The notes under the pieces were generated by a model, which was not told the DNA's origin, did not search any database, and was given only the letters and a program-made list of their open reading frames with translations. Both the position numbers and the translations under genes were made by a program. DNA of 64,000 nt from Morchella semilibera (lineage: Eukaryota; Ascomycota; Pezizomycetes; Pezizales; Morchellaceae). Position 1 is the stretch's first letter; every line of letters starts with the position of its first letter. Shown here one piece after another: positions 1 through 64,000 of this stretch. The DNA lies in the NCBI GenBank assembly GCA_009192285.1, contig CM018604.1:5241746-5305745 (forward strand). Reading direction: 5' to 3'.

Positions 1-148
1 ACTGTGACCGAAGATTTGCCGACACCACCTTTGCCAGAGAGAACCTAGGTACGTGCACAATCATTAATAAAGGCGCTATCTATAGCTGGAGCTCAGGGAG
101 GTCTAAAGGGTGTATTACGAGGATGACGTGGGGGATTGTTTCCAGCAT
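1..148 (-). CDS. CFD1: CFD1/NUBP2-type P-loop ATPase, N-terminal part (cut by window edge)
   Basis: Partial gene: two exons are visible, 148..119 (ATG plus nine codons) and 44..1, split by a 74-bp intron (118..45, GT...AG). The joined start reads M-L-E-T-I-P-H-V-I-L and then V-L-S-G-K-G-G-V-G-K-S-S-V-T. The GKGGVGKS deviant Walker A is the nucleotide-binding motif of MRP/NBP35/CFD1 ATPases. The 'KSSVT' continuation and the short N-terminus, without the Cys-rich leader of NBP35, favour CFD1. In yeast, Cfd1 with Nbp35 is the cytosolic scaffold that builds Fe-S clusters for nuclear and cytosolic proteins. The rest of the gene, including the C-terminal CxxC, lies outside the window. NBP35 is the alternative and looks less likely. 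Confidence 0.82.
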
Positions 149-893
149 TTTTATGGGGGTCTGGGCTCTATGTTCCAGGGAATTTTGGTAAGATAGATGT
201 GCAATTAAGGGGTATTATTTTGGGTATCGTGGGCTGCAACGGTTCTTCTAAGCTGCTTAGAAATACTGCGCCGGTACAGGTAAGTATATATCTCTGTTCA
301 AGAGTGCCGCCAACCCCACTAATGGCGTCATTGAGCCTGGTAGAGCCTCAAGCTATATCGACAGCCCTAACCCTAATCAGATGAGATCTCTAATTAGACC
401 TTGGAAAGCACTTTAAGGGCGAGGACACTGGCCGGGAGTTTTCTCAAGTCACCACTGCCGCAAAAATAGTACACAAAAAAAATGTCTGCATTAAGTGTAA
501 ACAATTACATACGTTGAGGTATGTATCGATCCTAGTACATCTATCCTATCATCTCTCTTGAGCACTCAGAAGTAAGAAATCCATACAAACAGAAAAGAAC
601 AAGCAAGGAACATAAGAAAAATAATATAAAAAAATAAAGCAGAAATAAATTGCGGACCAGATTCCTAAACTGCCTGTTGAACGCCAGTATCGATCCCCCA
701 GCTCTACCTGATCTCTTCGCATATCTGGGGATAAGCAAGCCAGGGAGAATGGGAGTAAAGAAAGGAACCAAACTAGAACAATTGATGGGAAAGTTTTTCT
801 CACCGAACGCTTTCAAAAGCCAGAAAAAGAACAAAAATGGAAGGGGCAGATAACCCAGCAAAGAAAGGAGAAGAAGCAGGAATGTTCCTCCAA
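149..893. other. Intergenic region between CFD1 (5' end) and EMG1 (3' end)
   Basis: It should hold the CFD1 promoter and the EMG1 3' UTR. Short ORFs here show no coding character. The stretch around 590-650 is A-rich on the + strand. No repeat or RNA gene was recognised. Confidence 0.5.
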
Positions 894-1908
894 TTACTGG
901 ATATTCCAGCAGTCCTCCGCTGCATGACAGAACTTACTGCAAGCTACACTCGCTGAGAGCGAGTAGTTACTTACACCAATCTTTTCATCCACCCAACCGT
1001 CTGCGAAATCATCCTTCCCCTTCGCCATGGCTCCTACAACTACACAAATGCTCTCCTCTTCACCCAATCCACTAATATACTCCCTCACGTTCATAACCGG
1101 AGCCTCCCACGACAGGGTGACCTTCCGGCAGTTAGGAGGGAGATACTGTGAGACAGGATTCTTGATCACCTTAAGTAGCTTCTCCGACGAGGCTGTAGTA
1201 CGGATCGAAAGCTTGTGGAGAAGCTGCACCATGAGACCAGCAAAACGCTTGAAGGTACGCGGGATGCGTACGGAGGGGTTAACCTCAATAAGGACACCTT
1301 TAGAGGATTGGATGTAGACTTGGAGCTTGCCGGCCTTGTTGATAGGAGAGTCGAGGAGGGTTAGGAGACACTTGTTGGAAGTGCTCGTTAGCTTGGGAAG
1401 CAAAGTACACATGGTAGAGAGGGTTGAGCCGCTCGCCAGTAACAGAAGTTAAGCAACAGTAGTTATTGGTCCACTGCCTATTTATACATGAAACCGCAAG
1501 ACTCATTGAGTCGCAAGGATTTATGCATATAGGGAACGAAAGAGCGAAGCAATTCATCTAGTCATTCAAGAGGGGTAAAGGACAAACCTGGTGAAGAATA
1601 TCGGGGCGGGCATCACTAATGTCCCGTCCCATTTTCTTGAGAACACCAATATGGTCGTCTGAGTTGAGAAGAACATACTTCTCGCCGCCATTGGCACCCC
1701 CAGTAGAAATCTTGTGGGTTTCTAGACATGCTTGGGCAAGGACAACGATGAGCCTTTTGGTGCTCTTATCATCGGAAGCAATTGGCACTGCCTGCTCGGC
1801 CGTCAATGTAGGCAACGTAGGCAACGACGGGAGCGATTGAGTCCTTGGACGCTTCTTAACTGGGGAGCCGGGGGTAGCCATCTTGTTGTTGTTGTTGTGG
1901 TTTGACAA
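894..1908 (-). CDS. EMG1: EMG1/NEP1 rRNA pseudouridine N1-methyltransferase
   Basis: Two exons: 1908..1588 and 1370..894, with a 217-bp intron (1587..1371). The junction [11 protein letters not shown] restores the conserved family core. The total is 265 codons if translation begins at 1908; an in-frame ATG at 1881 ([10 protein letters not shown]) is an alternative start. Exon 2 carries the family hallmarks [51 protein letters not shown] and [18 protein letters not shown]. This SPOUT-fold enzyme methylates a hypermodified pseudouridine of 18S rRNA (position 1191 in yeast) and is also needed structurally for 40S maturation in the nucleolus. The N-terminal ~50 residues are low-complexity and basic, as expected. 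A likely branch point GCTAAC lies about 20 nt before the acceptor. Confidence 0.95.
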
Positions 1909-2856
1909 GATTTTGCGGGTGGGACGAATATGATGTGGGGTAGTGTAGTAGTGTAGTGTAGTGTTAGTATGAAGTAGGTTGTTAGTTGGGGTTGTGTGAA
2001 CGAAAAAGAGTCAGAGCCAGATTGTGTGTGAGAGAAAAAAAAAAGCTAGTCCAGACCCTGAGGCTTGGCAGGTCGCGCTAGAAGTGACCATCGCATCGGG
2101 TTTCGATGCTAGCTTGGCAACGGTAGGATTGTGGGACTCTTCCCAGGGTACCTCTCGTGTATTGACACATTTTTAACCTACTGTATATCTGATACGTGGG
2201 GAAGTTATGTAGAAGGGTATAAGATTAAAAAATACTTATATATTGAGGTGCAACTCTCGTTATATGTCGACAAGTGAGGTTAAAATATAAATATGTAATC
2301 ACTTCCCTATTTTGTATCATACATGTATGTACTCTAAGTCAAGGGCGCCAATTACACGCCTGAGCTACTCTGGTAGGCTAGCTACAGTTATATTTTGCAA
2401 TCTGACCAACCAATCTAGCATGTTTTCATAGTACTGAAACCACTACAAAGTATGTTTCGCTCCAGCACAGAGTTGAAGTTGATATGTTTCTCTGCTACTC
2501 GCTCTAAAGTTTAGATCGGATGCGTGAACCGTTACACGACTGCCACAAATTACATGTAGCCTAGGGTGGAGTAAATCATGCAGGAATCATGCATATCCAG
2601 GAAAGAAGAAACGATCCCTTCCTCCCCACCTATAACCGAAAACTTCGAATTTTTGAAACCGCAAACCTCCAGCAGTATCCAAACACTGAATGCCAACCGT
2701 AGAACCACGTTTCTGACAGCCGCACCCCTACATACGTACCTGCCTAACCGTGGAGTCCAAGCCCTCACCCCATAGATACTTAAAGACCAGCCTGCTCACC
2801 TTGCAAACAAACAAACCCTTCCTTTTTTTTTTTTTTTTAAAAAAAAAAGAGGAAAA
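1909..2856. other. Intergenic region, EMG1 promoter side and 5' of the small membrane protein gene
   Basis: This is a divergent promoter region for EMG1 (minus) and the gene at 2857 (plus). It contains a TACATGTA palindrome at 2551 and a T-run followed by an A-run at about 2822-2848, immediately upstream of the ATG at 2857. No coding segment is supported. Confidence 0.5.
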
Positions 2857-3438
2857 ATGGCAACCTCATCATTACCAGGCAAGCCCCCTAACCTCAAACC
2901 TGCAAACCAGAAGCCCTTAAATACACTTTGTTTATTCTGTCTCTCCCCGGCCTCCCGCTCCCCCTCGGCCTCGCGCCGTCCCTCCACCGTAGCCACCTCC
3001 ACCACCACCAGGGTAGTGAGCATAGCTAACCCACCGCCCCGGTCCCGGGCCCGTCTATTCATAGCCCCAACACCACTAAATATATACCTCGGGTTCACAT
3101 CCCTAGTCTCTGCTGCGTCCTCCCTCTTATATCTGACCTCGCCGTCAGCATCGCTCGCAAGGCTTGGGGGTACGCCGTCCCCAAGTGCACTGGTTCTGGT
3201 GCAAGTGGTGGCTTCAGGCGAGGCCCTAGTGTCATACCTGTGTCTAGAAGGGCTATTCTCGAAAATACCCGAGAGTCGGAGATTAGTTGTAAGGGCCATT
3301 GGAGTATATAATCTGTTCCATATGGGCGCGTTTTGGTGGGGACACAAAAGGCATGTGAGGAACCCGAGAGGAGCGGGGATGTTGGCGATGGGGTTGGCAG
3401 TGGGGACTATCACAAGTTTGTGGTACGGGGTATTTTAG
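2857..3438 (+). CDS. Small multi-pass membrane protein of unknown function
   Basis: A 193-aa single-exon ORF. Residues 1-70 are Ser/Pro/Arg-rich and poor in acidic residues, which would fit a mitochondrial presequence. From about residue 70 there are roughly four hydrophobic segments (starting near LNIYLGFTSLVSAASSLLYL, LVLVQVVASGEALVSYLCL, AIGVYNLFHMGAFWW and GMLAMGLAVGTITSLWYG). The pattern 'YNLFHMGAFWWGHKRHVRNP' looks like a conserved loop flanked by helices. I do not recognise the family. The overlapping 205-aa frame on the other strand lacks such structure. The start is chosen at the first ATG after the A-run. The inference is that this is a real gene, probably an organellar or endomembrane protein. 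Confidence 0.55.
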   Translation: MATSSLPGKPPNLKPANQKPLNTLCLFCLSPASRSPSASRRPSTVATSTTTRVVSIANPPPRSRARLFIAPTPLNIYLGFTSLVSAASSLLYLTSPSASLARLGGTPSPSALVLVQVVASGEALVSYLCLEGLFSKIPESRRLVVRAIGVYNLFHMGAFWWGHKRHVRNPRGAGMLAMGLAVGTITSLWYGVF

Positions 3439-3987
3439 GCCTCGGTGAAGCGGGTGTGTAGGATTGGGTTTGTTTATATGGGCGGGCTGCATTAGTTTAT
3501 AAGGACACTCGCTGGATCATTTCTTATCACTCGTCGCTCGGTTAGACTAGTTATGCCACTCCAAGTTATGATTTATTTTCTCCTGGATTAATCACTTCTA
3601 GAAAGCCCAAATGGTACTACATGTAGCTAATACTATCATTGCCAATAGCATAAGCCGGCATATTAACTTAAAACGTAATACAGCCAGTGCACAAAAAAAC
3701 GCAAAGCATAACCCAGATAGCCACCCCAGCATCAAGTTACAAACTCGCCTCCCAGTCTTTATCAAAATTTTCCCATCCTCATTAGCTCCTGAAGAAACTC
3801 CTGAACCTGGATAGAAATTATAGATATACTTAAAACGGAAAGAAATAAAAAAAGGGAAAAACAAAAAAAAAGAAAAAGAAAAAGAGAGAAAGCAGTCTCA
3901 AAAGACAACACGCCAAAAACACCAAATAGAAACGTTATCCCGAAAATCCTTTATTTTCCCAATCCCATCTACAAGAATAAAGTTTCC
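3439..3987. other. Intergenic / 3' regions between the membrane protein gene and TRA1
   Basis: A convergent intergenic stretch with a TACATGTA palindrome at 3618 and an A-rich run at about 3839-3900. No coding exon is supported. Confidence 0.5.
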
Positions 3988-6900
3988 CTACAAGTACGGC
4001 ATCCAAAGGTTGTCCAACTGCGCCAAATTAAAGGGGTTCGCAGCCTTATTGATAGAATCAATGACTGTTTGGTTCGCAGGCAGATTTCCTTGCCCGGCCT
4101 GCGCCAAAGATGTGGCCCTTCTGCAAATAATCTCAGAGTTCATTTGAACCTTTTCACGGAGCTGTTGTTCCCCAAGTCCAGAACGGTGTTGTTGGGTGAA
4201 CCAGAAAATCATCTCGTCACGTACAAAGACACTGAGGTGTTGCTCGAGTTCGAACTAGGATGAGTTTAGATTAATGAAGCTCAGGGAGTATAGGTTTGGG
4301 GATCTTCATACTTCAGGCTCTGTGAGACAACGCGCGATCGCCATTACAGCGCAAGAAAATATGCCTTCAATGGCAATTGGCCCCATCAAGGTTTGAATAT
4401 TGGGGGTGAAACGGAAAGGGACGGTCTCATTATTGTGGAAGAAGGAACCCGTTGGTGCCATTGCGGGGATAAGTTCAGAACCCCAAATATTGCCTGTTTC
4501 TCTGGCAATGAACATCTTGTGTGGGAATCGGTTACCCATGCTCATTATATAAGTCATAAATGTTAATGCTGCGTATTGGTAGCAGAACTGCCGTCTGAAA
4601 AGGAAAAATTCTGTAAAGGAAGGATACGATTTGGACAAGAACTATCATAATCAGCATAATGCCATAATAAAAAAGGAGAATAAAGCTTTCACCTCAAGGG
4701 CAACATCCTGAGGAACCATTTCTTTCTGGATGGCGTTGAATATTTCCAATTTAATATTAGGGCTGACAAGTTGTGTTGGAGGCTTGCTAGGATCAAGCGA
4801 AGCAATGACCTTTTTCAAAGAAAAGATCAACGGGTCATCTTTGCTCATTCCTGTCCTTCGACAATGGTCTTCGTATATTCCCTGTAGTGAGATATAGGAA
4901 GAGTCGTCTTGAACAATGCGAATATGAGGCGCTAGTGGAACCATCAACGGGAGATGGAAGCCAAGATTTCGACGACGACTTTCTTTTCTCCGACTTAGAA
5001 CACCATTGAAAATACGGAATAACTGGAGTATCCTTTCCTCCCTACGGCAGTGTCTGGCTGCAGGATGTTGAATGGCGAACGCATGTACGCTACCATCGTG
5101 CCCCCTAAGTTTCAAACGCCGGTGACAAACACCGTACCCACGGACAACGTCTACACGTGGGAGGAACCTATCAATGCGGACAAAGTCCTTGTTGTTATCC
5201 TTGTGCTGCGGTTTGTTAGTAGTTTATCATAAAGCGGGTTCCGTTGGGTTCTTACTAATAGGTATTGACCTGGGACTTCGACATCATCAAATTTCTGGAA
5301 CCTAAATTCACTGAGATGTGGGCTGTAATTCTCCAGATTCTGGTATGGTGGTCTGCGGTCCAACTTCTCCTCAAATCGGTCCCTCCATTTTCGCAATCTC
5401 TCAATATAAGCAAACAAATTAGGCTTTACATTCACAAAATCGGCCTCAAACGCGACTCGAATATTAGCGGGCAAGATTGTTTCCGCAAATCGTGTGATAT
5501 TCGATTCGGTCGAGGGGGGTAATTTCGAGTCATCAAGTGACGGGTTTATGCGAGCGATCCACTGAAGAGGTCAGTCACCCGCGAACAAAGAAACTAGATT
5601 AATCTTTCTCACCTGTAAACCGTCGTTTAGAAGCGCTACAATCAGCCGATAAGCGTCCTCGTCCGGGGGGCACTTGAAAAACTTTTGAATCTGATCGCCC
5701 ATGGTTTCCATTGAGAGAGCAAGCAGCGGAAATGCTGTCTTGAGCACAGACATAATCTCTTCGGCATATTCCCAGGGGAGGCGTTTCACTTGAGGCTGAG
5801 GACTGGGTACTGCTGCAGCCGGTGACGAGACACTTGGTGCATTGGGGACTATTGGCGATCCAGCACCTTACATATCGTAAGTAAATATAGAGCTAATTGG
5901 GGGGGGGGGGGGGTGACCCACTGTTTGGCTGAGGTTGGGTGTTCTGATTTCCTTGAGGGCTAGACGCTCTTCCAGAATCTGTGCCATTTGGAACACTGCC
6001 TTGGCGTACAAGAGGAGCAGCCTGGGTAACAACAGGGGATCCCGCTTTACCACGGTTCGATGCAGCGGCAGCGGCGGTTTGTTTTTTGATAACCTGATAA
6101 TCTTCTCGGCTAGTACGTAACAGGAAGTAAAGGGCCTAGAGTAGTTAGGAAGATATTCTACTTCGAGTGGGATCCGTAACTTACTTGTGGATAGCCTTTT
6201 GCAATTTTAATCAAGATGCCCCGGGCAAGGCGGGCCTCTTTATGTGACAGTGATGTTAATAGCTGGGGGATGTAGGTAATCCAGTACCACACGGGTGTTT
6301 CGCCTTTATAAGCATCAAACGCTGAAGATATCGTGGCACTAGCATCATCCAGACTAAGTAGCCAAAGAACCCGCCCAAGGAGTTTCCTTGCTTTTCCACT
6401 TTTGTAAAGACCGGCGGCTTCGAGGTAACAACTAACGGCGTTTCCTGCTGGCTGCATCTCCCCAGGGGTTTCCTTGAACAGAGAGTCGCTGTAATAGCCC
6501 CATTCGGCCCAGGCCTTTGGCAGCTTTAGGTCGTGGTAAAGAGCTAGCCCAAAGGCTTCGTTTGCCTCATCTTTTTGCTTCAACTTCGATAAGAACATAC
6601 CCTTCAATGTGTAGAATTCAGCCTTTTGTTGAGGGCCGAAATAACCCAAGTTAGTATTGTTGATAACTTCGAGACCTTGCGTAAGTTCCAGGGGATTCTG
6701 ATAATGACACTTGGCCTGCTCTCGAAGTTTGAGAAACGCTTCCTGTATCTCGATGTTCGGTAATGTATAGATCTTGCTTAATTGGCTGATACACACTTCA
6801 GGCAGTTGATGCTTGCGGGCGACATGGGCAAAACGATTAATTATCCAGGCAGTTTCGTGATATCCGCGGTAAGCATATGAGTTATTGCTACTGTTACCAC

Positions 6901-9900
6901 CTGCACTTTGGGCTTGAACCGGAAGAAGCGGCAGGTATGTGTTATTAATTGAGTGGAAGATGTGCTGTCTCCAAGTGACCAAGTCGTGCCAACTATTGAT
7001 ATCGTCCCAAACGTTAGGTAAACGGTCTCTCCAGGTGCCCAGAAGTAGCTTGAGCTCTTGAGATTTTGCGTCCAGGTTCTGCGCAGTTGTTGCTGACAAG
7101 CTACTGTAGATTACACTGGCATCATGAAGTTCAACAAGTTGTTGGAATGCCTGTAAAAGAGGTATGTGTGCATTGGTGATTCGGCGTGGTAGGTTATGCC
7201 ATTTTCGGAGCGAGAGCTGTATCGCCTCATCACATAATCTTGAAAATTCGGCGGGGACCTCGGTCTTCTGGTGAACCTTCTGTAAAGCCATGAAGGCAGC
7301 GAAGAAGAAGCGCCTGGGAGTTGGTGCATCCATTAAAGATTTTATGGTCTGATCCATGCGTTCGCCATCAATTCCATTCCAGTTCTCAAGAAGTCTCCAT
7401 CCGCACTCCAAAAGTAGGTCGTTATAATTCTCGTGTTTTGCGAACTCGCTCAAGATTTCCCATTGCTGTAGCTTCTGAGCGCACAATACCCAGTGGTCTT
7501 CCCATAACATGTACTCCGATTGAGAGAATGGTAATGCACCAGTTCGTGCCTTTATCTGTGCATTTTCATACATCTGTTGGGCCTTGTCCCACATGCCATT
7601 CTGCTCAAATGAAACTGCAGCATTGGTTTCAAGATACTCTGCCCTGCGCCTCCAAAGGCCGTAAAATAAGTCCTCTTCCTGGATTGCAGAATACATTTCA
7701 GCCAGAGCATCACAATTGCTCTCACGAACGATTGGGCTATCCATGGGCGGGACATTGGCAGAATCTTCGAGCATATGCAGTGCCGTGTACCAGGCATCAT
7801 ACGTCTTACTAAGGAATTTGACCATATGCGGAGGCAGTGTGAGTTTTGGCCTGGCTACCTCGCACCCCTCAAGAAGACTCTGTATGACATTTGGCCTTTT
7901 GTCCATTTGCCGTTGATGCCACTCCTTAGCCAGGAGTCCAACAATGCCACGAGAGAGGTCCTGGCGATCCTCTTTGCCCAATGCGGACCAACACAACGGG
8001 AAGAGGGCGATCCAGATTTGATGAGCAACTGATGGGTCTAAATGCTGAAGCTGGGCGATTGGTTGGAATATGTCGCCTGCTTTGACTTCACCTAAGCTCT
8101 GGCAGAACTTTCTGTGACGGTGCATAAGGTCTTCAAATTTGTCGTCAAGCATGAGCGAATCCTTTCTTGAGTCGGCATTATATGTTGAGAATATGGACGA
8201 GGCTGTTGCAATTCTCAGGTCATCGCTGTGCAGCTCCACCCGAGTATCCATATCAACAGATCCAAAAAGTAAATGGGTTGCCTGGTTGAGCCAATATGAA
8301 TCGGCCAGAGTCTCCCAGTTTTGTGTACCCAATACGAAACTAATGCGACTGCTGATTGTTCTAGAAAGACTCCGGTCAAAAATTTGGAGAAATCGATTCC
8401 TCATGTTGACATCTTTTGCCCGGGTCCCAACTAGGAACGCATGCTCAAGGCGAACGGTCAGTTCTGTGTTGTTGACAGCGGGGCTCTCATAGATATCAAT
8501 AACAAGATCCAAAAATTTGCTACAAAGTATGGGATCAGGTCGAGTCTCGAAAGAGAGCATTTTTGATAGGACAGCTGTCTTTTCCTTCAGGGTAGGGAAA
8601 GACTCCGTAGAACCAAACACCCAGTCCCTCACAATACCTAAAATTTTCGTACATAGTTCCGTACTTGATGATTTCTCCACCAATTGCGCCATAACACTCA
8701 AAAATGGTCGTCGTTGATCCCCGAGAACTGAAACTCTAGACGCGGCTACGTCAATCACCATGCGGAGGAGCTTTGTTGTTGTTTCCGCGTCAAAAACTTG
8801 TGAATTTCCGCCAGCATTTGGTTCGGGTTTCACCGAGTTCGGCAAATTAATGATTGGGGGCTGTCCCAGAGTTGCTGCAGGTGATGAAAGATGATCTTTC
8901 CCGATCTTTTGGAACGCCTTCATAAGAGCTGCAATATGATCGTCAATGACAGCAGGTCGCTTTCGAGAGAGGGTCCACAGGATATGAACACTCGACATTA
9001 GGTTTGTGTTGAGATTTTCTTGAACGATAGTCGTGAGCAAAGTAGTAAACACTGTGGCCGGCGAATCCTTGACATCCTCTTCTTCTTCCTCTCCTTCCTC
9101 CTTCTCCGCCGGAATAGCTTGTAGCACGCGAGCAAGAACGGGCTGAAGACTTTCCTGAACCTCAGGCAGCTCAGATCTCAACGATTTCTCCAAGATTTTC
9201 TGTAGTTCTGGGAGGCGCTGCATCACCCATTCATCTGACTTGAGATCCAAGATGACCCTCAGAACTTGCAAGGCGTTAAGGAACCCGGGCAAGTGCTGGG
9301 CATCATTAATGTCATTTGTGACGAGAAACTGGTCCATAATCTTTGGAAACAGTTCAATTTCAAGATCCCCCCAATATTCTGGCCCAAGGAAATCTGCTAG
9401 TAATCCCAAGGCTTTCTTGCATAGGTCACTACTCGAGAATTTTTCGTTTAGACTACAGATGAAGGTAACGAGGTGCTTGATCACTAAGATTCGAAGTGGC
9501 GTAGCAACAGCGTACTCAGTACCCCCCGCCATAGCCTGAGAGCCGCCTACCGAGGGTGATCTGGAGTCGCTCGGCGGTTGCTGGAGTTTCCGTTTACGAG
9601 AGGGTGAAGTATCGGGGCTTTGGATTTGCATTTCGGTAAATCGCCGTTTCTCCCAGTCACGAATGAGAACCATCAGGTTGATGGAAAGCTTTTTGTTCTC
9701 TGTGGAGGGGTTTGGTAGATGTAAAACCAACTTGGGTAATGATGTGACGATCCAGCTCAAGAAGTGCTCCCTAGACTCATAGAATAAATCTCCGTGCTTC
9801 ACCAAGAATTGGAAGATATTTGTCATCTGTTGCTGGTTATGACCTTCCTCCGACAAAATTCTCCTCGGCCATCTCGCCCAGATAGGATATCTAGGGTCGC

Positions 9901-12900
9901 TGACATTAGGTACCCTCTTTTTGAGTACAGGGGCAATTAATTCTAATGCCTGCGTAACAAGTGCTCTCCCTTCGTGCTGGTGGGCTTTGAGCAAAGCCAC
10001 ATATATCTGAATTACTATCTTTGACGGTGTATCGTAGTATTTTATGAAAAAAGCAATAAGGACATAGGCCGCCTGTTTGTTAACAATATCCTCCAATTTG
10101 ATATAGTTCCATCCAAACTTAATCACATCTTTCCTTGCCTCGGCCAATATAGAGTTGTGATCCTTGATAAGAAGAGCGGACATTTGGAGCAATTCCATCC
10201 TTGAGTGATCCAAACCAGGGGAAGCATCATCCCCGATATCACCCAGATTCGGTCTCCATATTTTGGCATGTATAGCTTCAATCATGTTCTTATCGACAAG
10301 CTTCTGCCCATTGACTGGAACTGATCCGCGTTGAACGTCCATAGCTAAAATCGGATTGACAAGATAGCGAAATGCGAAAGTTTTGGTCTCTTGTGTAGAA
10401 GCCTTGGTAGTGTATAGGTCCAAGCATCGATGTATTACGTTCCTCCAGTGTTCGATGGATCCTGCGCATATGATTTTTGTATAGATGTAATGCGTCAGAG
10501 CGTTTGATCGTTTGAGCTTATTAGATGTTCGAGCATCAATCACCTACGGAATATTAGTACATCCCCACAAAGGACCTGTGGGTCTTACATGGAAAAGAAA
10601 CTCCAAATCTTGCTCAGCATGTGTGAGATATAACATGAAAATTTCCTGCAGTATTTCTGAAGACTGGTCGACCCCTAGTCTGATCGGTACGGGTACCATC
10701 CCTTCCTTTAACCTTTCTCTAGTTTCCACCCCAGCCCTCAATAGCCCCTCCATCAAATCACGATTTTTTACTAACCACTCAGTGCTGCTAGGATGTCGGG
10801 CAATGGAGTAGACAATATTTACTGCATTTACTTGTGCCACAAACCTTTCTTCTTCCGTCTGCCCCTCGATGTTGATTGTTGCCCCCAAAAGTCCTGTAAT
10901 ATCTGAACTGACGACGTTTCGCATAGCCTCACTAGATTCGTCAGCTAACAACTGAGAAAAGATTCTGCCATATCTCAGATCGGTCATCTTGGGTTTAATG
11001 AATGCCCAGGCCTCGGCTGGATATCGGTTCACGAATTTCAGTAGAGGTGCACGGAAGGGACTATGTTGAGTCCGACGAAGCTTCTCCTCCAGGTCAATCA
11101 CAATTTTGAACATTTCCTCCAAAAATTGAACCGCTGCGGGAGGTAGGAGGTGAAAAATATTCAAAATCGAGGCAATAACACGAATATTGGGGTTTTGTTC
11201 AAGCAACTTGAAAGACGTTTGCTGTAGAACATTGGGCTCCGCGAGATTCTTCAAATGATCCAATAGCCTGCTCCCAATTTCGACTTTGAAGTAGTTTGTC
11301 AAAAGCTCCAGTAACCTTGCGAGGCCCTCTAAGCCTGCGACATTTAGTCGTTTTGGGTCCGAGAGATTCATCAGAATAGGGCGAAGACCGTTTTGTAGTA
11401 AATCTTTAGGAAGCTTATTGGTCTGCGCAAGGACACCCTTTAGTCCGGAATTGGCAGCCTCTATGACCTCGTGTGATTTCGAATATAGCGACTTGAAAAA
11501 AACGGCGATGATACGACCTCTTGTATGTGATTTATCTGGGTGTGCAAAATCCTGATATGTAATGGCGGTTGAGAGAAGTTTGATGCATACGACTCGAAGA
11601 TTGAGAACCGATTCAGTAGTCCTGTGTTCTGGTATCCGGTTGTTTGACAGAGCATCATCATCGGCATCGGCAAGGGCGAGTGCTTCCATCATGAGGCGAT
11701 TCATTTCTTCGTTAAACTCTAAAAACGCAGGCTGGAGGCTCAAACAGAAAGTTATGGCATCAATATACCCTATCTGGCTAGCAAATGGAAGCGCGCGAAG
11801 AGGTTTATTGAAAATCGGAGTCAATAATCGTTCCTTGACTGGTGTCATTAACGCATGGATGCCTACTCCGAGAATATTGGAGAGAGTAGTAAAAGATGTT
11901 TGTGCAGTTTCCCTGACATGCTTATTGGGGTTTGAGATCTCGCAAATGAGCAAGGCGCAAAGGTTGAAACTTTTTGAGTGATATGTGCCAATCTCTTCCT
12001 TGGAGACATTCTGATTGCATTTTCTTAGGACTAAGTCCAATGTAGACTGAGCGCATTCCCTGGTACTAGCGGGCAGATCTGGTGGCATATCCTTTATAAC
12101 GTATAATAAGGCCCGAACAAAATCATGTTGACGTTCTACCATCCATGCTTCACCCATATCCAGATCCTCCGTAAGCGCTCGGATTCCTAAGCACCCACCG
12201 GACTTAGGATACCACTCCTCTTCGTAACAGGAATGACAGAAAGTCTTTGCAAGCCACTGGAAAAAAGGAAGTTTATGCACCATCTCGTTTGATCCAAATA
12301 GAGTAGCAGCAGTATCGTAGATGACCTTCATTGCTTTCTTCCCTGTCTCTCTGACTGTTGCGTGTTCGGAGGAAAGGCAGTCTGCAATAGCATCTGCTAA
12401 AACCCGGCTATCTAGATGCATCGGGCCCTCACCACTATTAACCATGAACGGCTGCGCCCTCTGCCGCATTTCCGTAACAGATTTCCCCAGTTCCAAGATA
12501 GTGAAATGACGGCAAACATCGTAGGTCAATGTCATCGCCTCCTCCTCTAGCTGTGGGATAGAAACCGCATGGATAATAGACCTCAATAACTTTCGAAGTG
12601 TTGCTTCTTGGTCATGCTTTTTGAAAACTGGCTTATTCCGATCTGACGGAACAACAATCGTAGCAGCTAGTTCTGTGGACCCTGCGGCAAGATCGTTTGC
12701 CTGTATCCGTACCAGCTGCGGAAAGTCCTCGGGCAATTGATCATAACCAATGAAGAGCTTCAGGTTAGCACTAAGCAAACGTAGAGATTGTTGTTTGTAG
12801 AATATATCTGTAGCCTTTTCCTGCTCGGACTTCGGGGGTTTCATATCGAATAATCTCTCAACGGAAAGATCAAGCGCGGAAAGGACAGGAAATGCACGCT

Positions 12901-15900
12901 CCCCTGGTGCTCCATGTAACCTAATATTGACACTACATGCATCATCCGCATAGAGCTTATATGGTAGAGGTGGTGGATGTGTCAGAAACCGACGATTCCT
13001 ACCTCCAAGCTTGCCTAGAATCCGCATGGTTGTATGGCTATGGACGTGGTTATACGGTAATGGTTTGAGGTGGTCCCAAAGAGCAGCCATTAGTTCATCT
13101 ATGACAGGTGCCATGATTGGATCCAGATAATCTGCTGTCAAATTGTCCACGCATAGCTCCAACGTCCTGAGTCCTTGACTGACTAATTCCTGTCCTGCCC
13201 TCAGTGCCACAACCAATGGTTTCATCAGAAAGTTGAGATGAGGGAGTAAATTGCTAAGGCGGGCGGGGACTGTGAGGCAAAGCTCAACATAGAGATCTCG
13301 GTGTTGGATGCTTCGAGCAGATATGAGAAGAGTATTCAAAACTTCTAGGAGCACCTCTAACAAAGGTAGAATTTCCTTGTATAGGTGCTCAAATCTTCCA
13401 CCACCAATGCTTCGAAATAATGATCTAAGGAGTAGGAAATAGTTCATTGGCTCTTCTGCTGTAGTCGATAAACTGATAGATTTCAGAACAATCTTGCTGA
13501 CGTGGGGTAATAGAACTTGCTCATTCTGGCTAGAGAAGAGTGTGACCGCCATAAACGATAATTTGAAAAGTCTAAGTAATATTTGTGATTTCCTGGTATC
13601 ACTTGTCCCCACTTCCTCGATATGATCCATCAAGAATTGTAGGAGCATCCCACAAAAACTTGGTGATGTTGCCTCGCTGGCCAAAAAGAACTGTGGCACG
13701 TGTAAAAGAGCCGTGTGCTCAAACATCATTTCGTAGAGGTGTGGAATCTCTGAGTGAAATACTTCATGGAAGGTCGCTGGGTCGATACAGTGGAAAACGG
13801 TCGCGAATGTCTCAAGTAATTCTTTCTCTTCTTTACCGCTTGGCACCATAAAGTGGTTTGTGAGAAACTCCACCGGCGATGTGTTGGGATCCGCTGGCTT
13901 TGAGTCGTGTTCAACGCCGTAATACCTGAAAACCCTTGCACCCTCCCTAAATAACTTGATGATAATGTTGACTTCTTCGGCACTGAACCCATATGCTACC
14001 TCGTTCCAATTTGGTGGATTATTCTCGCTATTTTTTGAGGGCGGGTTACACGATCGTAGCGCAAATAACATGCTTTTCAGTCCATTCATTAAGTTTTTGA
14101 ACAGAAACTTGTTATCTGAAAGCGGTAGTAATCAGTATACGAAAAAAAAAAATTAATAATGAATACTTGCCTGAAACAGGATCTGCACCCCGCTCCTTGG
14201 GATTTGATGTTTTTATGGGGGTTGCTAGGAATATATCGATTTCGTCATATTCTTCTTTCTTTCCAAGGACAACTAGGTCCGTCGAAGTTTCCTCCGAACC
14301 CCCTTCGTCTTTAGTCAAGGCATTGAGTCGGCTTTGCTTCACCGCATTTTCGTACTGTCTGTTCATAGCTTTGAACTTCTCGGCGATTGCGTCGAGTATC
14401 ATTATAAGAAAGTGTCGGGCTAAGTATGAGAAATCAGTACAGAAAATTAAAGTCAAAAGATATTCCCTTACCCTCCTGTTTATCTTCCAGTTTCGCAATA
14501 AACTCTGCCAGGTTTAACAAAAGCTTTGCGCTCATAGTCTGAAAACTTGTCCCTGGAAAGTTATCATGGAGATTTTTGGTGTAGACTTCAACTGTCCTCC
14601 CTATTTGATTGCGATCAAGGGAGTCACGGACATGATGTATTAGATCCGCAAGCATGCTGTAGGCCAGGGGTCTATCACAGGCTTTAGCTTCCCGCTAAGA
14701 TTTACAGATATATCTAGGGGCATACCTCATAGTCTCATAAACCGTTAACCCGTCGCCTATCAAGACTCTCTCATCAAGAAGCTCGTCTATTTTACCTAAA
14801 AAGATCTTTCGAAAGTTAAAGTTTATGATATGTCGTGTGGCGACCAAGAGTTCTTTCCTCGCCCCGGATCTCTCTCGAGGGCAGTCCTTTAATAACCGTA
14901 CCACAATCTCTGGAAGCTTGGGTAAGAAGTCTTGAAGCTGGTGTGCGTAAACCCGAAGAACATATGCCAAAAAACTCATTGTCTGCAGGCTTGGATTAGA
15001 CGGATCTCATAAACAGAAGATGATTCGTACCTTGACCTGGGCAGTTATAAATTCGCCGAATGCCACCCTATTCTTAATAGCCGGGCTGACGCCTGTAAAA
15101 ACTTCACCTTTGGCCTTTGCATGCCTGTGTGCTTCCTCTTGAGGCCCTGCTTGTAATTGCAGCATATCCTGTATCAACGGTACGAAGGCTTTCACGTTCT
15201 TGTGCACACATTGTCGGTGGGCCTGAAACAAGCTTACTACGATAATGGGGCATTCTGCCAACACCTTAAAACTCTGCATCCCTTTGACTAACATCTTAGT
15301 TGGCTGTTGAGTGTCAGCTCCTGGGTCTTGGCCTGCATTCATTGGCGACCCTGGTCTGGGGCTTTGGAAGTTTTGCCCGGAATTTCCTGGAGTGCCCGGC
15401 ATCCCTGGTGTTCCCCCAGTCGTTGAAGATGGGTTGTCAAAGGTCTCTTTGACAGCTTTCGGCATCATGGCGAACATTTCTTGGATCAAGTCCAGAAACG
15501 GCTGGACCTTTTCGGTGAGCTGCTTCTGATAATTTCGCTGAAAGTCGATAATTGTTTTCATGCAAAGAACGGCATTATCTTCATTTTCTGTCTTGACAAG
15601 ATTCATTAAAAGAGTCATTAGATCAACCGCGTATGTCTCCAGAGCTTCTATCGGAGAGAACGGAAATCGATGAATTGTATCTAGTATGATATTTCGCAGC
15701 TTCTGCATTTCTTGTTAGATAAAATATTCGAAGCAAGGTATTGGGTGGCGATTGCCAACCTGTTCAGGTGATGTAGATATAAACACCGGCTGCCCATTAA
15801 GTATCGTGAAAAATACAGGCATAAGTTTTTGGAGAAATTTTGTGTATTCCGCAGGGGAATGGGTAAACATGTCGATTGAATCTCGAAGCTCGCCTGCTAT

Positions 15901-16045
15901 CTGTAGCTTGAGTTTGACATCTATTATTCTCAATTTCATTAGCCATCACACACCGCTTTCCATCATCTACGGCGCACAACAGACCTAGAGTGCTGTCCCC
16001 TAGCCTCGCAGCATAAACGTCTGCATGGGGTGTGCCCCCAGCCAT
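3988..16045 (-). CDS. TRA1: TRA1, PIKK-family pseudokinase scaffold of SAGA and NuA4
   Basis: A complete gene of 14 exons encoding 3787 aa (yeast Tra1: 3744). Exons: 16045..15985, 15920..15760, 15702..15031, 14982..14726, 14671..14472, 14419..14171, 14115..10589, 10543..6185, 6135..5922, 5866..5613, 5561..5256, 5199..4693, 4641..4312, 4254..3988. Reading frame is kept across all 13 introns (45-64 bp). HEAT repeats fill most of exons 3-8 and the FAT domain lies near residues 2500-3200. The PI3K-like domain begins around PGQYLL (about residue 3417) with [20 protein letters not shown] ends ..[12 protein letters not shown]. The kinase core reads [12 protein letters not shown] where active kinases carry catalytic motifs, so it is a pseudokinase, as in all Tra1/TRRAP. 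It binds activators and recruits SAGA or NuA4 histone acetyltransferases in the nucleus. Intron 6 (14170..14116) starts GCAAGT: a GC-AG intron. Confidence 0.97.
5867..5921 (-). other. TRA1 intron 9 with a C15 tract
   Basis: A 55-bp intron (GTGGGT...TAAG) whose coding strand has an uninterrupted run of 15 C (5899-5913, read as G on the + strand). It splits the poorly conserved Pro/Ser-rich linker of TRA1. The splice choice is inferred from frame: A|GT joins to give N-S-A-G-S-P. Confidence 0.7.
14116..14170 (-). other. GC-AG intron in TRA1 (intron 6)
   Basis: The exon end reads TCAG and the intron begins GCAAGT and ends TTTCAG. Only this junction continues the frame from ..DPVS into DNKFLFKN. 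No GT donor nearby keeps the frame. GCAAGT is the usual 5' site of the minor GC-AG class spliced by the U2 spliceosome. Confidence 0.8.
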
Positions 16046-16574
16046 GGTTGTGGATCCTCTTTTCAATACCCAAAGTTTCTAATCTTCTACCGCAAAAAAT
16101 AGCGCGCCGTTCCTGGTTAATATGAGTTTGTGGAGACGAAATGGCTCACACTGCAGAACGCGAGTTTTTCTTCTTGCTTCTTGATGCAAAATCTCGCTGA
16201 GGAGGTCGTTAAGGGTTGGGTGCCTGACAAGCGATCACGGTATAGGAGAAAGGGAAATGGAAGCCTGGAGCCTTCTTGTACCCTGCGTACAGTACGCGAA
16301 CTATATAAACCTAGAGACACTTGTCTTGGCGCGCGCGCAGTACCTCCTAGCGGTCATGTGATATCAAAAAAATTATTGGTTCACCCACTCTACCGGGCCA
16401 GGAAGTACAATTTTATAACTGGCAAAAAGAAACCCACCTCTATGCACATGTTTTCAACTTTGCTTTGTTACTCCGAAAAGATGTTCGCTATGCCACTTTT
16501 GAACAGGCTGCCAGCAGGAGCGCAGAGTGCAACTGGAAGAAATTGAGTACACTCATCTTGAGTTAACTTAGGAC

Positions 16575-16697
16575 GGGTGTACCGGTGTGGGTGTTGAGGG
16601 TAAATACGAAGAATCTGATAAGAGAATCGTGCCGTGAAATAGGTGTGTTTATCTTATCAGATTCTCGGTATTTATGGTTAACCCCCCGGTACACTCT
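16575..16697. repeat. Imperfect inverted repeat (~123 bp fold-back)
   Basis: The left arm begins GGTGTACCGG and runs to GAATCTGATAAG. The right arm is its imperfect reverse complement (CTTATCAGATTC ... CCGGTACAC). The two innermost 12-bp blocks pair perfectly around a spacer of about 30 bp. It resembles a short fold-back/MITE-like element. No target duplication could be identified. Confidence 0.65.
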
Positions 16698-16834
16698 CGG
16701 CGCTTCAATAGCGTGCATGGTTTGATGCATCGACGGCAGCCGCACTAGTACGTATGAACTCTGCAGATCTGCTTGAGATCAATATTCTTTGTGAAATAAA
16801 TTCTTATTGTTGAGTTTGATTTTACAAGCCGCTT

Positions 16835-17226
16835 GTATGGTGCGGCGCGTCTTAAAGGTGACATGCCGGCATTTCAGCTGGAACAATCTTGGCCACTCCA
16901 ATTGGCTCTTGAGCCAATTGAAGCCTTATATTCCAGCCATATTATGGCTGAGAACTAAATCTTGGCTGCAGGTCTGTGGTGTAGGGGTATAAATGGGTAT
17001 AATACTGTTCCACTTCACCAGGTCTTGGCGCTTTCTACATACAAAAACAGGCAAATTCAATCTCTAATAACTTTTTAACAAGGGAAAATATCAAAAATCT
17101 GTCTGATAGAAGTATTCACCATTACTAGACCTACACTTCTGTCAGACAGATTTTGAATATCATGTCTTGATAAAAAGTTATTAGCAACGGAATTTGCTGT
17201 CACCTTTAAGATGCGCCGCACCATAC
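16835..17226. repeat. 392-bp fold-back element with ~28-bp terminal inverted repeats and a nested inner hairpin
   Basis: The ends are GTATGGTGCGGCGCGTCTTA at 16835 and the complement TAAGATGCGCCGCACCATAC ending at 17226; the outer arms pair over about 28 bp with one mismatch. A second, longer inverted repeat sits inside: 17051-17113 pairs imperfectly with 17134-17197 around a 20-bp loop. There is no ORF of a transposase. It is probably a non-autonomous DNA element, possibly one inserted in or grown from another. Confidence 0.7.
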
Positions 17227-17269
17227 TACGACCACTGTCTGCACACTCGGCGTCTCGGAATAGCTATAT

Positions 17270-17336
17270 AGGATTGGCCACCAAAAACCGGTCACCAAGA
17301 ACTAAATATCTGAACCCAGAACTTGGTAGCCAATAT
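17270..17336. repeat. Short inverted repeat
   Basis: ATTGGCCACCAA near 17270 pairs with TTGGTAGCCAAT near 17323-17334 (11 of 12 bp), immediately next to the larger fold-back element. Confidence 0.4.
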
Positions 17337-18689
17337 AATATATACACTCTAATTTTTCTGTGTGGAATATAGAACCTCCGTTAACAGCTTAAGTTCACAA
17401 ATCAAACCTAAGCCGATATGGTCAGAGGTTTTGCGGTCAAAAGGCAGAGTTGAATTCGACTCACGGCCTTGGGGTCCTTCTTTGGGAACCAATCATGAGT
17501 ACGTACCGGCTACAAGGATCAAATACAACCACCCACCAGTCGAGCACGCCAGTACCTCTACTCAGTATAGCTATAGTCGTGGGCGCTAATGAACCGAATT
17601 AACTCAGTAAAGAAAACATCTTATTAGCGAATTGCACAAGCGTGGCCATTGCATGTGCGAAGGAGGTTCTCTTCGCACCTGAGTTGGATTTATTCTAAAG
17701 CAAATCACCCCCAATCACTCGGCTTCACACGTGGTATCATAAATTCTTCATAATTGTGCTTCTCAAAAGTTGAAGACACACGTATTTCCAACAACCTTCT
17801 CCCCTATCAGCTTGACGAAGAGCTAAACAATTCAAGGATAGAAGGGTAACAGAAGCTTAGGTACAACATGCCAGTCAAACCCCAGAGGATAAAAGTAGTA
17901 TCGAGGAGTCGGCAATTACATGTAAAGATATCCGCTCTTTCAACACTGAGGCCGTATGATTAGTCAACTCTCCAATCTTGCGTTTAATCGGCGAAGTAAT
18001 ACGTTTCAATCTAATCCTAGTACTCCCCCCATATCCTTTAGGCACAAATTCCTGCCATAGGGTTACCAACTCCCTCTAGGGGCATTTGTTATCTCCCACA
18101 GCATGCAAAGCCATGCAGGACAAGATACAACCGGACTAAACACTGGTTCTACATGGTAGGTTTTCTGCAAAGGACTGCATGTATCATGCTAGTAACGCAA
18201 AACTGACGACATATTAGGGTAGGTGAAAGAAATTGTAAAACTACATGTATATTATCCGGCCCACAGAAAAGGGGACCCGTGTACAATGCGTAAGAAAAGT
18301 TAAATGCACATAGCTCCTCACCGAGACGATCGAAGCATCAATAAGTCGATCCGTAGAAATAGGATCTAGAATCTAGGAGTAAATGTATGCCATAATGCAT
18401 GACAATTCAAGATTTGACTGATCAATTCATTAAATCACAATTCAACATTACACATTACATATATCGTATTATATATCACTCATGATTATACTCTACCAAC
18501 AACCGCCACGATTCCGGCGGGTCGCAGTTGGGACTGATACTGGTCATGGTCATATATTAAACGCTTTGAGTACTCAGCATATAAGATATAGACACGCACT
18601 ATCAATCCGCAGGTGATAAAGGGCTTAAGCCTCCCGATAAGATGATATGTAAAGTGCCAGCTAGACCCCCATTCCATGCATCATGTACA

Positions 18690-18690
<1 letters not shown>

Positions 18691-18740
<50 letters not shown>
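18691..18740. repeat. (ATTG)n tetranucleotide microsatellite
   Basis: About 12.5 uninterrupted units of ATTG over 50 bp, so it is likely polymorphic between strains. Confidence 0.95.
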
Positions 18741-18741
<1 letters not shown>

Positions 18742-19779
18742 CGTTTATAAGTACTTAATGCATGCATACCTAGGGTGTCGGGAAGTGATGCACGTAAGTT
18801 CGGCCATATATTAACCATGGCCACCAGAGGGTTACCAGCCGCACAAAGCTAATTGTTTAGAGATTAATATGTGTTATGAGCGTCTAGATTCTTGTTATGA
18901 CCATGAAACGAAAAAGAACCTGCGATCAATTCTTTTCCACTTTACCACCCGTTTTTGCTATCTTTATCAAGTGACGTGACTTCTTTCCTACTAGCGAGTA
19001 TATATTTTGTATACCTAGGGACGTGCACGCACTTACATAGACAACTGCAGAGGGAGAATATATCAAGCAATTATTTTGTGTTGAGGTATTTTAGTATGTC
19101 TAGGCTTTGCCAATTGCAAGTCAAAATGTGCATCACCTTTAAACACCTTTTAAACATCAAGTATGTAAGTACATGTATATATGTAATCACCCAGAAACCC
19201 TAAATTTGAAGCTTGCGCCATATAAGAAGCCTGGTTTGGCTATCGTAATGAGGGCATATCTAATACAGTGGAGTCTCGATATTAGCATATGGTCGGGAAC
19301 GGCCCTGAGTGGCTGCAAAGATCTAGCTTAATTAACCAGCGACTACTACTAATTCCATGACGTTTCCGAACTCGACTGCTATTGCATATACAGAAAAAAC
19401 TGCTAAGTCCCCTCTTTTGTATCCTATGTAATATTGCATGGTCGTCTTCGGAAACATCATGGGGGGACGAGTACACACCAAGTTTATTTATGTCGTGGGC
19501 CTAAAAAGCAGTTAGTCTCGGTACCTTTTGCGGCATGATGAATAACTACATGTATGCAATAGGCTTACCAATATCATCCCTATGTGTTATTAATTAAGGT
19601 AAGAGAGATGTTATAATATCGACTGCGCACGATGCACTGCGCACGATTTGCTTTTTTGTTTCTTGTTTAATTCGTTACTCGATCGTATTGCGCATGATTT
19701 GCCTCTGCGCACTCACTAACTGCTCATGCGCGTTAATGCACGTTCTTGATCATGCAAGAAATATTGTGGTCAGTATGTG

Positions 19780-19860
19780 CTTGACGTGAGAAAAGCCTCG
19801 GCTGGGGTCGTTGTCGACACTTGGGTGTCGATCCGGCCGAGGACCTTTTCTCACGTCAAG
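19780..19860. repeat. 81-bp strong hairpin
   Basis: CTTGACGTGAGAAAAG-CCTCGGC on the left pairs with GCCGAGG-CTTTTCTCACGTCAAG on the right, with a two-base bulge. The loop is about 35 bp and has its own GTCGACAC/GTGTCGA self-complementarity. There is no ORF. Fold-back element debris or a structured transcript are both possible. Confidence 0.75.
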
Positions 19861-21664
19861 TTCTTATATCTGAAATATAGCTCACGAGACTACCGCTTAT
19901 AAATAGCTTTAAGACTTCGGACTATCTGGGCCTGTCAGCTGATCGGCTTTCACAAACAGGCTAGAGGATCAAGTGCCGGTTTATAATTTAGGGTGGTGGA
20001 GGACTCCAAGATCTGAGGGGAAGAGGTCACAAGTGGTGGGTTATATATGGACTAAAGCGGCGAACTAAATTTCATATTTTACCAACATGTCTTTAGAAAG
20101 TCTATCATACCCACAAATTGGTCCTAATAGGGGTATTAAATTAACTAGTCGTCTATTTCGTGGGCTGGGTGTTTCGCCTATCGGATATAAGTGGCACTGG
20201 TGCACTAAATTAATCATAATCATGACCAGAAGACTTTAAGCTTTTAATTACTTCATAAGCATGCACGCACGGCAGATATTAAGAATTTATCTAGAGAAAA
20301 GCCGAATAATTCAATACAGAAACCTTTCTCTAAGCAGATCTCTAGTATCAATTGTGCTTGAAAAATTATTGAAGACTTAGGGCCCGTTCGGACAGTCTGA
20401 TAATCGTGGTTATTGACAATAATCTGATGGATTATAAGGTTTTGGATTATTGTAATGAGTGGAGGTGGGGAAATGAATAATCTAAATTTTTAACTTTTGC
20501 TTATCCAAATAATCTGCAAATAATATAATTACTTAGTCCAGAGGTGATTATTTGTTTATATCTCTTTCTTTCCTTCATCTACACCAATTGCCTCATTAGT
20601 ACATGTAATGACCAATATATTGATGCCAGGAAATTTGCTGCAGATCGCCTTTGCGGTTGAACAATACTAGACTTTATGTCGAGATTTAAATATCATGTGA
20701 AACTCTGTATTAACGGGTCAATTTTATATGGACGAGCTTCGATCTCAACTGTGACGATCCTGGTGTAACGGGGTTACATACACCTAATACATAAGACTAT
20801 TAAAAAAATTTATACGGGCCGCTCCCGTGAATAACCACCAGGCTCACTTGATTGGCCGGTCTGTGAGGTAGCGGTAGTTCGGAGGTCAGCCGACGGGCAC
20901 TCCCGAATACCAGCAAGCCCCTAGTAGTTGTTCTTGACTGGGTTGCGTCTTGCTGCACCTGGGCGCAGCAGGCGCACCGCGTACCAGACGCAACTTTTGG
21001 ACCAAAACAATTGCTTACCTATAGAAAACCGCCCCAGACGCAGCAATTCGTCTTCTGACCAAAAGTCTTCTGACCAAAAGTCTTCTTTAGCCAGGCTAGC
21101 GGTCATGGTAGAACCCGGACACCTTTCCACTAGTAAAATGATGTCACGTTGATATCTGGATAGTTTAGGTGGCAAACGGCATCAGAGGCGAGGAAGCCCA
21201 GGGAGTACCGGTACAGGGAGGAACCTCGCCTCTGTAGAGGATGTATCTTTCGTGGAGCTCCCCGAGAAAATCTGTAAAAGCCTCTGCTCCACGAGCAAAT
21301 TTGTAAATAAGTGGAAGCCTTCCCGTGGATATTCTGAAGGTGCTCAAACTTGAAGCCTTGGAGATAATTACAGATTTTGCATAGAAAGGGCTCACGACAA
21401 CTCTGTAGAAACCCTCTGGGGGATCTATAGACCACATTTGAATTTGAACGCCTAGAAGCCTTCAAAAATATCCACGAGAAGGCTTCCGGTCTCTCCTCTA
21501 GGAGCAAATTTGTAAAAAGCCTCTCCTCTGCGAACCAACTTAGACTTTACACGTCCTTATCCTGCCGAATATCCTCCACACATTGGAGTACTAAACTTAA
21601 AGTTGTCTTGAACCAGACGTTGGGTTGGGTGGTTTTGGTTAATTATTAAATTATAAACTTGGCG

Positions 21665-21736
21665 TTAGTATCGTGCCCAGCCTGTGGTGTTCCTCTGTGG
21701 TGTGCATCACCACACCACAGGCTGGGCACGAGACTA
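21665..21736. repeat. 72-bp near-perfect hairpin (26-bp arms)
   Basis: The arms TTAG-TA-TCGTGCCCAGCCTGTGGTGT and ACACCACAGGCTGGGCACGA-GA-CTAA match over about 26 bp with two mismatches. They enclose a loop of about 20 bp that itself contains GTGTGCATCAC. The arms are more GC-rich than the AT-rich surroundings. Confidence 0.8.
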
Positions 21737-22490
21737 ACCTGGCTCCCAATTGTTCTCAATTTTTATTTAGCAACGACACTAAACCCGATCAGGACTGGTT
21801 CGAGACAAGATCTTCCAAGAGAATGCATATAAGGACTACGTATTGTATGCACACGGATGTGCTGAATTCCAGCGTGTTATACCACCGGTTGTAAACCATT
21901 TGTAAAATTACTTTTGACACATTTACTCCACCATATACTATAACCACAAGAAACTGCAACATCTCACAAAATGTCCACATCCTAATTCACTGGGCTAGAG
22001 GCGGTCCTAGGCAAATCTAAAAACAATAGTGTCCCGAGTACATAAACCATTATCCAAGGCATATTGGGTCTCAGGATAGAAAGCCTATGGCCATGCGCGT
22101 TGTATATTTGGCTTCTCAAATGATGACGAGTCCGAATAGCCTTGAGATCTCCTGTCCGTTTGTGTGTCAATACCTGTCATTATACCTGTCCAGCTCAATC
22201 GATCCGCGGCTATATGATAAAATAAATAGTAATTGAATCTTCAATTAATGATCTATTCTACGTAAGTACATGTACTTGCCGATTCCTCTCCCCCGTGTCC
22301 ATCCAACCTATTCTTCCTGACATGTGAATGTCGAGCCACATTATATCAATAATTCCTCAATTCATAAAATTTTAGGGCCGGCCGTTACCTTGTGTGTGAA
22401 AGTGTAGCGCTCACTACATGTATTTAAGAGTACATATACTTATACTTTTCAACACCCCAGTACTGTAGACAGCGCCGGTCGTGGTTGCAA

Positions 22491-22515
22491 CAGACTTACC
22501 CCTACACCCGTAGTA
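22491..22515. repeat. 25-bp dispersed repeat, copy 1
   Basis: CAGACTTACCCCTACACCCG followed by TAGTA occurs identically here and at 27826-27850. A perfect 25-mer duplicated 5.3 kb apart is not expected by chance and suggests a shared element end. Confidence 0.8.
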
Positions 22516-23626
22516 CTGCAGTTTACGCTACGAGTGATTTCCCATGACGAGCACCTAGTTGATGAAATCAACTCTCGTTATATATATGTATATATATAGT
22601 GATACTACTGTATAATGTAGTTACATGTATAATCTCACTATTAGGGTAGGAACGCGTACATGGTAAAATTTTACTTGTCTCTCGTGCGATCGCTCCTTAC
22701 ATATATATTGTACTTATAAGGATACAGATTTTCGACCCTGATCAAATCGACTGTCCGTATTCCATTTCTCTATATACGAAACGAGCTCACCGAGTTTCCT
22801 GGTGCCTCGGTTCCCTCATGGCTAGACTTTTGTTTCTCATTAAGACGAAATTCTCTAAATTGTGAAGGTGATCAAGGGTCTTTGACTATATATATGCTAT
22901 AGTAACAAAAGTGTGGATTTCTATATTCTGGTCAATGCCCTAGCTATGTAATAATACAACGTTTCTAATATCGGTTTAGCTTAGCATTCTTAACTAAAAG
23001 AGATATTTAAATTAATATATGTTAAGAATTTCTAAGGACGTACGTACGTCAACCCGTTCAATACTTGTCTAGGATTTCTAGGCTAGTCAACCCGCGGGGG
23101 AAAGTCACTGCACAGGGCGCCCAGTTCGTGAACTGAATCAACATTCCGCCTATCGGGCGGTCGGGATATAGAAGCTTTGGCAGTTCCTGGTGGTAGAAGT
23201 TGTATGAGAATACCATATAAAACTAGAAACCCTTGAAAGACTACCTTGAAAAAAGTCATCACACACACCTTGAAAGTAGGCTTCAAACCCTAGAATTCCC
23301 TGAGCTCCGGACCATCTTGAGATAATTTCTAATATCATTCTAAACTTAGCCGTAAAGGGTGTAATCTACCAATTAGTTAAGTCCTGATAAATGGTGACGT
23401 TGTGCAACTTAAAAAGACCATAACAAATTATAGAGAAAACCACAAGGAAGATGGGGCAACTCGTATCCTGGCTAGATGTTATCTATTAGGTTCGCATCGT
23501 CTCTATAATGAATTTGGTAGTCTTTGCGACGTTGCGTTGCGTTTGAGTATTGCTGGCCCAGGTGTCATTTCTAGATCTCAGGACTTAATTAACGTTATCA
23601 CGCGCGAGTACAGAATATGTTGATTA

Positions 23627-23857
23627 GGGCTTGTTTGGCTGCATGGCATAGCTGAGTTTTGCGAGTAAATCTATATGGAAGTGGGATAACTCCGTTTCCA
23701 TTTTCGTAGCTCCGTTTAGCAAAGAACTAGCTTGTGTGCTCGCCATATATATGCATATACTTTTCATTGCAATGCTCTCCGTTTTGTTTGCACTTGCCTA
23801 ATGGAGCCTTTTTACATATAACAGAATTTCACAACCACAAAAACCGCCAAACAGGCC
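23627..23857. mobile_element. 231-bp MITE, PIF/Harbinger (Tourist)-like
   Basis: The left end is GGGCTTGTTTGGC and the right end (reverse complement) GGCCTGTTTGGC. Both are flanked by TTA (23624-23626 and 23858-23860), the TWA target duplication typical of PIF/Harbinger elements. It has no coding capacity, so it would need a transposase in trans. Family assignment rests on the end sequence and the 3-bp duplication only. Similar single ends occur at 20379 and 28658 without a recognisable partner. Confidence 0.65.
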
Positions 23858-24166
23858 TTACTCAGGCAAGCAATAGGTTGAGAGGTTTGTAAAGACGATC
23901 ATGTTCAACATTATTTTCCGCCATTATTGTCAATAGGCCAGACCCGAGACTCCGCACCCTTGACCTATCCTAATGAACAAGCCTAAAAAGCCAAAGACTA
24001 AAACGAGGACCAATCGAGCTAGTACTAGTAACTACTGATCCCTTTTATAAACCCTAAGTCTAAAATAACAGGACACAAATGAAAACAGTGGTCATTGCTG
24101 AAAAGCAGAAGTTGGAACAAGAGCTATAATAACCCGAAAACCCTCGAATAAACCCTAAATAACCCT

Positions 24167-25670
24167 CTAAGCACCCACGCTTAGCTCCGCCAGCCTTCTC
24201 GTAGGTTCTTCGCATTCACTGATGGCGTGATCAACTACCTCAAGCCCCTTCACTTCACCATATCCGTTATATCCTACTCCTCTCAAATTCCACTCAATGT
24301 CCCCCCTCTGTAGATTCCCGCCTCTATCGAGTGCTCTAGACCAAATCTTGGTATCCCTCTTTATACGTCTTGTATCATCGGCGCTCATTCGGTACTTCCA
24401 GATTGACCAACCCCACTTATATTTCTCTACGTCCTCCGCTGCTTCGGCAGCATCGGGGTACATGATCTTTGCCTCTTTCCAGCTCTTTCCCTGGTCGATT
24501 GATACCTCAACTTTCACCACTGGCCCACTGTCGCCGTCGGGGAGTGCATATCCAGCGACTTCGAGTTCCCCATTAACAAGATTATCAAGTTTGACGGTTT
24601 CATTACTTGCCGGATATGCAATGACAGAGTTGATTGGCATTGATTGAAGCGGTGGAACCAAGTGCCAGTATGTCTTGGCTTGTTCCCGAGTTTCTATGAA
24701 TGGAGGGAGGATTTTGTAGTCATGTTGCATGTAGAAGTTGTTGCTTTCCTGGCGTTGGACTGTAACACGGTCAAGCCACTTTGTCCAGCGTGCGCCAGGG
24801 ATACCCGGCATAACTATACGAACAGGTGCGCCGTGATTTATGTTGAGTGGGGAGCCATTCATCTATCAAATAATTAGACAATCCTGCGTAAGATTATATA
24901 TCGTAAGGGTATGGCTACATACATCTAGGGCAAGCATAACCCTACTTTTTGGGTCCATACACCGTGCGAGTGATATAGAGCTACCATAATATCTATCCTC
25001 TTGGCAATCTGTTTGCATACAGGAAAATGCGACGTGGGCGTCGCCTTCAATGGTAACACCAGCTTTGGCGAGCACGTCGGCTAGGAGTGGGCCACCCCAT
25101 GTGCAATTGCACACAGCACCATCATTCCAATCAATGCCATCGACTTCTTTGAGCTCTGTGCGCATTGTATGGCGACGGTTTCCAGCACACTATTATAAAA
25201 TTAGGGTCGGAACAAATTTGTATTATTATAGCGAAGAATCACCTGAAGAGCAGAAATCACTTCGTATTGTTTGAAGTCATTTCTGAGTGAGGCAATCGAG
25301 AGCTCGAGGACTCTGGAGACAGCACCATCAATACGAACATAGTGACTGTCCGCATTGATATGGGGAAGAGGTCTATTCAAATAAGGTAACGTGAGCAAGA
25401 AAGAAAAGAGGCGGGGCCGGAAATCAATATGGGGTTTCTTTCTCTCTCTCTCTCTTCTCCCCTTTCTTTTTCTAATGTGATGGAACAAAGGTGATACGAT
25501 ACATACCCATGATTCCTATCATATGCAGTACTCGCTTTGGTGATGAATGATTTCACAAGATCTGTGACAGGTGGCTCTCTGTTGAGAGGCTTTTCAACAC
25601 TGTATTCTAACTATGTGTATGTTTTAGTGGTAGTTTTGTTAAAAGGTTCGAATGGAAAACTTACCAACAT
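24167..25670 (-). CDS. Sulfite oxidase (Mo-cofactor domain type, no haem domain)
   Basis: Five exons: 25670..25665 (only ATG TTG), 25610..25507, 25372..25243, 25189..24923, 24862..24167, giving 400 aa. All four introns are GT...AG and preserve frame. The joined protein starts MLLEYSVEKPLNREPPVTDL and shows YDRNHGPLPHINAD and then C-A-G-N-R-R. Cys81 is the expected molybdopterin ligand. INHGAPVRIVMPGIPGARWTKW follows, and then the C-terminal Mo-co dimerisation domain (VKVEVSIDQGKSWKEA). There is no cytochrome b5 domain, so the layout is that of the plant/fungal form, which oxidises sulfite to sulfate. No C-terminal SKL-type peroxisomal signal is present (ends LSVGA), so a cytosolic location is possible. 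A nitrate reductase is excluded by length. Confidence 0.9.
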
Positions 25671-26596
25671 GGTAGTCTATTGAGCTTTATCGCAAAGATT
25701 CTGAATTGCGCAATTGCCAAGGTTTGTTGCAAAGCCGAACAATATTAATGGTGTTGAAGGTTGGTAGAGAGGGAGAGGGACGGGTACAAATATAAAGTTG
25801 AACTATGCGAATTATAAAGTGGACAGAATGAGTTGGCTATCAATGCTGCGAGTAGGTAATGTATCATGAGTGAGTCGCCCTTTCCTCAGCCCAATCATCC
25901 CATTCATTGATGACACAACTCGATCCGAGTAGCGTTAGCGTTCTGCTGAGCTTTGGGATTTGCTTTATTCAAAAGGGGTTAGGACCTATCATGTTACCCG
26001 GCGTCTTCAGAGAGTCCGCACGGTTGCTGCACTAGACTAGCAAGTATAAACGATGCACCTGACTTTTGAGCTGGTGATATGCCCGATGATAACCGCAATT
26101 GATTACGCCAATTAGAATTGGTACGGTATCAAGAAATACCTACACTGCTCTGCAGCTGCGGGAGAGAAAGCTAGCTGGCGCCATAGGGACTCATGGGGCC
26201 GGAACAATCCATTGCAATTGATATGATCCCGCAGTAGATAGTAAAATTGGAACTTGGAATACTTTTAGTATCGGCATTGTAGTACTAGCAGGATTTATAA
26301 TTTAAACTCCTAAAAATACACAGACGTCTTGATGGCCATATTGAAACGGTGGAAACGCATCCGTGAGGGCAGAATTAGAGGGGGATACATGGACCTATGA
26401 TACTAATTGTTTTCTGTGATAGAAATAGCCTCCTAGTCCCCGTATAATAACTATAACTGAAAAGTTATACTTTAGACGTCGCCTGAACTCCGATTTCCTA
26501 GTTGTCTACTTTATACAGGTATGTAGTTCACCTATCTGGATGCAACTTCTCTATGTATTGGTACCAGTACCATGGTGGCTACATGTAACCATAAAT

Positions 26597-26682
26597 TTAC
26601 TCGGGGCAGGTAAAAGGTATCGGACAAAGGGGTTTTTCTTATTTTAATTTTTTAAAAAGGGGAAGCCACCTGCCCCGAGTAG
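26597..26682. repeat. 86-bp inverted repeat with ACTCGGGGCAGGT ends
   Basis: ACTCGGGGCAGGT (26599-26611) is perfectly complementary to ACCTGCCCCGAGT (26668-26680). The outermost bases, CTACTCGGGGCAGG, resemble the CTACTCGCGACAGG end of the 128-bp element nearby, so the two may be related families. Confidence 0.65.
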
Positions 26683-26866
26683 CCATTCGAATTCCAGTTC
26701 AATTTTCAGCAGCACCAGGCCTGTACTTTTGGGAGTGGAAGTACATGTACTGAGTACACTTGTTAAGGTTATTCTTATAGCGCCGAGCGAATCAGGGGTG
26801 CTGTTGATGCGCGGGTGCGCGCGGATGCGCGTCGGCATGCAGGTCATCCTTGAACTTTGAAGCGAA

Positions 26867-26994
26867 CTACTCGCGGTAGTTAAGAGGTACCCGAATATGC
26901 AAGTCTTGGGGTGAGATTCTCATTGGGTTAAAAGAGGGAGATACACCAATGCAGTGCAGCTGCATTTTCGGTACTTGTTGCCTGTCGCGAGTAG
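26867..26994 (+). mobile_element. 128-bp TIR element, copy A
   Basis: The ends are CTACTCGCGG and CGCGAGTAG. An imperfect terminal inverted repeat of about 35 bp continues inward (GGTACCCGAATATGCA versus AGTACCGAAAATGCAGC complement). The same element, same length, lies inverted at 29146-29273. There is no ORF, so it is a MITE-like non-autonomous element. Confidence 0.8.
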
Positions 26995-27040
26995 CCCCTC
27001 CCGAATCCGGACATTTATTCTGAGTGGTACGTACTTTTTA

Positions 27041-27138
27041 CAGGGTCAGGCAAAAAGAACCTGAACATAAAATGCGCTAGCAGGGTCAGATTTGTTACTA
27101 CCAGAAAAGCGGTGTCCAGGTTCTTCTTACCTCCCTAG
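27041..27138. repeat. 98-bp inverted repeat
   Basis: AAAAGAACCTGAAC near 27053 pairs with GTCCAGGTTCTTCTT near 27114, and the outer bases CAGGGTCAGG and CCTCCCTAG are also partly complementary. AGGGTCAG recurs inside at 27082. Confidence 0.5.
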
Positions 27139-27825
27139 GGTACATGTATGTACCTTCATGTACCTTACATGTACTCTATATATCATGTGCCTTTAAATTT
27201 CTGCTGGGGGCTTTATCCAATATAAATGTTCTACTAGATTCGCTCCATCTACAAAGCAAAATCTAAAACTCATGAGCATGGATAAGACCTTATTCGTTCG
27301 GTATCGAATTATCCCCATTCCTAAGAGCAACGTGGCAGCCTGCTATCATGTCTTAAATAAGGTGACGAGCTCCATAGGAACACGAGGTTTAACCCGGGTT
27401 AATACCCTCTTTAACTATATGTCCTCGGGGGTCCTCAAAGTGATGCAACGGCGACAACCCCAACTTTGCAGCTACTGGCCATCATACCCAAAGTTGGAAA
27501 ATAATTTATATAGATCGAATTATATTAGGCGGAGTTATACAATTAATAGTACATGAAAACAAAAATGAAAAGAGTACTGAGCTCGTTGCATCACTTTATA
27601 TTTAAGGGCCAGGGTACATATGGTTTTGTTAAGCTATAAGGCGCTTTTTCAACCTTCGAATGGGCAACACATCAAGTATATGATGTATATTAGACTATAA
27701 TAGTAACATATCTCCGACCGGGGGTTATCGGTTTAACGATTGGTTGAACGGTGTAGAGTAGATCTTGTCTGCTAATACATTACATGTATGTAGTAATTTT
27801 GATCTCATATGCTGCACAGTGTCGC

Positions 27826-27850
27826 CAGACTTACCCCTACACCCGTAGTA
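27826..27850. repeat. 25-bp dispersed repeat, copy 2
   Basis: Identical to 22491-22515. Here it directly abuts the inverted repeat that starts at 27853. Confidence 0.8.
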
Positions 27851-27852
27851 CA

Positions 27853-27993
27853 TTATCCCATAAACTCGAGACAATGCTGACACCCTTCCCAAAATGCCAA
27901 CATGTGGCTAGTGCTAATAAATTCTATAGTACTTGTTGGTGTGGCTTTCGAATTTGGCCTCATGAGGGGTGTCAGTATCGGTTTATGGGATAA
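27853..27993. repeat. 141-bp fold-back element
   Basis: TTATCCCATAAAC (27853-27865) is the exact complement of GTTTATGGGATAA (27981-27993). Inside it, TGACACCC (27878-27885) pairs with GGGTGTCA (27967-27974). Confidence 0.7.
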
Positions 27994-29145
27994 GTAAGTA
28001 CATGTATGTACTTATATGTATGTGTAACAATGCTAATACTTGTTAATTTGAGGGTGCAAAATTATCAGAGCCGACGTAAACCTCACTCAACAAAGGTAAA
28101 TACTATGAGGATTTTTGGAATGTCTCTAGCTCTGGAGTCATAGTTTATCCGGTGTGATAGGCGCGGGTGCGTGATGACCTGCCTGTCGGTGAGGTTCTTC
28201 CAAGGCGGTTTCCCGATCTCGATAATTACTGCCTAGAGTACTTCCCGCGAGAATAAGTCCCCGACATCACTTTTGTGTAGCAACCTCATAATTTGGCAGA
28301 AACTTATTCTCAACGCAAGTATACTTTATATGGATTTCTTAAATTGGAACGATACAAGTATCAACCAGGATTGTGAAGCATGCATACATACACCCTTCCC
28401 TATAACAAGGGTTATATATTATCCTAAATGTTATCCTAGAAGCAGAGCACCATATAGGAAGTACAGCAATAGCTGGGTATAGAGGGGTATCTCATTGTCA
28501 CTGTCACGTATAAGAACTACATGTAGTCGGCATATTGGCAAAACATAGATTAGAGTATGTACCCGCGAGTACTGACAATTATAGGTTGGTGTAAGTACTT
28601 GTTAGAAAGGCTAAAAAAGAAAAACCGTTAATAATACCCTAATAGATCTGTATTAGGGCCTGTTAGGCAGCCCGGTAGTATAGGAATACGTATACGGTAC
28701 TGGTACAGTACTCTTCCTCCAATGCCGGTTTAATTCGGTATTCACTATATTCCGTAGTCCTATTTCAGTGGTTTCACCCAGTTTCTTCATCCTATATATC
28801 TATACATATAGTCATTATATCGATCCATGTTCTAGACTAAAAATCTGGACAATTTCCTTGTTAAGAGAATAAAAGAATAAACAAGAACATGTATTCACAA
28901 CCACATGCGCATACATGTATCTATATATTATAATCATAGTGTCGTTATAATTAACATAAATTTATCCCATCCCTTCTCTGGTTGAATGGTGAATTCGCAC
29001 TATCAGCTAGGGAGGAGATCGAGAGGGGGAAAGGGACCGCGCGCACTCTTTGCTTTGTCGCGATGGTTAGCTCACCTGTCCTAGAAAGTACTGTACGGTA
29101 TATTGTCGTTGTATCGCTTACTAGTACCGGCCCCCGGGGATAAAT

Positions 29146-29273
29146 CTACTCGCGACAGGCAACAAGTACCCGAAAATGTAGCTGCACTGCATTGGTGTAT
29201 TTCCCTCTTTTAACCCAATGAGAATCTCACTCCAAGACTTGCATATTCGGGTACCTCTTAACTGCCGCGAGTA
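29146..29273 (-). mobile_element. 128-bp TIR element, copy B (inverted)
   Basis: The reverse complement of copy A over the full 128 bp. I count about five substitutions (nearly all C/T or G/A transitions) and one single-base indel. Its right edge runs straight into TACATGTA (29272-29279). Confidence 0.8.
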
Positions 29274-29712
29274 CATGTAGGTACATACATGTATGTCATG
29301 TACCTACCTGTCAGCTACCGCCATCTTTGCAATTATGGCTATTCAGAACATCTGCCTTCAGGGACTGAAAAAAACACCCCGCCCTCAAATTTGAGACACC
29401 GCACCGAAATACACTAAACTAACAACCGATTCCTGCATGACCCCGCAACCCACAACCGCGGGCCCTTCCAGATGTTCCGCCGGCAGAATTAAAACACCGC
29501 AGAAACGTCAAAAAGGCTAAAATGGGGCACATCTAGCTGCAATGCGCAGTGGGGTAATGTGCTGCATTTTCCCGATGATCGATGGACTTGTAGAGTTTGA
29601 TGTTTAAATAAAGAGCGATTGAGCGGAGAACCTACATTTTTGAATTGGGTATTGACACTTGTGCTGTTTGTCCTCAGATATACAACAAATCATACCAAAT
29701 TGTCATAGCAAT

Positions 29713-32284
29713 ATGAAGTTCCGTGATGGTGAGATCTATATTAACGTCGTTTGGGGGGCGGTTGGGAGTTATACTAATTGAGCATGGATAGGCATGTGGC
29801 TTGTGAGGGAAGGTGTGAGAATTGAATACGCCGAAGACGTTCACAAAATCACAGAAGGGCCAAAGGGTGACTCTTTGAGTCTGCTATGCCCAACTAGGCA
29901 CATTAGGTCTCGGGGTGACACCCTCAATCTTCCTACCTTATCCATTGTACGCTCATCCGATATTAGAAATTTCTTCATCCTTTTTTTTTTTTTTTTTTTG
30001 GTAAGGAGACTACTAATAACCACATAATATGTAGGAAATTCAATCAGAGTTTGAAGATGTTATTTCCGTTACTACCCAACACTGGAAGGGTGCCCAAAAT
30101 CCAGGACCTCACTATGAATTGTACCCTGACGGAAGGCCTTCGTGTTTGGCAAAGATTACTACTTCAACGAAGGGAACTACACTTACCTCCGGAAACCTCT
30201 CATGCACTGTTTCTTCTAAGGTGAGAAGCCTGCCACTGTACTTTTCTCCAAAGCATTTTTAACAAGTACAATAGCCCCATACATTCGATATAGGCTTTCA
30301 TGATACTGCCACTGGCAGAAGCGTAACATCCCTCCTTAACCGTTCTGTGGGGTTTGCATACACTCCTGCACCGTCATCTCCTATGCAGACTGGTGACATG
30401 TCAAATATTGGACATTATATCTTCACTCAACATCAGCTTGCTGTTGGCGAGTCTATCTATGGCCTTGGGGAGCGGTTTACAGCATTCAATAAAGTCGGAC
30501 AATCACTTACCCTTTACAACGCCGACGGCGGAACCTCGTCTGAGCAGGCATATAAGAATGTTCCATTCTATCTATCCTCAAACGGCTATGGGGTTTTTAT
30601 TGACCATGCTGAACCGGTGGATCTCGAGATTGGGTCCGAGAGATCCTGCAGGCTACAGGCCAGTGTTCTAGGACAGAGATTGAAATGGTATGTTATCTAC
30701 GGGCCCGACCCGAAGGACATCTTGCGAAAATACACTGCTCTCACTGGAAAGCCCGGAAAGGTACCATCATGGAGTTTTGGACTATGGCTCAGCACATCTT
30801 TCACTACCTCCTACGACGAGAAGACCGTAGGCAGCTTCTTAGACGGGATGAAGCAGAGGGAGGTTCCAGTTCATGTGTTCCATTATGATTGCTTCTGGCT
30901 GCGCGAATTTCATTGGTGCGACTTCGAGTTCTCAAAAGAGCATTTCCCGGACCCAAAGTCTATGATGTCCCGTTTGAGGAAAGAAAGGCCAGGATTGAAG
31001 TTCTGTGTGTGGATCAATCCATATCTTGGCGACGCATCTCCAGTTTTTGCGGAGGCTGCGGAGAAGGGTTATTTGCTTAAGCGCAAAAACGGGGATGTTT
31101 GGCAATGGGACCTTTGGCAGGCTGGTATGGGCCTGATAGACTTTACAAACCCTGCGGCTTGCGAGTGGTATGTTTCGAAGTTGGAAGGTCTTTTCGATGT
31201 CGGAATCGATTGTCTCAAAACCGATTTCGGCGAGAGAATCCCGGACAAGGATGTACAATGGTTTGACAAGAGTCTTGACCCGGCAAAAATGCACAACTAT
31301 TATGCATTCATTTATAACGAGGTTGTATATAAGGCATTGCAGAAGCGGTACGGGAAGGACCAGGCTGTGCTCTTTGCCAGAACTGCAACTGCCGGAACTC
31401 AACGATTCCCGTTGCAGTGGGGTGGGGATTGTGAGAGTACGTTCGAGGCTATGGCAGAGAGTCTTCGTGGCGGGTTGAGTTTAGGTGTTAGCGGATTTGC
31501 CTATTGGAGTGTTGACATCGGAGGCTTTGAGGGAACTCCAGATGCGAGTGTTTATAAGAGATGGGTAGCATTTGGACTTCTATGTTCACACTCGAGGTTA
31601 CACGGAAGTAACTCATACCGTGTTCCATGGGCCATTGATGAAGAATCTACAGACGTCCTCCGTACGTTTACGGATCTGAAGTGCAGGCTTATGCCATATC
31701 TTTACAGCCAAGCAATTTCTTCGACTACCTCGGGTCTCCCGGTATCACTCCGTGCCATGTTTCTTGAATTCCCGGAAGATCCTACAGTATGGTTTCTCGA
31801 CCGTCAATATATGTTGGGCGACTCACTTCTCATTGCGCCTGTCTTCACCGAATCTGGTGAAGTCGACTTCTATCTTCCTGAGGGTAGGTGGACAAACTGG
31901 TTCACCGGCGAAGTTAAGTCGGGACCAAGATGGGTCAAGGAGAAGCACGGTTATCTTACATGCCCTATCTACATTCGCGAGGGCTCTATACTTGTGCTTG
32001 GAAAGGTTGGTGAGAAGCGGGTTGTGTATGATTATTTTGAAGACGTGCAGGTCATGGTTGTGCAGCCAATTGATGGAAGGCGTGCGAGGGCGCCAGTCAA
32101 GCTTGTGGACGATAAGGGCGAGGCCATGGGAGAGATCACATTGAATGGCGGGGAGTTGGTTGTGCCAGATGTTGTGAAGGATGGGTGGAAGTTGACGGTG
32201 AATGGGAAAGATCAGACAGCGAGTGTACAGAGTGTCAAGAAGACTGGTGGGAAGTGGACAGTTTGGACGAGGTTGTGGGTGTGA
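29713..32284 (+). CDS. GH31 alpha-xylosidase (YicI type)
   Basis: Four exons: 29713..29728, 29792..29946, 30035..30220, 30275..32284, giving 788 aa (E. coli YicI 772). The start MKFRDG|MWLVREGVRIEYAEDV is characteristic of the family. The catalytic nucleophile is Asp436 in KTDFGERIP and the acid/base is Asp504 in LQWGGDCESTFEAMAESL; both motifs match YicI rather than alpha-glucosidases. GLGERF, WGLSTS-like and HYDCFWLREFHWCDF segments complete the (beta/alpha)8 barrel. There is no signal peptide, so an intracellular enzyme releasing xylose from xyloglucan oligosaccharides is inferred. Intron 2 (29947-30034) contains a long T run. The acceptor at 30274 rather than the nearer TAG at 30293 is required to keep frame. 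Confidence 0.93.
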
Positions 32285-33114
32285 TTTTCGCTCAATTTTG
32301 TTAAACCTGGAAACGGAGCGACCATGTAAGTGCATGTACGTACTGGTTACATGTATTCACAATACTATAGCAGTTCTGGGAAAATTATATATCAATATCA
32401 ATTAGAATATGAACTGGAACCTATATCAATCAATCTCAAGCAAATTGAATGTTCATGTGGTAAGGCAATACATTTGATTATGGATACATGCAACTATAGC
32501 TACATGTAACTTTGCAGTTGCACTCTCCCGCTAGGTACGAGCGTGGATAATACATGTATGGAAGGGTCATAGAATCGCACTCGCCTGATCCCGCTGTCAA
32601 TTTTGATACGGCACTTAATAATGAATTCCTATTGCCTCTACTCTTACGTAATTGTTCTATGCGAAATTCGAACTTTTCAGTACTGCGAAAGATCAAGGGA
32701 AAAAAACATGTAAGAGTTATCAATCACTACAAGAGAAAGGGAGGTGTTTCTAGGAGTGGATATGTAGGTACCTGCATGATCGCGCATTCAGAAAAGAGTA
32801 TGTAGTGATCACCAAGTTTGTTGACCAGCCACTCCTTTAAGATCTAAACTCAGTTGAGATGTTCCACATCCCAAAAAAAATTCCACCCCTCCATGTCTTG
32901 GCAACTGTCTACCCCACCACAACCACATTCCCTCAACTTTCCCTCCAATTCTCCGACTCTCTCCACAGGCGGTTAAAAAAGCGTTCCTGCTCTACGGAAA
33001 TTCTCACTCCTGATCGCAGCTTTGGTAAACTTAAGCCCTAACTTTAATTTTTCTCCTAATACGCTTCGCTGACAGGCAAACCAAGTTCCTACAAAAAAAA
33101 CCTACTCCAAAAAG
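32285..33114. other. Intergenic region, alpha-xylosidase 3' side to SPE3 promoter
   Basis: It holds three TACATGTA palindromes (32348, 32501, 32551). The 32,860-33,110 part is pyrimidine-rich with an A-run, as expected for a strong fungal promoter/5' UTR. No gene is supported. Confidence 0.5.
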
Positions 33115-34471
<1,357 letters not shown>

Positions 34472-35065
34472 GCTAGAAAGTATTAATTAGATAGAAACTT
34501 CCTGTTTGGGCAAAGGTGCATCCACATTCATATATATCTATTGATATTTTCCCGGTGAATGTTTTAAAATGGCGAATCCGTTAGATGTAGGGTTGAGAAC
34601 GAGGAAAGTATGGTAATGACCCCGATTTTTGGTTGGCGGGAAGAATACAGAAGGGGTGCATTTGTCCAAGCATTGCATTTTAGCCTCGTATCTAGGTCGT
34701 GTCACCTTTGAATGAATTCAAAGGGGTTGGGACAAAGAACCATATAATGTCGCGTTCAACCATTTTGATCGTGAGATTGAGGCTCTTGTGTAAACCCTGG
34801 GCCTCCTGATATGGTTTGCGTGCTTACTAGATGCAAACAAAGGCAAATTTATTAAGGCAATACTAACAGTTAAGGGTTAATTAATAGCATTGGTCTCACA
34901 GAATCTAGTCAGATACTTTGCGTTTACTCCTTGACTCACCTCAAAATATCATGCCCTGCTATCCCCATGAACAACAGCTTTAATTAGAGAGAGAGAGAGA
35001 ATGGGCGAAAATAAGAACGAAAAGCTAGAAACACCAGAAACTCTATTCTTAAATAGTCTGAATCA
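34472..35065. other. Convergent intergenic region SPE3 / DUF6594 gene
   Basis: Contains a (GA)n tract near 34986-35000. There is no coding exon and no TACATGTA. Confidence 0.5.
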
Positions 35066-36337
35066 TCATGTCGAAGAATTGACAACACTCCCGAGAAACA
35101 CAGTCATAACAGCAGCATATCTAATACCCGAGTTAGCTTCAGTTCCGTAGGTTTCCACTAGGGATAAGATATCATACGCTGCGGTAGCACCAAATATCTC
35201 CCCATTTGATGCGCGAGTTGAGGCTACAGCTGCAGAGAAGGCAAGAGTAGAAACCACAATGGTAAACATCTGCCACCGAAATACCTTAACAAAACACAGG
35301 ATAACAATTGGAACGAGTAACATCGCCGCAGCTGTGATGGTGACAACAACTCGCACTACGATCCTAAGGAATCCTGCGATTCTCAAAACTCCATCATCGG
35401 GAATATAGTACACGTTTGGATCAGAATTTAAATGATTCCGAGGGTCGCTCTGTCCCAAACAGTTAGGAAAACGGCGTAGGCATAATATTCTAGGTGGAAT
35501 TACATCTGAGGTAAGATACTATCATGGCAAAAAAATTCATAAGTTCTGTCTGCTCAAAAACGATTTTAGGGATTCGATTTTCGAGCTCACTTTTTTTGCC
35601 AAGAATCCCGCGAGTTTTAGTTGTGTGCCTCGCTCGAGAAGATCTTCCCTAAGGGCAATAACATCTGAGCGATCTTCTAGAAATCGTTGTTCCTCTGTCT
35701 CCAAAGGCTGTGAATCATCAATCCACTGGCTTAACTGTTCAATATTATTTACGCTCGCAGCCGGAAAACCGAATATCCTGCTACAGTTAAACAGCGCTTT
35801 GTCTGTCTTGCGCGGGTGGTCAAATTTTGGTCGGAGTCTAATTCCAGAACCGACTGGAGAAGAAAATACCGTAGTCTTTCAGGGCGATATCGATCTCTGC
35901 CATTATTTCCTTTCGTTCTGCATTGTTGTCATATCTCCTACTCGAAAGATTTATTTGATCATCCTCTTTCAAGTCCAGTACATATAACCTTCTCTCTAAC
36001 TCTGCCAGATGATCCTGTTTATTGAGGAGATTACGCATTCGTATTTTACCAAATCTTCGGAACATTGCAAGACTAAGGTCGCTGTTCATCGTTGCGGATA
36101 AGTTTGGATAACCGCGGGGATATCGAAAAACTATTATTCAATAGTTTGGTAAGTATAAGTCACTTAAGCATATACCACCAATATAGCGTCCATCTTACGA
36201 GGTTCAGTCTCGGGAGACTCAACGGTGACTCGAGAACCATTCCTGCTATTTTGCGTGCTTTGTCGAGGCGAGGCGATGGAGGGTGGTGTTGGTGCGGGTT
36301 GGGTTGCGGGGTGGGATGTGGGAACACTCGTAGACAT
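35066..36337 (-). CDS. DUF6594-family membrane protein
   Basis: Four exons: 36337..36199, 36130..35870, 35802..35591, 35518..35066, giving 354 aa. Frame holds across all introns (67-72 bp). An in-frame ATG at 36406 would add 23 residues. The N-terminal ~46 residues are Ser/Thr/Pro-rich. The family signature follows: GYPNLSATMNSD, MFRRFGKIRMRNLL, DHLAELERRLYVLD and ALKDYDKALF. Two or three transmembrane helices lie at the C-terminus (near VVVTITAAAMLLVPIVILCF, MFTIVVSTLAFSAAVAS and the last 20 residues). This is a large, fungus-specific family of unknown biochemical function, often expanded and variable. The coiled-coil-like middle plus terminal helices suggest a tail-anchored oligomer, which is an inference. 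Confidence 0.82.
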
Positions 36338-37179
36338 CGTGGAGCAGATAGAGATCTGATATATGGTTCCAAAAATCGTTAAACGCTCGCAACCAGCAAC
36401 CGACATACAGACGATGGTTTAGGCTGCGTGACTATATGTAAGTATCTCAGCCGGCACTTGCTTGATGTTGATTTAAGGGTGGTTACACAAACGTTTGAAC
36501 AGGTGGAACCACAGCATGCTTGTGATACCACAGTGTGTCTGGCAAATCATATTCCCGGCTTGAATTGTGAGTAAGCCTACACGTACTCTAGACTCAGTAC
36601 TCTAGAGTACCTGCCTGCATGTACTCATGTACCTACATGTAAATGTAAATGTCCAGGAAGTGTTAACGGTCCGTTTGGGGGAGAGCCACATTTTGACTGA
36701 ATTTCTCGATTGAGTCACAAGGACTAATCTGGTCCTTGTCTGGTTTCAATTCTGCAGCAATTTCTGCTTTGCAGGGTCTTGACTGTTGGGTAAAAGATGT
36801 GGTCGCCAGGAATAGATTAGTGAGAATGTCAATCACAGTTCTCAAGCCTTTTATCCTGTCTCTGCTCAGCCCTCCTAAATTTATCGTTGGCAGCAGTAGG
36901 TGCTTCTTCGGCACTTAGCCAATGAAAACTCGTGCAACGCAGAATAAAAGGATGTCTGCGCGAGGCTGAAATTTGTACATAGAATTGGCTCTGTGTCTCA
37001 TGAACCCGTCCCCAGGATCTGGGGAAATCATACATATACCCACGTTTTCCGACATTTTCCTAGAGTTTGATACTAACGCGGTAACTCCAGCGAGCTTTTC
37101 AACTCGGTCAGATTGTTTGGGTCGGCTAAATTTTGATCTAGTCAGCAAACATTAGCAAACGGCGCACTGGTGGGTGCAG
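36338..37179. other. Intergenic region between the DUF6594 gene and the 12-exon gene (divergent)
   Basis: It holds one TACATGTA at 36634 and repeated ACTCTAG/GTACTC blocks near 36,585-36,625. ORFs of 60-83 aa around 36,660-37,155 overlap each other on both strands, and I cannot support any. An upstream exon of the 37,180 gene cannot be excluded. Confidence 0.45.
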
Positions 37180-39166
37180 ATGGTGGAAATGGGTTACACT
37201 GGAGAAACTTTTCGGAATAACGTCAACCCCTATTTTGTCGGCGCTGTAAGTTACATTGATATTTCATACTGCGATGCTCCTACTGACAGGATAGGAAAAT
37301 GGATATTACTGCATGCCAGTTGTCGAAATGCCTGTCCAGGGTCCGAACTACCCCACCGATGTATCCAATATGTTTTTCGGAGACGAGCATACGAGCGCGA
37401 GTATGCCTCTTTCAATGCCCGTAGGATACCCGCAGTCGCCGTCTTTCTAGACAGCCTATTTATTTCTAAAAGCAAGAAGAAGATTTTAGGGCTACGGATC
37501 ACGATTACCCTGAGGTAGTTGAAGTACAGAATCCGAAAATTAAACAATTTTCAGGAGGAAATAATACTGTACGGGTTCCTGGTACGTCTCCGCCCCATCC
37601 TTTAAATAATAAACTAAGTCTTCGGGATAGCCTCCTAAAAGTTACCATCACTCAGATATAGTCGACTCTCCAAGCTGGCACAGAGGCGGCAAAGCCCCTC
37701 CGAAACGCATAGCTTCATTGACCCCAGGGTCACCAGATAGCTCCAAGGTATTAGCATCCAGCACATATCTACACTGCCATCGTGATTAACTCTTGCGCCC
37801 GTGGTACAGCCTTTAGGACCTCTAAGCTATGAAGAGAAAAAACCTCCGTGGCCGACTGACCTCGAAAGTGCATATATGCCTGTTGGGCCTGACATGTCAC
37901 TCCTAGACGATTATTACCTACCGAACGAACGATTTCCTTTCCTTGGCCCGGACTATAGCTATGAAGAGGATTTATTCTCTGTTAGTGGGAGGAACCCTAA
38001 TTGTTCTCGACTTGATTTCAATTTTGGCTGACTGAAGTCTTGTTATCAATGCCTAGCCGACTGAGCCCGAGCAAGCAGAAAACCCATTCGCGTCCCAATT
38101 ACCCATTGGGCCACAGTTGAATCGAACAACCCAGGTTTATGTGCCCTATCGACCTAGTTTACCTCTAAGTCCCCAGGAAGGGTCTGGAAGGTCATTCTCG
38201 TGCAGCAATATTGTAAACCCTTACCGGGGTAACAGCTGGTATGCCGCTGAGAGACGGGATTTTGATCAAGGAAAAATTACGGTACGCTTGCTCATTTATC
38301 CTCTGACTCGGCATAGATTTAATTTACTGAATGTAAAAAAAAAAAAAAAATTAGCCCATATCACTAGGATCAAGCCAAGTAGGGTTCCAATTTGACATCT
38401 ACACTAGAATAATTGATTGCTAAATTATGATAGAAGTCTAGGGATGACACTAATCACCGACCTGTTTTGAGGAAACCGGTTCCAAAGAGTCCAGGAAGCG
38501 ATTCTCGGGTAGGCAGTCCTAGGTAGAGTTTTGAGGGTTCAACTAAAGTTTTATTATAGCCACAGACCGTGTCTGGCTATCCTAGCGACTTTGAATGGGA
38601 TCTTGTGCCTAGTGTTCCTCCTATTCCTCCAAACCTAGGCCTGACGAACACCTTTACTATTCCAAGGAGTCCTGAAAATAGGACCCAAGTAAGAACCTTT
38701 TTCTTGTCTTTGCTATATATTGCTGACAAAATTTTTACAATTTAGCCAATATCCTTACGTACAACAAGTTTATACTCTCCTGCAATTACTCCACCCATAC
38801 CCTCATCTGCGATTCCTCCACCTATACCTCCTGTAAGTTCATATTAACATACTGTTTCAAATTCATGGGTTGCTAAAATAGATATAGAAGCGTAATATCA
38901 GCCCAGTAGAGAAGCACGATACATTAGGATCTGAGCTCAGGAATCGGGAACTGCCAGTTAGGGCTGTTGTAGGGCCTCTACTGCCCCCTTTTTATATAAT
39001 CATAGCTGATAAATGTTAGTCATTGGACTCGAGGAGTTATCAAAAAATACCGGTCGATATGCCTATCTCATTCAGACCAGATACAGGACCAGCCAAACCC
39101 CCAGTACCGGTTGCAACTCCTAAGCGGAAGAGGTGGTGGAAAAGGCTGTTTTCTCGGGGCCGCTAA
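37180..39166 (+). CDS. Unrecognised proline-rich protein encoded by 12 small exons
   Basis: I reconstruct 12 exons: 37180..37245, 37295..37434, 37490..37568, 37631..37747, 37810..37980, 38057..38281, 38355..38378, 38434..38508, 38560..38688, 38746..38832, 38888..38968, 39020..39166 (446 aa). All introns are 49-76 bp with AG acceptors. Ten of eleven are phase 0, so most internal exons are whole-codon cassettes; one is only 24 nt (PISLGSSQ). Many exons open with Pro (PPKS, PLGP, PTEP, PISL, PQTV, PISL). The protein has no signal peptide or helix-rich domain. It is rich in P, S, Y, D and N, with GPDMSLLDDYYLPNERFPF and PSVPPIPPN segments, and ends in a basic tail TPKRKRWWKRLFSRGR. The donor of intron 2 (GTCGCC) is weak, so exons 2-4 are less certain. 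I know no homologous family. Function is unknown. Confidence 0.6.
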
Positions 39167-40112
39167 CTGCCCAGCTAAGAATGTAGTATTGTAATTACTA
39201 AGTCGTCAAAACATGCAGGTCATCGTATAAATATTTTCTTGGGAAAGGGGTGTTTTTAGAGTTACACGACATTGAACTAAATTCCCCTATGTATTATCTT
39301 TGTTTATATTTTGGCGTTTGAGTGGTTTGGGAAAGGAATTTAAAATTAGATTTGTTTTAATTATTATATTCATTTCATTTGAGCTGTAAAACCAAGTCCT
39401 AGCGCCACGAACTCTGTTCGAGTGATAAAACATGACTTCTGCCAAACAGATACATAACCAAGGCATCCTTGACATTTTAAAACAGGCAAAAAGCTTGTGC
39501 TTTGTAACACGCTAAGGTGGTTTTTGTTTCCAGGGGTGCTTGATCCCTACCGGTCAAAACAAAACGATAACTCTGACAGGCCTTGCGCTTATTAATTTTT
39601 TGTTTGAGATCCGATTTGGGCCCCCAACAGCCATTGCCACTTTATCAAACATAGCACGTGATACTGTAGGCGCATAAACCCGCGTCAAGTAGTGTTAAGA
39701 TACATGTAGTAGGTATGCTGTTTGCCCACCAGAACGATCCCTGCAACTAGTAATTTTGGCCAGGGTTGGTGTCTCGAGTCTACACCAACCCATATGGTCA
39801 CAGTGCGTGGTAGAGTACCTACTCTGCCCTAGAGTACTTAGGGTAGAGTACTCCAGATACTGGTAACTAGCCTGCAGGGAACAGCACGCAACCGCCCATG
39901 GTTCTTGTGTCATCGTATCTCACACAGGCAGCACCGCACGTGCATATCAAGTCCATCGTGAATTGGTTGAAATATATAACGTTCACCATAAAGATGGGGA
40001 AGAGTGATTTTTGATCCTCAAGCTCCTTCTGAGCCACCCTTTCTATTCTCGCAGGCCCCATCACACGGATCAAAAATTAAAAGGGAAAGAAAAAAAAAAG
40101 AAAGAAAAAAAG
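39167..40112. other. Intergenic region upstream of the DUF202 gene
   Basis: One TACATGTA lies at 39701, with GAGTACTC-like palindromes near 39,811-39,852. An A-rich purine tract runs up to the ATG at 40113. No coding exon is supported. Confidence 0.5.
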
Positions 40113-41007
40113 ATGTCGCCCAACGAATTCTCCAAGGATAGCTCGGCTGACGAAACTACTTCTATGACTGGCGCAGGGTCCCGAGAGGTACCAAACTATG
40201 CGAGTACTGCGACAAGAGGGGAAATGAGCAAGAAACAAAATAAACACTCGGATCGAGATACACCAGAGCCGGAGCCGGGGAAGAGGGGATGGTTCTGGAG
40301 ATTGAGAGCTGTTGAGTTGGAGAATGTGGGCTCTACAGCGAGAGATCATCTAGCTCTGGGTGGGTACATGTAGTTACTTGCCTTGCTAGATACTTGTTGG
40401 TGATGTGATACGTTACTGATTTGGGTCGTACTTTATTAGAACGGACCTTCCTGGCGTGGCTAAGGACATCGCTTGCGTTTGCATCAATAGGTAATTATCA
40501 AACAACCACTATCTATTCGTAGGCTTATCTATATCTAATCAATCATATAGGCGTCGGGATATCACAACTCTTCCGTCTAAATGCTGCTGTACAGTCCTCT
40601 GATCTTTCTGGTAGCTATGCCTTTGTTTTATAGATTCTCACCATATCTAATAATAAGTAGATAGCGTAACCACCCTTCGCCACTTGGGTAAGCCCCTCGG
40701 GATAACCTTTCTTGCAACAGCGATTGCTGTGCTCTTGATCGGTGTACATAGGTTCGTGACAACTCCGATCCAATCGTATAGTATTAACATGGATATCTAG
40801 GTACTTTGAATCGCAGGGTTGGTTATTGAGGGGGAAGTTCCCGGCGAGCAGAGGAAGTGTTTACTTCCTAACTGTGGTTGTGGCTTTGGTATGCATAGAA
40901 CGCACTCTATTGACCGCTAATCATGCCTTACTGACTGGACGTATCTCAATTATTAGTTAATAACCGTAAGTTTGATTGTCGTACTAGCAGTTCAACCCTC
41001 AAACTAG
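40113..41007 (+). CDS. DUF202 (YidH-like) membrane protein
   Basis: Six exons: 40113..40359, 40440..40490, 40551..40610, 40661..40751, 40801..40888, 40957..41007, giving 195 aa in a continuous frame. The N-terminal 70 residues are polar, and then comes the DUF202 signature ARDHLALERTFLAWLRTSLA with FASIGVGISQLFRL. Two further helices follow (GITFLATAIAVLLIGVHRYF and SVYFLTVVVALLITVSLIVV). Fungal members are small three-helix membrane proteins reported at the vacuole or plasma membrane. Biochemical function is unknown. Intron 1 contains TACATGTA at 40365. Confidence 0.88.
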
Positions 41008-41130
41008 CCAACATGCCTATCTTGAACTGGCTCATTGAACACGTCTATTTCATTCATTTCCTATTAATCCCACTCAAAGGAGTGTTTCATATGTACCATA
41101 ATATTATAAAGCATAATTGCCTTTTCTTGC

Positions 41131-41659
41131 TCAATTACCTTTAATATTCTCATTGGCCCCAAAATCCGATACCGACGCCCTCGCCGCCTGCTCGTGTCCC
41201 TTTATTGCGACCTCCCCAATCTCTTTCTCTAACCCCACAACCTTCACTACACTTACCCCCCCTTAGCTAGCTGCTCTCTCCCTGTGTTGACCACAAAAAC
41301 ACAGGTTCCTCAACTCCCACGTAGACCGTCTTAATCCCTGCATCGAGGACCCTCTGCACGCAGGGCACGTTGCCCGACAACCGCTCACTGCACGGCTCCA
41401 TGGTCGTGTACAGGATTGCATCGGTTGGAATGGCTTGCCCTGAGGTTGTGAGCTTATCGAAGCAGCATTGCTCGGCATGTGTGTTTCCTGGGAGCTCGCG
41501 CGAGTAGCCGGTGGAGAGGATCTTGCCATCAGGAGTGGTGAGGAGAGCGCCAACACAGTAGGCGGTTGGCGTGCCTGTGCATTTGTGTGCCTCCTGGAGT
41601 GCCAATTTCATGAAGTTGAAATGGCTAAGGTCTGTGGTTGTGGGGGTCGGGTTCGCCAT
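41131..41659 (-). pseudogene. RIB2-type DRAP deaminase with two apparent frameshifts
   Basis: The open frame 41659..41267 (130 aa) starts MANPTPTTTDLSHFNFMKLA. It has the complete cytidine-deaminase-type zinc site: H-A-E in GNTHAEQCCF and PCSERLSGNVPC. With YCVGALL and STGYSRELPG this matches the deaminase half of yeast Rib2 (riboflavin pathway). After YVGVEEP the frame breaks. The expected continuation FVVNTGREQLAKGG lies in the next frame, and VSVVKVVGLEKEIGEVAIKG lies in a third, running to a stop near 41131. One missing base near 41303 and one in the C7 run at 41256-41262 (+ strand) would explain both. No intron solution fits. It is either decay or a local sequence error. The 3' end faces the DUF202 gene 124 bp away. 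Confidence 0.72.
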
Positions 41660-42272
41660 TGTGGAATGTTTTGTGGTGGTCGAGCTTTGGTTGAGGGTCT
41701 ACTGCCCCCGCAATTGGGTGCACAGGATGACGTGGGGTAGACTCACATGCATCTCTCTTAGGAATAACTCTTGGTAATATTACTAGATATGGATATATAT
41801 GGATTGACTAGGATAACCTGGGTTCTGATACTAAGATGAGAAATACAGATGTTTCGGGTGAAACGAATAGTCGCATTCTATAGGGTTGTAGAACACACAT
41901 CAGAGAGCCCGAATTAAGAATATCTATCAATCTTGGATTTCGTCGTGGTATGTCTAGTCAGGTAGGAAAAAAAGCCGCCAGACATCCGTAGAATGACGAT
42001 CCGATATATAAATGAACAGGGAACTATGCAAGGAAGGGTTGAGGGGTCTCTGGCTTATATATTATATTATTTGCTCGGGTATCTCACAAACTAAGGGATT
42101 TGCGCACTATGTATATGTATTTCACGAACCTGCCCACCTCGCCCTTTGTGTTCGGTCAGCCTTGGGGGATAGAATCTTCTTAGTGACGGATAAGTTTTAA
42201 GCTGAGGCAGCACTCATCAGGTTTTAATGTATGACGTGTAGGGTACGCGTCAAAAAAGATATGTATGCATGT
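41660..42272. other. Intergenic region between the deaminase and URI-like genes
   Basis: The promoter side of the deaminase gene. No repeat or coding exon is supported. Confidence 0.45.
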
Positions 42273-43393
42273 TCAATCTTTGTGTGTGCTTGGATCTGGA
42301 GGGTTCGAACTTTTCATAGACCGAGTGACTGTCGTAAGCATAACTCTTTTTGGTGGCTGACGCTCCCCTTCGGCGGTTGAAGACTCCGACTTTGAGTATT
42401 CGTCTTCTGTATCACTCGCATGTTTCCTGGAAGAAGATGTTCCCTCCCCCAAAGAAGCTGCCTTATCCACAGAATCCGCCTTGACGACAGACTCTGTCTT
42501 GCCCACGGAATTTGAGGCCACAGAACCTAGCTTGCCTGGTTTTACCGGAGAAGTTGGACTGCCTACAAGGTCTGGTTTATTCCCAGACTCAGAATCTGTT
42601 TTGGTAGGATCTTTTGCGTCCGCGCTATGCTTCTCCACCAACTCTTCTTCATCCGGCTCCTGGGCAAATCTAACACCCTCTCCTCTCCTCTTCTTTTTCG
42701 AGTTTTGCTGGTCTTGTTCAGCCGCCACTTTTGCAGCCTCGGCTCTAGACGCCTCTCCTCTCTCATGGATGCGTTTCCTGAACTCCTCAAGCTCCTTCTG
42801 CACCTCAGGGGTTGCTAGACCCTCGGCTGTAGGCTGATATTTGGCATTATCCACGGGCTCGTACTCGTCTTCCTCGTCTTCCTCATCCGGGTCAATCTCG
42901 TTCTGGGCGGCCTCAATCTGCTCTTCAAACTCCGTCACGTTTTCTTCGGCAGCTGGAGCGGGTCAAAATCAGTTTGGGGTGTCAACGTGGCAGGATATGG
43001 TGGGATAAGCTCACTGTCAAGTCGATGGGTGATCTCAGTAATCACCTGGATAACCGTTCTCTTGATTCCCAATTCATCCCCAAGAAGATTCTTTACCTCT
43101 AACATTGGAATTTCGTCAGCGCTGACTACGGGAAGAGAGTCGCGATGGACTAACCTTTCTCATCAATTACTTTCCTATTAACTTTTAGGCCCACTTCTAG
43201 CTTTTTAAACACTTGATCAGCGACGCTCCCTCCGCGTGTGAAGGCATCAAGTAAATACCATGTCCTCGCGCTGCGCCATAGGCGACAGGGATGAGAGCTC
43301 GCGTCGTAGGGCCTCGTACTCGTTTGAGCACATCTGCCAGTGTCGTAGGGACTTGCGTAATCGTTCTAGGCGTGGGCGGAGTAATGAAGACAT
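42273..43393 (-). CDS. URI/BUD27-like prefoldin-domain protein, reading frame interrupted
   Basis: From the ATG at 43393 the frame reads MSSLLRPRLERLRKSLRHWQ and CSNEYEALRRELSSL, a coiled coil like the start of fungal URI (unconventional prefoldin). After REDM the frame shifts near 43250. DAFTRGGSVADQVFKKLEV and VNRKVIDEK then join across an intron (43154..43099) to EVKNLLGDELGIKRTVIQVI and THRLDSEL, resembling the second prefoldin helix. A second shift occurs near 42957. The rest (42938..42273, 221 aa) begins VTEFEEQIEAAQNEIDPDEE and is highly acidic, with GVRFAQEPDEEE and a Ser-rich tail. URI/Bud27 helps assemble RNA polymerases in the cytoplasm. Family assignment is moderate. The frameshifts are seen directly but could be sequence errors. 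Confidence 0.5.
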
Positions 43394-44078
43394 ATTTCAA
43401 TGGATTGTGTTGTTATTGGGCTAAGATCAATTGGGATGCTGAGAGGAGGAGAGGGGGGAATAAGTACGAGGGCACCATGTTTGGCTACACAGGGATGGTG
43501 TTACCCTATCCGAAATATTGATGCAGGCCAACTCCAATGACGTAGTGGTTGGACAACCGCGAGTGTAACAAAGTGAGAACGTCGCAATAGGATGCGCCAT
43601 GTAATAATGCTAATTAGAGCCATCTAGATCATAGTAGAGATAGTAGATCCTACTTTATATCCTAGAATCCAAGCATTTGATTGCAACAATATCCAACCAC
43701 CCAATGAACGCGCAAGTACAATTGAAATTTCATAAATACCTGACATAATTGAAGAAAATATCAACCACGGAGAATTAAGGAGTCTATGTAGCAATTCATT
43801 ACCTTTTAAAGAGTTGTTATTGGTAAGTACCAATCCTTAATAGGATTAAGATTCAGAGAATAAAACACCATGCATTGTTATTGGAAGTGTCGGTTTTTAA
43901 TAACGTCATCTATCAACAGTCTTAACGTCCTCTAGTGACTAACATCTAGCTCAACCCACCCTGCCAAGTAATATGACTTCCTCGAACTACAACTGCTCAG
44001 TCTTTTGTGCTCCGAGCAGTATCTTTATTCGTCCAAGCTACGAAACCCAGAGGAGAACGCAATTCACCCACTTCCAGG
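43394..44078. other. Divergent intergenic region, URI-like gene / MFS transporter
   Basis: AT-rich in its second half. Small ORFs here have no coding character. It presumably contains both promoters. Confidence 0.45.
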
Positions 44079-45753
44079 ATGTTTCCTAAACCCTCAACTT
44101 CTGGATTCAAGGATGTCTTGATATGTACTGAAGAGCGCCATGAAGAGGAGGAGGGGAAATGCTACTCTCCTACTGAAAAGGTAGCTAAAGTCAGATAAGA
44201 TATCAGAAATAACTCCGTACTTACCACAAAGATAATATTGATAGAGAAATATGGCAATCTGGGTTATTGGGATAATGTTTTACAAGCTCGGCCTCGAAAC
44301 CTTCCAGGGCTCAATAACGTATATCACCCACGCCAATAATGTACGCCCTCGTATCACCCTTGAAAAATCTAACCAACCTGTGAAGTGTTATCGCTCTGGA
44401 AAAATGGGGCGATGAAAGGCACCGAAAATATGGCCTACTCAGAGGACTTGATCAACTCTTTCAAGTATGCTTGAGTTTCTCCCCAGGGTACCTAGGCACG
44501 TCTAAAATTCTCAGTGCATTGGTAGCATCCTCATCGCACCCCTAATTCGCCGGTTCTCGACCCGCAATATCCTACTATTCACCTCTCTGATCTTCGCCGT
44601 TCTCAGCGCCCTCCTAATGATCATTGACACCAGTACTCACGGTCGATTCAAGACATCGGTCGATACAGACCACGTCGAATCTATAGCTCCATCGTACTTG
44701 GGAAATTTCGATCCGGGCACATTATTCCCAATAATGTGTTCTAGTGGTCTGGTCTACGGCATGATTGAGCTTATTCGCCGTATTATTCCCCGTGACATCA
44801 TTGGTGGCGACATCGCAAAGCTCCGAAAAATGGATGCGCTGGTCCATATACTTTACGAAGTTTCAGGCACCCTGGGCGCACTACTCTCATGGCTACTGGT
44901 CTCACGCCTGGGTAGCGTTTATGGACTTGTAGCTACACCAGGGTTCTTCGCGTGTGCTGCAATTACATGGCACTTTCTCTCCCTGCCCTCACCTCCGGGA
45001 AGCACTACTAGGTCTTCGTATACAGTCCAACTCCTCCATGGTGTGAAGTACTTCTTCCAATCAATATCCAAGGGATTTCGAGCGACCTTCACCAAGCGGG
45101 CTTTCATGTGGCTACCCATAGGCTACTCCGTAGCCCTCTATACACACCGCTATATCGAGAACGGCCTCATCCCATTCATAGCGCAGGATATCTTTAATAA
45201 CGCTGCTGCAAGCCGCATCCTCATATCAGGCTCAAACCTCGGTGAGCTCATTGGGGCAGCTTCGGTGTTTGTGCTTGGAAACCGAATACCAACACCCGTA
45301 CCGTGGATTAGGATTGATGCTCTGCTGCTTCTTCTAGTTTGGGTCCTTCCTTTTTACCCACACTCCCTCACTCAGGGCCCCGGAGCAATGTGGCGTCTCG
45401 CACCGCTGTTCATCCCCATCTCATTCGGGTGGGCGGCGGGGGATGTTAGTCTGGCAGCGTATATACAGAGTGCGCTCTCCGGCCACGAGCAGAGGGATGA
45501 AAACATCTCGAATCTGGGCGCCGTGATGGCGTTTCTGTATTCAATATATATTATACTTTTTGCGGTGCTGGCGCCAGTGCTGGGAATGGTTGCGGATCAA
45601 GGGGGGGATGCGAGGATGACGGTGGTGTGGTTGGGCGGTGTTCAGGTCACAGTGGTGGCCGCACTTTTGGTGGGGAGTACGTTTGTGCCGAGAGGGGCGG
45701 CGGGGTGGAATCCGAGGTTGGAGCGGATGACTGGGCTTAGCGGTAATGTTTGA
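44079..45753 (+). CDS. MFS transporter (fungal orphan family)
   Basis: Four exons: 44079..44180, 44245..44318, 44386..44464, 44515..45753, giving 497 aa in frame. After a 40-residue cytosolic N-terminus (YSPTEKRNMAIW), 10-12 hydrophobic helices follow: VIGIMFYKLGLETFQGSIT, CIGSILIAPLIRRF, NILLFTSLIFAVLSALLMII, YGMIELIRRIIPRDIIGGD, LVHILYEVSGTLGALLSWLL and so on. The motif RRIIPRDIIGGDIAKLRKMD plus HILYEVSGT marks a conserved ascomycete MFS subgroup whose substrate is not known to me. For the third junction, TTT CAA|TGC ATT GGT restores the conserved C-I-G-S-I-L-I-A-P. It ends GWNPRLERMTGLSGNV in the cytosol. Location is probably the plasma membrane (inference). Confidence 0.82.
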
Positions 45754-45893
45754 TGTGTAAATCCAGACCATAGGCCTCACCCTACTTATAAATTCGACAA
45801 TTATCTTTACTAGTAATGGTGTCCATTAGCTGAGTTGGCTCGAATCTTTGGGCTAATTTGAGGCCTGAGCCTGGTAATTCAGTTTTTAGGCCT

Positions 45894-46262
45894 ATGAAGA
45901 GGGGTTTTCAGGTGCTGGATCCCTTTACGAGCCAAGGGGGCTGTTGAGTTCACTGTGTGTACATGTAGTAGTTGGATGTAGGTTTTGCCCTAATGCTAAA
46001 TAGGTGCCTTCTAGGGGCCTTCCATAAGATCGCTCTCCTTTAGGCCCAGGCAAAGCTTCTATCTGAATTCCCTTCTGACTCGTCTTGCCAGGTCGTCCTT
46101 GTTGAGCAGGGGCACGACGGGTTCAACCTCCTCTCCATCTACACAAACCCCAATTGTACATACTCCTATTACCGGCAGCCAGGGTGGCCGGAGAGGTACA
46201 TCAAGGCGGGGAGGATAGGGTATATTAACGTTCCGCTCCCGATTGGAGTTTTGACTGGGTAA
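45894..46262 (+). CDS. Possible small two-exon gene, unknown (77 aa)
   Basis: A 219-nt open segment, 46044..46262, reads AQAKLLSEFPSDSSCQVVLV, EQGHDGFNLLSIYTNPNCTY and ends PLPIGVLTG. It has coding-like composition and codon use and is preceded by a good acceptor CTCCTTTAG. An ATG at 45894 (MKRGFQ) followed by GTGCTG at 45909 would supply a phase-matched first exon, with a 135-bp intron. There is no signal peptide and no family I recognise. Alternatively it is the last exon of a decayed gene. Confidence 0.3.
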
Positions 46263-46302
46263 TACGATCTATTCAATCGATCCCACACACCTGATGGATA
46301 GC

Positions 46303-46319
46303 GGGGGGGGGGGGGGGGG
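46303..46319. repeat. G17 homopolymer
   Basis: An uninterrupted run of 17 G in the intergenic stretch before DRS1. Confidence 0.9.
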
Positions 46320-46633
46320 TTACATCGAGGGATATACATTAATTGCTAAATAAATGCGCTCGAATTTTTCCAGGTGCTTGAAGAGGGGACGAAATTTATT
46401 CACGAGATATCACTCGAATATTCCCCCACGAGGGCTGGGTAATCTACTGACAAACACACGTAGCTTTTGGTCCCGCGAATAGGTAACACGCCGTCAGGAC
46501 TCTTCTATTCGGCTTCCCCAACTAGAATACAAAAAGTGCAGGCGATTCGCTATTGCCCCGCAAAGAAAAGAGAAAAAAGACTTTTTCACCCGTTTACCAA
46601 CTATAAATAAATTACAATAGCCTCCTTCTAGGC

Positions 46634-49111
46634 TCATCTCCTACCTTTTGGCTTCCCCTTGTTCTTTGGCTTTGCTTTTGACATCTTATTATCAAACTTC
46701 TTTGCGCCCTTTGAGGCGCCACCAGGCAGCGTCTTGCCCTTGCCCTTCCCCTTGAGCTTGCTGCCACGGTCGGCCTTCGTCTTCTTATACGACCTCATCT
46801 CCTCTAGCTCTTCGCGCCCCTCCAACCTTTTCCTCTTCTTATTTGACAACTTCTCCTTCTTCTCAGGCAGCTCTATACCATTGAGCTGCGCCTTCGACAC
46901 TTTCGCACGTGCATCCTTCTCCTGCTGCGTCTCAAACCAGGTCCTGCGCGGCCGCGCCTTGATTTCGTCCTCGTACTTGATGAGGTTCTCACCACGTCGT
47001 ACTTGCATCTCCATGCTCTGTATTTGCTTCTCCTGTTTCTCCTCTTTGAGGATCTCCTCAATCTCCTCCTGGAGCTCGTCAATCTTTTTGCCGAGCTCGT
47101 CAACCTTGGTTTGGTCGAGAACACGCGAGACGACCTTAAGGCTCTGGTCTTGGGCTGCTTTGACGGCCGCTTTGACGACCTTGCGGTCGGGCTCTGCGGC
47201 GAGGGTGATGGCGCGACCATGTCGACCCGCACGTGCGGTACGCCCAACTCTATGTAGGTATATCTCGTGGGACTGGGGGGCCTCGTAGTTGATGACTACG
47301 TCGACGCCCTTGATATCAAGACCACGGGAGGCGAGATCAGTGGCGAGGAGGAAGTCGGCTTTTCCGTCACGGAATACCTCGACTGCTTTGACACGCTGTT
47401 CCTGGGAGAGAGAACCGTGGAGCTCGGCGGCCTTGAGGCCAAACAAGCTGAAGACGACACGGGCGCGGTGGGCAAAGACCTTGCTACGGAAGAAAACAAT
47501 GACGCGCTGGTGGAAGTAGTCCTTGCAAAGGAGGACGAGCATAGCGAGGCGGAGGTGATCGCGCTGCGGGCGGATGCGCACGAACTCCTGTACGAGGGTC
47601 TTGACAGTGCTGTGCTTGGTGTCGACCATAATGCGGACGGGCCGCTGTAGGGAGAGTCGAATGAGCTTGTCGACAGAGTCAGTCATTGTGGCGGAGAAGA
47701 GCATGGTTTGCCGGCTCTTGGGGATGGTGTTGATGATCTCGTTGAGCTCGTCAGCGAATCCGTCCTCGAGCATACGGTCAGCCTCGTCCATAACAATGAT
47801 CTCGATGCTCTCGACGGAGAAGCCGGTGGAGTTGCGCATGTGGTCGATGAAACGTCCGGGAGTGGCAATGATTACGTCTGGGCGCTGTTTCAGCTCCTGC
47901 TCTTGCACCTTGAGGGAGAGACCTCCGACTGCTAGTGCAAACTTGATATCTGTAAATGCCGCGAGCTTCACCGCGACACTGTGCGCCTGCATTGCCAACT
48001 CGCGGGTCGGGCAGAGAATAACGACGCGGGAGGTGGGGACCTTCTTGGGCCGGAAGAGCAGACGCTCGAGAATCGGGACAATGAAGGCGGCAGTCTTACC
48101 GGAACCGGTGACGGCACCTCCGACTACATCTTTCCCGAGGAGTGCCACGGGAATGGTCTTTTGCTGGATAAGTGTAGGGGTTGTGAAACCGACGTTGGCG
48201 AGACCGCGCAGAATTGGACGGGAGAGATTCATGGTCTGGAAACTGGCGGAGGTACGCTGCTTCATGTCCTCGCCCTCCTCCTCTGGTGCAAAGAAGGCTG
48301 CCTTTTTGGCGGCCTCCTCGGGGGATTCGGTGTCGCTGTGGGCGGCGTCACTATCGGCAGCATCACTATCGGAAGAGACATCATCGGGGTGGGGAACAGC
48401 AGAAGCGATTGAATCATTATCGGAATCAGCGGCAGCTTCCTCGTTGTCGGGATCTTTCGCCTTGGGGGTTTTCTCCTCCTCCTCCTCCTCTTCCGAGTCC
48501 ACACCACCCCCGAACCCGTCCTCCGCAAGGTCCTCGTCGTCCTCACCGAAGCCAGAGAACTCAATACCCTCCCCTTCAATGCCTTCCCCTTCACTGTCCT
48601 CCCCTTCACTGTCCTCCCCCTCCTCATCCTCCTCATCCTCCTCCGTATCCGCATCGTCCTTGTCCTCATCTTCAGTAGTAGCACCCTTTCTCCGCCGAAT
48701 GATATCATCGATATCCACGCCCTTCTTCCCATCCTTCATAGCGCTCTTTGCACCCTCGAATCCCCACCCCTCATACTCGCCCACACCGGCGCCCGCGTCT
48801 CCCGTCATGAACTCAAAGTCCGAATCGAGGCCGCCATCCTTCTCATTTTCCTTACTAGCCTCCTCCGCAGCAATCCGTTCCTTCTCCCGCTTCCTCTTCT
48901 TCCCGCGCTTCTGCTTCTCGGTCTCGGGCTCTGGCGAGTCCTTGGCAATTGCCTTCTCAGCCGCGATGTCGTCGTCGTCCTCGTCGAGGTCGGGAATGTC
49001 CTCCTCGGAGTCGGAGATGGTCATGACAAAGTCATTGACAAGCTGTTTTATAGGCTCAAGGGCAGCGTCGCCGTTCTTGCCATTGGCGGCGGCAGTTTTA
49101 CTGCGTGCCAT
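46634..49111 (-). CDS. DRS1: DRS1-type DEAD-box RNA helicase
   Basis: A single 825-aa exon (yeast Drs1 752). The N-terminal ~280 residues are acidic/basic low complexity ([16 protein letters not shown], a short [20 protein letters not shown] repeat). The helicase core follows: Q motif [21 protein letters not shown], Walker A AVTGSGKT (about residue 335), [26 protein letters not shown] (DEAD near 442), [14 protein letters not shown] and [13 protein letters not shown]. All catalytic motifs are intact. The C-terminus is Lys-rich with coiled coil ([15 protein letters not shown]). Drs1 acts in the nucleolus in 60S pre-ribosome assembly (27S pre-rRNA processing). The order of motifs plus acidic N- and basic C-tails separate it from other DEAD-box nucleolar helicases. 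Confidence 0.93.
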
Positions 49112-50465
49112 TGTGCTGGTGGGATTGTTGTTGGGGAGTTACGGATTTTGGGGGCTCTGAGTTTGGGAGGGAAAAAAATATTTGTGGGCCCCCATCTACG
49201 GCCGGGTAACTGGTGCTGTGTTGCCAAGATCTTGAGGCCGAGTGAGCATTGGTGATCAGGCCTGTACTACTTGGGGCCCGGGAAGTTATTGGAGAGAGTT
49301 TATATTCGAATTATGTAGTGGACTGGCGCATCCCCAAAGTTGCATTATAGCTAGCTAGAGCTACATAGGTTCTAAAGTTAACCTCATTTCGACCGCTCTC
49401 CCGCAACCCTGATCTGGCGCATGTCACCGGCCATATGCATGCCCCCTAGCTCCCTCCAAAATCAAACAAATAACCCCCATATGATCTCACCTCCTACATA
49501 AAAAGAACAAAGAATCGGCGTTCTTTCTTGGTAGACATTCGGGCTACCTTGTCTTGTATTGTACTCTACCCCTCTATCCTACGCGTCGAGTATATACGTA
49601 TTTCCCACGGCTCATCTAGTGGGGGTGGGGAGAACCCTTCCAAAACAAAAGACTCACTTACACCCTCTATCGTGCCCTGGGGCCACCTCACAGCTATATG
49701 TAGGCCCTTTCCTGGCAAGCAGCATACAGCCTGCCCTACGGGATGGACATGGGGCTACATGTAATGTATGCAATCCTGCTGGCAAGTATCTCAAGTGCTA
49801 GTATATATAATACATTTAGGTTTTGGTGGTGCCCCGGACCCTAGTGTACCCATAGCTTTCCGGCGAAGACCCGCCCCCATCTCACTACCATGTGTGTGTA
49901 TAGCCTACATGTACTATCCGTGGTCGAGCTCGCAGATACATGTACTGATACAAGCTGGGGGGTTGTCTAAACTCGGTGAAATACAGTAGCTCGGAGGGTG
50001 GATATATGTGAATTTGGTGCCTCCATGTAACCACATACATGTAGGGCCCCTATATGGACACAGATTGTCATATCTGTGCCACTAGCGAGTGGTATAGGTC
50101 TTAATAACCGCGTATAGCCCTTCCTATTCTAATTAACAATATCCTTTACGTGCTTTGCCATATTGTATGGCCGAGTGATCTACCGTGACTCTCCGCGCTC
50201 CTCCGCTCCCACAATCAGTCCTTACCCGCGTAAAAGAGCATCAGGAAGACATATCATATGGGGGAGAGGGGGGTCTTTTGAACCTCAGAGTACTGCCATC
50301 ACCTGTACTCGGATTTTTATAAATACTTGCCCGTCAGTCATTACCACCGTTACTAATCCGCCAAGACACTCTACGCGAACGCCCAACCTCAGTTTCAGTT
50401 CGCGTCCGCCGGCAACAACTTGAACTCACTCACCGCACATCACCACCATCACCACCACCACCACA
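49112..50465. other. Divergent intergenic region DRS1 / RFC3
   Basis: Contains four TACATGTA palindromes (49756, 49906, 49937, 50036), the densest promoter cluster of this motif in the window. A (CAC)n-rich 5' leader (about 50,433-50,464) runs directly into the RFC3 ATG. No gene is supported. Confidence 0.5.
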
Positions 50466-51854
50466 ATGTCCGACATCGACGATATGGAGCTCGACGACGA
50501 GCGTACAGATGATGCCCCAATCAGCTTCGACAGTGGCTCAAAGGGAAAGAAACTTAGCAAAGCGAACCTCCCCGTCAGCGCCGGCGACACCCTCCCATGG
50601 TCCGTCCAGCGCCCAATCCAATCCGCCTGTCCCTACAGAGTAGAACTAACAGAGCCCTGACCACACACAGGGTCGAGAAGTACCGCCCCGACACCCTCGA
50701 CGACGTCTCCGGCCATGAGGACATCCTCCAGACAAGTTAGCAGCCGCCCCCCCCCCCCCACCTCACTCCCCCGGCCCGTCGCACCCCGTAGCTGACATGC
50801 CGTAGTCAATAGGTTCGTGGCTACCAATCGGCTGCCGCACCTGCTCTTCTATGGGCCGCCTGGGACCGGCAAGACGTCGACGATCCTGGCGCTTGCGCGC
50901 CATATCTATGGTGCGCAGAATATCCGGCAGCAGGTGCTTGAGCTGAACGCCTCGGACGACCGTGGTATCGAGGTGGTGCGGGAGCAGATCAAGACGTTTG
51001 CGTCGACGAAGCAGATCTTTGGCGGTGTGGCGGGGAAGAAGGATGGGCTGGGCGGGTTCAAGCTCATCATCCTGGACGAGGCCGACGCTATGACGAGCGC
51101 GGCGCAGAATGCGCTTAGGAGGATCATGGAGAAGTATTGACCCTCTCCCCCTCCCCCCCCTCTCTCTTCTGGTTGCTATAAAGGGAAGGAGTAGTTTACT
51201 GACGGAGATGGTGGGGGTGATAGATATACGGCAAACACCCGCTTCTGTATCATCGCAAACTACACACACAAGCTCAACGCCGCGCTCCTCTCCCGCTGTA
51301 CCCGCTTCCGCTTCTCGCCCCTCCCGCTCGACGCCCTGCGCAAGCGCGTCGACCACGTCATCTCCTCCGAGTCCGTCGTCATCACCGACCCCGCGCGCGA
51401 AGCCCTCCTGAAGCTCTCCCGCGGCGACATGCGCCGCTCCCTCAACGTCCTGCAGGCCTGCCACGCCTCGACCACGCCCATTGACGCGAAGGGCATTCCC
51501 GACCCCACGGCCAAGCGCGAGGAGATCACGGAGACTCACATCTACGACTGCATTGCCGCGCCGCACCCGCAGGATATCGACATCATCGTCAAGACGCTGC
51601 TGGAGTCGGATGTCACAACGGCGTTGAGGACCATCATTGATATCAAGACGAAGAAGGGCCTCGCGCTGGCGGACCTCCTGGCGTGCTTGGGCGAGGAGTT
51701 GGGGAGGTTGGAGGTGCCGCCGCAGACGAGGGTCGTGTGGATGGAGGGGTTGGCGGAGGTGGAGTGGAGGTTGGGTAGTGGGGGGACTGAAGGGATCCAG
51801 ACGGGGGCCGTGGCGGGGGTCGTCAGGAAGGGGGTGGCTGTAATGAAGAGGTAG
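50466..51854 (+). CDS. RFC3: Replication factor C subunit (yeast Rfc3 / human RFC5)
   Basis: Four exons: 50466..50599, 50671..50735, 50806..51133, 51224..51854, giving 385 aa. After an acidic N-terminus, [20 protein letters not shown] opens the AAA+ module. Then come [15 protein letters not shown] (Walker A, about residue 82), [38 protein letters not shown] (Walker B/DEAD) and [14 protein letters not shown] (SRC arginine-finger motif). The collar domain with [11 protein letters not shown] and KGLALADLL follows. The early [11 protein letters not shown] insertion and sequence order match Rfc3 rather than Rfc2/4. It is part of the clamp loader that places PCNA on DNA, and also of Rad17/Elg1/Ctf18 variants, in the nucleus. 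Intron 2 contains a C13 run (50747-50759). The third junction, GA-AA|A-TAT-ACG, restores [11 protein letters not shown]. Confidence 0.94.
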
Positions 51855-53274
51855 ATGGTGGGTTCACGGGGTGATAAAATGCCGCGGGGAATCCATATAT
51901 ATATATATATAGTTAATGAATAAATGAATTGGTTGGACCAAAACTGTTAAATCTAAAATCGTGAGGCGCTAAATGGAGAGTAGAATACCAAGTATTAAAG
52001 GGAGAGGCCTAGGGGACCACCCCCCAAGTCCCTCCACCCCCACCAAACCTTGGCATACAAATTCACCGGCGAACCAAACAGCCAGTCCAAATTAACTACA
52101 TGTATGTAAATGTAGGCTACAGATCCGATTCAACCTGAAGATCCGGACAGGACAAGGCCTAGGGTGGTTTTCACGGGTGTCAGCTAGGGGTCCGGCTCTT
52201 ATTGCAACGGGTGGTCGGGGTCTAAAATAGACAAAAGTGCAGTCTCCAGCGCCGCGCCCCCCTTCAGCCTGAGCGGATCCATAACTCGATCGGGCCGATG
52301 GTAGCATAGTATCCGGGACCCACCAGGCCTGCTGCACATCTCTAAGAGCTATCGATCGTGTGGACGCTCACCACTTTTGCCCGTGGAAAACTCACCCACG
52401 CCCGATATAAGCCCGTAGGCCAACTCCCACGTAGGCGCCCCGGATAACAACCCCGGCCGGCCTCCTTCGGGGGCGTGATATGCTACAGTTATGTATTTCC
52501 CTGCCCACTACTTAATTGAGGCACTTCCCCTGGCTGGGCTTTCGTGCAGTATGGTGAGTTGAGCCCCGCGCCGTCCCGTCGCCGGGCGCCCTCACCGCTG
52601 CACTGCTCCTGCCCCGGTCTATAAGACCTACGTGTACCACCGCTACTATATTCTGAGCGCCAGTTACCAGTTAAAGTTCGGCCAGTGTTGTCGTGGGGTT
52701 TGCTATCGGGTCGCTGTTTCCGGCCCCATTAGGTCTAGAGACTATAACGTATAGGCTGAGAGATAATGTCTAGATCCCCCCGGGACTGTCCAGAGGATGC
52801 CAGACCCTGGGGTAGGGCTGAAAAGAATATAGAATTGAATATGCAGCGGGCACAGGAGCCCCGCGTCTTTAGACCCTGATTATTCTGTTATCGACACTTG
52901 CTAGAACTACGTCTACAAAATGGAGCTGGCTATGGCTAGCAGTGCGGGGCCTTTCACTACTACTTGTAAACTATACTTTATTGATCCTGCCTCGCCCGAG
53001 TACTGCTCGAAGACTTAGCCCATCTACTCCGGGTGTCACCACAAGCATAGAAAACTCTACCAACTGCGGCTGCATGTTTAGCCTAATCTGAAAATTCCCC
53101 ACAAACGATCATTCCCCCCGAGTGACACTCTGTGAGGATAAGAGCCGGGTAAGACACCCGGATAACGCCCTCGACCCACCGCCGCCCCACCAGAATATCT
53201 ACTTTAGGTAAATACATGTACTCTGCCTCCCACCCCAAACCCGCCGTACCAAAATTACACAAAACACACCCGCC
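51855..53274. other. Intergenic region RFC3 3' side to GPN2 promoter
   Basis: 1.4 kb of mixed composition. It starts with an (AT)n run (about 51,896-51,912) after RFC3 and has TACATGTA at 52097 and 53213. GC-rich patches near 52,400-52,640 have no coding pattern that I can support. Confidence 0.45.
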
Positions 53275-54432
53275 ATGCCATTCGCCCAAGTATTCTACCC
53301 CCAACCCCCCCCCCCTCCTGCTCTCCCAGAGCTCAAAGGACTAACAGCTAGAACTAGCTCGTGATCGGCCCTCCCGGCTCCGGGAAATCCACCTACTGCA
53401 ACGGCATGCACCAGTTCATGTCCGCCATCGGGCGCAAATGCTCCATCGTGAACCTGGACCCGGCAAACGAGAAGACCACGTACCCGTGCGCGCTGGACGT
53501 GCGCCGCCTCATCACGCTCGACGAGGTCATGGACGGGGAGGGCCTCGGGCCCAACGGTGGCGTCATGTATGCGCTGGAGGAGCTGGAGGAGAATATTGAG
53601 TGGCTGGAGGAGGGGCTGTCGAGGTTGGGCCGTGAGTGCTTCTTCCCCGGTGTTGCGGATGGGGTGCGTGGCTGATTGTGGGCGGAGGTGGTAGAGGATT
53701 ATGTGATCTTTGATTGCCCGGGACAGGTGGAGCTGTTCACGCACCATGCAAGCTTAAGGAACATCTTCCTCCGTCTCGAGAAGATGGGCTACCGGGTGCG
53801 TCCCCCCCCCCCCCTTTTACTACTACACTGCTGATCCTCTCTGCGCAACAACAGCTCGTGGTCGTCCACCTCGTCGACGCCCACTACATCACCGACCCCT
53901 CCAAATACATCTCCGTCCTCCTTCTCTGCCTGCGCTCCATGCTCCAGCTCGACCTGCCCCACATCAACGTCCTCTCCAAGATCGACCTGCTGCACCAGTA
54001 CGGCCCGCTCGCGTTCAACCTCGACTTCTACACGGAGGTGCAGGACCTGACGCACCTCCTCCCGCTGCTCGACTCGGACGCGCGCCTCAAAAAGTTTGCA
54101 AAGCTCAACCAGGCCATCGTCGACGTGGTCGACGGCTTCGGCCTCGTGTCCTTTGAGACCCTGGCCGTCGAGGATAAGGTCAGCATGACGGCGCTGCTGC
54201 AGAGCATCGACCGCGCGGGCGGATACGTGTTTGGCGAGGCGGAGGGCGCGGGGGATAATGTGTGGACTATGGCGATGAGGGCGGGTGGGGCGTTGGAATG
54301 AGTGCTGGCGATGTCCAGGAGAGGTGGGTGGACTGTCGGGAGGAGTATGATGAGTTTGAGGAGAAGAGGAGGAGGGAGGAGATGGAGGCGGAGGAGGCGA
54401 GGAGGAGGGAGATGGAGGAGGAGGGGTATTGA
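53275..54432 (+). CDS. GPN2: GPN-loop GTPase 2, C-terminus apparently frameshifted
   Basis: Four exons: 53275..53289 (MPFAQ), 53358..53631, 53695..53795 and 53855 onward. Motifs: P-loop VIGPPGSGKSTYCNGM, G-P-N loop in GLGPNGGVMYALEELEENI, switch DYVIFDCPGQVELFTHH, VVVHLVDAHY and NVLSKIDLL. These define the GPN family. Length and the SIVNLDPANE segment fit GPN2, an RNA polymerase II assembly/nuclear import factor. As it stands the frame stops at 54301 after GGALE. However, the expected tail VGMSAGDVQERWVDCREEYD and EFEEKRRREE continues in the next frame to a stop at 54432. One missing G in the run at 54287-54290 would explain it. Introns 1 and 3 have C11 and C13 runs. Confidence 0.88.
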
Positions 54433-54764
54433 GGTGTTGGTGTTTTTTTTTTGGTGGTGTTAATCCTTCCCCTAACCTCCCTTTTTAAATTACCTTTTTT
54501 TTTATATTTTTTTTCTCTTTTTCTCTTAACTATACAGATTGATATAGGGATAGCAGCTATCAATCAATAGCATTGCAACAAGCATAGGTCAGGAGTTATG
54601 GTGTCCAAATGGATATAAAAAAAATAGTATAATAAAACTGCTCAATTTCCAGACCCGTAAACAACAAGTTTAGCCAATAATAATGGTATTTATGGTATTT
54701 ATGGTATTTATAAGTATTCACAAATGCCCCTCCCCCATACCCGCAACCCACCACACACCCATAC
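54433..54764. other. Convergent intergenic region GPN2 / VMA7
   Basis: T-rich, with three tandem copies of TGGTATTTA (annotated separately). No gene. Confidence 0.5.
54683..54710. repeat. Three tandem copies of a 9-bp unit TGGTATTTA
   Basis: A small minisatellite in the VMA7 3' flank. Confidence 0.8.
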
Positions 54765-55256
54765 CTATTCGCCAAACAGCCTCCTAACCCTCCTCAACAC
54801 GCTGTCCTTCTCGGGATCGTACGGATGGTCCTTACTCGGGATCTCGAGCACCGCCGGGAACGCGGCCGTGTACGTATCGATCCTGTACCTGATCCTCTCT
54901 GCAATCTAACCCCACCCCAACCATTAGCCACCACCACCACACCACCAGACGCGGAAAAAAAAAAAAACTCACGTGCTGGTTGATCAGCAGGATGCCAATG
55001 TCCTTGCGGTTGATGAAGTCGTCGAACGCAGCCTCGATCTTGTCCGTCTCGGTCTTTGCGTCCACGACGAGAAAGTTCTTGGACGCGTTGGGCGCGGGCG
55101 TGACGTGCCCGACGCCGGCGAGGAGGAGCCCGGTCACGGAGTCCTGGTTCTTGTCAGGTCTGTCTGTCTGTGGGAGGAGAGGGGGTATCAGACCTCATCG
55201 CCAATAACAGCGATAAACTGCCGGTCCTTGGAGGATGCGTTGGCGGATGCTGACAT
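54765..55256 (-). CDS. VMA7: V-type ATPase subunit F
   Basis: Three exons: 55256..55194, 55149..54973, 54905..54765, giving 126 aa (yeast Vma7 118). The protein reads [49 protein letters not shown] and ends [20 protein letters not shown] then [11 protein letters not shown]. These are near-invariant stretches of the family. Subunit F sits in the central rotor stalk of V1, which couples ATP hydrolysis to proton pumping at the vacuole. Introns are 44 and 67 bp. Intron 2 has a T run just after the donor. Its start lies 403 bp from the divergent TSR4 start. Confidence 0.95.
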
Positions 55257-55659
55257 TCGTCTGTGGATTGCTTGTTTTGTTTTGTTTTGTTGTGGGTTGG
55301 TGGTAACTGATCTGATATCCGCCGGCGAGAGAGCTTCTCAGGTGGAGGAGGAGGTCCTTTTCCTAGGATTTAGGTTGTGATGCTTGCCCGCCCGCGTTGG
55401 TTGTTGCTGTGTTACGTAGATGTAGCGGTGCTAACCGCATGTGGAAGGACAGGGTCTCAGATAGCCGCAATGCTTGGCGCTGATAAGATTTTCGAAAAGA
55501 GAAACAATCAAATGCCAAACCCCACCAATCGATACCCCACACAACTACACCCCGCCATTGACCTACATCTACAGATATCGAATTGGGGTTTCTATCTCAC
55601 CCCTCACAGTATAGCAGATAGCAATATTATATATATATACATATATATAGGACCCAAAC
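55257..55659. promoter_or_regulatory. Shared divergent promoter region of VMA7 and TSR4
   Basis: 403 bp between two start codons facing away from each other. It contains a T-G rich tract near 55,275-55,295 and an alternating TATATATATACATATATATA tract (about 55,628-55,648) only about 10-30 bp upstream of the TSR4 ATG. That may be the TSR4 core promoter or transcription start zone. Functional role is inferred. Confidence 0.4.
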
Positions 55660-57026
55660 ATGTCCGACACAGACTCCGATATCGGTGATTCCCACAGCAT
55701 CATCAGCACCTCCGTCCTCCTTGGCTACGCCGAACCAAACCCCACCGAAGACCCCATCTCGCAGCTCGGCGGCACACCTGTAACCCCCCTCCTTCCTTCC
55801 TCCACTACTACACACACCCTACTCACTCACAGACTGGCAGAAATGGATGCACAGCACCTCCCCGCCGACTCACGCCTGGCAAAGTGCGGAAACTGCAACA
55901 AGCTCATGTCGCTGCTGCTCCAGCTCAACGGCGACATCCCCGAGACCCCCCACGAGCGCGTCTTCTACGTCTGGGCCTGCAGACTTAGGACCTGCTGGCG
56001 GAAGAAGGGCGCTGTCCGCGCCTTTAGGGGCGTCAGGGTCGTGAAGCAGGAGGAGACGCTACCCCCGCCGCCGCCGCCGACGGAGGAAAAGAAGAAGGAG
56101 AAGGAGAAGGGGCAGCAGGTTAATACGGGTGCATTCCTGTTTGGCGGGTCACCGGCGGGTGCTACTGCAAACCCGTTCGCCGCACCGGCGGGCACAAACC
56201 CGTTCTCTACCACCACCACCACCACCACCACTGCCGCAACAGCAAACCCGTTCGCTGCTCCCACCCCCGCAAACCCATTCTCTACCACCACCACTACCAA
56301 ACCCAAAGCCGAGCCCCTCAAAACATTCGCCTCCGCCCTCTCACAAAATCTACCCACCCCGCCGCCCCCCGCGCCTCAATTCTACGGCCCACCTGAGCCC
56401 TGGCCGGCGCCCCTGCCGCACACATACCCGTCCTACCACCTCGACGCGGAGCACGAGCAGCTCGACACGCGCGCGCCCGCGCTCCCAAAGAATGTGCGCA
56501 TCGTCGACACGGACGAGTACGCCGACACGCCAATGAGCAATAGCGCCGAGGGCGGGGAGAGCAGTGTTGACAAGACGTTCCGGAAGTTTGCGGACCGGGT
56601 GGAGCAGAACCCGGAGCAGGTGCTGAGGTATATTCTCTGCTCTCTTTTTTTTCCTCTTCCTCTTCCTTTTGTTGTCCGCCCTTTGGGGGAGTGGTGGGGC
56701 TGATGGAGGACAGGTATGAGAGGAAGGGGACGCCGCTGCTGTACTCAAAGGACGACGAGATAGGGAAGCTCCTGCTGGGCGCGGACGGGGAGGTCACGCT
56801 CAAGAGGGTGCCGCCGTGCGGCGCTTGCAGGAAGCAAAGGGCCTTCGAGTTCCAGCTCATGCCGTATGCGATTAGCATGCTGGAGAGTGACGATGTTGGG
56901 CTGGACGGCATGGAGTGGGGCACGATCATAGTCGCGACTTGTGTCTGTGTGCCCCCGGTGCTGGATGCCAATGGGGTGGGCTATGTGGAGGAGTGGGCTG
57001 GGGCGCAATGGGAGTCAACAAAATAG
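55660..57026 (+). CDS. TSR4: TSR4 / PDCD2-family 20S pre-rRNA processing factor
   Basis: Two exons: 55660..56627 and 56714..57026, giving 426 aa. It starts with DSHSIISTSVLLGYAEPNP and a zinc-binding module KCGNCNKLMSLLLQLNGDIP ... VFYVWACRLRTCWRKKG. The C-terminal PDCD2_C domain shows PPCGACRKQRAFEFQLMPYA and GMEWGTIIVATC. In yeast, Tsr4 is a dedicated co-translational chaperone for Rps2 needed for 40S maturation. The middle has a duplicated TANPFAAP...NPFSTTTTT block with four NPF tripeptides, and a poly-Pro/Glu/Lys stretch. The segment TPVTPLLPSSTTTHTLLTHR may hide an intron (GTAACC at 55781); frame alone does not decide. Confidence 0.88.
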
Positions 57027-57513
57027 ATGTGCATAGCTATGTAGTTGTGTACTTTGTTTTGTTAGATTGGGCCTACTCTTGTTAGCTCTTTTTATTGTTG
57101 ATCCGGAATTCACAATGTCACACCGGGGTTTATGTGTTCTGCTCTGTTCGTATCAAAAGTAATAGTTTTTCATTTCTGTATTTGTACAGCGCAGAAGAAA
57201 AAAAGGAAAAGGAAAGGAAATTGGGGGGGGGGGGGGGGAGGAATAGAAATAATATGGAGAAAAAGTTTAGTATAGTTCACGCTCCAATTTTTTTTTGATT
57301 GATACTTATCCTTTCTACGCCTCAAGGCGCCAGTAAGAGACCGGTAAAAAAAAAAAAGAAGATAGATTATATACCAATCCCTAGCACTACCGTAAACATT
57401 GTGTCAAACCGGGTATCCTCCACCCTTTAAAAAAAAAAAAAAGACAAAAAAAACCGGCGGCAATAGGCAAAACACAAAAACAAAAAACAAAGAGAGCATA
57501 ATTACATCTTTTT
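57027..57513. other. Convergent intergenic region TSR4 / SmD1
   Basis: Contains a G16 run (57223-57238) in a purine-rich tract and A-runs near 57,346 and 57,430. No gene. Confidence 0.5.
57223..57238. repeat. G16 homopolymer
   Basis: An uninterrupted run of G within a GA-rich stretch downstream of TSR4. Confidence 0.9.
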
Positions 57514-58080
57514 CTAGAAGCCTCTCCCGCCGCCCCTTCCCCTTCCACCGCCTCTCCCACCGCCCCTTCCACCCCTTGGGGCGCCACCGCCCCGTCCGCC
57601 GCCGCCCCGTCCGCCGCCACGGCCGCCGGCGGCTTTATCGGTCTCCTTGCGCGCCTTGTTCTTGGGCTTTGGCGCGTCGTCGATGAGGAGGGTGTCGAGC
57701 GGGAGCGAGTCCGGGAGGATGAAGTAGCGGATGGTGGAGCCGCGGATGTTGATGGTGTCCAGCGAGATGGGGTCGCGGTTGCGGATCGTCATCTTCACGG
57801 TGCGCAGGGAGGTGTTCATCTTTACGTCGACGGATAGGATCGTGCCGTGCAGGATTGTGCCTGTGCTTTGTTAGTATGTGTATATAAAGGAAGGGGGGGG
57901 GGGGCTAATGGAGCTCCTGAAGGGGGGGCGTGGGTACCGTTCTTGAGCTCGACGGTGACCGTCTCGTTCTGGCATTTCATGAGGAACCTAGACGCAGAGG
58001 GAGGGTTAGCCTTACTTTGCTTCTCTGTGATGGGGGGCAATGGGGCGGAGGGGGGGGTCGCGGTACCTGACTAGCTTCAT
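57514..58080 (-). CDS. SMD1: Small nuclear ribonucleoprotein SmD1
   Basis: Three exons: 58080..58067 (14 nt), 57987..57938 (50 nt), 57860..57514, giving 136 aa. It opens [20 protein letters not shown] (Sm motif 1) and continues [20 protein letters not shown]. Sm motif 2 is [20 protein letters not shown]. The C-terminal ~35 residues are RGG/GRG repeats, the tail that carries symmetric dimethyl-arginine in this subunit. SmD1 is one of seven Sm proteins forming the ring on U1, U2, U4 and U5 snRNAs in the spliceosome. Intron 2 has a C12 run on the coding strand (57893-57904). Both introns fall in the first third, and the first exon ends after four and two-thirds codons. Confidence 0.96.
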
Positions 58081-59557
58081 GGTGGGCGTGGATATGTATA
58101 TATTGGATGTTTATCTGTGGGGGAGGTTGGTTGGGGGGGAGTTGTGGGTTCGTTGTCGACGACGCTCGCTGTTTGGTAGGCGTGTTACCCGGTCGCTAGG
58201 GCGCCTTGGCGGGGATGTGCTTGGCGGGTTTCGGGTTGAGCTCTGCTCTGGAGTCTGTGGGCCGCATACCTTGCCTTGCCTACATGTGCCTACTCTAGAT
58301 GGGGCGGAAGACGGAAGTATGCTACAAGCTGGGCATGCAGAAAGGAGAAGGTCTAGCTTTGACTGGCTCCTGGCTCTCCAGCAACTTTTCCCCGATGCCA
58401 AGACCGTCGCTCGGGTCGAGTGATAGTGTGTGAAGATTGCTTATAGTCGATGACATCTGTCCAAGGACCGTGTGCTCCTTCATGCATCCTGGGAACTAAG
58501 TTGGGTGTTGATGGGTGAGAACCCGCTCACTCACTAAATCCCAGACCCTTGTCCATAATATTCCTCTCCTATATTGTATAGCGTTGAATCTTATCGCGGG
58601 CGATCCTCAGTTGATAAGAGAGTCTATCTTGAGAAACAGGTCTTCCTTGTCCCTTAAGCTGCCGCCCCCCCCCCCCGGGGGGAAAAAGCAAAGTCGTTAT
58701 CTCCCTTATCAAATAATCAATCCTTCATACAAGTTCCCATTATAGGGGAGGTTAGCATTGACGATACTAGCAGCAGGTGCAATTTGGGCCGGGAGTTAGT
58801 TCTGGGGCCACATAAAAAACTACGTAACATGCAATTAGTCGTTAACTCGCCATTCCGTGCCAATAGCTACTCCGATTGGTATCGTACTTCATCACCCGCC
58901 ACCTTGTATCACCGCTCCTCGTCATCTAGCGGAATTCGAACCCATCGCTTGTTTCTCTCTCTGGCCTCCAGGGCCAGGTCCTCCCAGCTCTACCCCGATA
59001 GTGGCGTAGGGCCCGGAATGGAGGTCCCTATGCCACTATTGCGTATGTGCAATTCGTTCGGGATTGGCATGCAGTAACATGCTGCCACCGAGAATATGCT
59101 ACTATCGAGTATGCCACTATCGGGGCCCCGTTATATTAGCCCCCAACTATCAATTTGCCCCTTAGATTGGAGTTGAGAGGCAATTACAGCAGTAATGTCG
59201 CCCCCCCCCGCCCCTGCGATGGCATTTCATCGGTAAGTTGTGGGAGCGGTGGCGTCATGCTATGGTGGAGTTTTAAGCTTGACATGGATAGCTTGGTATT
59301 ATTTTCGCTTCTGTAACGCGGACGTCATGTTTCGGGTCTGGAATTAGGCTATATAATAGTTGTTCTATGTCTAGCTATAGTAGCTCTACTACTCGGCCTA
59401 CAATCCGAATCCCAGTAATGATTTTTTTTGTCACATAGCGCTTTATAACTGCCAGTTACTTAGCGCGGATCATTAATAGAACATATAGCTTGAGTACTTA
59501 TACTAATTTACAACTCCATGTACAATAATGAAATATGCTCATAAATTATATACATGC
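58081..59557. other. Intergenic region between SmD1 (5' end) and the F-box/ankyrin gene (3' end)
   Basis: 1.5 kb without a supported gene. Includes a C12/G6 homopolymer junction near 58,664-58,682, an inverted repeat at 58,993-59,125 and a C9 run near 59,203. The ORF near 58,784-59,077 has no domain. Confidence 0.45.
58993..59125. repeat. 133-bp inverted repeat
   Basis: CCCCGATAGTGGCGTA (58993-59008) pairs with TATGCCACTATCGGGG (59110-59125), 15 of 16 bp. A third, partial copy TATGCCACTATTGCG lies inside near 59030. Confidence 0.65.
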
Positions 59558-60457
59558 CTACCCTGCCGAGGCCACAACCTCCTCATCCGCCCACTCGCCC
59601 GCACCGCCCCCGCTAGCGTCCGTCAGCATCCTCATAGTCTTCCTCGCCCCGCCCATGACCGCCATATACATCACCTGCTCCCCCGCCCCATTCACCGCAT
59701 GAATATCCGCCCCCTTCCCCAGCAGCATCTCCACAACCATCACCCTGTCATCCTCCTCCACGCCATCCCTAAACCCACTCACCGCAGCCATCAATGGCGT
59801 CTCCCCATCCCTCGTCGCAAGGTCCACATCCGCCCCCGCCTCCACCAAAACCCTCGCAATGCCCGCCGCCCCCAGCCGCGCCGCCCAGAACAGCGCTGTC
59901 CGCCCAAAACGGTCCTGGTTATCGACGTCGGCGCCGCCAGCTAGCAGTTGGCGCGCAACCTCCTCGTATGCGGCTTTGCCGCGCCAGATGTGCCAGCGGT
60001 TGACGGGCTTGCGGTCGCCGCACGCCTGGTGCGACGGGAAGCGGCTGAGGAGGTTGAAGCGGTTGAAGGAGGAGAATGAAGGGGCGTGGTCGAGCGGGGC
60101 GGCGCCGACGTAGTCACACTGTTTGGGGTCGGCGCCGTGGGATAAGAGGAGGCTAATGGTGGAGGTGAGGCCCTGGGCAGCGGCGTAGTGGAGGGCGGTC
60201 CAGCCGCTGGAAGTGGGAGTATTGATGAGGGTGGGTTTTGTGGCGAGGAGTTGAGCGGTGAGGGGGGGATAGTTACGGAGAATAGACCAGTGTAGGGCGG
60301 GGAGATTGCCTTTGGGATCGTGGGCCTGGATGTGCAGTTGGGGGAGGTAGAGGGTATAGTAGAGGCGGGAGGTAAGGATTAGGGAGAAAAGGGTGTGCGG
60401 GGGGAGATGGGCGGATATTAAGAGGTGTAGCTCCGCGGGCAGGGCGGCGAAAGACAT
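59558..60457 (-). CDS. F-box-like / ankyrin-repeat protein
   Basis: A single 299-aa exon. The first 45 residues (FAALPAELHLLISAHLPPHT, LFSLILTSRLYY) look like an F-box helix bundle. Four or more ankyrin repeats follow: GWTALHYAAAQGLTSTISLL, LSHGADPKQCDYVGAAPLDH, FGRTALFWAARLGAAGIARV and DGETPLMAAVSGFRDG...LLGKGADIHAVNGAG. Such proteins are numerous in filamentous ascomycetes and probably select substrates for SCF ubiquitin ligases; the actual partner is unknown. The strand choice is clear: the antisense frames are GC-driven and lack motifs. Confidence 0.85.
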   Translation of the reverse strand: MSFAALPAELHLLISAHLPPHTLFSLILTSRLYYTLYLPQLHIQAHDPKGNLPALHWSILRNYPPLTAQLLATKPTLINTPTSSGWTALHYAAAQGLTSTISLLLSHGADPKQCDYVGAAPLDHAPSFSSFNRFNLLSRFPSHQACGDRKPVNRWHIWRGKAAYEEVARQLLAGGADVDNQDRFGRTALFWAARLGAAGIARVLVEAGADVDLATRDGETPLMAAVSGFRDGVEEDDRVMVVEMLLGKGADIHAVNGAGEQVMYMAVMGGARKTMRMLTDASGGGAGEWADEEVVASAG

Positions 60458-62023
60458 TCTGATACTGGAGGCCTCCCCTTATCGGCTGGAGAGCTTCTTG
60501 ATAGCATGCAGGTTTGATATAGCATGAGGTATTTATACTTACGCTATCTGGTCTTGAGGTCAAGGTCAGGGGCCTTGGCGCCCAGGCTTTATTATCCTGG
60601 TTTCCAGAATGCCGGCTGCATTACGGAATGCCGCTATTGAAGACACTTGTTAATACTTTGAGTAGGTACCTGACTCAATATCGATTTTTGTGGGTACAAA
60701 CGTATACGACTTGGGTTTGTAGATGGCAGCTGAAGCTTGCTCCAAGTACCGAGGTGAGTGTTCTGATAGCTCACTGACGAGGAAACGGGTCCCAAACCCC
60801 TTCTAGATATCGCCCTCTGTGTGTGGGGGGGTTAGAGAGAGAATAATCGTTAGGTCTGGATGCTATTAAAACCTTTCAGATTATCATTGACTATTGATGT
60901 CATGGTCCATCACTCGGGCTACGAGTGCCTTAGTGTGAAATGAAACAAGTGGCTGGACTAGGGACGGCACGAGCCGAAACTACATGTAAAGTAGGCAACC
61001 TGTGGTCTCGTACCCGTCCCCACGGTAGGAGGAGCCTACATGTAGGTACATACAATAATCTGTATAATCCTAGGCGTCGGGCTCACTAGCTCTGCCCTTA
61101 TCGTACTTGGGAGTTGTTTTGCTGTCTCGTCTCCGGCTTGACTAAGCCAAGATCCAGAGGATCAGCATAGCAGAGCCTCTCATAAGGTGAACTCACTCTC
61201 GCACAAGGAAACCCCAGGGCCTGTTTCGAATCGAAGAAACAAAGGTTTTCGCTCCTAAGATAGTTAATTAGTTAATTAGGCTACCCACTAGATTGTGCAA
61301 GACTACGGAATCCTTATCCCGAACGTTTGATGTTTGGTGTGTGTGTTGGGTCCGGGTGGTCACTTGCCGAGCATGATGTTTTCCAAACAGTAGTATCTAT
61401 CCAATCAGGCTTGGGTACTCGCAAAACCTTTCACGAGGGATCCCAGAGCCAGCTTCTCGAGCTTCATAACTGCTCGTCACTGTTTGAAAATGAGGGAAAA
61501 AAAAATTGATGAGCCCTAAATTCACCTGCAACTCCACCGAAACAGGATCCCTGCTAAGAAATGACGTCGCGCCGGTGTGTGTGTGTCAGTGTGACCTCCT
61601 AAGGGAAGGCGCCAGTCGAGCTCTGTGCAGATAAACAGCGAGTCTTCTCCTCTTCCCCACCAACCCAACACTAGTACTACTCTTGGTCTCTCTTCCTCCA
61701 GACTTCCTTCATCATCCACCCGTCAGTGCCGTCACTACTGGAAATTTCTAGTTTGATCTTGTTTGCCTAGCCTTTCTTTTCCGAATTAAACCAAACCCCT
61801 GCCCTGTTTTTTTAAAGCCGTATTCACGATGTTATCGATATCTCGACTCGTAGCACTTCGGATCCGCTTCGCTCGGGCAGTAAATACTCATTACATCTGC
61901 GACACCGTAGTAAGTACATGTATTCTCTCAAAATTATACACTACAAATGCCTGATAAGAAAAACCATTTGTTAATACTGACTACTCAAAGCCACTCCTCC
62001 ATCTCATCGTCTTCCTCACAGAA
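60458..62023. other. Intergenic region upstream of F-box/ankyrin and Mpv17-like genes
   Basis: Divergent. It has TACATGTA at 60981, 61037 and 61915. A GTAAGT donor at about 61,911 and a CTCACAG acceptor at 62,020 just before the Mpv17-like ATG suggest a 5'-UTR intron, preceded by an upstream ATG at 61829 that does not join in frame. No other gene is supported. Confidence 0.45.
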
Positions 62024-62775
62024 ATGGCCCTTATTGGCAGCATCGCCCGTCGCTACGACGCCTACTTCGATGCCCACCCCATCGCCACAATGATGGTAAC
62101 AAACAGTCTCCTCAACGGCATCGCCGACACTGTCGCCCAGTCCGTTACGGCGATCCGTGAGCGTGCCCTCCGCCAGCCCGGCGGCGTTCACGGCTCCGAC
62201 CACCTCGCCATCCAACTCCACAACCTTGACACCAAGGCGCCGCTTCCGCGTTACGGTGACGAGCTCATCCCAGCGTCGCGTGTGCTCCCGCCGCCGTTCG
62301 ACTTTGCAAGGCTGGCGAGGTTTGCCTCATGGGGATTCATCATCGCCCCATTCCAGTTCAAGTGGTTCCAGTTCTTGTCGAGGAGCTTCCCGCTCACGAA
62401 GGAGGCGAGCACAATTCCCGCAGTAAAAAGGGTTGTGATGGATCAGCTGTGCTTTGCACCTGTAGGGTTGGCGGCGTTCTTTACGTATATGACACTAGCG
62501 GAGGGCGGTGGTGGAAAGCAGATTAGGAAGAAGTTGGATCATGTTTATATCCCGGCTTTGTGAGTTTATCCATGGCCCTACTGCCATGTCCAGGGTCCAA
62601 GGGGATGATAACTAACCAAGGGGTTTATAGGAAATCGAACTATATCCTATGGCCAGCAGTGCAGATGTTAAACTTTAGAGTTATCCCGTTACAGTTCCAG
62701 CTGCCGTTTGCGAGCACGTGGGGCATCGCGTGGGGCACATACTTGAGTCTGACTAATTCTTCATCAGATGCTTAG
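62024..62775 (+). CDS. Mpv17/PMP22-family membrane protein
   Basis: Two exons: 62024..62559 and 62631..62775, giving 226 aa. The family pattern is clear: YDAYFDAHPIATMMVTNSLL, NGIADTVAQS, FDFARLARFASWGFIIAPFQ and VKRVVMDQLCFAPVGLAAFF. The C-terminal hallmark is NYILWPAVQMLNFRVIPLQF, then TWGIAWGTYLSL. Four transmembrane helices are expected. Members lie in the inner mitochondrial membrane (Sym1/Mpv17), the peroxisome (PMP22) or the vacuole (YOR292C-like). The ~80-residue insert between helix 1 and 2 (after SVTAIRERALRQPGG) is longer than in Sym1, so an YOR292C-like member is my preference. Confidence 0.88.
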
Positions 62776-63340
62776 ATGGGGTAGATGGAGTTTAGGGGTA
62801 TTCCTGTTTCTTTCTTTGGCTGCCTTTTTCTTTTGGGACATGTGGGTTATAAGGTGTAGATCATCATAAAAATATTGATGGGTTTTTTTTCTTATTTTCC
62901 GTCACGGTCCTCGTGAACGGATGAATTAAAGATTGTGGTAGTAACTCAGCGCCCAGAATGACCGAGTGACAAATAGTGACTGACATATTGCCTTGGGGAC
63001 AGGGTATATAGTTAGTGTCTGTGTCACATGTGATACGGGACCAATGATTCCAGAAGCATGTAGGGAGAAAGGCATTAAGGGGAGCTCTAATCTTTCCATA
63101 GATAATGCCGGCCCTTAGGTGCTAGTAACTAAACATCCGAAATCACTGCATGATGCGTACATTTTGGTTTTATTCAGACCTCCCCCACTTGGTCAGTCTT
63201 CTTAGGGGGTGGATCGTCTGTTAAGCCCCATAAATCAACGTCCCGGGAAGGTGAACCGGGTCGGGATTAGCTGATACCCGGTTTTCTTACATGTTTGTTT
63301 TTAGCAGCTAGACGTGGACTAGTGGGGGTATATAGACCTC

Positions 63341-63409
63341 CTTGTCAAAAATCCCGGGACAAGCCCTGTAGCAGCTCGCGGTTGCGTTGTCCCAGGACTT
63401 TTGAACAAG
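63341..63409. repeat. 69-bp hairpin
   Basis: CTTGTCAAAAATCCCGGGAC and GTCCCAGGACTTTTGAACAAG form arms of about 22 bp with three or four mismatches around a 24-bp loop. Confidence 0.7.
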
Positions 63410-63705
63410 AACTATACTACTGTTCAAAGTCTCTATATATAATTAGCCGGGACGCACCCGCACCGTTAATCAGGTTTAGGACATCTTCTGCCTAGTGGTG
63501 GTGGCCGTAGCTACCGGCTCTTGTTCTAGCTGAGCTCTGAGCAGGCACGAATGTTAGACCATCTACCAATAAAGGGTTCTGGTAAAGTTCAATAGATCGG
63601 CCCCGGAACCGGTTCTGGGGTTAGTAATAAACAAAATAAACAAGTTGATCCGCAGAGACAGCAGCCCCAAGAGGTATTCTGGAAAGGTTAGAGGTTGGTA
63701 ACAAT

Positions 63706-63729
63706 GGGGAAGGGAGGGGAGGGGAGGGG
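63706..63729 (+). other. Potential G-quadruplex tract
   Basis: Five G-runs of 3-4 separated by one or two A (GGGGAAGGGAGGGGAGGGGA...), meeting the usual G4 pattern on the + strand. Intergenic; role unknown. Confidence 0.6.
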
Positions 63730-64000
63730 AAGAAAGGACTGACCCCCTATGATACTTGAGCAGCATCTATGATGAGATAGGGGTACAGTATGAAAGAACG
63801 GAGTGAAATCACATAGACTACGGAATTCAGTAACGAATACCGAATGAAACCGGCACCAGAGAAAGAGTAATGTACCAGTAACTATTCTTACCGCGTTGCT
63901 AACGTACTGGCGGGAATACCGTGGTGATCCCGTCCCTCTTTCTGGTACTGTAGTTGTAGCTAGCAGAGGATACATGTATACATGTAGTACGCAACAAGTG

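Follow-up and report, generated by a model that had tools for sequence, protein, structure and literature searches.

The window, the whole 64-kb stretch of fungal DNA analysed here, carries a TRA1 gene predicted at 4651-16045 on the minus strand, for whose protein chains named Tra1 or transcription-associated protein 1 rank above TRRAP; a divergent gap between a molybdopterin oxidoreductase gene and a GH31 gene; another, at 49,112-50,465, between a helicase gene (DRS1-like by our own reading) and an RFC-like gene; and 39 copies of the palindromic octamer TACATGTA (Table 1). The initial annotation had listed 38 of these positions, all of them exact, and one more copy was found at 2320. It had also put the excess at about 30-fold with about one copy expected, a figure that our counts bear out: the window holds 39 copies against 1.0 expected from a second-order Markov model (0.8 from a first-order one), and non-coding DNA of the sample holds 86 against 2.9, a 29-fold excess. 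Markov models of order 5-6 predict 16-32 copies for the window and are no test, because the word's own pieces are inside them. Genome-wide, the octamer occurs 22,206 times in 56,756,124 bases (56.8 Mb), far over expectation, and the reversed control word ATGTACAT occurs 3,723 times, both counts taking in contigs that duplicate one another. Across a 244-kb sample TACATGTA had the top z among all octamers, and no other palindromic octamer was comparably enriched there. The over-representation is thus confirmed as real. At 39 copies in 64 kb, the window exceeds the genome average of 0.39/kb, and the other 18 independent 10-kb stretches of the sample, with 48 sites in 180 kb, are poorer than the window.

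Table 1. Copies of TACATGTA in the window, with adjoining half-sites and the gaps in which they lie.
Coordinates	Half-site 2 bp away	Remark
2320..2327	TAC, right (TACATGTATGTAC)	absent from the earlier listing
2551..2558		exact word
3618..3625		exact word
17917..17924		gap upstream of TRA1
18242..18249		gap upstream of TRA1
19170..19177	GTA, left	
19547..19554		exact word
20600..20607		exact word
22267..22274	GTA, left	
22415..22422		exact word
22622..22629	GTA, left	
26580..26587		first of 10, divergent gap molybdopterin oxidoreductase/GH31
26742..26749		divergent gap molybdopterin oxidoreductase/GH31
27141..27148	TAC, right	divergent gap molybdopterin oxidoreductase/GH31
27166..27173		divergent gap molybdopterin oxidoreductase/GH31
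27781..27788		divergent gap molybdopterin oxidoreductase/GH31
27999..28006	both sides (GTAAGTACATGTATGTAC)	divergent gap molybdopterin oxidoreductase/GH31
28518..28525		divergent gap molybdopterin oxidoreductase/GH31
28912..28919		divergent gap molybdopterin oxidoreductase/GH31
29272..29279	TAC, right	divergent gap molybdopterin oxidoreductase/GH31
29286..29293	GTA, left	divergent gap molybdopterin oxidoreductase/GH31
32348..32355		exact word
32501..32508		exact word
32551..32558		exact word
36634..36641	GTA, left	convergent gap
39701..39708		convergent gap
40365..40372	TAC, right	inside end of weak 261-bp predicted exon (40113-40373); scored as convergent gap (300-bp cut-off)
45960..45967		convergent gap
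49756..49763		divergent gap helicase/RFC-like
49906..49913		divergent gap helicase/RFC-like
49937..49944		divergent gap helicase/RFC-like
50036..50043		divergent gap helicase/RFC-like
52097..52104		exact word
53213..53220	GTA, left	
60981..60988		divergent gap
61037..61044	TAC, right	divergent gap
61915..61922	GTA, left	divergent gap
63971..63978		abuts next copy (63979)
63979..63986		exact word, abutted by 63971 copy

Some sampled loci are copies of others: L016 duplicates L015 and L029 duplicates L028, and the homologous contig stretches that we compared (C9/C10) are identical. Both duplicates were left out of the gene-model, position, non-coding-enrichment and repeat counts and of the flank recount, while L016 is still inside the octamer z ranking and the transition/transversion neighbour counts. 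Early flank tables also took in L001-L004, chosen for holding GTACATGTAC, and the recount on 94 independent sites is the cleaner one.

The word is sharp. Its 24 one-letter neighbours, 38,153 in all, are no commoner than the 24 of the control word (41,979), and the centre of TACnnGTA is strict, with 172 counts for AT and 14 for the next centre in non-coding DNA on both strands. Neighbours reached by transition are raised (64 against 25 expected from a Markov model) and those reached by transversion are not (51 against 50), a transition-only excess that is also what the decay of unprotected copies would leave. Beyond the octamer, an extra half-site (GTA or TAC) stands 2 bp away on 6,917 of the 44,412 sides in the genome, compared with 1,123 at 3 bp. 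Around the 94 independent sites, 32 of 187 sides have GTA at offset -5 (35 of 190 before the clean recount), and none of the remaining offsets between -40 and -3 has it on fewer than 2 or more than 10. Pairs of octamers likewise peak at a gap of 2, that is, a centre spacing of 10 bp, which accounts for 606 of the 2,666 pairs across gaps 0-30, against about 69 per other gap. Even once exact octamers and the 6 bp around them are masked, GTAnnTAC is still enriched (138 against 63 expected, both strands). In the window, 13 of the 39 sites carry a half-site at the 2-bp spacing. Of the two extended forms said to recur, CATGTATGTAC is a real extension, with a TAC half-site two bases off the octamer; GTACATGTAC is hardly preferred, being found at 1,486 of 22,206 sites (6.7%), where the share of G in the flanks (41/188 sides) would by itself give about 5%. 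Overlapping hexamer runs such as TACATGTACATGTA exist, and a microsatellite origin was rejected, the gap-2 pairs and single half-sites not coming from such runs.

The position of the sites was analysed in a 264-kb sample (an earlier, smaller set covered 244 kb with 79 predicted genes), using our own simple spliced gene predictions with exons under a 300-bp cut-off set aside. The initial annotation had placed all sites in intergenic DNA or introns, none in coding exons, and had found none in the TRA1 gene. The last point holds for the whole predicted gene, and most sites are indeed intergenic. The predicted introns, short as they are (median 65 bp), hold no octamer in 10.4 kb, where 6.7 would be expected at intergenic density, and exons are nearly free of it: the copy at 40365 falls in a weak exon, and predicted exons past the cut-off contain 1 of the 94 sampled octamers, in a repeat-rich locus (L010), against 61 expected. 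Sampled repeat DNA has none in 26.7 kb, with 18.4 expected, or 13.6 for the 19.7 kb outside predicted genes.

Within intergenic DNA of the 264-kb sample, density falls from divergent (1.25/kb) to tandem (0.64/kb) and convergent gaps (0.30/kb); with sites treated as independent, the probability of a convergent density this low is 0.0017 and of a divergent density this high 0.0006. Gaps holding a site number 6 of 12, 12 of 30 and 4 of 15, respectively, so that the gene-orientation bias is clear by site and only a trend by gap; a length-stratified permutation of the gaps in the 244-kb set gave a P value of 0.085 when presence was scored and of 0.006 when density was. One gap supplies 10 of the 22 divergent sites, and the convergent depletion became weaker when two window-adjoining loci were added (from 5 in 28.5 kb to 9 in 30.4 kb). 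One-letter neighbours share the gradient (1.43, 0.83 and 0.46 per kb), and part of it may therefore reflect composition or looser sites. Upstream of predicted starts, the first 200 bp hold 2 sites in 9.1 kb, the next 200 bp hold 4 in 7.7 kb, and the stretch from 400 to 700 bp holds 13 in 9.2 kb, with 0.8-1.7/kb in each of the farther bins; there is no sharp upstream peak, and density is still high kilobases from the predicted starts.

We propose, with a probability of roughly 0.64, that TACATGTA is the core site of a putative homodimeric, sequence-specific DNA-binding protein and a very widespread cis-regulatory element. Among the candidates put forward in the initial annotation, a site for such a protein is the best supported because of the sharp palindrome, the phased half-sites, the orientation bias and the avoidance of coding, intron and repeat DNA; from these direct observations, together with the abundance of the word, we infer protein binding, a dimeric state and transcriptional regulation. 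Each subunit would read one half-site (TAC, or GTA on the opposite strand), the core half-sites being held 2 bp apart by AT, and a second dimer would bind 10 bp, or one helical turn, away, or take a single extra half-site at the 2-bp spacing. The full element would then be an array of the form ..GTA-nn-TAC-AT-GTA-nn-TAC.. in alternating 5-bp steps. Lying in unique intergenic DNA, preferably in divergent gaps and starting about 400 bp ahead of the start codon, such sites may act as promoter or chromatin-opening elements. For one ordinary regulator 22,206 sites are many, which counts against this proposal.

A bound protein might also serve replication origins, nucleosome phasing or chromosome architecture, a non-transcriptional role to which we give a small chance. 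Its site would have the same anatomy as a transcriptional one, and for seven sites no predicted gene start lies within 2.5 kb; the gradient from divergent through tandem to convergent gaps points to gene starts, although both origins and open chromatin could be found in the same places. An RNA-level signal for 3' end formation, with UGUA readable from both strands, is highly improbable. UGUA is known as a cleavage-factor element and TGTA stands on each strand of TACATGTA; however, density is lowest in the convergent (3'-3') class of gaps, and the 0-200 bp downstream of predicted coding ends hold 1 site in 9.7 kb, positions that disfavour a poly(A) signal. We think it quite unlikely that the word is a short repeat, functionless in most of its copies, that mutation or repair has multiplied or maintained in excess. 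Homotypic clustering (2,666 pairs lie within 30 bp, where the control word has 129), some hexamer overlap and the excess of transition-type neighbours would agree with it, but a copying process is not expected to give a 10-bp phase with free spacer letters, and introns and repeats, which should be equally neutral, hold no octamer in the sample. The spreading repeat suggested in the initial annotation is poorly supported for the latter reason as regards repeats, and because non-neighbouring sites (87 sites compared) share only 16-36 bp, octamer included; flank sharing as in a dispersed repeat or MITE was not found among them.

Excision scars of Tc1/mariner-type elements, inserted at TA and leaving TA-CATG-TA on excision thousands of times, would account for the word itself; we hold this unlikely. 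In the available part of PMC3520976, taCATGta is reported as a footprint that Tc1 excision rarely leaves in C. elegans. The eight letters are the same, and the flanks, repeat avoidance and phasing seen here do not fit. The genome does contain Tc1-like elements (69 matches to DDE_3 at E <= 0.001, of which 57 pass the family cut-off, in a count that takes in duplicate contigs), whose ends, where examined, read TA-CAGC; neighbour words are raised for transitions alone, as in decaying copies, and a target preference for GTAnnTAnnTAC would mimic the phased half-sites; in two of the three elements with ends shown (in L025 and L028), each end has GTA 2 bp ahead of its TA. The common family, however, inserts beside G: the 100 matches listed out of 389 give 91 distinct element ends, of which 81 have G at position -1 and 61 have T at position -2. 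Scars of this family should therefore read (T)GTACATGTAC(A), whereas the octamers have G at -1 on just 41 of 188 sides. Octamer flanks thus do not match the insertion-target preference of this one family, for which alone flanks are listed in number, and no family with the needed preference was established. Among the matches listed, flank plus TA equals TACATGTA at 10 of 91 ends, where the octamer predates the insertion, a share not far from that of TACATGTAC among TGTAC sites (53/557); a tethering of transposons to octamers was rejected, 10 of 91 being about what a TGTAC preference gives. Other scar forms (TACAGTA/TACTGTA and TACATA/TATGTA) are raised just 1.7-fold, and sampled repeat DNA is without octamers.

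The same palindromic octamer is a very abundant promoter motif of Phytophthora infestans, described as motif-1 (PMC3520976) and M93 (PMC3597505), and the available portions of these papers report it upstream of 12,070 Phytophthora genes, with 4,150 occurrences in P. infestans promoters, and propose it as a homodimer site (PMC3520976). The large excess is seen here too, in a fungus rather than an oomycete; those portions mention no phased half-sites, 10-bp arrays or identified reader protein. The octamer is also given there as the preferred site of Irx (Iroquois) TALE homeodomain proteins (PMC3520976). Irx proteins are animal proteins, and an exon-by-exon search of the genome found one match to Homeobox_KN (PF05920), in L023, whose recognition helix reads WFINARRR across an intron by our own splice reading. 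This homeodomain, which we take to be of the fungal type, has I before the invariant N, not the Irx-type alanine of recognition-helix position 50, and an Irx-like reader was rejected on the sole TALE candidate found; PF00046 gave five matches, or four once the C9/C10 duplicate is discounted, the helix reading covering the PF05920 match. Taken with the Tra1 ranking and the short introns, the fungal-type homeodomain suggests an ascomycete. In architecture the arrays resemble the heat-shock element, in which alternating nGAAn units, inverted at 5-bp steps, are read by a multimer; the letters differ and we claim no relation. HIP1 of cyanobacteria is likewise a single exact palindromic octamer, far in excess across the genome, but occurs in genes too, whereas TACATGTA avoids coding DNA. 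None of the literature matches listed, in a search that took in few subscription papers, describes the octamer as an abundant element in fungi.

Tentatively, the proposed dimer site may be taken further: the octamer, also found in oomycetes, may be where a factor of this fungal lineage docks to regulate genes or organise chromatin across the whole genome. Such a factor would bind as helically phased dimers and be as general as Reb1, Abf1 or DREF, which are general factors in other organisms. There would be about one exact site per gene, the 79 genes predicted in 244 kb extrapolating to some 18,000 against 22,206 sites. The half-site grammar (TAC/GTA, 2-bp spacers, 10-bp steps) supplies a bait, for example TACATGTAnnTACATGTA, and its mutants, and promoter deletions and pull-downs of the ordinary kind could test the protein-site reading directly. 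If that reading is right, a large part of the intergenic regions in a fungal genome bears a single exact eight-base mark, and whatever factor recognises it would rank among the chief organisers of transcription in that genome. Oomycetes carry the word as well, and one may ask whether two unrelated filamentous lineages have reached one regulatory word.

Our results show that the over-representation of the palindromic octamer TACATGTA is real and genome-wide. Recounting the window gave 39 copies, comprising all 38 positions listed in the initial annotation and one more at 2320, and a second-order Markov model predicts 1.0, as had been estimated there. Throughout the genome (56.76 Mb in 23 contigs, window included) there are 22,206 copies versus 3,723 of the reversed control word ATGTACAT, absolute counts that are inflated because contigs of the assembly copy each other, and whose ratios should be little changed by this duplication. 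The copying contigs are C9/C10 and, judged by the matching places of hits, C12/C13 and C21/C22; among the sampled loci, L015/L016 are identical across 9,842 bp (offset 158 bp) and L028/L029 across 9,952 bp (offset 48 bp). At 39 copies in 64 kb, the window is richer than the genome mean of 0.39 octamers per kb and than the other independent stretches, which hold 48 in 180 kb. A 244-kb sample was formed from the window and a further 18 stretches of 10 kb, of which one is a near-duplicate and one partly N. No octamer in it has a higher z than TACATGTA, at 43 (87 copies against 3.7 expected); two homopolymers come next (z 42 and 38), then mainly octamers that overlap TACATGTA or are built of trinucleotide repeats. 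The second-best palindrome of this sample, TATATATA, reaches z 11.

Genome-wide, the 24 one-letter variants of TACATGTA show no excess over the 24 neighbours of the control word (38,153 versus 41,979). In non-coding sample DNA, with totals summed over the 12 distinct neighbours and compared with a Markov model, transition neighbours are raised (64 versus 25 expected) and transversion neighbours are not (51 versus 50), so slow decay of octamer copies, or looser sites, may be the source of the former; the largest contributor to the neighbour counts is TATATGTA, which lies close to TA-rich simple sequence.

The surroundings of the octamer are phased. Around the 94 independent sites, 32 of 187 sides have the half-site GTA at offset -5, while the counts at all other offsets between -40 and -3 are 2–10 (35 of 190 at -5 when duplicates and four chosen loci are counted in). 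Genome-wide, the gap-2 half-site pattern GTAnnTACATGTA has 3,432 + 3,485 matches, or 15.6% of the 44,412 octamer sides, and the gap-3 pattern GTAnnnTACATGTA has 590 + 533, or 2.5%. Similarly, octamer pairs at gaps of 0–30 number 2,666 versus 129 for the control word, counting one pair per start position, with 606 at gap 2 versus a mean of 69 for each other gap; among the 100 pairs listed, gap 2 occurs in 19 and every other gap in at most 7. In non-coding DNA the centre of TACnnGTA is AT 172 times and any other dinucleotide at most 14 times. GTAnnTAC, which has many centres, is in 2.9-fold excess there (210 versus 72 expected), and still in 2.2-fold excess (138 versus 63) after octamers and 6 bp around them are masked. 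From the strict AT centre, the gap-2 pairs and the phased half-sites it follows that the element is a strict 8-bp core to which half-sites may be added, again spaced by 2 bp; each dimer would thus be spaced by 10 bp, one helical turn. Half-sites accompany 13 of the window's 39 copies; a single copy among the 13 is flanked at either side.

The position of the octamer relative to genes was analysed in 264 kb holding 94 octamers, with our own predictions from a small custom spliced gene finder; these give TRA1 12 exons. Of ten window frames searched against Pfam, five exceeded the family cut-off (molybdopterin oxidoreductase, GH31, spermidine synthase, RFC and ankyrin), two had matches below it only and three had none. 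The GH31 gene has its best solved-structure matches in YicI alpha-glycosidases (803 bits), which are of bacterial origin, and it may have been acquired horizontally.

Features and octamer counts by gene context (coordinates are window positions unless a sampled locus, L, is named)
Feature	Location or set	Strand	Remarks
Helicase gene	window		predicted; putatively DRS1-like
RFC-like gene	window		four predicted exons
GH31 gene	30383-32284	+	single exon
No predicted gene >300 bp coding length	16046-24166		~8 kb; 8 octamers
No predicted gene >300 bp coding length	34472-42272		~8 kb; 3 octamers
Inverted repeat pair	26868-26994 and 29146-29273		128 bp, 96% identical
Relative of this repeat	L017 5314-5441		small dispersed repeat family
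Densest octamer cluster of sample	L021 693-1521		11 copies in 830 bp, some 1.5-2.3 kb ahead of the gene predicted at 2995
Tc1-like elements, ends TA-CAGCGGTAGG	L028 5750-7433; L027 806-2489		also other genome places
Divergent gaps	264-kb set		22 octamers in 17.5 kb
Tandem gaps	264-kb set		27 octamers in 42.4 kb
Convergent gaps	264-kb set		9 octamers in 30.4 kb
Locus edges	264-kb set		35 octamers in 63.8 kb
Predicted introns	264-kb set		0 octamers in 10.4 kb
Predicted exons	264-kb set		1 octamer in 95.0 kb

The reported absence from coding exons is thus nearly complete, and the placement of copies in introns was not upheld. With sites treated as independent, the deficit in convergent gaps has P = 0.0017 and the excess in divergent gaps P = 0.0006, values that overstate the case because sites cluster. 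Gaps with at least one site show a trend (divergent 6/12, tandem 12/30, convergent 4/15), and permutation over the 44 gaps of a smaller set gives P 0.085 for presence and 0.006 for density; without two loci beside the window, the convergent class has 5 sites in 28.5 kb. A set of 1,097 words matched for composition varies far less: per word and kb, it has 0.020 in divergent, 0.021 in tandem and 0.017 in convergent gaps. The one-letter neighbours show a similar trend across these classes, with 1.43, 0.83 and 0.46 per kb; the ratios of octamers to neighbours are accordingly 0.88, 0.88 and 0.38. Upstream of predicted starts there is a depleted zone near the start, without a sharp peak: 2 sites in 9.1 kb at 0–200 bp, 13 in 9.2 kb at 400–700 bp, and 0.8–1.7 octamers per kb farther out.

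Tc1 excision can leave taCATGta (available part of PMC3520976, citing earlier work), and the copies might accordingly be scars of such transposons, 69 DDE_3 matches being present in the genome (duplicate contigs included) together with elements ending in TA-CAGCGGTAGG. Scars of this family, however, would read (T)GTACATGTAC(A), and no more than 41 of 188 octamer sides have G at -1. We surveyed the ends of this single family in 100 of 389 matches, 91 of them distinct; among these matches listed, the base before TA is G at 81/91 ends and the one before that T at 61/91, and flank plus TA reads TACATGTA at 10/91. Given that TACATGTAC makes up 53 of 557 TGTAC sites, octamers are for these elements simply one kind of target out of several. 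Three pairs of facing TA-CAGCGGTAGG ends about 100–115 bp apart, among the matches listed, are MITE-like. A separate transposon family targeting GTAnnTAnnTAC could mimic the half-site pattern, and some inspected element ends do show GTA 2 bp before TA. In DNA repeated within the sample no octamer was found in 26.7 kb, versus 18.4 expected at unique intergenic density (13.6 if only the 19.7 kb outside predicted genes are counted). The edge of the 128-bp repeat touches the octamer at 29272.

In Phytophthora the identical octamer has been described as motif-1, present upstream of 12,070 genes, and it is a word preferred by Irx homeodomains (both in the available part of PMC3520976); it is also M93, counted 4,150 times in promoters of P. 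infestans and regarded as linked to general growth (available part of PMC3597505). The single PF05920 match of this genome differs from the Irx homeodomains in its recognition helix, WFINARRR when read across its intron. This helix lacks the alanine of Irx. BEN proteins are not known to occur in fungi. Crystals of the NACC1 BEN domain were obtained with TTTACATGTAA (available part of PMC11472053). We found no description of the half-site grammar in the available parts of the published accounts of the octamer. Most likely, TACATGTA is a very abundant and phased site for the binding of a dimeric protein, located between genes and mainly upstream of them, and its presence here is the occurrence in a fungus of an already known kind of element.
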